From a virus, in the IMG/VR virus record IMGVR_UViG_3300006790_001296, positions 1 through 39,126 of that record: a stretch of DNA of 39,126 nucleotides, one strand, 5' to 3'. How positions within the stretch are numbered: the first letter of the stretch is position 1; each line of letters starts with the position of its first letter. Below the pieces are notes generated by a model, which saw only the letters and a list, made by a program, of their open reading frames with translations, had not been told where the DNA came from and made no database searches. Shown one piece after another: positions 1 through 39,126 of the stretch. A program made the translations under genes and the position numbers.

Positions 1-2
1 CT

Positions 3-62
3 GTCACTAAGGTTAAGATTGGGGCCGTGGAGAAGACAGTGACCAAGGAGGTGAAGAAGTAA
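3..62 (+). CDS. C-terminal end of a lysine-rich protein (truncated by window start)
   Basis: Only the last 19 codons are present. They read in frame to a TAA at 60-62 and end in a lysine/glutamate-rich tail (VEKTVTKEVKK). The stop overlaps the next gene's ATG as TAATG, the same coupling used throughout the window, which supports it as a real gene end. The function cannot be judged from this fragment. Its place just before a holin-like gene would fit a lysis-cassette member, but that is only position-based inference. Confidence 0.55.
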   Translation, partial: VTKVKIGAVEKTVTKEVKK

Positions 63-238
63 TGCTACGCTCAAAAACCACTTGGACAGCCATTACTGGT
101 GCGCTGGCCGGGATTGCCGGGTATTTCACTGGGGAGCTTGAGCTTGGTGCTGCCGCTAACGTGGTCATCACCAGTCTATTGGCCCTGTTCCTTAGGCACG
201 GAATCAAGAAGACCGAAAAAGCGGTAACAGGGGAGTGA
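62..238 (+). CDS. Small holin-like membrane protein
   Basis: This 58-residue ORF starts at the ATG of a TAATG junction and ends at TGA 236-238. It has a short polar N-terminus (MLRSKTTW), a hydrophobic stretch at about residues 8-22 (AITGALAGIAGYF), a short acidic turn (GELELG), a second hydrophobic stretch at about 30-45 (NVVITSLLALFL), and a basic tail (RHGIKKTEK). Two membrane segments with a charged C-terminus in under 70 residues is the layout of small phage holins, which permeabilise the inner membrane at lysis. The spanin-like pair directly downstream supports this reading. Another small membrane protein remains possible. The assignment rests on topology and context, not on a recognised family motif. 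Confidence 0.5.
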   Translation: MLRSKTTWTAITGALAGIAGYFTGELELGAAANVVITSLLALFLRHGIKKTEKAVTGE

Positions 239-244
239 ACCCAG

Positions 245-691
245 ATGGGGATTCTCAACTTAATAGCTTCAATTCTAAAGGCCGTCCCAATTCTGGGGCG
301 GCTTTTTGTGAGGTTTGCAGATGATAAGCGAGAGTTAAAGGCACAAGAACGGTATGAGGAAAAACTTAATCTTATTGATAGCGCTGTTGACAAGTATCAT
401 AGGGCAGGGGTGCACGACAGCGGTGAAGCACAACAACAGTCAGGAACTAATGCAGCACCCGCAGTTCCCAAGGGCAGCGTTTCACGCTCCCGAGTTCACA
501 AGGCAAGCGCTAAAAACGATAGTGGAACTGGAGTACCAGCTAGAAAGAAAAAAGTAGCCAAGAAGAAAGCTGTTAAGAAAAAAACAGCTAAAAGAAAGGT
601 ATCTAATGCCAAAGAAAAAAGACCCACGACTCGCCGCAGCGGGCGTAAGCGGATACAACAAGCCGAAAAGAACACCAAATCACAAAACTAA
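245..691 (+). CDS. Candidate inner-membrane spanin (Rz-like) with a lysine-rich tail
   Basis: 148 residues. A GGAG ribosome-binding site at 232-235 lies 9 bases before the ATG. Residues 3-22 form a hydrophobic or amphipathic anchor (ILNLIASILKAVPILGRLFV). A charged helical stretch follows (about 25-55), as in i-spanins, which are anchored in the inner membrane and reach across the periplasm by coiled coil. The C-terminal half is unusual: from about residue 98 it is a histone-like run of KKK/AKKK/KRK blocks ending in RRSGRKR. A lipoprotein ORF lies inside this gene in another frame (354-557), which is the Rz/Rz1 arrangement, and the next gene also overlaps its 3' end. The basic tail could instead mean a nucleic-acid-binding role. 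The spanin call depends mainly on the nested lipoprotein. Confidence 0.5.
   Translation: MGILNLIASILKAVPILGRLFVRFADDKRELKAQERYEEKLNLIDSAVDKYHRAGVHDSGEAQQQSGTNAAPAVPKGSVSRSRVHKASAKNDSGTGVPARKKKVAKKKAVKKKTAKRKVSNAKEKRPTTRRSGRKRIQQAEKNTKSQN
354..557 (+). CDS. Candidate outer-membrane spanin (Rz1-like lipoprotein), nested in the Rz-like gene
   Basis: 67 residues, entirely inside the 245-691 gene in a different forward frame. The N-terminus has the form of a lipoprotein signal: basic start (MRK), a hydrophobic core (LILLIALLTSII), then GQGC with cysteine at residue 20. The mature part is short and polar. Rz1-type o-spanins are small lipoproteins that pair with an i-spanin to fuse inner and outer membranes during lysis, and their genes are often embedded out of frame in the Rz gene. 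The lipobox is imperfect, since the -3 position is G rather than L/V/I. No clear Shine-Dalgarno sequence lies directly ahead of the ATG, so translation may be coupled to the host frame. Confidence 0.5.
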   Translation: MRKNLILLIALLTSIIGQGCTTAVKHNNSQELMQHPQFPRAAFHAPEFTRQALKTIVELEYQLERKK

Positions 692-893
692 ATCTCACGT
701 TGTTGTTGCTAAAGATGGCGACAAAATTAAAACGATAAGATTTGGCCAGCAAGGTGTCAGTGGCGCTGGGAAAAACCCTACTAGCGCTAAGGATAAAGCT
801 CGTAAAAAATCCTATTACGCACGCCACAATGCTCAGGATTCAAGCCCTGATAAAATGAGTGCGAGGTATTGGTCGCATAAGGTTAAATGGTGA
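606..893 (+). CDS. Small basic phage protein (resembles the DUF6321 family)
   Basis: 95 residues. It starts within the 3' end of the Rz-like gene in another frame, with AAAGG upstream as ribosome-binding site. The N-terminus (MPKKKDPRLAAAGVSGYNK) and the C-terminus (KMSARYWSHKVKW) match my memory of a small conserved protein common in marine phage genomes, usually annotated DUF6321. Its biochemical function is not known to me. The protein is strongly basic and has no signal peptide or membrane segment. It ends in TGATG, sharing bases with the next small gene, so the two are probably translated together. Recognition of the family is from memory and should be checked by profile search. Confidence 0.7.
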   Translation: MPKKKDPRLAAAGVSGYNKPKRTPNHKTKSHVVVAKDGDKIKTIRFGQQGVSGAGKNPTSAKDKARKKSYYARHNAQDSSPDKMSARYWSHKVKW

Positions 894-1033
894 TGAGTTT
901 GTATAAGAACATAAACAAAAGAAAGAAGTCGGGAACTAGCCGATCAAAGAAGAACTCAACTATTTCAAAGGAATCCTACGCTAACATGAAAGCAGGCTTT
1001 CCTAAGAAAAAGAAGAGTGGCAAAAAACCGTAA
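893..1033 (+). CDS. Tiny lysine-rich phage protein (46 aa)
   Basis: This ORF starts at the ATG of the ATGA junction closing the preceding gene and stops at TAA 1031-1033. The product is basic (MSLYKNINKRKKSGTSRSKK at the start, FPKKKKSGKKP at the end), with no membrane segment. Similar very small SLYxNINKRKKxGTSRSK proteins occur next to DUF6321-like genes in phage genomes as far as I recall, which favours a real gene over chance. Function unknown; it might bind DNA or RNA. It ends 20 bases from the 3' end of the convergent terminase gene. Confidence 0.6.
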   Translation: MSLYKNINKRKKSGTSRSKKNSTISKESYANMKAGFPKKKKSGKKP

Positions 1034-1054
1034 TCCTTTTAAATCTCCAAGGAT
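1033..1054. terminator. Weak hairpin between convergent genes
   Basis: ATCCTT (1033-1038) and AAGGAT (1049-1054) can pair as a 6-bp stem around a 10-base loop, between the rightward 46-aa gene and the leftward terminase gene. Read leftward, a run of six T follows about 5 bases beyond the stem, so it might terminate terminase transcripts. Read rightward there is no T-tract. The stem is AT-rich and short, so this is tentative. Confidence 0.25.
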
Positions 1055-2526
1055 CAGATTGGGACGGAAGTTAACGAAAGTCTTCCGCTTTTCGGATCGT
1101 TGGAAATTTCTAGGTCGGCTGACATCTCCCCGATCAGGGCATAGCTCAGGCTGTCAAAGCTGTGCTTATTGTCATCATTGACAACGTACTGCCCAACACT
1201 CTTCCCCTTCCTTAAAAACTTCATCATATCAATCGTTCGGTGGCAGTGAGCACTAATATGCAACCTGTTGAGCATTAGTAAATCCTTTATCAGCTTAACC
1301 CTTTGCCTGACTGATCCAGCAAACTTTGGTGCGCCAATCATGTTGATTTTCCCATCGCTGGCAGCGGCTACCACCCTGTGATCGTATGTGTTTCCTGATG
1401 CCCTAAAGCGATTCATGGCAGACATGTCAGACCAATGCGTCCACCTAACTGGCCTTCCTATGTGACTCTCTAGCTGCTCGATCCGATCCATTGCTTCGCC
1501 TGTAAAATCCTCAAGGGATACATCTGCGTGGAGTACAACGAGCTCATCCAGTACCGCCCATCGAACACCATTCATCGTGCGAACCTTCTCCATGATGTGA
1601 AAGGCGTGGTTTCTGTCCCCTAAATCCCAGCCCCCAATTAATTCCGTGCAGTTATCGGAAGGCAATATCACCTCCCATTCATCCTCTATGGGGGAGTCTG
1701 TGTTGCCAACCACATGCAGTGGCGTCTTAAACACCTTTCCAAAATGGGAATCGGTACTACTGGCTGTCCACTTGCCCAGTACATAACGATCATATAACTC
1801 AGGGTCTGGTCTGAATGTGGCGATCAAATCCTTCCTGTCGTGGTCAGAAAGGTAAGGATTGTCGTGAATCATGGATTCAATGATCTGGAACTGCTCGGCG
1901 TACTCAGGGTCTGGGTGATCCTCTTGGAACGGCTCCTCGTACCAGAGCTTATAAATCCAGCTAGTTGTTCCTTCTTCTGCTGGGTTGGTATCCCCGATCC
2001 ACTGATGTCTGTGGTAATCCAGCCCGGGTAAACGAAGCTGCCCCTTGCTGATCGAGAACACGCATGAGTCTTTGAAGTTCGATAGCTCTGAGAAAAATAT
2101 CATGCTAAATCGGGTTCCCTTGATCTTCTCCTCGATGTCGTGATCTACGTCTAGCGAGTGGAGTTGGATTTCTGTTTCGCCTCCATGCATGTTGGCGACT
2201 TTCATGTAGTTCATCTTGGTCACCCCATCTACTTTGGGTTTAACCGTAATCTCAAATCCGTCCAGATTCTCCTCCCATTCTGGGATAATCAGGTCAGTCA
2301 GGTCAGACCAGACTCCAGATTTAGCGTTGCGAATAGTTTTACAGAAGACGCCGACGCGCCCTCCTTTTGTTTCCCAGCAATGGCGAACCAGCCTATGTAG
2401 GACACCGATTGTCTTACTGGAATAACGCGGCCCAGAAACAAGCAGGTATCGTTTGGAGCAGTTAAATATTTCCAACTGCTTTGGGCTGATCGAGGGATAC
2501 CATGCGCCACTAGCATCAAGAGGCAT
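1054..2526 (-). CDS. terL: Terminase large subunit (DNA-packaging ATPase/nuclease)
   Basis: 490 residues, usual length for the family. The N-terminal ATPase has a Walker A-type loop SGPRYSSKT (31-39), a Walker B-type strand MIFFSE (142-147) with the catalytic glutamate, and a coupling-motif candidate GDTNP (178-182). The C-terminal RNase H-like nuclease shows acidic residues in the expected order: D301 in GGWDLGD, D367 in HWSDMSA, and D451/D458 in NDDNKHSFDS. The enzyme pumps DNA into the prohead at the portal and cuts the concatemer. It is encoded leftward while the portal, scaffold and capsid genes run rightward from 32 bp away. No strong Shine-Dalgarno sequence precedes the ATG. A small terminase subunit was not recognised nearby. 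Confidence 0.92.
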   Translation of the reverse strand: MPLDASGAWYPSISPKQLEIFNCSKRYLLVSGPRYSSKTIGVLHRLVRHCWETKGGRVGVFCKTIRNAKSGVWSDLTDLIIPEWEENLDGFEITVKPKVDGVTKMNYMKVANMHGGETEIQLHSLDVDHDIEEKIKGTRFSMIFFSELSNFKDSCVFSISKGQLRLPGLDYHRHQWIGDTNPAEEGTTSWIYKLWYEEPFQEDHPDPEYAEQFQIIESMIHDNPYLSDHDRKDLIATFRPDPELYDRYVLGKWTASSTDSHFGKVFKTPLHVVGNTDSPIEDEWEVILPSDNCTELIGGWDLGDRNHAFHIMEKVRTMNGVRWAVLDELVVLHADVSLEDFTGEAMDRIEQLESHIGRPVRWTHWSDMSAMNRFRASGNTYDHRVVAAASDGKINMIGAPKFAGSVRQRVKLIKDLLMLNRLHISAHCHRTIDMMKFLRKGKSVGQYVVNDDNKHSFDSLSYALIGEMSADLEISNDPKSGRLSLTSVPI

Positions 2527-2558
2527 ATCCGTGCTAATTTAACGGATTGGAGGCATTT

Positions 2559-2798
2559 ATGGCAAATGAGATCACAATAGACCTAACAGACCCTGTTCTC
2601 GCTGAGGCTTTAGCTGAGTGCGACCCGGGTGAAACACACACGATCACGATGGATATAAACGTGACAGAGAAGACCACCCAACTTGTTGGAACGGTTACTC
2701 CAGAATCGGTTGAGAAGTATGGGGAAGAGGAAGAGGTTGTTGAGGAAGCCCCTGCTGCGCCAACTGAAACTCCCGCTGCCGTTGAGGCGGTCATGTAA
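2559..2798 (+). CDS. Small acidic protein, first gene of the head operon
   Basis: 79 residues from the ATG at 2559, preferred over an in-frame TTG at 2547 because GGAGG (2549-2553) sits 5 bases before the ATG. The N-terminal half is probably a beta-rich domain (EITIDLTDPVLAEALAE, then alternating hydrophobic strands). The C-terminus is a glutamate/alanine/proline tail, likely disordered. No family recognised. Position between terminase and portal is where a small terminase subunit is often found, but no DNA-binding helix-turn-helix is visible, so I do not make that call. It overlaps the next gene as TAATG. Confidence 0.65.
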   Translation: MANEITIDLTDPVLAEALAECDPGETHTITMDINVTEKTTQLVGTVTPESVEKYGEEEEVVEEAPAAPTETPAAVEAVM

Positions 2799-3049
2799 TG
2801 CCGAAGCGGAAGCCTGAGGTTACCTACAACAAGGACGGCACGGTCAACTTGACCCTGCGCTTTTACAACCTGAGGCCAAAGAAGGGCAGAAACTTTAGGA
2901 GCGTAGAATACCACGATGCAGTTTTAAAAAATTCTGATCTAAACGCCTATGTGAAGATTTGGCGAAGGATGCCAAGGGCAAGGATCAGGAAGATTATGGT
3001 AGAATACGCCAAGAATCGCATGATTCAAAACAGTCCAGTTATTATATGA
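2798..3049 (+). CDS. Small basic protein of unknown function
   Basis: 83 residues starting at the ATG of a TAATG junction. It is rich in lysine and arginine throughout (MPKRKPEVTYNKDGTVNLTL at the start, then RRMPRARIRKIMVEYAKNR), with a probable C-terminal helix. It could bind nucleic acid or the portal, but I recognise no family. Its stop overlaps the portal's likely start as ATGA (3046-3049), so the two are translationally coupled. Confidence 0.6.
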   Translation: MPKRKPEVTYNKDGTVNLTLRFYNLRPKKGRNFRSVEYHDAVLKNSDLNAYVKIWRRMPRARIRKIMVEYAKNRMIQNSPVII

Positions 3050-5328
3050 TTGATCTGAATGTTCTAAATAGTCGGGGAGTAAACACGGACAAACTAAAGT
3101 CCGTGTTCAATCGTGATGATCACTCTGTCCCTGACAAGGCCGTGCCTCTGCTGGACAGAATCCGAGACAGGATAGATGACGGGCTTCAGTGGTGCATTAA
3201 GAACCACAAAATATATCACGCACTTGATCTGGCTTGGGAAACTCCTTTCCGTCAGGTGAGCTCTACTCTTGCCTATTCACTCATCAACAAAGACTTGGAT
3301 GAGAAGACTGTAAAGGAAGCTGCTCGCGATTGGGGGCTGACAGGCATGATAGATGAAGTGACTGACAGCAAGGGAACATCCCGCAACCTCAACCTGCCGA
3401 TTTTCTTTAATGTATTTGTTCCAATAGTTCGCGCTTATGTGACCATTCGTTGGGCCAGAATCTACAACGACAGAAGGCAATATCCTCTGTTCAAGTATGA
3501 GATGGCACAGAACACAACGACCAACAAACTTCGCAGTGACATCATTACGGATCGAATCCAGACGATGGCGAACAACTATGGGTATTCTGAAACCTTGAAG
3601 CAGGGCATCTTTCACATGCTGCACTACGGCTCCTGCATGATGTTCCCGCAGGAGGAGTGGCATTCGGAGAAGCAGATACTTAGGAATGATGTAGGAGCAG
3701 AGGAGGAGAAGTATGTGAGAGAGGGACTGCGATACCATCTGCCTCATCCTTCAAGAATCTTTTTCGATCAGGCGCATAGGACAACTACTTTCAACACTGA
3801 TAGTGGCTGCGAGTTTGCAGGCTATTGGAGGATCATGCGCTACGGCGATATTCGCAGGAATGAAAAGTTCTGGAACGTGGAGAAAATAAGGTACGGCAGG
3901 ACTACTGACATGCTTGCGAGTGCCAAGACCTACCTTGAGCTCGTCTCTCCTTGCACAATGGAATTTCCGACATCAAGAAATGCTTATGGGATGCTGGATA
4001 GGGAAGAGGAGATAGATAGATATTACAATAAATCTGACGATGACAAAGCTGTACTCATTACTGAATACTTTGAAAAGATCATTCCATCTGAGTATGGCCT
4101 TGGTGATTATGATCATCCTGTATGGTTTCGTTTTTGCTTGGCTAATGATGATACTATTCTTTATGCCGCTCCACTACCTTATTGCCCGGTTGTTTACTAC
4201 GCATACGACCCGCACGAAGGAAGATCAATTAATGCCTCACTAAGTTTAGAGATTGTTCCGTTCCAAGATCAGATTGGGAATCTACTATCCCAGTACCTGT
4301 TGTCAGTTAAGCAAAACCTAGCCAACATTACATTTGTTGACTCTGATCAGGTTCCCAAGTCGATGATCGACCAGCTTCAAAACTGGGGGGAGAAAATATT
4401 TAGGGGTTTGAACTTCATGCCCTTTAGTTCGCGCCAGAACAAATTCGCTCAGTCTGATGTTAGAGAGGCATTCAATTCAGTTCGGTTCTCCACGCTCGAC
4501 ACCAATGGGATCGTCGGGGCGATGCGACAAGTCATCGACATGCTGGAGAGGTTACTCGTCATATCCGCACAGGAAGTTGCTCAGGTCGCAAGCCACGAAC
4601 AGACGGCTGAGGAAGTCCGAACCGTTGCTTCAACAACATCCACAAGGCTTGCTTTCACGGCAACTGGCGTCGATGACGCAATCAACGCATGGAAGGAACA
4701 ACTTTATCGCGGCCTTATGGCTTACGGTGAAGATGAAATTTACGCAAATATTAACTCCCAGTACACGGTTGACTCCCTTCATGCCCTTGGATTCACCGTT
4801 ACAGAGAAAGACGAGGATCGTTCTGGCTCTGTCAAGGTACGAGGACAAAAGAGCGCACTTGCTCTTGAAAGCATTGGTTCTTACCGCGACAGCTTGGATC
4901 GGGTTTCTGACAATGCAATGGCTGCTGCACTAACTCAGTTCTATCAGATAGTGGCCAACGACCCAGAGATTAGGCAAAGCGTTGGCACTGATCAGATATT
5001 GGATGTGATTAATCGAGTCGGCCAGATGCTTGGGTTGCCAAGAGATTTCAAACTTCAAAAGATAAGTGAAGACCAAGGGCCAGAGCAGCAGGCCGAACAA
5101 ATGGCTGCCATAGCGGAGGAAATAAAAGGCTCCGTATTGCAGGAGGTTGGACAGGCGTTAGAGCCTATAGCCCAAAACACTCAACAGAACTCAAGCGCAA
5201 TAGAACAACTGGTTCAGTTGATTAGTCAGGCTCCACAGCCACCTGCTGAATCGCAGTATGATAACATTAACCAAGCTCCCAGCGGAGTCCCAGAAGGTAC
5301 TCCAAATCCAGAACTGGTTGAGGCATAA
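3046..5328 (+). CDS. Portal protein (head-to-tail connector)
   Basis: About 760 residues from the ATG at 3046. A longer version from a TTG at 2959 is possible, but it would overlap the previous gene by 91 bp and lacks a ribosome-binding site, while the ATGA coupling at 3046 matches neighbouring junctions. Large size, position right after terminase and before scaffold and capsid, and portal-like helical segments (LKQGIFHMLHYGSCMMFP; LLSQYLLSVKQNLAN) support the call. The C-terminus is glutamine-rich coiled coil (about 680-745), which could form the barrel or crown. Portals form a dodecameric ring through which terminase pumps DNA. No signature motif was used, so identity rests on context and overall character. 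Confidence 0.78.
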   Translation: MIDLNVLNSRGVNTDKLKSVFNRDDHSVPDKAVPLLDRIRDRIDDGLQWCIKNHKIYHALDLAWETPFRQVSSTLAYSLINKDLDEKTVKEAARDWGLTGMIDEVTDSKGTSRNLNLPIFFNVFVPIVRAYVTIRWARIYNDRRQYPLFKYEMAQNTTTNKLRSDIITDRIQTMANNYGYSETLKQGIFHMLHYGSCMMFPQEEWHSEKQILRNDVGAEEEKYVREGLRYHLPHPSRIFFDQAHRTTTFNTDSGCEFAGYWRIMRYGDIRRNEKFWNVEKIRYGRTTDMLASAKTYLELVSPCTMEFPTSRNAYGMLDREEEIDRYYNKSDDDKAVLITEYFEKIIPSEYGLGDYDHPVWFRFCLANDDTILYAAPLPYCPVVYYAYDPHEGRSINASLSLEIVPFQDQIGNLLSQYLLSVKQNLANITFVDSDQVPKSMIDQLQNWGEKIFRGLNFMPFSSRQNKFAQSDVREAFNSVRFSTLDTNGIVGAMRQVIDMLERLLVISAQEVAQVASHEQTAEEVRTVASTTSTRLAFTATGVDDAINAWKEQLYRGLMAYGEDEIYANINSQYTVDSLHALGFTVTEKDEDRSGSVKVRGQKSALALESIGSYRDSLDRVSDNAMAAALTQFYQIVANDPEIRQSVGTDQILDVINRVGQMLGLPRDFKLQKISEDQGPEQQAEQMAAIAEEIKGSVLQEVGQALEPIAQNTQQNSSAIEQLVQLISQAPQPPAESQYDNINQAPSGVPEGTPNPELVEA

Positions 5329-5566
5329 GGAGTGTTCAGACCTCAAATCCCTTCTACTGGGAGACATAGCTTCTCTACAGGAGAAGGCTTCTCGCGTTTT
5401 AATACAAGCAAACGAAGATGAGCGTAAGATTGCAGATGCTAGGGCAGCGGCATCTGATGCTGAAGACTTAGTTAAGTTTGTTGATATGCTGGATAAGATT
5501 CAGTCTGGAGACTATGAATTTCAAAGAGTCAAAATAGGAGTTTCGGAGAAAATACTATGGAAGTAG
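5258..5566 (+). CDS. Small helical protein overlapping the portal end (start uncertain)
   Basis: The frame is open from an ATG at 5258 (102 aa) or a TTG at 5318 (82 aa). The second start would give only 11 bp overlap with the portal and looks more natural, but neither has a good ribosome-binding site. The product is mostly one long charged helix (SLQEKASRVLIQANEDERKI, ADARAAASDAEDLVKFVDML), suggesting a coiled coil. Placed between portal and scaffold, it may be an assembly chaperone or small scaffold component; this is inference only. Its last codons overlap the start of the scaffold-like gene. Confidence 0.5.
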   Translation: MITLTKLPAESQKVLQIQNWLRHKECSDLKSLLLGDIASLQEKASRVLIQANEDERKIADARAAASDAEDLVKFVDMLDKIQSGDYEFQRVKIGVSEKILWK

Positions 5567-7014
5567 CAGACCCAGTACAGGAACAGGTTGACATCCAAGC
5601 GCCCCCGGGAGTGCAGATGGTCAGCGCCGCAGACTTAGGCAAGCCCCTTATTGATCAAGTACAGGAGCAGGCAAGTCAGGAGGAACCCGAGCAGCAACAG
5701 GAGGAGACTCCTCCCGAGGAACCGAAGGAGGAAATCAAGGATGCCGCTTCTAGTTTGATGGAGCGCCTTGGGTACAAGAAACCCAGCGAGGAGCCGCCAG
5801 CGGAACCTGAACCTGAACCCGAGCCTGTTGAAGAAAAGGCCGAAGAGGAGCCAGTGGCTGAGGAAAAGCCAAAGCGAAAGAGAGGCAGGCCACGGAAGGA
5901 TGAGTCTATCACGGCCAACGAGATCAAGGACATCATCAGGGAGACAGCTTCATCGGTAGCTGCTGCCAATTCCCCTAAGGATACTCCACAACAAGTCACG
6001 AGTTATGATGAGATAGAGGCACTCAACAAGGATGACTTGGAGATATTTGCCTCACTTGAGGAGAAAGACCCCAAATACGCAGGCATCAGGGACAAGTACA
6101 AAAAGTATCTAGGTTCCCTGAGCGGTTACAAAGAGGCATGGGCCAAGGATAATCCCGGTCTTACCTTTAACCCGAACGATGCAGAGCATGAGGACTGGGT
6201 TAACTCCAACATGCCAGAGTTTGATGACAGGGATTTCGATGATGCGAGGATCGAGACAAGGGCCAAGCGCCTGATAAAGGATCAGGAGCAGAAGTACATG
6301 TCTGAACTGGATTCAGTTCGATCTGAGGTGGCAGAAGCCAACATGAAAACCGAGCTACAGGATGGGGCCAACAACTCTATTGCTGAGGTTGTCAGCAACA
6401 TTGATGAGTCCTACTTGAAAATGATTCAAGAGAATGGCGGCGAGGCTTTGGAAGAGGCTGACCCAATCGCTCATCATGTCCTCAATGAGACATTATCTCG
6501 CAGCGAGAACATGCTTTATGAGCTTGAGAAACTGTCCCACCCAAGCAGGAAGTTTAAACTGAATGCAGCAAACGAGACGCACAAGGAGTTGCTTCAGTTT
6601 GCTATGGGCAAGGAGAAGGAGATAGCAGCCCTCTCTCCATCGGATCAAATACACGAAGGGAAGCGCTTTGCTACTACTGAGCAGTACGCGAAGATGAGTG
6701 ATGCCCAGCGGCAAAACCATTGGAGGTTGGAGCCATCTCATATTAAGACGATGTATGTGAGCCAAATAAGCCAAGAAGCGAAGAATCGCATACAATCCGA
6801 AAGGGAAAGGTTTGAACAATATATTTCTAAAAAATCCTCTGGGACAAAAAATTCCCAGTCGGGTTCAGTGAGAGGTATTATTAGCCCTGCAAAACGCACG
6901 AAACCTCAGCCTCCAGCAACAAGCGGAGAAGCTATTTCGTCAACAAGCACTGGTGACCCCGGGAAGAACAATCTCGGTGATCTACCAACTTTGAAAAAGT
7001 TTCTATGGGGATGA
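5557..7014 (+). CDS. Scaffold-like head assembly protein with an AT-hook
   Basis: 485 residues. A GGAG ribosome-binding site lies upstream of the ATG. The first 105 residues are extremely acidic and proline-rich (EEPEQQQEETPPEEPKEE; PEPEPEPEPVEEK) and probably disordered. Residues 105-114 are PKRKRGRPRK, a textbook AT-hook core (RGRPRK) that binds the minor groove of AT-rich DNA. The rest is highly charged helix/coiled coil, with a serine/threonine/proline-rich tail. Position directly before the major capsid gene and the acidic helical character are typical of podovirus scaffold proteins, which fill the prohead and leave before packaging. The AT-hook is not a usual scaffold feature. Confidence 0.7.
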   Translation: MEVADPVQEQVDIQAPPGVQMVSAADLGKPLIDQVQEQASQEEPEQQQEETPPEEPKEEIKDAASSLMERLGYKKPSEEPPAEPEPEPEPVEEKAEEEPVAEEKPKRKRGRPRKDESITANEIKDIIRETASSVAAANSPKDTPQQVTSYDEIEALNKDDLEIFASLEEKDPKYAGIRDKYKKYLGSLSGYKEAWAKDNPGLTFNPNDAEHEDWVNSNMPEFDDRDFDDARIETRAKRLIKDQEQKYMSELDSVRSEVAEANMKTELQDGANNSIAEVVSNIDESYLKMIQENGGEALEEADPIAHHVLNETLSRSENMLYELEKLSHPSRKFKLNAANETHKELLQFAMGKEKEIAALSPSDQIHEGKRFATTEQYAKMSDAQRQNHWRLEPSHIKTMYVSQISQEAKNRIQSERERFEQYISKKSSGTKNSQSGSVRGIISPAKRTKPQPPATSGEAISSTSTGDPGKNNLGDLPTLKKFLWG

Positions 7015-7038
7015 TACAATCCCAACCTTTAACTCTTT

Positions 7039-7045
7039 AGGGAGG
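7039..7045 (+). promoter_or_regulatory. Strong ribosome-binding site of the capsid gene
   Basis: AGGGAGG lies 8 bases before the ATG at 7054, one of the best Shine-Dalgarno matches in the window. This fits a gene whose product is needed in hundreds of copies per virion. Confidence 0.8.
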
Positions 7046-7053
7046 AAAATATT

Positions 7054-9045
7054 ATGGCTGTAACACAGAACACGAATGATGGAGCTCATGCAGGTCATGG
7101 GACTAATCAAGCCAATCTCTATCAGGATACGATTGCCGCGAAGGACTCGCAGGGGAATCCAACATCAGCAAAAACTGCTGTATGGAACTCCTACGCATCT
7201 TGCGGAACAATCACACGATCCAATGTAGGATTGGCTGCACCCGCAGACTTGGATGATATATTTAAGTCGAGTGGCAATTATCGGGACATGACCCACTTGT
7301 TAACAACCCAGATGGAGTTGGCAACTTGTGGGGCTCGTCAGTATGGAATGTATGACTGGTTGATTTCTAGCGCTAAAAGCGTAGGTAATTTAGTCAACTC
7401 CAAGAAGATTCAAGGTTCTGGATTTGAGGTTGATCCTTTTATTCTAGCTGCCCAGAAGGATGTCATTAAAGACAACTACTGGCAGGTTGAAAGGCTTTAC
7501 ACCTTTGAATACAAGACCATGAATGCCACCAGTGGAACCACACTTGTCACTGCTCACGCAGATGACCAGTTGATTACCTCTGGATTGGGCGCAGATGCAA
7601 AGAACCACAACATCATTAAGGTGAAGGTTCCTGCAACTGGCAACCAGCCAAACTCGGCTAGTTATTTTGCCCCGGGTATGCACTTCCACTACTTCGTAAA
7701 GACTTCGACTGGTAGCGCATATCGCTTAGAGTTTAAGGTCATTCAAGCTATCGGCGGAACGACAGGTTCTGGTGCAACAACATCGACCGCATCTGCTGAA
7801 TACATCGACATCGAGTGTATATTTGTTGGCGGTTACGGTGGGGGCGCTTCGATCAAGTTGGGCACAACTGGTTCATCTGTTGCTGGCGACTGGGATGCTG
7901 ACTTTAAGGTTGGCAGTTCAGTGAACGAAACCGCTTTGTCGCTTTTGATTTCAAGGGCTAAAGGCGGCATAGTTGTCGTTGGTTCCAACAACGTGTCTGA
8001 TTTTGAGAAATGGTGTGAGGCTCGCCCTGCACTTAATACTTTGAAGCACGTTCCGTTTTGGTTCCAGACTTCACGTTACTCCCTCTGCGTGGATCAATTC
8101 TACAAGGAGTGGTTGGAGCGTATGATGAGGAGTAACGCCTACTTCCAGAAGTTTGGCGATGTTCCGTTGGCAGAACGCAACAAGCAGTTGGGTTTACAGT
8201 TCCAAAAAGAATGGGTTAACCAGTTCTTCTTTGGTCAACCGCTTAATGGTCAAACGCTTGCTGGTTATCAGAGTACGCTTGAGCAGATCAACTCTCATAA
8301 CCCGGGCAATGCTGCTGGTGGATTAACTTCTGGCATGGAGAATAAGTTCATCAGTTACCGAGCCAATGCTACTGGTATTTATCGCCAGTTGCAGGACACG
8401 GGCCGCGTGACCGATAAGCAGGGAGGGCAGCTAAACCTCGAAACAGACTTGTTCGATAAGCTGTTTGAGTTGGTTCGCTCTCGGAAGGATCAAGGCAAGC
8501 CAGCCGATTCCGTTGATGTCTTTACCGACTCGACCACGGCTCGCAAGATTATGAAGGCGATGATTGCCTACTATAAGGCAGAAGGTCTTGATAACGTGAA
8601 CTACAATATGGAAGGGGGTAACTTGTTTGGTGGGTTCTACGCTACATCTTACAACTTGCATCACCCTGCTGGAGTTCAGATGAACATCATCACGAACGAG
8701 TTCTTTGATGATATGGCCACTGTTGCCGCATTAGGTGACAACCGCACATACAAGTCTGGTGGCACTGCTGCCACTTCTGACGGTTCTGCTGGTCGATTCT
8801 TGATGATCCTTGACTTGGGTGGAGGTATCTACCCGGGCATGATTGATTCTAATCGTGTGGTTCACACTACTGGCGAGTTGGAAAACTTGGCCAAGGTTAA
8901 CGAGGATTACGCTTGCGTGATGAAAAACCCAACGAAGGAGGTTACTCTTAACTCCCAGACTTGGACGGCGATTGTTGAGTGTCCTACCGATAACTTGATT
9001 ATCGAGAACTTCGACAGCCAGACGCCAGCACACGGTAACGCTTAA
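7054..9045 (+). CDS. Probable major capsid protein
   Basis: 663 residues. Support comes from position after portal and scaffold, the strong ribosome-binding site, and the strong terminator right after it, which isolates a highly expressed gene. The N-terminus contains an ordered helical region (MTHLLTTQMELATCGARQYG). Residues of about 150-310 form a beta-rich, glycine/serine/threonine-rich section that may be an inserted surface domain, since capsid proteins of this type are often 350-450 residues. The C-terminal half alternates helices (LFDKLFELVRSRKDQ) and strands and ends in FDSQTPAHGNA. I did not recognise a specific capsid family, so the name is contextual. Confidence 0.72.
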   Translation: MAVTQNTNDGAHAGHGTNQANLYQDTIAAKDSQGNPTSAKTAVWNSYASCGTITRSNVGLAAPADLDDIFKSSGNYRDMTHLLTTQMELATCGARQYGMYDWLISSAKSVGNLVNSKKIQGSGFEVDPFILAAQKDVIKDNYWQVERLYTFEYKTMNATSGTTLVTAHADDQLITSGLGADAKNHNIIKVKVPATGNQPNSASYFAPGMHFHYFVKTSTGSAYRLEFKVIQAIGGTTGSGATTSTASAEYIDIECIFVGGYGGGASIKLGTTGSSVAGDWDADFKVGSSVNETALSLLISRAKGGIVVVGSNNVSDFEKWCEARPALNTLKHVPFWFQTSRYSLCVDQFYKEWLERMMRSNAYFQKFGDVPLAERNKQLGLQFQKEWVNQFFFGQPLNGQTLAGYQSTLEQINSHNPGNAAGGLTSGMENKFISYRANATGIYRQLQDTGRVTDKQGGQLNLETDLFDKLFELVRSRKDQGKPADSVDVFTDSTTARKIMKAMIAYYKAEGLDNVNYNMEGGNLFGGFYATSYNLHHPAGVQMNIITNEFFDDMATVAALGDNRTYKSGGTAATSDGSAGRFLMILDLGGGIYPGMIDSNRVVHTTGELENLAKVNEDYACVMKNPTKEVTLNSQTWTAIVECPTDNLIIENFDSQTPAHGNA

Positions 9046-9090
9046 TACTATTTCCTAATACTGCTACTGTTATCTAGGAATAAGCATCAG

Positions 9091-9121
9091 CGGGGAGGTT
9101 GTCACGACCTCCCCGTTTTTT
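9091..9121 (+). terminator. Rho-independent terminator after the capsid gene
   Basis: CGGGGAGGT (9091-9099) pairs perfectly with ACCTCCCCG (9107-9115) around a 7-base loop and is followed by six T (9116-9121). This is the clearest intrinsic terminator in the window. It separates the head genes from the neck/tail block, whose own promoter candidate overlaps it. Confidence 0.92.
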
Positions 9122-9129
9122 GTTATACT
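9099..9129 (+). promoter_or_regulatory. Candidate sigma70-type promoter for the neck/tail operon
   Basis: TTGTCA (9099-9104) resembles a -35 box and TATACT (9124-9129) matches the -10 consensus at 5 of 6 positions, with a 19-bp spacer. The ATG of the next gene is only 10 bases after the -10 box and has no Shine-Dalgarno sequence, which would fit a leaderless or nearly leaderless transcript. The -35 overlaps the terminator hairpin. The spacer is longer than ideal, so this needs transcript mapping. Confidence 0.35.
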
Positions 9130-9139
9130 ACTGGCTGCT

Positions 9140-9553
9140 ATGGCGAAGCCGAAAACGCACTACTGGAAGAAGAATAATCCTCGTAATCCTGTACCATTAA
9201 AAAATGGGGGATACCTTGAGTTAGAAATAATAGCTCAAAATGAAGGGGTGGCCCAAGTTACCGATCCCGAGATACAGGAAATACTTATTGGCATGCTTGG
9301 AACCTATGGGCTTGAGCAAATAGATAAAGCCACCTACGAGGATTTAAAAAAAAACAGGTCATCAACCTCCTTAAAGCCTCAAGTGCGCGAGGAAATTGGG
9401 GGAATCAGTCTGGCGCAAGACCCAACATTCAGTCCTCAAACAATCGAGGTGGATGCAACTGTGCAAAGCGATGAGCCTGCCAGCCCTAATCAGGCTTTAC
9501 CTTTGCCAGAAGATTACAAGCCGACAGCCTCTAAACGATTCAAACCTAAATGA
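9140..9553 (+). CDS. Hypothetical protein, first gene of the neck/tail operon
   Basis: 137 residues. The N-terminal half is a compact basic-then-mixed domain (MAKPKTHYWKKNNPRNPVPL, then ELEIIAQNEGVAQVTDPEIQ). The C-terminal half is proline/serine-rich and probably extended. No family recognised. Position right after the capsid gene would suit a head-decoration or head-completion protein, but nothing in the sequence proves it. No ribosome-binding site precedes the ATG, while a -10-like TATACT lies 10 bases upstream. It overlaps the next gene as ATGA (9550-9553). Confidence 0.65.
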   Translation: MAKPKTHYWKKNNPRNPVPLKNGGYLELEIIAQNEGVAQVTDPEIQEILIGMLGTYGLEQIDKATYEDLKKNRSSTSLKPQVREEIGGISLAQDPTFSPQTIEVDATVQSDEPASPNQALPLPEDYKPTASKRFKPK

Positions 9554-11316
9554 AATTTAATGACCTCGTATCAGAGTTAAGCGCAGACATCTGGCCCGAA
9601 GGGGTTCCAGAGAATCTGCTTGCACCGATCAAGAAGAACTTTGCATCGGCGGCAGTCAGCTTGCAGCGGTATATCCCATGCTTCCAAGAAAAGAACATCA
9701 ACCGCTATCCGCAGTGCTCCACATACTACCAGAGAGGTATGACAGTATTCGATGCACCCAAGGGCAGGATCGAAAGACTTTATACCATTCAAGATATTGA
9801 TGAGGACTATCCTGCGGTATTCAAGCAGACATCGAAACACGAGGTTGAGTGCCACGCATTTGCGTACATCAGAAGCATCTACCCTCCTGCCAATGAGGGC
9901 ATGGATGTTTTGCCGTTGGGCTTTAAATACCCAGAGGAGGATAGTGACTTCGCCGTAACTGTTAGTGGAGTCACTGCCACCAAGAAAACAACGAAGCACC
10001 CAAGGGCGCTGATCGGGCTTTGGGCGGTCGAGAACGGTAAGATTTATGTGTCGCCTTGGATCAACAGCTACGAGGTGGCTGTTGTTGAGTGGAGTGGGCT
10101 GAAGCAAAACTATTCAGATGATGACATTGTTTATGATTCATCTGATTGGAGGCGTGCTGTTCGCCTGTATGTCCACAAGGAATACGCGAGAGACTTTGAT
10201 AGCGATTACGAAAAGTACAAGTTCCTGACTGTAGAGTACAACGAGGCGCTGGCTGATCTGCTGTACGAGTGCAAGAAGGAGAACGAGGTTAAACCGTTCC
10301 TTTATTGTGATGAGGCTTTTGACATTCTTGCTGCTCGCCGTGACGCGCAAACAACTGCTGGCACAACGGATGCCGCAACTGTCACCTCTGAATATGTCTT
10401 CGCCCAGATTGGAGACTTTGGGGCTTCTTCTGGATCGGGAGACTATGATGGAACCAACGCTGGCAAGGTGGCGACACTCGTTAAAGGCTGGAGTCCGCAG
10501 TTCATTATTACAACAGGTGACAACACGGGTGACGATGACGGCACTGATATGGATGCTGGCGAAAATTTCTACGATGTAAACGTAGGCCAGCATTACAGCG
10601 ACTACATCTTTCCGTTTGGAACCAGTCAGTCTGACACCTACACATCGTCAGCAACTGAGAACAAGTTTTTCCCTGCTGTAGGTAATCACGATTATGTCTC
10701 TGACAGCCTAGCTCTTTATAAAAGCTACTTCACCCTGCCCGGGAACGAGAGATACTACGACTTTCAAAGAGGTGGCATCCACTTCTTCTGCCTCAACAGC
10801 GGCATAGCAAGTGACGGTGATGTGGTGGAGCCTGATGTACTAAGTGGGTCGGCCACTCAGCACAGAGGTGAGGAATCCATAATGGCTGACTGGTTGCAGA
10901 GTAAGCTGGCCTCATCAAAAGCTCATTGGAAAGTAGTTTACTTTCACCACAGCCCCCACACATCTGAGACAACTAAAGCCCCGGGATCAACTGATATGCG
11001 CTGGGACTACGAGGGCATGGGCGCTGATATTGTTATTGGCGGTCATTCGCATAGCTACGAAAGATTAAGGGATGCAAATAGTTTTCCTTACATTGTGAAC
11101 GGGGCAGGTGGTTCACCTTTAAGAGCTTGGAGCGGTAGTCCCGGGTTAGCATCTGGGATCACAAGTGTGAAGAAATACAACACCAAACATGGTGCGCTTA
11201 AAGGAACCGTGTCAGGCGACACTCTCAAGTTTGAGTTTTATGATTTCGACGGAACTGTTCAAGACACCCTGACTTTAACAAAGGCAGCGAACGCAACCTC
11301 AACGACTTACGCATAA
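9550..11316 (+). CDS. Connector-like protein fused to a calcineurin-type metallophosphoesterase
   Basis: 588 residues, two parts. Residues 1-270 look like a head-tail adaptor or neck protein: helix-rich start (FNDLVSELSADIWPEGVPEN), a beta-rich middle, and a helical end (DDIVYDSSDWRRAVRLYVHK). After a threonine/alanine linker, residues 281-580 carry all five metallophosphoesterase motifs in order: GD (288-289, IGDFG), GDN (323-325), GNHD (378-381), HH (466-467, FHHSPH) and GGHSHSYER (497-505). The last is typical of purple-acid-phosphatase-like members. These residues bind two metals and hydrolyse phosphoesters. All key residues are kept, so activity is likely. The real substrate is unknown; host surface phosphates, nucleotides or DNA are all possible. 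It ends as TAATG with the next gene. Confidence 0.85.
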   Translation: MKFNDLVSELSADIWPEGVPENLLAPIKKNFASAAVSLQRYIPCFQEKNINRYPQCSTYYQRGMTVFDAPKGRIERLYTIQDIDEDYPAVFKQTSKHEVECHAFAYIRSIYPPANEGMDVLPLGFKYPEEDSDFAVTVSGVTATKKTTKHPRALIGLWAVENGKIYVSPWINSYEVAVVEWSGLKQNYSDDDIVYDSSDWRRAVRLYVHKEYARDFDSDYEKYKFLTVEYNEALADLLYECKKENEVKPFLYCDEAFDILAARRDAQTTAGTTDAATVTSEYVFAQIGDFGASSGSGDYDGTNAGKVATLVKGWSPQFIITTGDNTGDDDGTDMDAGENFYDVNVGQHYSDYIFPFGTSQSDTYTSSATENKFFPAVGNHDYVSDSLALYKSYFTLPGNERYYDFQRGGIHFFCLNSGIASDGDVVEPDVLSGSATQHRGEESIMADWLQSKLASSKAHWKVVYFHHSPHTSETTKAPGSTDMRWDYEGMGADIVIGGHSHSYERLRDANSFPYIVNGAGGSPLRAWSGSPGLASGITSVKKYNTKHGALKGTVSGDTLKFEFYDFDGTVQDTLTLTKAANATSTTYA

Positions 11317-13670
11317 TGAATTTTGATAACGTCAAAACAGCAGACTGTTTAAAGAAGGCATCAGTGCCACAAGCTGATGTCTTAAAAGATGATTATGTGC
11401 CGCCCACTACTGATGATCAGAATTGTAGCGACCATGAGTATGCCGCACTAAATCCAAGCAAGTGTTCTAACCCACCATCAATAGGAAGATTAATCATTAA
11501 GCCATCTTCTGGCGCTCAAGTGGAAGAAGGGAAGGTTGCTAAGTTCGATGCTAAGCTGGAGTTTGTTTTTGCTGACGGAAAGGTGAAGTACAAGGTCGTA
11601 ACTGATGTCTGCGACTGGTCATCATCTGATGTGTCTCTTGCTTCGCATACTGTAGACGGCAAGTTTGACATAGGGGAGGTAGCTGCTGACACCTCAGTGG
11701 ATATATTTGCGAGCTACCAGCCAGAAGGGTCGGGTACAACTTACGATGCGTCAGCCCCGTTAACCATTACCGACAACTGTTTGCGGGTTGGGATGGATAT
11801 TGTTTTGGTGATGGATCGAAGTGGGTCAATGCTTCGTAAGAACTCATCAAATGTGAGTCGATTGGATTCTGCCAAGGAAGCTAGTAATGCTCTGATTGAT
11901 GGGGCGAATCTGCCTGACATGGAGCAGGAAGGGATTACCACATCAGGAGATTATGATCGGATCGCGGTACTTTCGTATGCAGGGAATAAGGAAACTGGTT
12001 CCAATGTTACTACCCATATTAAGCTGGCCCCAACTAAGGAGTCGGCTCGCGCTGGGGTAGCGGATATTCAAGTTTCAGATGAATGTGGCGGTCAGAGTAC
12101 GAGTCTGAAAACATGCGCCACGGGTATAGGTGGTGGGTTATCCGCTGCATACGAACTTCTTAAAAGTGACGGTAAGTTAGGAAAGAGAAAAGTTATCGTC
12201 CTTCTTACTGATGGCCATGAGAATGTTTGTGAGACAGGTAAGTATCCGAAGGTCATAGCAGACACGATCAAGGCTGATGTTGAAAGGACGGCGAGCTCGA
12301 TAACTGAGTCTAGCGGGACAGCTACAGCCACAACCTCTGAGGCTCACGGGTTCTCAACTGGAGACAATGTTCATATTACTGGGGCTACTGGCGCTAACGC
12401 CGCAACATATAACAACCTTCACTACATCACGGTAACCAGCACTACTGAATTTACATTCCCGGTTACATCAGGAACAGGTAACGCTGCTGGAACTCTGAAG
12501 GCAGCACGCAATGCGGCTAACACAATGATAGTGGCTGTTGGGTTTCACACCAGCGGGAGTAAGCAAATCAGGCGATGTGACGGTACGCAAAGAACCATAG
12601 ATCAGTTTCTTGGAACAGACATCGCATCATGCAATCTCTACTACACTGCATCTGACACATCTTCACTGGTTAATGTGTTTCAGAAGATTCACAAACTGAT
12701 CTGCGACAACAATCAGAGTGGAAGTCCTTGTCATTATGTGGCTCCACCCAGTGAGGTGTTTGAGAACCCATGTCTAAAAGATCGTTACAACTACTACGGG
12801 TTTAAAAATTGGGAGTTAACCAAGGGTAGGGTGGACATCATGGGAGCCGACATTTGGAATTCCCTTGCCCCGGGTAACGGCCAGTATGTCGGATTGATTG
12901 GTAATCGTGGCACGATCATTGGATCAACAAATATAAATGAAATATCTGGCACTAACTGCCAGAGGTTTTGGACTCCGTTTGATGAGCAGTTCGGCGGGAT
13001 TCAAACACAGGATGAATTTACCCTTACCGCTGGTAAGTATGAGTTGGTTGTTAAGCTGGCAGGCAACAGGGAGGTCAACTTTCCTAATCTTGGAAACCAG
13101 CTTTGCTCTACAGTCCGTGTATCTGTCGGGGGAACACAAGAGGGAGAGTTGCATCAGGGAAGATATGCAAAATCACCTGATTCTGTAGGCACGGTTCAAT
13201 GGGGGTTTAAGGAAAATACTGCTAGACTTGTCACTAGGAGGCTGAAGGACACGGTGGTTGAAAAGATTCTCACAATCGAGCCCATGTCCTCCTTTAGGGA
13301 ATACCGAGTGCAGTTTGATGCAGATGGGCAGGACGCTAAAATTAGAGTGGAGCAGTATCCTCTTGGGTGGAATTTGAACCCGTATACATTCACCGTTGAC
13401 GATGAAGTCTTTAAGGGGAAGGGGTGCTCCAATGTGGTTAACCCAGTATCTGTCAGGGAGTATGGGGGGTACTGGACGAGTAAGGGATTTATGGTTCCAA
13501 ATGAAAGGTTTGAGAGTAACCGATACGAAACAAGCGGGGCTGATGAGTTTATAGGGCCAATTCCATTTGGCGTTTTGTTTGGCGAGGCTACGCTTGTTCG
13601 GATCGAGGATGATGGAACTAAGACAACAATTTTTACTGACAACTTCGATAGCGAAAATCTTTGCACCTAA
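11316..13670 (+). CDS. Virion-surface protein with Ig-like, vWA and DUF642-like domains
   Basis: 784 residues. About 55-152 is an Ig-like (BIG2-type) domain. About 158-460 is a von Willebrand A domain with an intact MIDAS metal site: D167-x-S169-x-S171 in VMDRSGSM, T262 in GGQSTS and D299 in LLTDGHE. Within it, about 326-396, sits a tail-fibre-type beta repeat (AHGFSTGDNVHITGATGAN ... HYITVTSTTEFTF), before the next vWA strand (NTMIVAVGF). The region 480-690 contains QDEFTLTAGKYELVVKLAGN, resembling the LAGN motif of DUF642-like carbohydrate-binding folds. vWA domains bind protein ligands through the metal. In this neighbourhood an adhesion or receptor-binding role is likely. No signal peptide is seen, consistent with a virion part. 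Confidence 0.82.
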   Translation: MNFDNVKTADCLKKASVPQADVLKDDYVPPTTDDQNCSDHEYAALNPSKCSNPPSIGRLIIKPSSGAQVEEGKVAKFDAKLEFVFADGKVKYKVVTDVCDWSSSDVSLASHTVDGKFDIGEVAADTSVDIFASYQPEGSGTTYDASAPLTITDNCLRVGMDIVLVMDRSGSMLRKNSSNVSRLDSAKEASNALIDGANLPDMEQEGITTSGDYDRIAVLSYAGNKETGSNVTTHIKLAPTKESARAGVADIQVSDECGGQSTSLKTCATGIGGGLSAAYELLKSDGKLGKRKVIVLLTDGHENVCETGKYPKVIADTIKADVERTASSITESSGTATATTSEAHGFSTGDNVHITGATGANAATYNNLHYITVTSTTEFTFPVTSGTGNAAGTLKAARNAANTMIVAVGFHTSGSKQIRRCDGTQRTIDQFLGTDIASCNLYYTASDTSSLVNVFQKIHKLICDNNQSGSPCHYVAPPSEVFENPCLKDRYNYYGFKNWELTKGRVDIMGADIWNSLAPGNGQYVGLIGNRGTIIGSTNINEISGTNCQRFWTPFDEQFGGIQTQDEFTLTAGKYELVVKLAGNREVNFPNLGNQLCSTVRVSVGGTQEGELHQGRYAKSPDSVGTVQWGFKENTARLVTRRLKDTVVEKILTIEPMSSFREYRVQFDADGQDAKIRVEQYPLGWNLNPYTFTVDDEVFKGKGCSNVVNPVSVREYGGYWTSKGFMVPNERFESNRYETSGADEFIGPIPFGVLFGEATLVRIEDDGTKTTIFTDNFDSENLCT

Positions 13671-14677
13671 TGATCAGCTTGGAAGAAATAAGAAGGCGAG
13701 AGTACAAGCCCGGGAGCAACCCCGGGCCTGAGAGCTTTTGTACTATCATTGATTCTAAGGGCTTATGGGAGGGGATGTTTAGCCTGTACTCGATCAGGAG
13801 GTTTCACGATCAGCCTATCTATGTTGTTTGCGACGAGGAGACACAAAGTGTTATCGAGCATTTGGGGATCAAGGACGTACACACAAAGTTGGATGTAAAC
13901 AAGAAGTCGAACGACAAGATTCTCAACGGAATATTTAAGGGCGGTTCTAATAAGTTCAACGAAGATTGGCACTTCTTTCATCCTATTGAGCTTATGTTTA
14001 GGAAGCCCGATGTGGTGGACTATGCGCTTAGCGAAAACAGCAACACGCTGTTTGTTGATGGAGACATCTACTACGTCAACCCAACCCATGTGGTCTACGA
14101 CTCAGAGGTGGGGCTCTACCCGCAATGCGCCAACTACTTTTTAGGTAAGGATGATATTTGGCGGGAGAAGATGGAGGCAAAGTATGGGCTGGCGACAGGT
14201 TCGATGGTCTATACCAAGTGCAAGGACTTCACTGATTGGTGGCGCGAGGCGACGATTAACGACAGCGTTTACTATGAGCAGGAATGCCTGACTCGTGCAG
14301 ATGAGGTTTATGATGTGAAGTTTTTCCCAGCTACAGAGCAGCTACAGAGCTATCACTTTCAAGGCTACGGAGATATGAGCCCGTACATGGATTTGCCCTG
14401 CGACTCCGCACTTGAACACACAGGCTGGAAGATCGACAACGGCTTACATGTGCAGGCAGGGGAGGTTACTTCATTTCATTTCCACCTAGACTTGGGTGGC
14501 GTGCAGGCACGAGGCCAAGAGGTGGATTACAAGGCAAAGATATTGGGCAGGATATTCCTTACCATGCTGGCAGAGTCAGACAGGGAGGAGCATGCTGATC
14601 TGCTTCAGTTTTACAACGACCACATTCGCGTGAACATCAACCCAGAGTGTGAATTTAAGGAGGCGGTAAATGCCTAG
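13670..14677 (+). CDS. Glycosyltransferase-like protein (GT-A fold)
   Basis: 335 residues from the ATG of TAATG at 13670; the TTG at 13661 is less likely. The N-terminal part has the strand pattern of a nucleotide-sugar binding fold (FCTIIDSKGLWEGMFSLYSI, QPIYVVCDEE). A DxD-type motif DGD (130-132, LFVDGDIYYVN) would bind the metal and sugar nucleotide. Downstream are ATGSMVYTKCKDFTDWW, YEQECL and a late SFHFHLD, all in the order expected of GT-A enzymes. Likely activity is sugar transfer, perhaps onto virion tail proteins or a host surface polymer. The exact family and substrate are not identifiable by eye. It sits between two surface-protein genes, and its end overlaps the next start by 8 bp. 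Confidence 0.68.
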   Translation: MISLEEIRRREYKPGSNPGPESFCTIIDSKGLWEGMFSLYSIRRFHDQPIYVVCDEETQSVIEHLGIKDVHTKLDVNKKSNDKILNGIFKGGSNKFNEDWHFFHPIELMFRKPDVVDYALSENSNTLFVDGDIYYVNPTHVVYDSEVGLYPQCANYFLGKDDIWREKMEAKYGLATGSMVYTKCKDFTDWWREATINDSVYYEQECLTRADEVYDVKFFPATEQLQSYHFQGYGDMSPYMDLPCDSALEHTGWKIDNGLHVQAGEVTSFHFHLDLGGVQARGQEVDYKAKILGRIFLTMLAESDREEHADLLQFYNDHIRVNINPECEFKEAVNA

Positions 14678-15989
14678 TAAGATCACACCAAAAGACTTTG
14701 AGCGATTTCTCCCCGAGGAGCGCGACACTATTGCCCAAGGGCTCGTGAAGTATATCCAGTTCGCCATCTTGTTTTGGCGCTGGTATCGCAGGGCATACGC
14801 ATCAGATGGTGATATGTCTAATGCATTCAAGATCGCCACATGCGGCACTGGCTGCTTAGGCGGCAAGCCTGTAGAGGAGGGCAAGCCTGATGTTGGGGAT
14901 GGTGGATCGCAAAATGAAGATGGCACGGGTGAGCCATCTGATGGCGCTATTGATGATGGCTGGCCAGACGAACCAACTCAGCCACCAGTAGTTCCTCCTC
15001 CAAATAATCCAGCCCCCGGTGACTTCGGTGACTGCTGTAAGCCTACGGTTCAGAACTATGAGGAGTTTTTCTTTTGGGAGAATGTTAAAAATGTAGATTT
15101 AAAATGCAGTAATTATAAGAAAATGGTGGCGGTTAGAAACGGCACACCATTCGGTGTAAATTTTGATACAGGCTTAGATGACAACACCAATTTTAATAAG
15201 TTTGTTTCATGGGCTTGGACTTCAAACAGGGGAACGGTACATGAGTCTATTCCTATTGAAGGCGGCTCAGGGGGTGTTGATCAGGCAGGAGGGCAGATAA
15301 GTAGATGGGATAGGGTAATTGTTCAGATGTACGGGGTTGTGCCCCCTTTGAGAAGGCTTGCACACGACACTCAACTTGAAACTTTTCCTTCAGTGCAGGG
15401 GGCTATATATTATAATAACAATAAATCGCATGTTCCTTTTGAGCTTGGAAACAATGGGGCATTTGGCATCGAGGTTGAGTTGAGAAACTTCGCAGTAACA
15501 GCGCAATCAACATTTGGGGAAGAGATTAGAAATTTTAGGATACACATAAGCCCTCACCATACTAAACCTGTAGGCTCAAGGGACGTTACCAAAGATGACA
15601 GGTTTCCACTGCAAGTTAAAATGGGGAGGATAATGGAGGAGCAGCCATACTTAGCATTTATTTATGGCATCAGGTTAATAATGATACCACATGGTGTGAG
15701 TAAGGATGACTTAACTGAGCCTTGGCAAATTAACTCCGATACAAACAGTGTGCATCCTTTGGCTGCTTTAATGGATGAGCGCTGGCAAAACGAGATACCT
15801 TGCTATGAGCCAACGGCTATTCCTGAGTACAAGATGGGAAAAAACCCAGAGGCTTATGCTCCCTTGTGGACAACTGAAGCGCATAACCCTACAGGTGTGT
15901 TTGAGATTTACACAGAGAGAGAATTTAATGATATGCCTTTGACGTATGCAAAGAGCATTCGAGTAGGACAACTTAAACCAAGGGGGTAA
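14670..15989 (+). CDS. Probable tail/adhesion protein with a module shared by the next gene
   Basis: 439 residues. AAGGAGG precedes the ATG by 6 bases. Residues 1-62 form a helical module (MPSKITPKDFERFLP ... FWRWYRRAYASDGDMSNAFK, then CGTGC) that matches, position by position, the start of the following gene product. A glycine/aspartate/proline-rich linker (about 65-125, ending PPVVPPPNNPAPGD) leads to a beta-rich C-terminal domain of about 300 residues. The layout of a conserved N-terminal attachment part, flexible linker and distinct C-terminal domain is that of tail appendages. I recognise no specific family in the C-terminal domain. Confidence 0.62.
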   Translation: MPSKITPKDFERFLPEERDTIAQGLVKYIQFAILFWRWYRRAYASDGDMSNAFKIATCGTGCLGGKPVEEGKPDVGDGGSQNEDGTGEPSDGAIDDGWPDEPTQPPVVPPPNNPAPGDFGDCCKPTVQNYEEFFFWENVKNVDLKCSNYKKMVAVRNGTPFGVNFDTGLDDNTNFNKFVSWAWTSNRGTVHESIPIEGGSGGVDQAGGQISRWDRVIVQMYGVVPPLRRLAHDTQLETFPSVQGAIYYNNNKSHVPFELGNNGAFGIEVELRNFAVTAQSTFGEEIRNFRIHISPHHTKPVGSRDVTKDDRFPLQVKMGRIMEEQPYLAFIYGIRLIMIPHGVSKDDLTEPWQINSDTNSVHPLAALMDERWQNEIPCYEPTAIPEYKMGKNPEAYAPLWTTEAHNPTGVFEIYTEREFNDMPLTYAKSIRVGQLKPRG

Positions 15990-15993
15990 TTAA

Positions 15994-18228
15994 ATGCCAT
16001 CACCAGTAACACCAAATGAAATTAAGAACACCCTGCCCAATGTGGACAGCGGTGTTTGCGATAGGCTTAAAAAGGTAATCATAGATTTCCCGCGCAAGGT
16101 ATATGCGTGGATGAGTTATGTTTATAACGATGACGGATCGTTTACGGAGGAATTTAAGCAGGAGCTCTGTCAGATTAAATGTGATGACATTGATGTAGGA
16201 ACATCTGGGCCAACCACTGATCCGACAGGAGGAGGCCAAGGTGGTTCTATTCCTAAAGTTACCCAGCTTATTGCCACCCCAGCGACTAGGAGCACTGGAG
16301 GGATAGTATTGGTTTGGCAACATGTAGATCAGGCTATTTCATATAACATATATAGGACACCTACAATTACTGTTAATCATTCCAGCCCGGGAACACAATA
16401 CGCCGCAAATGCGACTAATATAAATGTTGAGCCGTTACTTGAGGAGATAGATTCAGGCAAGAAGATTACGTTCGATAATGGAACCGTGTTGACTACCAGC
16501 GCAAAAGCTATCGTAGGTGCAACAGCCCTCAGCGGTTCATTGAGTGGTGTGCTTCCAGACAGCGAGGAAGGCCACCTTCCCGGTGCTGACGCAAAGCTGC
16601 TAGTAAAAGACAGGACGGTGTGGACTTCTCCAAATTGGCGGCAAGCTGCGGCAGGAAAGATATGCATGCGCTCAGATAAATCCTGCACATTTCTTGATGA
16701 GCATGGCATGGAGATTTGGGATGGCAGCCAGATGAGTAGCTTGGACGGGGATAGCAACCTGCTGAACCCACTAAATGGAGGTCATCGCTACAACTATTTT
16801 GTAGTTGGGAAATCTAGCGGAGGTGAATACTCAGCTTACTCCAAAGCTGTTGGTGGTTATTCGCAGGTCGTTAAAGGGTTCTCAGCAGTCGATGCTGACA
16901 CTGGTTTAATTTACTCTGGAGGTGGAGACGCTGCCTATGAGCAGACTGTTCCTAATGGCCAATCGTTCATGCGAGTTGTTCTTCGTGGTGGAGGTGGTGG
17001 AGGTGGAGCAGGTGGCGATTACAAGGAGCCTTCTGCTATTCAGTACCATGTTAAAAATATTAGTTACGCTGGTGGGGCTAACGATACGATTACATTCACA
17101 CTTGGGGGATCATCGACACCAGACATCAACCACTGGAGCACGCAGGTTGGTAAGAATGAGATTAGATTGTTGGATAACGGGAATAATAACTTTAACAGGC
17201 TGTTTGAGGTTATATCTGTAAGTGGAAGCACGTTTACATGTAAGGCAATATCTGGCTTGGCAGGTCAGTCTTCTTCAACAAATGGAACTATACCCAACAC
17301 ATCGGATGCTTCTCACGGAAGAGTTTACAGGACAATAGATAAGCAAAAGGTAAAGGTTCCCGGTGGCGGCGGTGGCGCAGGAGGTCTACTTGTTTGTGTT
17401 TTTAATATTACAAACGCGATAACAAAAGTCCGCGTAAGAACTATTGACTCAACAGGAACCCCTAACACGGTAAACTATTCAGACACTGGAACAGGCGCTT
17501 TCAAGCAATTCGTTGGAAACTTGAGCGACTCAATAGGAGATGAGTTTGTTACTTACAATAGAGGCGGGGAGGGCAGGCAAGACGCAACAACCCACCCGAC
17601 AGCAGGTGAGCCATCAACGAACCCGGGTGCTCATACGGCAGTAGCCTTCAATGGTGATCCTGTTAGCAATGATGGAGTTAGTAAGAGCACTCTCTTGGCT
17701 CCTTACTTTACTCTGCTTGAGGTTTACAATGGCAGTTCGTGGCTTGAGGTTGCCCGTGTTGCTGATGGTCAGGGAGGTGGATACAGAAATGGCTTCACTC
17801 AATACCGATCACTAGGAGGCAAGGGCGGTTCCACTCACACCACTACAAACATTACGGGCTGCACCCTCAGGACAGGGGCATTATCGAAACTTGTATCTGG
17901 TGGGAAGTTCTTCAAGGCAGGAGCCGATGGGAAGGATGGAACAACCCCAACCTACTTTGGGCCAGAAGCCCCGGGCATTGCTGGTAAGGGAGGCTTTGTT
18001 TGGGACGGGCATAGGCCATTTGGCACGAACAGCCCACTTGAGCTTGCTGCCAAGGGAGACATCACTGGCAACTCTGGTTGCTCTTTTGATTTAAGCGCCC
18101 CGGGAAGTGGTGGCTCAGGATCAACTGGTTCATCAGTCGAAGAGAACACCAAGTTTTGCATAGGGGGCCACGCAATGGCGGGTTGTGCTTGGGTCACATA
18201 TTCTGCAACTGCATACGACAAATACTAA
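15994..18228 (+). CDS. Probable tail fibre/adhesin with fibronectin-III and glycine-rich regions
   Basis: 744 residues. Residues 1-63 repeat the N-terminal module of the preceding gene (MPSPVTPNEIKNTLP ... FPRKVYAWMSYVYNDDG, C-x3-C at 59-63). From about 83 a fibronectin type III-like domain begins (VTQLIATPA ... GIVLVWQHVDQAISYNIYR), interrupted by an insert of about 100 residues before its last strand (GHRYNYFVVGKSSGGEYS). Two polyglycine segments at about 333 (GGGGGGGAGG) and 456 (GGGGGAGG) start a glycine-rich C-terminal half, a pattern seen in phage receptor-binding adhesins. A glycine-rich end (SAPGSGGSGSTGSS) and a cysteine near the end (HAMAGCAWV) follow. Likely binds the host surface. 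It abuts the next gene directly. Confidence 0.7.
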   Translation: MPSPVTPNEIKNTLPNVDSGVCDRLKKVIIDFPRKVYAWMSYVYNDDGSFTEEFKQELCQIKCDDIDVGTSGPTTDPTGGGQGGSIPKVTQLIATPATRSTGGIVLVWQHVDQAISYNIYRTPTITVNHSSPGTQYAANATNINVEPLLEEIDSGKKITFDNGTVLTTSAKAIVGATALSGSLSGVLPDSEEGHLPGADAKLLVKDRTVWTSPNWRQAAAGKICMRSDKSCTFLDEHGMEIWDGSQMSSLDGDSNLLNPLNGGHRYNYFVVGKSSGGEYSAYSKAVGGYSQVVKGFSAVDADTGLIYSGGGDAAYEQTVPNGQSFMRVVLRGGGGGGGAGGDYKEPSAIQYHVKNISYAGGANDTITFTLGGSSTPDINHWSTQVGKNEIRLLDNGNNNFNRLFEVISVSGSTFTCKAISGLAGQSSSTNGTIPNTSDASHGRVYRTIDKQKVKVPGGGGGAGGLLVCVFNITNAITKVRVRTIDSTGTPNTVNYSDTGTGAFKQFVGNLSDSIGDEFVTYNRGGEGRQDATTHPTAGEPSTNPGAHTAVAFNGDPVSNDGVSKSTLLAPYFTLLEVYNGSSWLEVARVADGQGGGYRNGFTQYRSLGGKGGSTHTTTNITGCTLRTGALSKLVSGGKFFKAGADGKDGTTPTYFGPEAPGIAGKGGFVWDGHRPFGTNSPLELAAKGDITGNSGCSFDLSAPGSGGSGSTGSSVEENTKFCIGGHAMAGCAWVTYSATAYDKY
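16986..17016 (+). repeat. GGW-rich low-complexity tract encoding polyglycine
   Basis: A run of GGT/GGA units (GGTGGAGGTGGTGGAGGTGG and onward) encodes the first polyglycine segment of the adhesin. Such tracts can slip in replication and may vary in length between relatives. Confidence 0.6.
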
Positions 18229-20223
18229 ATGCACATTTCACCAAAAGCTAAACTGTATGAGATGCGCCCATTGACTGGGCCGCTCGATCCTCAGTCATCT
18301 CCTGACGGTGTAGCTGCTGGTGCACATCGCTGGGTGCAGAACTTTAGGGTTAACAAAGACGGCAACCTTCAGAGGTCGGAAGGCTTTAGGCGGTTCATGT
18401 ATTCAGATACATCAAACAATAACGCCGATCTTCACAATCAGTTTCCTAAAAATGACACCGCACAAGAATCGCAGATAGCTACGGGAACCGAGGAGGACTT
18501 AACGCTACTGTTTCAAGCCACATCGACAAATGGTGATACTCGATTACTCGCTGGCGGCTCAAAGAGAACCTACTGCTACAACCAGAAGACAAATAACTGG
18601 AGGGTAATCCGCAACTCGTCCACAGGTACTGGCAAGTGGAAGGCTGCCCAGCTTGAGGATGATGTAATTTTTGTAAACGACAGCGCCAAGCCTCATTACT
18701 GGAAATTGGATCAGCCGATGGAGAACGCCACGACTGATTCGATCAGGGAAATTAAATCGTTTTCCGAGATGGGTCTTAATCGTGTGCGACACATACAGGA
18801 GTGGCGTGGCCTGATGTTTTACGGGAATGTCAACGAAGGGAATGAATGGATTCCAGACAGACTTATCTGGTCTGATTTCAAGAAGCCTTTCAGCATAGCC
18901 CCGGGTGATGAATCACTGGCTGGATACCAAGACCTTGGGCACGGGGAAGAGATCGTCGGCATGGAGCCACTAGGCAATGCGCTTCTGGTCTACACCACTA
19001 AAGGCGTTTGGCAGTTTGAGGTTTCTGGCGGCACAGGCACTGATGTGTTGTCCTTTAGGAAGCGTTACACGGATGAGGACAACGGCAACACAATCCCTGC
19101 TTATCCGAACACAATCATCAGCGCATCTGATAATCATTTCTATTTAGGTCGAGACGGAATCTACTACTACAATATTTACCGCGCAGCCCCAGATCAGCCT
19201 GACTGGCTGAAGGATGCCAGCGCTGTAATCTTTGACAACATCAACGCCTCGGAGTGCGAGGCTCCGATAGCAGCATACAACGCTAAGACTGACGAGGTGT
19301 GGATTAGTTGGCCAGTTGCGGGGGCAACTGAGAACTCAAAGACGCTAATCATCAACGTCAAACACCAGCATGTTAGTTATTACGATGCTGGTTTTTCTGC
19401 GTTCACCAACTTTACCAAAAAGGATTACACCAGCATTGGGGATTGGTTGACCACGAAGAACTATGTTTGCAGCCCGGGAGCTATTGCTGGGTTCCGTGAC
19501 AGCACAGAGGGATCAACTGTCTGCTCAGGCAGCGCATCCTTTAGTAGCTCAGTCGGGACGCCATCCTTAACCAACATATACTCCACGACAAATCTGGTAG
19601 TAACCGAAGAGGGAGAGGAAACTGACACCCTGATCACTGAGAACTGGGGTGCAGATACTGCTTCCGCTTTAAGTCTTTACGGCAATCTTGGCAGCCAAAC
19701 ATTTGCAGACATCTGCACGCAGGGATGTCCTGATGACATTCGATTTGTGATGGCCTACGTTAAAGACAACTGTCTCAAGGAGGATGGCGGCGCTTACTAC
19801 AGGGAGCGCTGCACCAACAAGGCTAATTGCGGAACCTACACACAGGATAAGGATTACAAGAGCGTCCTTCGATCTCCTGCATTACGATTTAACAACCCGA
19901 AGAACAACAAGCTACTGCGTGCTTTGACCGTTGAGTTTGAGCACGCGCAGGCAGGCGGTAAGATGAGCCTGCGAGTAGGTAACGCAGCGCAGGCTGTTGA
20001 TCCAAACAACCCCAAGTGCGGATTGCAGTGGCGTGAGCATGACGAAAAAGATGTGGCCTGCATTGCAGACCCAAGTGACCTAAGCCTCCGCGCCGTGGAG
20101 GAACTTACATGGCCGCTCTATGAGCAGGGAAGGAACCTGTACTACGAGCTCAGCGTGTACGGCACGGTGGGCAAGTTTGAAACCTCAGCAATAAGACTCT
20201 ATGCCGAAACTAAAACGTCGTAG
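18229..20223 (+). CDS. Large tail protein, probably a beta-propeller nozzle or tail-accessory type
   Basis: 664 residues starting one base after the preceding stop. The opening resembles tail proteins that begin with a short extended arm followed by blades (LYEMRPLTGPLDPQSSPDG, then WVQNFRVNKDGNLQRSEGF). Repeated blade-like motifs follow: DLTLLFQATSTNGDTRLLAG, WKAAQLEDDVIFVNDSAKP, WRGLMFYGNVN and ALLVYTTKGVWQFEVSG. The C-terminal 150 residues form a beta-sandwich-like domain (LLRALTVEFEHAQAGGKMSL). Podovirus tail nozzle and stabilisation proteins (T7 gp12, P22 gp10 types) have such repeats and this position. Direct sequence homology is not claimed. The gene overlaps the next one by 23 bp. Confidence 0.62.
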   Translation: MHISPKAKLYEMRPLTGPLDPQSSPDGVAAGAHRWVQNFRVNKDGNLQRSEGFRRFMYSDTSNNNADLHNQFPKNDTAQESQIATGTEEDLTLLFQATSTNGDTRLLAGGSKRTYCYNQKTNNWRVIRNSSTGTGKWKAAQLEDDVIFVNDSAKPHYWKLDQPMENATTDSIREIKSFSEMGLNRVRHIQEWRGLMFYGNVNEGNEWIPDRLIWSDFKKPFSIAPGDESLAGYQDLGHGEEIVGMEPLGNALLVYTTKGVWQFEVSGGTGTDVLSFRKRYTDEDNGNTIPAYPNTIISASDNHFYLGRDGIYYYNIYRAAPDQPDWLKDASAVIFDNINASECEAPIAAYNAKTDEVWISWPVAGATENSKTLIINVKHQHVSYYDAGFSAFTNFTKKDYTSIGDWLTTKNYVCSPGAIAGFRDSTEGSTVCSGSASFSSSVGTPSLTNIYSTTNLVVTEEGEETDTLITENWGADTASALSLYGNLGSQTFADICTQGCPDDIRFVMAYVKDNCLKEDGGAYYRERCTNKANCGTYTQDKDYKSVLRSPALRFNNPKNNKLLRALTVEFEHAQAGGKMSLRVGNAAQAVDPNNPKCGLQWREHDEKDVACIADPSDLSLRAVEELTWPLYEQGRNLYYELSVYGTVGKFETSAIRLYAETKTS

Positions 20224-20662
20224 TGATGAAGACGGGGAAAGAGTCGATGAGCTTTTAAACGAGGCCCGAACAAGGACACTAACCCCAGAGGAGCTAAAGG
20301 AGATCGTATGGATACTGTCTCCTATAACAGACACCCCTGCCTTCTATTACGATGGTCAGGCGTTTTATTTTGATCACACATCAGGGGAGTTATACACAAA
20401 GCTCGATGGCGAGGAGCGTTCCTATGTTGGGCTAATCCCAGATGATCTTTCATCATTTATGTCTGGCGGCTCAGGAGGTAGAGGTGGTGGCATATTTGCT
20501 AGGCTTGCCCCTACTGCCAAGAGGTTAACGATTCCGCTACCTCCGTTCCCTAAGATACCTGCTAATGTGAAAGCCAAGTTTCCTGAGCTAACAGAAAGCT
20601 GGGATAAGTGGGAGGATTCCGTAGATCAGTGGGTGCAGTATGTTCAAAACCAGTTAAGTTAA
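20201..20662 (+). CDS. Small tail-region protein of unknown function
   Basis: 153 residues, starting inside the previous gene's last codons. An N-terminal charged helix (KRRSDEDGERVDELLNEART) is followed by a strand-rich patch (PAFYYDGQAFYFDHTSGELY), a glycine-rich turn (GGSGGRGGG), and a C-terminal helix with spaced tryptophans (ESWDKWEDSVDQWVQYVQNQ). The C-terminal helix may trimerise or dock to the tail. The next gene product ends in a loosely similar helix. No family recognised. Confidence 0.6.
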   Translation: MPKLKRRSDEDGERVDELLNEARTRTLTPEELKEIVWILSPITDTPAFYYDGQAFYFDHTSGELYTKLDGEERSYVGLIPDDLSSFMSGGSGGRGGGIFARLAPTAKRLTIPLPPFPKIPANVKAKFPELTESWDKWEDSVDQWVQYVQNQLS

Positions 20663-21268
20663 ATGCCTGAGTGGACGCCAGAAGAGGAGCTTCTCCTCAG
20701 CTACATGGACTTTTACGGGACTAGCCCCGATGAGCCAGTTGGTGCAACAAATTTTAGAGAGCTTCGGCTTACTGGCTGGAGCGAAAGGGATGAGAGAAAC
20801 CTTAACTCTAACAACTGGAGGGAGTACATAAGCCAGTTTACCCCGGGGATTTTATCATACTGGCAAGCGGCTGCTGTAATGACTTTCGCCTTACGAAGAG
20901 AACTAGCCGAGGATGAGTTGGATGTAATTACGCTTTGGTGGGACGCATTTAAAGAAGGCGATTATTACATGTATTATGACGGCGATAAGATATATGGCCA
21001 TGCAATCCATCTTGATCCCTCAAAAGCCATTGATGATAACCCTACAATTTTAAGGTTCTCTGGGAATAAAAATTCCCAAGGAGAGTTGCAGTTACCTACT
21101 GTCGAGTTGGAGATTACCAAGCCTCGGGAGATGCCTCAGTTCCCCCAATGGGATGATAAAATAATTAATAGGTTTCATCGTTCCACTGACCCAGAGATGC
21201 AGGAGTACACAAAGGCCATAGGAGACTGGTCTGCACTCATGCATAACGCCATCAGTCAGTTAGCTTAA
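20663..21268 (+). CDS. Small tail-region protein of unknown function
   Basis: 201 residues, ATG immediately after the preceding TAA. It is acidic, with mixed helix and strand (MPEWTPEEELLLSYMDFYG at the start). A YYMYYDGDKIYGH segment recalls the FYYDGQAFYF patch of the neighbour, and the final helix (YTKAIGDWSALMHNAISQLA) parallels the neighbour's end. The two may be diverged relatives, but the similarity is weak by eye. No catalytic motif is seen. This gene closes the tail block before a 31-base gap holding a promoter candidate. Confidence 0.6.
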   Translation: MPEWTPEEELLLSYMDFYGTSPDEPVGATNFRELRLTGWSERDERNLNSNNWREYISQFTPGILSYWQAAAVMTFALRRELAEDELDVITLWWDAFKEGDYYMYYDGDKIYGHAIHLDPSKAIDDNPTILRFSGNKNSQGELQLPTVELEITKPREMPQFPQWDDKIINRFHRSTDPEMQEYTKAIGDWSALMHNAISQLA

Positions 21269-21290
21269 AGCCGCTCCCGTGTGTTAAAAT
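21260..21290 (+). promoter_or_regulatory. Candidate promoter for the internal-virion genes
   Basis: TAAAAT (21285-21290) is a good -10 candidate, and a poor TTAGCT (21260-21265) lies 19 bp upstream. The ATG at 21300 follows the -10 by only 9 bases without a Shine-Dalgarno sequence, the same geometry as the candidate before the 9140 gene. This could mean leaderless transcripts. The -35 is weak. Confidence 0.3.
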
Positions 21291-21299
21291 GCAGCCGTT

Positions 21300-22220
21300 A
21301 TGGCTGTTTTTGACAGGTTAAGAGATAGGCAGAGCGTTCGGGCGCAGGCGGTTCCACTGATGCAGACTTCTGTCCAGCAGCCGCAGGAACAAAAGAACCC
21401 ATATCAAGTCCTTGAAACCCCCCGTTCATCCGAGCTTGCGGATAGAATTAAAAGCATTTTAGGCACAGCAGATAAGCAGCAAAAAAGCGCAGACAAATCC
21501 ATACGAAGCTATGAGTCAGCGCTGAAGCGTTCCCCAGCTAAGTCTTTTGCGGATCAGGAAAGCAATTACCTGTCCCGGTTCTTTGATTCCAGAGCACAGC
21601 AGGACTTGGAGGGTATGCGAACAAGGCAAGCTGACGCCCTCCGCAGGGCCGCTGATATTGCCCGAGGAAATGTTCGCCGCGACCTAAAGGCGGCGGGCTT
21701 TGCCAGCGGTGCTGGCAGTGGTAGCCGACTGGATCGGATGGCTTTGGATCGCAACATGGCCATCGAGGCAGACATTGCCAACCGCATGGCGGCTAGTGAG
21801 AGAGGAGACTACGATTATCTAAACCGCATGCGAGGTGCTGCTGTTGGACAACGTGGCTCAATCTATGACCGCTTAGCTGCAAGGGAGCTTCTTCCCATGC
21901 AGGCGAGGCAGCAGCAACTCAACACACAGCTTGGATTGCTGGGCAACATTGGCCAGCAGCAAAGAGCGAACACATTGTATCACCTAGCTGAGACACCTGA
22001 GTACACCCAGAACAGGGAGTATCAAGCCATGCTCGCAGAGCAGGGGATACAGCCGATCCCGGGTACAGGGTACTCAATGGACATGTCCCAGACTGATCCG
22101 TTCGCAAGATTTCCCAAACAACCATTCATAGGATACGGGGTCAATCCACTGAATAACCTATACGGTTATCAGTATGCGGCTCCCCAATACAACTACCCAA
22201 CTGTTTTAAGGCAGGTCTAA
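21300..22220 (+). CDS. Helical protein, probably an internal virion protein
   Basis: 306 residues. The central region (about 40-225) is almost entirely charged helix with many A/R/Q residues (SADKSIRSYESALKRS; RTRQADALRRAADIARGNVR; QARQQQLNTQLGLLGNIGQQ). The last 80 residues are rich in tyrosine, proline and glutamine (PQYNYPTVLRQV at the end). Proteins of this type between the tail genes and a giant gene in podoviruses are commonly internal core or ejection proteins, but I recognise no family motif. It joins the next gene as TAATG. Confidence 0.55.
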   Translation: MAVFDRLRDRQSVRAQAVPLMQTSVQQPQEQKNPYQVLETPRSSELADRIKSILGTADKQQKSADKSIRSYESALKRSPAKSFADQESNYLSRFFDSRAQQDLEGMRTRQADALRRAADIARGNVRRDLKAAGFASGAGSGSRLDRMALDRNMAIEADIANRMAASERGDYDYLNRMRGAAVGQRGSIYDRLAARELLPMQARQQQLNTQLGLLGNIGQQQRANTLYHLAETPEYTQNREYQAMLAEQGIQPIPGTGYSMDMSQTDPFARFPKQPFIGYGVNPLNNLYGYQYAAPQYNYPTVLRQV

Positions 22221-24232
22221 TGGCTACTATATTTGAAAACCTACGGCGTACTGCGTATCAGCGCCCGTGGATGAAAAACTATAAGCCGATGTTCGGAGGA
22301 TTATCCTCTGGCAGCGGCTCTAATCGCTTAGGTGCATCGAACTTCGCATCAGCGGGAACCCAGTACATGGATTCCCCGGGCGGTGAAGGCTTTCAAGGTG
22401 GCCAGAAGTTCTTTTCAGCGCTCACCCCGGGCATTGCGTATGACTCATTTGAGGAGGCACTGGCTGTAGGTAAGGAGGCACAGGACTCTCAGGACATCGA
22501 GGACTACACTCGGTATGCCAAGGCGCTGGGGCTGCCAACTACTGCCCAAGGCTTTGATGGGTATCGCAAAGAGAAGGCGCAGCAACGACAGCTTGAGCAG
22601 CAGACTACCCAAAAGAATCAGCAGCTTGCATTGCAGCAGGCAAACAGAGACAGGGAATTTGCCTTTAAGATGGCTCAGGCTAGAGAGTCAGCAGCTAGGG
22701 CAAACCGAGCGGCAGCGCAGGCTGATCAACGAAACAGGCTTTCCTACATGAACTACCTCCAGAAGCTGAACAAAGGAACTGGAACAGGGAGGGGTGGCTC
22801 TAGTTCTCGTAGCAGCGGCGGCAGTTCGGGTTCTCAAATAAACAGGTTAATGAGCGGCATCAAGGCTGGCGCTTACAATCAGTATAACCCAAATGAAATA
22901 GCTCAACTGGTTCAGCGGTATGGCGGTGACGAGATTGACCTTCAGACAGCGTTCGATGCTGTAGAGCAGTCCACTTTGGATCGCTCTACCAAAGCATCCA
23001 CTGCAAGCCGACAAGCAAGTGACAGGGAAATCAAGCAGCAGGTTGATACCATCAACGGGTTACTTGAAACAGATAATCTAGCTGAGTTAAAGAACGCTGA
23101 TGTTGATGCTATCCCATACGAAACCGCTGCATTACTGCACAACAAGATAGACACTGTTCGCAATCAGGCTGAGCGAGATGCCATGATTCTTCAGCAGGCC
23201 AAGGATGAGATGGCCGCGATAGAGGAGAGAGAGAGAAATGACCCTGATGGCCAATCAGGCGAAAAATTTAGTGATTTAAAACAAGAATTAATAAACACAT
23301 TCTCCAAGTACATTGTCGGAAATCCTGATGAATATGAGTTTGTAGAACAAGATAAAGAGATAGGTGAAAATCTAGCTGACATCAGCCCGTTCGCTCACTT
23401 GTTTATAAATGACAATCAGGAGGAAGTTCCTGATGGGGGAGCGATTGATGCCCCTAAGGAACTGCTTGATAACCCTGTCACAAGTGAGGACTCCTTTGAT
23501 TTTAATCTTACCCCAGCAGAGCAGGCGCAAGCTGATGCTGTAGATGCTGCCCGATTGAGAGCACAGCAAGAAGCATTTGCTGAAAGTGTAAGGCAGGGCA
23601 GGGATGATTTAGCAAGGTCAGCGGCCAATCAGGTTATGAACCCTGAGTCGGAATCAAGGCAGACATTAGGCCAGCTTGCTGATGCTTATAATGCTATCCG
23701 TCCACGATCCATTCCCGGGGATGACTATGTTGATCAAAGAGACATTGATGAATTTAACAGACTAACAAGGCCAGAGACTGTTGCTGACCCAGTGGCTCCT
23801 GCATTTGTTGGGAGAAACACAATGTTCGTAGACCCCACATCTCCTTGGGATATAGGCTCTACTGTTGAGGGGTCATCCATTCCTCAAGGAACTATGGCTT
23901 GGGAAAACCTAAAGGCTATACCTGCTAATGCGTTCAGCCTTGTTCCCGAAACACTCAATGCAGTTGCTCCGTTTTATACGATGCCCTTGCCAGAGTCTCT
24001 ACAAGCTAGTGGCGAACCAAGTAAAACAATCAGACAGCCTATGCTTAATCCACTTGCATACACGGATGGGGTTAAGCCGAAGATCACCGCTGAGTATGCG
24101 AGAGAAACACTGCTTCCGTTGTATACACAAAGTATAAACAGGGAAGATGGATATGGGGAGGATTGGCTTGAGGAAAGGGCCGTAGCTATGCTCCTTAATA
24201 ACTATGATATTGTAGACCGAGAGTTCTTCTAA
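22220..24232 (+). CDS. Large helical protein, probably an internal virion protein
   Basis: 670 residues. A glycine/serine-rich start (FGGLSSGSGSNRLGASNF) leads to a long glutamine/arginine-rich coiled coil (about 110-185, RQLEQQTTQKNQQLALQQAN), a serine/glycine linker (about 190-205), and further charged helix (about 255-380). The C-terminal third is less ordered, ending with an E/R-rich helix. Features match ejected core proteins: large, helical, non-enzymatic. Its stop overlaps the start of the giant gene as TAATG, so production is probably linked. No known family recognised. Confidence 0.55.
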   Translation: MATIFENLRRTAYQRPWMKNYKPMFGGLSSGSGSNRLGASNFASAGTQYMDSPGGEGFQGGQKFFSALTPGIAYDSFEEALAVGKEAQDSQDIEDYTRYAKALGLPTTAQGFDGYRKEKAQQRQLEQQTTQKNQQLALQQANRDREFAFKMAQARESAARANRAAAQADQRNRLSYMNYLQKLNKGTGTGRGGSSSRSSGGSSGSQINRLMSGIKAGAYNQYNPNEIAQLVQRYGGDEIDLQTAFDAVEQSTLDRSTKASTASRQASDREIKQQVDTINGLLETDNLAELKNADVDAIPYETAALLHNKIDTVRNQAERDAMILQQAKDEMAAIEERERNDPDGQSGEKFSDLKQELINTFSKYIVGNPDEYEFVEQDKEIGENLADISPFAHLFINDNQEEVPDGGAIDAPKELLDNPVTSEDSFDFNLTPAEQAQADAVDAARLRAQQEAFAESVRQGRDDLARSAANQVMNPESESRQTLGQLADAYNAIRPRSIPGDDYVDQRDIDEFNRLTRPETVADPVAPAFVGRNTMFVDPTSPWDIGSTVEGSSIPQGTMAWENLKAIPANAFSLVPETLNAVAPFYTMPLPESLQASGEPSKTIRQPMLNPLAYTDGVKPKITAEYARETLLPLYTQSINREDGYGEDWLEERAVAMLLNNYDIVDREFF

Positions 24233-27200
24233 TGCCGATAAAAGTACACAAGTTTGCGCCAAGGCAAAAACTTCCAACTGGAGGGGGTCTGTTTCACAAA
24301 TACAGAAGGGTCTTTGATGATGATGAATATCAAAAGCTCGTAGCTGAGCAGGGTCAAACCATTGCTGAGCTAGGTGAGGACACTATAGAGACAGTCGGGG
24401 CTAACCTTTATGAGGGAACAAAGGCCACGCCTGAGGCTATGTACCAAACAGGTACAGAGTTATACGAGTTCGGGGCTGAGTTGTTCGGGGCTGGCGAGGA
24501 TACAATGTACGACGCAAGGCAAGCTCGTCGCGCTGCTCAAGAGTTATCTGCACAAACAAAGCAGGAACTTGTCGGTGGTCTTCCCGGTGGAGGTATTAGC
24601 GAATTTGGTTACGAACTTGGCAGCACTGCAACTCAAGAGATTCCCTTTATGATCGGCTCTGCTGGTGTTGGGACGGTTGCAAAAAAAGCAGGCCAGAAGA
24701 TAGTCAAAAACAAGATACGACAACGCCTCGGTCAGGAGGCGCTTGAAGCTGCGCCTGACACTTTTGTTGGCAAGGCCGTAGGTAAGGCCATACAAGATCA
24801 GACCGAGAAGATCGGCACGCGAGCAGCCATATCATCAATGGCTGCAATACATGGAGCGCGTTCAACATCGGGAACATTTGGCGCTGCTACTGACAAACTG
24901 CATGAGGACTATTCCAAGGCGCTCAAGGCTCAGAACCCCGACATGCCGTGGCAGGAGATTGATCGGATGGCTTACGAGCAAGCTCGTGCCGATGCAGTTG
25001 CGCCTGCAATAGCCAGTGGTGTTATTACTGCTGGATTAATTTCTGCCTTCGGAGCCACAGGTGTTGAGCGATTCTTTGCGAACCCAACTAAGTCGCGTCC
25101 AGTATTTCAAGAGTTCCTTAGCGCATTCGGATTGGAGGCAACTGAAGAGGGCGCGGATCAATTTCTTCAAGGTGTACTAGCCAAGCACAGTTACGATCCG
25201 TCCCGTTCTTGGGATTCGATCATGGCTGAGACAGCGCATGCTGGATTACTGGGTGGCACGATAGGCGTAAAGCTGGGCGGCACGAAGATACTTGCGGAGA
25301 GGGGTGTTGATTTTTATCAAAACAGACCTATCACGAAACGCTTAGCTGCTTGGGCTGAAAGGAGAGCAGGCGCAAGAGTCAAGGATAAGGAAGGGCTTGC
25401 TAAATGGATTGAAGATCATACAGACACCAGCGGGACAGAGGCCAAGGAGGCTGCCACTGCGATAGCCAGTGCTACAGATCAGATCAAGGCTAGGCTTAAC
25501 AAGGAATCCCAAGGCGCATCTGAGCGTGAAGCTAAATCAGAAGCTGCACAGGAGCAGCGCCCAACTGAAGAGGAACTGGATCAGCGGGAGGAACAGGGTG
25601 AGGATGTTACTGTTGAGCGAGATGTTGCAGAGGAACTGAACCAGCATAAGGCGCGAGGCAGGGCGGCTGCCGAGGACAAGGTGGAGAACCCTGAGGAGAT
25701 CGCCTCCCAGATAGAGGAAGAGGATTCCATTGAAGCTGCTGAGAAGTTTGTCGAAGGCTACAACGAGGTAGCAATAAAAGAAGAAACCGAGCAGGAAGAG
25801 TTTAGGAGTGAAGACCTAGACCAAGACTATTTTGATACCTTCCCGGGAGCAGAGGAAGAGGTAACCACTGAGCAGTCAGCAGTTACTAGAGAGGAGTTCG
25901 CCCAAGCGGTAAACCAAGCTAAAGAAACTGCGAGAACTACAGGCAGGATAGAAATAGGTTCTGCTTTAGATGAAGTAGTAGAAGAGATAAGCCCAGATGA
26001 GGCGCTAAAAGAAGCAGTTAATAATATTACAACTCAGGCGGAGTCGGATGATTCATCGTTTAAAATAACAAAAAAGACATACTCTCCAGAGCAATTAAAA
26101 AAAGTTGATTCATTTCAAGAAACAAGAGATGAAAAAGTAGGTCGGTTATCTGAAGAAGAAATCACAGAACCTGTTTTAATTTTCAGAGAGGATGACGGCT
26201 CAGAGTACATTGTAAACGGGAATCACAGATACAGAGCAGCCGTAAAAGCTGGTAAGAATTTAGACGTAGTTGTTTACGAGAAGGATTCGTCATTGCCATC
26301 TGGCGTAATCCAAACAGAAGGCTTTTCTAAAACTGATCCGAATCAGGGTGACTTCTTTGGCCTAATGCTGGCCCCAGCCGCAGAGCAAATCGCAACCAAG
26401 GATGAAACCGAACAAGCTGATGTCGAGAACGACTCGCTGGATTTGTTTGATCAAGCGCAGCAGCAGGTTGCTAACGAGGACAGGGATGTATTTGGGCCAC
26501 CAGTGGAAGAGGCACAGCGCGAGCTTGATCTCACTGAACTAGAAGAAGGTGAGGAGCGTGGCCGTGTTGATGTTCCTCAGCGCCCGCTTGGCCCGCCAGC
26601 GCCTGATCCGCAGCGCGAGCTTGTTGCAGGTGAGGAGACTGAGCCTGACTTTACCACCGAGAGCTTGGAGGCTAAAGAAGCCCCAAAAGATCAGTTTGTT
26701 TTGTCGATTGAAAGGCCGTCAAAGAGCAGGCTTTCGCACTACAAGAAAGCTGACGGCTACCATGCAGATAAGCACATTAGCCTTGGTAAAAATTACAGTG
26801 ATAACGGCAGGGAAGCCATTGTTAAGCACAACCAAAATACCAAAAGTATAGACATTGGATTCATTAATGAGCAGGGCAGATTTATTCCCACTCATAGGCT
26901 CAAAGATTACGCTCAAGTTAAAGAGTCAAATCAGAAAAGAGGAAACTCTCAACAGCCTCGTGCATATTTTATTCCGAAGCAGCTACTAAGCAATGAGAGC
27001 TTAGCTAACCTTGATGTTTGGGAGTTGGCTCCTCGTTCCCCAATACAGGCCAAGTTTAGTAGAGCTCAGGCGGCCCAAGTTGGTGAGTCCGAGATGGCTC
27101 GCAGAATCGTAAGTCATGTCAGTGATCCTGCCCTTCGTGAGACATTGCAGCTAATGCTTGCTAATGATCAGCTTGGTGTTGAATCGGTTAATGCGTTGAT

Positions 27201-30200
27201 ACTTGCTGCAAAGCGTTACAAGCCCGAGGGTGCTAGGGGAGTAAATCCAAGAACACTCTCTGATGCGGGAAATGTTGAAGAACTTGCCAAGCAGCTTGAG
27301 CAATCAATTTCCTTACTACGCGATAAGAATTTATTTTCTGAGACTATTAGGAAGGGTGATGCGGGTTTTACTGAGGAAGCAGTTAACAGCTTGGTTGCAG
27401 GGCTTGAGGCTAGAACAGACTTAACTGTTGATGATCTTAAACTTGTAGATAAAGGGAGGGCTGATGAGGAGTTTGAAGCTGCTGACTTTGATGTTGCGGA
27501 AAGAGGCTTTCGAGCAAGTGTTCAGCAGAGTAATGAAAACGAAAAGAGCGAGAGCGGTCTGGCTCCATTGCTGTTTAAGACTTCTACTGAGTCAAAAGGT
27601 AAAACATCCAACAGAATTGAAGTCGGGTTGGTTAACCCCGAAAGAATACCACTTGCCGAACTGGAACAATCGCTGAATGAAGCCCTTGGAAGTGAGGGTA
27701 TTAAGTTTGAAATCAATAAAACAGGCGAGCCTCAGGTCAGTGTGTCGGGTGATGCCGAATTGCTTAACGACGATGCGATTGAAAACATCAGGGCCGTAAT
27801 TGCATACGTTAACATGAAGGCCAAGAAGGCTCCTGTTAATGAGAAATACGCCAAGGCTGCCAGCAAGAAACAAGAGATAGACAGGGCAGAGTCTGGTCGC
27901 AGGGTACAGAAAAAGGAGCGCGGCGTTTACACCCCGGGTAAATCAGAGGAGGGTAAATTCGCAGGTTTAAGAAGGCCCGATAAACTCACAGCAAACGACA
28001 AGAAGATTCTCGATAAGGGTGGAGCAGTTGCGGAGTATTGGGTTTCCGACTCCAAGAAGACTAAATCAGATGAGAACCAGTTAGGGCTGAAGGGCCAAAG
28101 TTTTCGCAAGGGCGGCAGGACTTACAAGAAGCAAAGCCTTCTTGATCCAAAAGTTTTAATCCAAATGGCTGACAGAAGAATCAGCTTATACAGGAGGACT
28201 AAAGCTCAGCCTGACAGAATGCTGCAACTTGGCGGCAAGACAATTTTCTCAAAGGAAGACAATCGTAAGAAGCCAAAGATTACCAAGGTTAAGATTGAGA
28301 AGGGCCAGCTAGAGGAAGGGGTTGAGCGCTACAGTATTGATGGCAGGCAGGTATTCATTATTAAGGACAAGCGAGATGGTAGGTACTATTACACCATAGG
28401 CTCTCGGCCCTCCACTGATAACATTGGTGTTGCGATGGACGCCACTGTTAAGACTCCGCTGCAAGCGAAGAACTTTATTGTTGGTCAGGTCAACAACCTA
28501 AACAAGGGACTCAAGCTCGCTCCCCTTTCACTGCTTATTGGTAAAGCAAGAGATGCCTATGGGCAGGAAACGCAGCAAGCTGTAGGGATTGAGGCTGTAG
28601 AAAGAGGTCAAACATTTGCGGCTACGCCAACATCGAGTCAGGCAGTTGAGGAGGGCAGAAAGGAAACTCCGAGCGTTGACGTAAGAATAGTAGAAGCCGA
28701 TGAGGAAGGTAAGGCAGAAGACGTTGAAACCAGAGGCAGATGGAGAAGTAAGGTTCAACCATCAGAGCCAATGCCACAGGTTGAAGGCGTTGAGCGCCAA
28801 GACCCCAATGAACCAGCATCATACAAGACAGGCAGGGAGATGCCCAAGGGCTTTGTCCTTGAGCGAGGTATCCTGATCCCTGCTGCCAAGCAGTTCGACA
28901 ACGATTTCCGAGCCAGTGTTGGGTTGCCTCCTGTAACCAAGCAAGGAGGCAGGTATGCTTTACCCTCAAGTCCTCTGGAGTTAACCGAGGAGCAACGTGA
29001 TCCACAATCAGTGCCAGTCGTGGGGCAGCGCTACACTGAAATCATGGAAGGTTCCCGGGATGAGGGAACCCCGTTAGAGGAGAGGCTTGCACAAACAGAT
29101 TTACCGCCAGCCGCTGCTGAGTCTGAAATAGATTTAAGCGAAGAAGAGTTTAATGCAGTTAAGGCGCATACTGATTCATTTAACGGAGGGGTTACAGGCT
29201 TCATTAATTCGATAGTTGATGAGGTGTTCGATAAAAACCCGGTCTTATTTGCCCAGCTACAAAAGCTGGCGCTAACAGCCCAGAAAGCAGCAACCAAGTT
29301 TGTTGCGGATGCAAGAAAGAGGGCTGAAGAAATGGATGTCAGCACTTTGGAGGGAAGGACTCAAAGGAAGAAGCTGCTTGATCGTGCCGCGATACTTGAA
29401 GCAGGTATGCCCTATGATTTTAAGTCCGTATTAAACGAACAAGGGAGAAGGATTTTAATTAGCTGGGCCAAGTCTGTTAGCCCGAATAACCACAAAGCTG
29501 TTCTGGAGTATGCAGAAGATATTTTCAGAGCCGCTGAAACCAACAAGAAACTCAGGGCTAAGGCGAAGAAGTCAGATAGTGAGAACCTGCAAGTCCCAAC
29601 TGATCTGCCCACAGCCAAGGGTGCGGTTGCGCTTAAAGAATTAATTGCTCGTCCTGACAACGGGCTGACAGAGGAGCAGCGTTTAGCTGCCCTCCGTTTC
29701 CTTGACCAGATAGCACCTGAGTTACTGGAGAATCTGTCACTGAATATCAGTGCAGAGCTCAACGCTGAGGGCGACACCGAGGTGGCTTATGAGGGTGAGT
29801 TCAACTCGCTGGAGAACCTGATCAATCTGGCAAGCGACACCAACACAGATGAGAACACTTTGCTTGAGGAGATTGCTCACTTCACTGCCAAGTTGCTTCC
29901 GTCTGATCTCCGTAGCCAAGCAATCAAATTACACAAGAAAGCGCTGGGCGATGAGATAGCCAAGAATGAAAAGGCTTTGAGTCGAGCTCAGGGAGATGAT
30001 CGGGTTCGCATTCTCAGCAACCTCAACGTGCTCAGAGCCATACAATCCCGTGGCCAACTAACCAGTGAGGAGTTTAGGAATATCCTACCCCGTGAATCAG
30101 AGGTTGGATCAGATACTTTCGAGAGGATCATCGAGGACACCTACCATTTGGCTAACGCCGATGAGTTCTACGCCAACGCAATGGTCACCCGCGCTGGTGA

Positions 30201-33200
30201 GTCTGAGTTCAGTCGAGCTCGTCAGTTCTTAAACAGTATTCTCGATGCCATAGCTGCTGCCTTTGGTAACACGAACGCGCAGGTAAACCGTTTTGTAAGT
30301 AACGCCAAGAGATCGCTGGCAACCCCGGGTAAAGCCAACAAGAGAATGGGTGGCATGCTCATGCGTGGCAACGTCAATGCCAAAAGCATGAAGGTGTTGA
30401 CCAATCCCGGTAAACTTGCAGGCGCAACAGCCACAGATTTACAGAGAGCGGATCAGGCTAGGGCGATGGGCAATGAAGCTGATGCCGAGAAATACAAACA
30501 GCGTGCCGATGATCGCGTGGCACAAGCTGGCGGTGTGGTTTCCTTGTTTGAACGTGTGATTCGCAAGGTGGTTCCGACCTTGGATACTGGGGGACGAGTT
30601 GCACAGTTGTTGAAATTCCGTGATCTGGGGTACGTCACCAACCTTGTTGATTCGTTGCCTAGTTCATCTGAGTACAAGCAGACAATCCAGCGGTTTATGG
30701 AGGACGGTAAGCCTGAGTTGGCTCAGGCAACTGCTCTTTATGCATACCAGTTCATACTGGAGATGGAGAACAGGGCTAAAGCATTACGGCTGAAGGCTGA
30801 TGAAAAACTTAAAAGAATAAACACTGACACATTTAAGGATAATGTCAGGCGTGCCATTGAAAACGAAAAGAAAGATAACCGCACAGCAATAATCAACAGT
30901 GAAATTGTTAAGTCGTTACAGAACGCTTTAGTTGACGCTACCTCAACTGGCCCAACTCTTAACATGTTGGCCCAAATGATTGGGTCAGTGGAAAACTTAG
31001 AGGCCGCAGTCAGCACAGTGCCTGAGCTCAACAAGGCTATTGCAACTCTTACCAACATACTGAGCAAGGAAGAGGCAGGTATTGAGTTGTTTAACAGGCC
31101 AGACATATCTGATCAGTTCCATGACAGCGGTGAGATAGTTCGACTAAGCAATGAGATATTTGAGTTTGTCAAAAATCTAGGCGTCAGGGTAGAGGATGAG
31201 AACTTATGGCGAACAGCTTCAGCGTTATTTGTAGCGAACAGGTCTATCCGAACAAATTCAATCATCGAGTCGATGCCTTTTATTGAGGCAAAGAAAAATT
31301 CCACTGCAAAGATTAAGGAAATACTTGATGCAATTAACAGTGGGGATGAGGCAACCCGCAGGCAAAAGATTGCCGAGATATTCCAAGAGGTGGTTGACCT
31401 CTCTACGGAGGAGGGCAAGGCAAAGTATGTCACCCAGCAGCGAATGGGTTCCGTCGTTAAGGAGATTAGAGATGCTGCCATTTATGAGGAGGCGGCAGCC
31501 GCAGCCGAGGCTGTTGTTAACGACCCAGAAATCACCGAGTTTAGAAGGCTTACAGCATTGCAAGCGAAGGTGGATGATCGGCCAGAGTTAGTGGAGAATC
31601 ACTTCTATGAAGACTTCTCTAATGGAAGTATTTATATCCCTAAACCCCCTAACAAATTAAACCCAGAGGGCGACAACGTAGTTAAGATAAATGTCATTAG
31701 TGGAGGGAAGGGTAATGAAAATATTAAGAAGGCAAATGAGGCAGCCAAGGATATACAGGAATGGCTAGAGGAAAACATGGAAGATGGGAAACCAACTTCT
31801 CCTTATTGGGAATACTACTGGAACACTCTACAACAATTACACACTACATTTATAAATGATTTAATTTGGAACACTCCAACAAACCAGAGAACACTTCTCC
31901 GTAATACGTTCTTTGGCGTTCTTGGCCACATGGTGGACAACATCCCTACTCGCGGAGCCAAGATCGCAAGGCGCTTCATCGACAAGCACGACATGTACTA
32001 CACATGGTTTGATGATTGGAGAGCTAGGCATAAAGCTAAATGGACAAATCTTTTATTGCTCGCAGCTAAATCAAGGAAGGGCAGGTTTGCTGATGATGTA
32101 AAGTTCTTCAAGCTACGCGAATCAAAAGAGGCTCAAAAGATAAGAGGCGTTGCTGAATGGGAAAAAAACGTAGGCCGATACTTGCGTGATTCATGGCAGG
32201 AGGGTGGCATGAATTACGGTGTTGGTGAGGTGCTGCCGAACGGTGAGATTGTGACGAAGGAGGACATGGCTCTCCTTGAGTATGAAGACATGATGACCGA
32301 TGAGGCTTATCAATTTAACGGAAAGATTGCTGAGCAGGATGAATCCACTCAGCCATTCCGTGTCACAGATGCAGCAGTTAAGGGCCGAAGCATTAAGCGA
32401 CTGGCATTAAGAAGGGGTAAAGCAATGCTGCCTCGCAGGTTCAGCGGAGATGGCAGGTCGTTCATAGATCAGTATCAGCTTCAAGTTAACGCAGGTAAAA
32501 CTGGCAAGGCTTTGTTTGATGAAATCTTTGCAGGCGAGGAAGGCACGCAGGCATTGATTAGTTTTATATCTGATCGCAACCCTGAGTGGGTAACCGCCTC
32601 TGGTATTGATGCCTCAATTAATGAAGGCATTTACAGTATGGTGAGTGAGGAGATCAGGGACGGCTCTCTGCTTGAAACCTACAACGAGACTGAACTAACT
32701 GCACAGTTGATAGCCAGTAGGCTGGCTGAGGCGGCAGGTGTTGGGGTTGAAACAGGGACAGCGGAAGTTCCTTCGATCAAGGAGCAACTGATGCAAGAGT
32801 TTGCTCCAGTCTTGGACAACTTGGCTGGCAAGTTTGACAAGGAGAACAACAATAAAAATCCGTTTCTGCAAATATCCACCACTGAAGGAATATCTAGTCT
32901 CACTGAGGGGAGAAGAGACAAGATTGCTCCATCATTTTTCTACACCTATGGCTTCAATAACGAGCAGCAGTTTCAGAGTTTTGTTTCTCAAGGCCAGTTG
33001 CCAGCAGCGCAGGGTGTAATTTCTGCGCTAAAGTCAGCCCAGACAGAGATCGGCCAACTGATTAACACCAGCCAGCTTGATGCCCTTGCCAAGAAGTACA
33101 TGAACCAGCTTGGCAAGAAGGGAAAAAAGGCTGACCGATATTCAAGGAAGGTTCAGAAGGCTATAGCCAAAGAGCTTGGTATTAAAATCGTTAGTGATAA

Positions 33201-35406
33201 TAGCGTGCAATTTCAACTGACGAAACAGTACGAAAACCTTGGCCAATACATCAGAGATTTTGAGGAGGTTTATGGATCAGCAGGGGGATCAGATTACTCT
33301 GTTGATTCATTACCAAACCTTGCTCAACGCGCTTGGGGTATAACGGTTGGCAGCTTGCTTGCTAATCCTATGACCACCATCCGCAACTACACCGATACTC
33401 TTATCAACGGGGCTCTTGCGGTTCAGATGATCCAAGGCGGCACGGGCATCATGCCGATAATTCATACCATCCTTCGATCTCTGATGGTTTCTGTAATAAA
33501 AGGCGGCGGTTCATTTATAGTCTCGGGCGCAAAGATAGCCACATACAAGCTGCCTATCGTTGGAACATGGAAAGCAGTAAAGAGAGGGACGGGCATCGAC
33601 GGCCATCCCCCTTCATTGTACGGCGCTATCCGTGCGCTCCTTACACCTACAATCGAGGAGCTTGCCGAGACGCTGCCAAGCAGAACGAGAGAGTACGAAA
33701 TGCTGAGGCGTCAGGGCTTGGGCATGCCGACAACTCCCGAGCAGACATCCATTAACTTCGATGAGTTGCTGGAAACTGGCGGCAGAGTTCTTTCGCCAAT
33801 GCAGGCAGAGGAATCATCCAAGTTAAACCCAGCCAAGGCTTTGTTCTGGCGAGGGCTAGGCAAGGGTATTGGTGCATGGGAAGCTGGCTTAAATGTTTTG
33901 TTGCGTCCATTGATGCAACGCATGGGCGATGTAGCTGCCAACAACTTGCTGGCTAACCTAGCTGCACATGTTGGCCACACCATGCAGCGTAAAGCCAAGT
34001 TAGCTTACGCAAATAGAATCAAGCAGGGCATTAACCTTGATGAAACTTTAGAGCCAGAGGAGTTACTTGGTAACTTCATGGGTTTACTAAAGCAGAACGG
34101 CACAACGTACAACGAGGCACTTACATTTTTATCGAAAGCTGGAATCACTAACCTTGAGCAGCAAGTCAAAGACTACTGGCAAAGGCTGGCCTCTGCTCCC
34201 GATAAGGCTTCCCGTAATCAGGAGAAACTTTTTACTCAAAGCCAATTAGACCGCATGGCCGCTGTTCTGGTAATGAGCAACAACATTGCCACGCCGTCGA
34301 ACAGACCCTTGTGGATGAAAAAGAGCAGACTTAATTCAATTATGTTTGCCCTAACTGGGTGGAGTTTTAACCAGTTACAAAACTGGATGAAAGCTACAGC
34401 GGCAACAGGTGGTGAATCAGGAAGAGAGCAAGCCAAGCGCAGGGTGCAGATGCTGATGCTGATCTTGGCCCCAATCGCTTTTGGTATCCCAGACAACTGG
34501 ATTCTTGAGTGGTTAATGCGCGGGGTGGATGAAGGGCTTTATGGCCGCAGAAGAATAACAAGGCTGCCGAACGAGACAGCAGGATGGCAGCAGGATGGAA
34601 TCCAATGGGATGAAAGCAAGGCAGTGCTTAGCCTTGCCACTCAGTCCGTACCGCTGCTCGGCTCCAGCTTAAATGCATATTGGAATGACCTCCCGGGTAG
34701 GGCGCAGCACACTCCCGCTGGCTTGGTGACGGGTCAAATCGGCGCTGCTGTTGACTTCTTTGTTAATGGCAAGTCAACAGGCAACTTAGAGCAGACTGGC
34801 ATTGCCGCCATCAATCGTTTGCTCCCAATCAGTCGAGCAGTAACCTACCGCGTCTCTAAGTGGCAGAAGGCTAAGACTAAGAACGACAATGCTCGTCGTG
34901 CAATTCGGGCAACATACTCAGATGCGAAAGCCATAAGGCCAATCACTGGTGGGGCTATGGGCTATGTGCCTGATGAGTTTACCCCACTCAAAGAAATGTG
35001 GGCTGCTGCTGTAGCTGATGGTGACTGGGCCGAGGCTCGCCGCTTGTATGATGAAGGAATAGATACTTATCGTTACGTCAGAGAGGAAGCTACTGGCAGA
35101 AAGATAAGCAGGGAGCAGGCAGAGAGAAACATGAAGTCATCTCTTTCTACGGCAAACCCTGTGGCAAAAGCATTGCAGTACAAACCTGATCGTAAAACAT
35201 TTTACGAAAACATAGCTCACGCTACTGAAAAGGATGCTGGCACAATCAGAAGCAACCTAAAAAACTGGGAAGAGGCTCATAGGATATTTGATCTAACTTC
35301 AATCTTTGCATCAGGAAGCAGCAAGTCGAAGCGCCCTGTAGTCCGTCGAAGTATTAACCGCATTAACAGGAGAACCTCAGGGCGTAGTGCACTGAGGCAG
35401 CGGTGA
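24232..35406 (+). CDS. Giant multidomain virion protein (polyvalent-protein-like, 3724 aa)
   Basis: The gene takes 11.2 kb. Visible parts in order: glycine/alanine-rich hydrophobic segments at about 124-145, 255-280 and 335-353, suited to membrane insertion; an E-rich helical section (437-600); a ParB/sulfiredoxin-like domain (about 605-690) with the core YIVNGNHRYRAA; a small strand-rich domain (about 1333-1423); a helix LLEEIAHFTAKLL (1879-1883 = EEIAH) that looks like a zincin helix lacking its first histidine, with ADEFYANAM about 97 residues later; long coiled coils; LLANPMTTIRN at about 3044, a motif I associate with giant phage ejection proteins; hydrophobic helices near 3050-3100 and 3404-3420; and a basic C-terminus. 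Likely packaged and injected with DNA to protect or prepare it. Domain calls are by eye. Confidence 0.78.
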   Translation: MPIKVHKFAPRQKLPTGGGLFHKYRRVFDDDEYQKLVAEQGQTIAELGEDTIETVGANLYEGTKATPEAMYQTGTELYEFGAELFGAGEDTMYDARQARRAAQELSAQTKQELVGGLPGGGISEFGYELGSTATQEIPFMIGSAGVGTVAKKAGQKIVKNKIRQRLGQEALEAAPDTFVGKAVGKAIQDQTEKIGTRAAISSMAAIHGARSTSGTFGAATDKLHEDYSKALKAQNPDMPWQEIDRMAYEQARADAVAPAIASGVITAGLISAFGATGVERFFANPTKSRPVFQEFLSAFGLEATEEGADQFLQGVLAKHSYDPSRSWDSIMAETAHAGLLGGTIGVKLGGTKILAERGVDFYQNRPITKRLAAWAERRAGARVKDKEGLAKWIEDHTDTSGTEAKEAATAIASATDQIKARLNKESQGASEREAKSEAAQEQRPTEEELDQREEQGEDVTVERDVAEELNQHKARGRAAAEDKVENPEEIASQIEEEDSIEAAEKFVEGYNEVAIKEETEQEEFRSEDLDQDYFDTFPGAEEEVTTEQSAVTREEFAQAVNQAKETARTTGRIEIGSALDEVVEEISPDEALKEAVNNITTQAESDDSSFKITKKTYSPEQLKKVDSFQETRDEKVGRLSEEEITEPVLIFREDDGSEYIVNGNHRYRAAVKAGKNLDVVVYEKDSSLPSGVIQTEGFSKTDPNQGDFFGLMLAPAAEQIATKDETEQADVENDSLDLFDQAQQQVANEDRDVFGPPVEEAQRELDLTELEEGEERGRVDVPQRPLGPPAPDPQRELVAGEETEPDFTTESLEAKEAPKDQFVLSIERPSKSRLSHYKKADGYHADKHISLGKNYSDNGREAIVKHNQNTKSIDIGFINEQGRFIPTHRLKDYAQVKESNQKRGNSQQPRAYFIPKQLLSNESLANLDVWELAPRSPIQAKFSRAQAAQVGESEMARRIVSHVSDPALRETLQLMLANDQLGVESVNALILAAKRYKPEGARGVNPRTLSDAGNVEELAKQLEQSISLLRDKNLFSETIRKGDAGFTEEAVNSLVAGLEARTDLTVDDLKLVDKGRADEEFEAADFDVAERGFRASVQQSNENEKSESGLAPLLFKTSTESKGKTSNRIEVGLVNPERIPLAELEQSLNEALGSEGIKFEINKTGEPQVSVSGDAELLNDDAIENIRAVIAYVNMKAKKAPVNEKYAKAASKKQEIDRAESGRRVQKKERGVYTPGKSEEGKFAGLRRPDKLTANDKKILDKGGAVAEYWVSDSKKTKSDENQLGLKGQSFRKGGRTYKKQSLLDPKVLIQMADRRISLYRRTKAQPDRMLQLGGKTIFSKEDNRKKPKITKVKIEKGQLEEGVERYSIDGRQVFIIKDKRDGRYYYTIGSRPSTDNIGVAMDATVKTPLQAKNFIVGQVNNLNKGLKLAPLSLLIGKARDAYGQETQQAVGIEAVERGQTFAATPTSSQAVEEGRKETPSVDVRIVEADEEGKAEDVETRGRWRSKVQPSEPMPQVEGVERQDPNEPASYKTGREMPKGFVLERGILIPAAKQFDNDFRASVGLPPVTKQGGRYALPSSPLELTEEQRDPQSVPVVGQRYTEIMEGSRDEGTPLEERLAQTDLPPAAAESEIDLSEEEFNAVKAHTDSFNGGVTGFINSIVDEVFDKNPVLFAQLQKLALTAQKAATKFVADARKRAEEMDVSTLEGRTQRKKLLDRAAILEAGMPYDFKSVLNEQGRRILISWAKSVSPNNHKAVLEYAEDIFRAAETNKKLRAKAKKSDSENLQVPTDLPTAKGAVALKELIARPDNGLTEEQRLAALRFLDQIAPELLENLSLNISAELNAEGDTEVAYEGEFNSLENLINLASDTNTDENTLLEEIAHFTAKLLPSDLRSQAIKLHKKALGDEIAKNEKALSRAQGDDRVRILSNLNVLRAIQSRGQLTSEEFRNILPRESEVGSDTFERIIEDTYHLANADEFYANAMVTRAGESEFSRARQFLNSILDAIAAAFGNTNAQVNRFVSNAKRSLATPGKANKRMGGMLMRGNVNAKSMKVLTNPGKLAGATATDLQRADQARAMGNEADAEKYKQRADDRVAQAGGVVSLFERVIRKVVPTLDTGGRVAQLLKFRDLGYVTNLVDSLPSSSEYKQTIQRFMEDGKPELAQATALYAYQFILEMENRAKALRLKADEKLKRINTDTFKDNVRRAIENEKKDNRTAIINSEIVKSLQNALVDATSTGPTLNMLAQMIGSVENLEAAVSTVPELNKAIATLTNILSKEEAGIELFNRPDISDQFHDSGEIVRLSNEIFEFVKNLGVRVEDENLWRTASALFVANRSIRTNSIIESMPFIEAKKNSTAKIKEILDAINSGDEATRRQKIAEIFQEVVDLSTEEGKAKYVTQQRMGSVVKEIRDAAIYEEAAAAAEAVVNDPEITEFRRLTALQAKVDDRPELVENHFYEDFSNGSIYIPKPPNKLNPEGDNVVKINVISGGKGNENIKKANEAAKDIQEWLEENMEDGKPTSPYWEYYWNTLQQLHTTFINDLIWNTPTNQRTLLRNTFFGVLGHMVDNIPTRGAKIARRFIDKHDMYYTWFDDWRARHKAKWTNLLLLAAKSRKGRFADDVKFFKLRESKEAQKIRGVAEWEKNVGRYLRDSWQEGGMNYGVGEVLPNGEIVTKEDMALLEYEDMMTDEAYQFNGKIAEQDESTQPFRVTDAAVKGRSIKRLALRRGKAMLPRRFSGDGRSFIDQYQLQVNAGKTGKALFDEIFAGEEGTQALISFISDRNPEWVTASGIDASINEGIYSMVSEEIRDGSLLETYNETELTAQLIASRLAEAAGVGVETGTAEVPSIKEQLMQEFAPVLDNLAGKFDKENNNKNPFLQISTTEGISSLTEGRRDKIAPSFFYTYGFNNEQQFQSFVSQGQLPAAQGVISALKSAQTEIGQLINTSQLDALAKKYMNQLGKKGKKADRYSRKVQKAIAKELGIKIVSDNSVQFQLTKQYENLGQYIRDFEEVYGSAGGSDYSVDSLPNLAQRAWGITVGSLLANPMTTIRNYTDTLINGALAVQMIQGGTGIMPIIHTILRSLMVSVIKGGGSFIVSGAKIATYKLPIVGTWKAVKRGTGIDGHPPSLYGAIRALLTPTIEELAETLPSRTREYEMLRRQGLGMPTTPEQTSINFDELLETGGRVLSPMQAEESSKLNPAKALFWRGLGKGIGAWEAGLNVLLRPLMQRMGDVAANNLLANLAAHVGHTMQRKAKLAYANRIKQGINLDETLEPEELLGNFMGLLKQNGTTYNEALTFLSKAGITNLEQQVKDYWQRLASAPDKASRNQEKLFTQSQLDRMAAVLVMSNNIATPSNRPLWMKKSRLNSIMFALTGWSFNQLQNWMKATAATGGESGREQAKRRVQMLMLILAPIAFGIPDNWILEWLMRGVDEGLYGRRRITRLPNETAGWQQDGIQWDESKAVLSLATQSVPLLGSSLNAYWNDLPGRAQHTPAGLVTGQIGAAVDFFVNGKSTGNLEQTGIAAINRLLPISRAVTYRVSKWQKAKTKNDNARRAIRATYSDAKAIRPITGGAMGYVPDEFTPLKEMWAAAVADGDWAEARRLYDEGIDTYRYVREEATGRKISREQAERNMKSSLSTANPVAKALQYKPDRKTFYENIAHATEKDAGTIRSNLKNWEEAHRIFDLTSIFASGSSKSKRPVVRRSINRINRRTSGRSALRQR

Positions 35407-36291
35407 AGTCACCGACCCCCCCAAGGTTAACTTGGCAATCTCATTCTCATCTCGATCAATGTACCGCTGAAGCATTGCCGTCGATGTCCACCCTATGATC
35501 TCCACTATTGTGGGCAGGTTGATGCCAGCCGCAATCATGTTGGTGGCAGCCCCGTGCCTGAGGCAGTGAAACGTCAGCTTACTGTCGAGCCCTGCATCAT
35601 TAACCAATGCCTTAAACTCAGAGGTCACACTGTTACTGTAGTAGCGCTTGACAGCTAACGGGAAGTAATACTGCTCGCCCGGGGTAACACTCTTCAAGGC
35701 GGCAGCCACATCTGAATGCAGCGGTAACTCGATCTCCTTCCTGCTCTGCTTCTGGGGAGTGAAAGTAAATTTGTTGCGGCTCCAGTCCACGCATGTTGCA
35801 GAGAACTCAGCGCAGTCCTGTATTCGCATACCATAGTGGTGGCCAAGCATGATCATCGGGGGCCAGTATGTTCTGGTTTCATCCTTTCCAGCAGATACCA
35901 GCAGCTTCTTAACCTCGTCCTTGGTGAAGCCACGAACGTGTGCGAGCTCAGGTGGTAGCTTGGGTGTCAGCTTCGTAGGGTTCTTAATGAAGTAGTCCAT
36001 GTTGATCCCCCACTCAAAGAAGACGCTGAGCCTGCCAACGTAGTAGTTGATGGTGCAGCCCTTCCTCCTCTTTGTTTTGTTGGATACCCTGAGGTGGGCG
36101 ACCCACGAGTTGACCGTCTGGTTAGCCAGAGGGTCTAGCTTCCGCTCGTAGCAGAAGTTTGAATAGCTCTCAAGCGTTCCCTGATAAGCCAGTATGGTGT
36201 TCTTTGATGCAGTGATGGCCTTCCAGTTAACGAACTCGTAAACCAGAGATGGAAGGTTTCTCCCCTTTATGTCTTTGTCTCTATTCGGCAT
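35377..36291 (-). CDS. Tyrosine recombinase/integrase (first of two)
   Basis: 304 residues. An N-terminal SAM-like core-binding domain (about 15-110, NTILAYQGTLESYSNFCYER) precedes the catalytic domain. Catalytic residues by position: R156 (GMRIQD), K181 (PQKQSRKE), H242 and R245 (HCLRHG), W268 in place of the second histidine (IIGWTS) and nucleophile Y277 (LQRYID). All are present, so the enzyme should be active. It would catalyse site-specific recombination such as phage integration. The 3' end overlaps the end of the giant gene by 30 bp on the opposite strand. It is downstream of, and overlaps by 25 bp, a helix-turn-helix-like gene read in the same direction. Confidence 0.93.
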   Translation of the reverse strand: MPNRDKDIKGRNLPSLVYEFVNWKAITASKNTILAYQGTLESYSNFCYERKLDPLANQTVNSWVAHLRVSNKTKRRKGCTINYYVGRLSVFFEWGINMDYFIKNPTKLTPKLPPELAHVRGFTKDEVKKLLVSAGKDETRTYWPPMIMLGHHYGMRIQDCAEFSATCVDWSRNKFTFTPQKQSRKEIELPLHSDVAAALKSVTPGEQYYFPLAVKRYYSNSVTSEFKALVNDAGLDSKLTFHCLRHGAATNMIAAGINLPTIVEIIGWTSTAMLQRYIDRDENEIAKLTLGGSVTSPLPQCTTP

Positions 36292-36626
36292 AGCTCTACT
36301 AGGTATTTCTTATTAGGGCTTTTCTCTAGGTGAACTAGGCGGCAGCCCTCTTTCCGCATTAAATACTTCCTGACCTGTCCCTGTTTAATCAGGTCTACTC
36401 CGCAGGCAGCGGCGAAGGCGCTGGCTTGGCCTACATCTACCTTGCCCCATGAGGTTAGCTTTGATATTTCTCCGACCCGTTTAATTGTGAGCCCCGAAGC
36501 GTCAGAAATCTCTTGGTTGGTCATGGCCTTACGCCCTTTCCGAGCTAGGACTCTGCACAAATTTGGGGGTACTTTATCCATGTGAATAAGTACCGTGTCA
36601 TGCTTTGACAAAGTGTTATTACTCAT
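36267..36626 (-). CDS. Helix-turn-helix-like small protein upstream of the first integrase
   Basis: 119 residues. The centre (about 35-75) reads as a winged or simple helix-turn-helix (MTNQEISDASGLTIKRVGEI, with the turn at ASGLTIKR). A second helical part follows (QASAFAAACGVDL). The C-terminus is basic (MRKEGCRLVHLEKSPNKKYL). It is the first gene of the leftward lysogeny unit and overlaps the integrase start, so a role as regulator or recombination directionality factor is plausible. There is no strong Shine-Dalgarno sequence, and a second ATG at codon 16 could be the true start. Function is inferred from fold pattern and position. Confidence 0.6.
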   Translation of the reverse strand: MSNNTLSKHDTVLIHMDKVPPNLCRVLARKGRKAMTNQEISDASGLTIKRVGEISKLTSWGKVDVGQASAFAAACGVDLIKQGQVRKYLMRKEGCRLVHLEKSPNKKYLVELCRIETKT

Positions 36627-36810
36627 AACTTACTGACTAACAATAACTTAAATACATTTACTATGCCCGTTTATACCTACGAAACTAAACGCACTCCCTT
36701 TTTATAGGGGGTTTTTAGATATTAAACAATACAAAAAGATGCTTTTTGGCATTTATTTCCACATAGGTCTTTGCGCCCGTGTCAAGGTGTGTCAAGGTGG
36801 GCCTAGCTGA
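36627..36810. promoter_or_regulatory. Divergent control region between the two integrases (possible attP)
   Basis: This is the largest non-coding gap in the window (184 bp) and is AT-rich. It should hold promoters for the leftward helix-turn-helix/integrase unit and for the rightward integrase. Visible structure: a near-inverted repeat ACTCCC...GGGGGT (36693-36712) followed by five T; a perfect 6-3-6 palindrome AAAAAG-ATG-CTTTTT (36733-36747); and a 10-bp tandem repeat at 36779-36798. Any of these could be regulator, integrase-arm or crossover sites. No tRNA fragment is visible. No promoter could be fixed with confidence. Confidence 0.5.
36779..36798 (+). repeat. 10-bp tandem direct repeat before the second integrase
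   Basis: GTGTCAAGGT occurs twice back to back (36779-36788 and 36789-36798). Ten-base spacing puts both copies on the same DNA face, as for paired binding sites. The second copy also carries AAGGTGG about 10 bases before the integrase ATG and may serve as its ribosome-binding site. Confidence 0.7.
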
Positions 36811-38043
36811 ATGGCACACCTTTACAAGACTCCCGACTCTCCGTTTCACTACATCAGTTACAACGATTCTACTGGCAAGCGCCGTAGGGTTGCCACCCGC
36901 TTTTACCACGACAGAAAAGCATGGGAGAAAGCTAACGCTCGACGATGGCATTACCCGAAAAAAGTTCAACTTGATGTGAAGTGGAAGCGGGAGCAAACGA
37001 ATGCTGAACTGTTCCGACTTGAAGCTGCCGCAAATGAAAAGAGGTCTTCGCTTAGCGGGGGCAAGGCAGCCCACTGGGATGAGTGGGTTCCTAATTTCAT
37101 CAGGAGGCGCTGGCCTCACAAGGATACCTACAATGATACGATTCGTATGTGGATGTTTGTCTACGGCGAGGTGTTCATCCCGAAAGAAATCGAACACCCT
37201 GCCCAACTTACTGTTGAGGCATGGGATATTTGCATTGATGAGATTCAAAGACTCAAGCCGAACATAGGAATCAACACTCTTAACCAGACCTACGTCGGGA
37301 AGTTGAGGATGATTATGCATGAGGCTGTTAAACGGGAATACTGTTCAATCAATCCACTGGTAGACTACCGTGTCATGGGGAAAAAGAGGGGGAAAATAAA
37401 GACCCCATTTGATGACCATGAATTAGATTTGATTTGGGCTGAGTTGAACGCCCCTCTTCGGACTGGCACAAAGCATGTTAGCAGGCTGCCTTGGCCCAGA
37501 TGGATGACCATCTCTTTTGCCTTGGGCATTTATCATGGTGCAAGAATCAAGGCGACGAGGATGCACGCTAAGCAAATCAATTTGAAGACAGGCTATGTGG
37601 TTTTTAAGGAGAAGGGATATGCTAACCACGAGGTTCCTATCTGCCCGTTAGCAGTCCCTTACTTTGAAGAGATAATTAAAAACGGGTCGAACGCCTTGGA
37701 TGCCTCTGAGAATTCCATGTCAGGTAATTTCAGCACCATGTTTAAAGCAATCGGACTTGATCATCACAGCTTCCATGACACTAGGCGAACTTGCATAACC
37801 CGCATGGCGTTGGCTGGTGTCCCTGAGCAGCTTGCTCGACGGTACGTCAATCATGCATCCAGATTGGTTCACGACGTTTACATTAAGATTCAGCCCGATG
37901 AGATTATTAAGGTTGCTCAGGGGCTGAAGGCTGCTTTTGGGAATACGCATCTGCCGCTCGGAAATCAGGGTTCTCTTCCAGCCATTGAAGCAGGCGATCC
38001 AATCGGAAAATTCTTGCCCGAGAAATACCCATCCCCTTCTTGA
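36811..38043 (+). CDS. Tyrosine recombinase/integrase (second, divergent)
   Basis: 410 residues. The ATG is fixed by an in-frame TGA directly upstream. The N-terminus (about 1-55, SYNDSTGKRRRVATRFYHDR) looks like an arm-type DNA-binding domain, then a core-binding domain (about 85-195). Catalytic residues: R245 (HGARIKATR), a lysine in VFKEKG (266 or 268), H322 and R325 (FHDTRRT), H348 (VNHAS) and Y357 (HDVYIKI). The set is complete. It is longer than, and only distantly like, the 304-aa enzyme on the other strand. Its last 137 bp are also used on the opposite strand by an excisionase-like gene. It may be the main phage integrase, or the two enzymes may act at different sites. Confidence 0.93.
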   Translation: MAHLYKTPDSPFHYISYNDSTGKRRRVATRFYHDRKAWEKANARRWHYPKKVQLDVKWKREQTNAELFRLEAAANEKRSSLSGGKAAHWDEWVPNFIRRRWPHKDTYNDTIRMWMFVYGEVFIPKEIEHPAQLTVEAWDICIDEIQRLKPNIGINTLNQTYVGKLRMIMHEAVKREYCSINPLVDYRVMGKKRGKIKTPFDDHELDLIWAELNAPLRTGTKHVSRLPWPRWMTISFALGIYHGARIKATRMHAKQINLKTGYVVFKEKGYANHEVPICPLAVPYFEEIIKNGSNALDASENSMSGNFSTMFKAIGLDHHSFHDTRRTCITRMALAGVPEQLARRYVNHASRLVHDVYIKIQPDEIIKVAQGLKAAFGNTHLPLGNQGSLPAIEAGDPIGKFLPEKYPSPS

Positions 38044-38146
38044 GCGCAGCAATGTAGGACTTGCTGCACCCAATAATCTTGGCCGCTTCCTTGGTGTCAA
38101 CCCACATAGGTATGGTCACCGTTAATCGTTGATCACTCTCCATCAT
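37907..38146 (-). CDS. Excisionase-like helix-turn-helix protein
   Basis: 79 residues with a MerR/Xis-type winged helix: WVDTKEAAKIIGCSKSYI (about 15-32), a basic turn (ALKKGMGI), then RARIFRLDRLLQWLEENP (about 43-60). That order of helix, turn, helix, wing and last helix matches small phage excisionases and AlpA-like proteins, which bend DNA at att sites. It is convergent with the second integrase and overlaps its coding end by 137 bp. It begins in the overlap with a small basic gene (shared ATGA at 38143-38146). The tail is glutamine/proline-rich. Regulation of integrase direction is likely but inferred. Confidence 0.75.
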   Translation of the reverse strand: MMESDQRLTVTIPMWVDTKEAAKIIGCSKSYIAALKKGMGISRARIFRLDRLLQWLEENPDFRAADAYSQKQPSAPEQP

Positions 38147-38307
38147 TGCTTCTTCCTCTTCGGCTTCTGCCTGTTAGTTGATTTGGATTTGTTTGAGTTA
38201 GGGATACCTTGTTCTTCATACGCCCCAGTTCCCCAGTTTTTAGAACGATCTATTCTGAAGGCTGAAGAAGGCAAATTTTTACTCCGATTTTTTTTTAGCT
38301 TACCCAT
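38143..38307 (-). CDS. Small basic protein (54 aa)
   Basis: 54 residues read leftward from the ATG at 38305-38307, with a GGAG ribosome-binding site about 8 bases upstream. The stop overlaps the excisionase-like gene's ATG. The protein is basic and polar (MGKLKKNRSKN at the start, RQKPKRKKQ at the end), with no membrane segment. The good ribosome-binding site and ATGA coupling support translation. Function unknown; possibly nucleic-acid binding. It is too short to attract attention in ordinary ORF searches. Confidence 0.55.
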   Translation of the reverse strand: MGKLKKNRSKNLPSSAFRIDRSKNWGTGAYEEQGIPNSNKSKSTNRQKPKRKKQ

Positions 38308-38337
38308 CGAATTTACTCCTGTCTTTTTTCTGCACTT

Positions 38338-38865
38338 TCACAACTGAACCTTCATGCCATGCTTCTCCATCTCCTTCTTGAAGGCTTCGATTGCCTCAGG
38401 GGGAGTCTCTTCTGCTTCCTGCTCAGGAAACATACTATCAATTATTTGGCAGATGTCATTGAGCTTCTCCTGTAATTCTTCGACATCGTTAACATCATCG
38501 GACTCGTGATCTAATTTAGCCGTGGCGTAAATATTGACCAGAGTAAATGCCTGCTTGCTGATGGCCATTGGCATAGGGTATTTCACCATAGTCCTAGCCA
38601 TCTTCACTATAGCTGACATGCGCTCCACAGGTATTGGGTTTGGGCTTCCCTCGTTAAATGCCTCAGCTACCTTATTCAAGTCCGTAACCCCATCCTTCTC
38701 TACCATGTGGGCACACACCTGCAACATCTTGAAGCAGGTGTCTATTGTCCACGGGTTAACGCTGTAATCTAGGTACTGAATTTCAACGGGGTCAGTCATT
38801 GGCTCTGAGCCATTGTTTTGATCCTGCTTGATCCCACTCTCTGCTATTTTGTTTTCTTCACTCAT
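38338..38865 (-). CDS. Unidentified acidic protein (175 aa)
   Basis: The first 35 residues are polar and probably disordered (KIAESGIKQDQNNGSEPMTD). Residues 40-160 are predicted by pattern to be helical (TIDTCFKMLQVCAHMVEKDG; VERMSAIVKMARTMVKYPMP; VEELQEKLNDICQIIDSMFP). The C-terminus is charged helix (EAIEAFKKEMEKHGMKVQL). No catalytic motif, signal peptide or family was recognised. It overlaps the gene upstream by 8 bp and belongs to the same leftward unit. A 30-base gap separates it from the small basic gene. Confidence 0.65.
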   Translation of the reverse strand: MSEENKIAESGIKQDQNNGSEPMTDPVEIQYLDYSVNPWTIDTCFKMLQVCAHMVEKDGVTDLNKVAEAFNEGSPNPIPVERMSAIVKMARTMVKYPMPMAISKQAFTLVNIYATAKLDHESDDVNDVEELQEKLNDICQIIDSMFPEQEAEETPPEAIEAFKKEMEKHGMKVQL

Positions 38866-39126
38866 ACTTCTTTTTTAGTTTTGCGATATACTCTCCATGC
38901 TCTTTATCAGTAAGTTTTCCCATGCCGACAAATTTGCACCACTCATATCCCGGTACTTTATTTATCCAATCTGGAACAGTGCTTCCCGGTTCATATAATC
39001 GGTAATCCCATGATTTCGGATATGCTTGGTACATATCAGCCAACGCATCACCGATAAGGCACGGCTCGGCCTGAGCTCCATCTCTGACGGCGAGTTTCAA
39101 GGGGTCATCTACATTCGGCTGAGGCA
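38858..39126 (-). CDS. Unidentified protein, 5' end beyond the window
   Basis: The leftward frame is open from the window edge to a TGA at 38858-38860, about 88 codons. An internal TTG at 39100 is not needed as a start, since the frame continues upstream (PQPNVDDPLKLAVRDG). Visible text includes a cysteine (AQAEPCLIGDALADMYQAYP) and a tryptophan-rich part (KSWDYRLY; PDWINKVPGYEWCKF), ending in a lysine-rich helix (IAKLKKKYE). No family recognised. Its two Pro-Gly pairs use CCG, in line with the rest of the window. Confidence 0.55.
   Translation of the reverse strand, partial: PQPNVDDPLKLAVRDGAQAEPCLIGDALADMYQAYPKSWDYRLYEPGSTVPDWINKVPGYEWCKFVGMGKLTDKEHGEYIAKLKKKYE

Follow-up and report, generated by a model that had tools for sequence, protein, structure and literature searches.

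Clade-wide absence of many type II restriction sites from the genomes of uncultured, apparently marine phages

Results

Genes of the window and its clade

The window analyzed here, which comprises all 39,126 nucleotides of IMG/VR record IMGVR_UViG_3300006790_001296, represents a large piece of the genome of an uncultured phage that is podovirus-like and apparently marine (Table 1). A search of IMG/VR with its terminase identified 31 and then 38 loci at 82–100% identity, and clade members with lengths of 27 to 71 kb were analyzed over their full extent. Several clade loci share IMG sample numbers (e.g. 3300025099, 3300030376, and 3300037585) with phages related to HTVC010P, a marine pelagiphage, which makes a marine origin of the clade probable. 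The capsid candidate is present in 12 of 13 relatives, with identities of 56–97%. Outside the clade, the terminase matches only haloviruses, at 25%, and neither the capsid nor the portal candidate had a match among 50,697 phage records. Terminase searches of genome contigs, using the single protein and then an alignment, returned no relative and hence no host.

Searches against PHROG and Pfam gave no family above threshold for the giant protein that occupies much of the right half of the window, the sole indication being a sub-threshold match to ParB_N. The window also has two tyrosine recombinases: the one conserved in the clade hints at a temperate life, and the window-specific one matched nothing among plasmids and, among phages, two mycobacteriophage integrases at an uninformative 28%. 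A phage methylase that protects its own DNA was considered and rejected, as a simple motif search of the open reading frames of eight genomes, which a divergent enzyme might escape, found no convincing N6/N4 or C5 DNA methyltransferase motif.

Table 1 Genes, missing words, and enriched words of the window (positions 1 to 39,126)
Feature	Position	Strand	Basis or content
Terminase large subunit, clade marker	1054..2526	-	Pfam Terminase_3 2.8e-7; PHROG 2 terminase 7.9e-26
789-aa protein, probable portal	2959..5328	+	Position; homologues in 7/7 large relatives
663-aa protein, probable major capsid protein	7054..9045	+	Position
3,724-aa giant protein, also without avoided sites	24232..35406	+	ORF
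Tyrosine recombinase, clade-conserved	35377..36291	-	Pfam Phage_integrase 7.5e-24; homologues in G002, G004, G005, G006, G007
Second tyrosine recombinase, window-specific	36811..38043	+	Pfam Phage_integrase 5.2e-9; no counterpart in relatives compared
CCWGG (EcoRII/Dcm-type site), absent	1..39126		Direct count and codon shuffle
Six-base palindromes, absent (examples)	1..39126		AAGCTT, CTGCAG, CAGCTG, GGATCC, CCATGG, GATATC, CTCGAG, TCCGGA, GGCGCC
Degenerate type II sites, absent	1..39126		GGWCC, RGATCY, GGYRCC, YACGTR, RCCGGY, WCCGGW, RGGNCCY
Asymmetric type II sites, absent	1..39126		GGTCTC, CACGTC, GAAGAGC, GAGCTG
CCCGGG, 30 copies	2023..35683 (first 2023, last 35678)		Positions counted

CCWGG is absent and the DNA is recoded around it

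A direct count over all 39,126 bases found no CCAGG and no CCTGG. When we shuffled synonymous codons within 23 gene segments (12,430 codons; 300 shuffles), keeping the proteins and the pooled codon use, 76.1 ± 6.8 copies of CCWGG were expected, with a minimum of 53, and a maximal-order Markov model predicted about 81 for the window. The total absence of the site claimed by the initial annotation is thus borne out under the codon-shuffled null proposed there as a check; the chance expectation of roughly 60 that it gave was too low.

The annotation had also noticed that Pro-Gly pairs are never encoded with CCA or CCT, and this holds for all 34 pairs in the gene set, which use CCC (13) or CCG (21), while CCA and CCT make up 69% of the proline codons outside Pro-Gly (354/513). 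Loss of Pro-Gly at the protein level was rejected as a cause (35 pairs in the window versus 41.6 expected): the proteins are preserved and the DNA is recoded, Pro-Gly being barely reduced while CCA and CCT are shunned there. Such synonymous recoding across the whole genome agrees with the claim that selection, not mutation, removed the site, and the genes for head, tail, recombinase, and giant proteins are equally affected, as had been stated for head, tail, and integrase genes. The recount in related phages suggested in the annotation gave 6 copies versus about 832 expected over eight records and 3 versus 687 over 21 clade loci of at least 8 kb; no other frequent word is missing from the clade as uniformly as CCWGG, and the long shared history proposed for its depletion holds.

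About 45 type II specificities are missing from the window

A larger fact had been overlooked in that first reading of the sequence: 40 of the 64 hexanucleotide palindromes, GGWCC, and degenerate and asymmetric sites are equally absent. The codon-shuffled sequences lacked 0.4 six-base palindromes on average and at most 2 in 300 shuffles. Summed over all six-base palindromes, 220 copies were observed versus 504 ± 22 expected by codon shuffle, and 20 of these palindromes are retained at three or more copies. GTTAAC, TGATCA, TGGCCA, and AGCGCT are among the words that the window keeps. GGWCC, for which about 36–37 copies are expected in the window, does not occur. In the coding set, the observed and codon-shuffle expected counts are 0/42 for RGATCY, 0/31 for GGYRCC, 0/19 for YACGTR, 0/26 for RCCGGY, 0/27 for WCCGGW, and 0/18 for RGGNCCY; for the asymmetric sites, counted in the same set on both strands, they are 0/13 for GGTCTC, 0/8 for CACGTC, 0/8 for GAAGAGC, and 0/26 for GAGCTG.

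Among strand-merged six-mers with an expectation of at least 4.5, 67 are absent versus 0.1 by Poisson. Thirty of these are palindromes outside CCGG contexts, and most of the others hold CCWGG, GGWCC, or CCGG or complete a degenerate type II site: AGATCC completes RGATCY beside AGATCT and GGATCC, GGCACC completes GGYRCC beside GGTACC and GGCGCC, and CACGTA completes YACGTR beside CACGTG and TACGTA. The other asymmetric absent six-mers number five only (GGTCTC, CACGTC, GAGCTG, GACGAC, and CGGACG).

When we scored the REBASE sites distributed with Biopython as depleted at 15% of expectation or less, 43 of 142 palindromic sites and 6 of 396 asymmetric sites qualified, compared with 8 of 435 reversed decoys, most of which lie inside true sites; six shuffled genomes had no depleted site at an expectation of at least 5. 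Non-redundant REBASE specificities eliminated from the window number about 45, with 2 copies observed versus 585 expected. Under the definition of site elimination of Rusinov et al. (2018; observed/expected below 0.1 with an expectation above 15), applied here with the codon-shuffle expectation in place of the Burge statistic, the window has eliminated CCWGG (0/76), RGATCY (0/42), GGWCC (0/36), GGYRCC (0/31), and others. The depletion is therefore not one of CCWGG only, about 44 further specificities having been eliminated with it.

The avoided words have the form of type II sites

Palindromes without a gap have a total observed/expected ratio of 0.37 in the window, whereas those with gaps of 2–12 bases lie at about 0.9–1.1; with a gap of one base, the effect is mostly limited to words of the CCNGG/GGNCC type and of the GCTNAGC type, GCTNAGC being avoided in relatives. 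The avoidance pattern matches type II recognition sites, not hairpins. The four-base sites GATC, GGCC, AGCT, and GCGC are retained in the window although their enzymes are common, a point against restriction as the cause that would have to be put down to how costly the loss of such numerous sites is. Palindromes with more enzymes in REBASE are avoided more strongly overall (rho 0.53), but the correlation disappears within classes of equal G+C; because of this confounding we do not use it as main evidence.

CCCGGG, in contrast to its forbidden neighbors, is enriched in the coding set (29 copies versus 3.5 expected by codon shuffle), and CCGG occurs in the window only within CCCGGG, CCCGGT, or GCCGGG. 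Once CCWGG and the majority of CCGG contexts are forbidden, hardly any encoding other than CCCGGG and CCCGGT is left, for example for Pro-Gly, and the surplus of CCCGGG probably arises because C/G-rich words have few other spellings.

Words switch between lineages and are still selected against

Individual words are absent from some clade members and at expectation in others. AAGCTT is missing from the window (0 observed/20 expected) and from its relative G001 (0/24), and is present in G002 (26/30), G004 (52/56), and G005 (59/54). CCCGGG is present in the window (30 copies), G001, and G002 and has a count of zero in five other relatives, and GGWCC is at zero in all clade genomes except G002 (39/108). 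The observed/expected ratios are accordingly bimodal: 177 of 404 word–genome pairs lie below 0.05, and a second mode lies near 1. In distant relatives (capsid identity 29–38%), avoidance is mostly much weaker, except that L099 and L100 avoid a word set that differs in part from that of the clade; CCWGG is kept by these distant relatives (490/535), so a structural need does not impose its absence.

The window and G001 are 97.3% identical over 14.7 kb (2.7% divergence). The 328 single-base synonymous changes between them created 3 forbidden words, versus 25.6 ± 5.0 expected when the same synonymous changes were placed on random like codons, with the forbidden set defined from the window alone. 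As a control, palindromes that the window keeps were created 6 times, versus 6.5 expected. Selection against forbidden words is still acting.

Comparison with other phages and plasmids

We had an initial impression of unprecedented breadth, which was rejected after a control with T7-like phages. T7 nearly lacks CCWGG (2/81), like the window, and misses 19 of the 64 six-base palindromes, compared with 40 of 64 in the window. Over 76 T7-like loci (Autographiviridae), CCWGG is likewise nearly absent (196/4,435), and in the T7-like contigs L253 and L254 palindrome loss goes beyond that of the window, with an observed/expected ratio of about 0.10 over 21 kb. In contrast, T7 keeps GGWCC (54/80), which the window has eliminated. 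The clade of the window is unrelated by sequence to the T7-like phages, its virion and packaging proteins do not place the window in the Autographiviridae, and no cultured relative was found.

N4 (Schitoviridae) shares the loss of palindromes with the window, 31 of 64 being absent in 39 kb versus 7.9 expected by composition, but keeps CCWGG (52/79), for which the window has no copy. N4-like phages also have a protein of about 3,500 aa, whereas for the giant protein of the window no PHROG or Pfam match reached the threshold. Pelagiphages of the HTVC010P group, which are A+T-rich, deplete six-base palindromes as well (median observed/expected 0.34) but largely keep CCWGG (205/300) and GGWCC (248/201), both of which are missing from the window.

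In plasmids, six-base type II targets are avoided more strongly the wider the host range is, and four-base palindromes show no correlation with host range (PMC10359461); the latter is in line with the four-base sites kept by the window. Avoidance in plasmids is, however, a statistical shift (PMC10359461), whereas about 45 specificities are at essentially zero in the window. A search of the literature, mostly of that outside subscription journals, found nothing that deals with this clade or describes a comparable lexicon for phages not yet cultured. The clade is a new, broad, clade-wide example of a known site-avoidance strategy.

Discussion

The depletion, its site-specificity, the correspondence of the missing words to type II sites already known, the on/off pattern among relatives, and the current maintenance are very probably the outcome of selection by many host type II restriction enzymes, about 45 specificities at once, of which that for CCWGG is one. 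We infer the agents, host restriction enzymes, from these patterns in the DNA. A phage genome without an unmethylated site would survive best on entering a host that bears the enzyme; existing sites would be lost through synonymous substitution and fresh sites purged as they arise. The avoided list would be set by the union of the enzymes of many hosts or strains rather than by a single EcoRII-like enzyme, and lineages that meet different enzymes would see individual words flip between absence and expectation. The number of avoided words would thus reflect the pan-restriction repertoire of the hosts or a wide host range, and the list may have been set by one restriction-rich host lineage or by many hosts. 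Experimental precedent exists: phages of the T7-like and N4-like groups that have no sites for EcoRI and EcoRV are resistant to these enzymes, whereas T3(K12), which carries 10 EcoRV sites, suffers heavy restriction (PMC8594841). Complete or near-complete elimination of a site is found in about a tenth of viral genomes and mainly concerns orthodox type II systems; it is found chiefly in non-temperate phages (PMC6286503), so the recombinase-based hint of a temperate life counts against our explanation.

The initial annotation had attributed the loss of CCWGG to a single host enzyme of EcoRII specificity. Such an enzyme accounts for the zero count in the window and for the near-absence of the site from the eight records, and it stands as one member of the set of agents, but as the sole cause it is highly improbable given the other specificities that are gone, since an enzyme that cuts CCWGG could not remove AAGCTT or GGTCTC. 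The annotation had also argued against erosion of CCWGG by Dcm-type cytosine methylation followed by deamination. That process still fails and is extremely improbable, although the argument was incomplete: the deamination product CCAAG/CTTGG is in fact enriched 1.68-fold. There is no such enrichment of CTAGG, the second product (0.92), whereas neighbors that are not products are enriched too (CCSGG 1.81, GCAGG/CCTGC 1.64, CAAGG 1.45, and CCAGC 1.45); erosion would not suffice for zero counts, which call for selection, and some forty words with no relation to CCWGG have also been lost.

Since most of the avoided words are palindromic, a general avoidance of palindromes or hairpins, connected with replication, packaging, or cruciforms, or else a codon or oligonucleotide bias, might be thought to suffice. 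The codon-shuffle nulls preserve codon bias and yet predict the missing words; palindromes with gaps of 2–12 bases are essentially untouched, 20 ungapped ones persist and CCCGGG is even enriched, words switch among relatives, and the asymmetric GGTCTC, CACGTC, and GAAGAGC are gone as well, all of which makes an explanation of this kind highly doubtful. It is also very unlikely that the phage has ameliorated toward the composition of a restriction-rich host that avoids its own sites: prokaryotic chromosomes are reported to avoid type II sites as well (PMC4687349), but exact zeros for about 40 words, the on/off states of lineages, and the scarcity of newly created sites (3 versus 25.6) at 2.7% divergence suggest direct selection on the phage.

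With selection by host restriction enzymes as the preferred explanation, the forbidden-word list of each lineage might, tentatively, be read as recording almost in full which type II restriction systems its hosts, probably many, possess; on this possible reading, the clade would be an unusually wide-ranging group that faces at least 40 specificities, and the on/off words would mark host-range shifts or the gain or loss of single restriction systems. In an uncultured clade, the effect of selection by dozens of restriction enzymes can apparently be followed one word at a time, with a built-in control in that a word absent from one lineage is at expectation in its cousin. A caution follows for similar work, that the whole word list should be checked before one missing word is equated with one host enzyme. 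Avoidance of this kind would allow the restriction repertoires of unseen hosts to be deduced from phage DNA alone and the gain or loss of single specificities to be dated, and it raises the question of whether the breadth of avoidance measures the breadth of host range. The genome of such a phage could serve as a catalog of enzymes that its hosts probably carry.

Avoided sites in the window and other contigs

Across the window, GAGCTG/CAGCTC is absent (0 copies observed/26 expected) and CAGCTG is missing as well; GAGCTC is retained (13/9) and AAGCTG is enriched, and all of this holds in the relative G001. This SAGCTG pattern is not known to match any common type II site. Among type II sites with a five-base gap, some look depleted in the relative G004 (loci L042-L045) only: GCCN5GGC (0/6), GCAN5TGC (2/15), and CCTN5AGG (1/12).

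Two loci distantly related to the clade, L099 and L100, avoid a set of palindromes that partly differs from the clade's and retain most or some of their CCWGG sites (21/27 and 10/43, respectively), which suggests that multi-site avoidance was gained independently in them. The T7-like control contigs L253 and L254 exceed the window in avoidance, with an observed/expected ratio of ~0.10 for six-base palindromes, and they are a clean on/off pair for GGWCC, which is retained in L253 (60/66) and missing from L254 (0/60).

Gene content

Features of the window and of a relative
Feature	Location	Remark
Calcineurin-like phosphoesterase domain / von Willebrand A (VWA) domain protein genes	window 9550-11316 and 11316-13670	structural region; conserved clade-wide
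3,724-residue protein	window 24232-35406	sub-threshold ParB-like match
Tyrosine recombinase 1	window 35377-36291	common to clade
Tyrosine recombinase 2	window 36811-38043	seems particular to the window
AAA ATPase, unknown gene, DUF2201 metallopeptidase-VWA gene, consecutive	L042 5239-8851 (G004)	seen in relatives; absent from the window fragment

Apart from its sub-threshold ParB-like match, the giant protein, which is ~3,200-4,400 residues long in relatives, has no credible family matches; it is possibly an injected multi-domain virion protein. Its gene lies directly upstream of the conserved tyrosine recombinase gene, near which the second recombinase is encoded on the opposite strand. Because site elimination this strong has been reported mainly for non-temperate phages (PMC6286503), the clade-conserved recombinase may not be a classical integrase.
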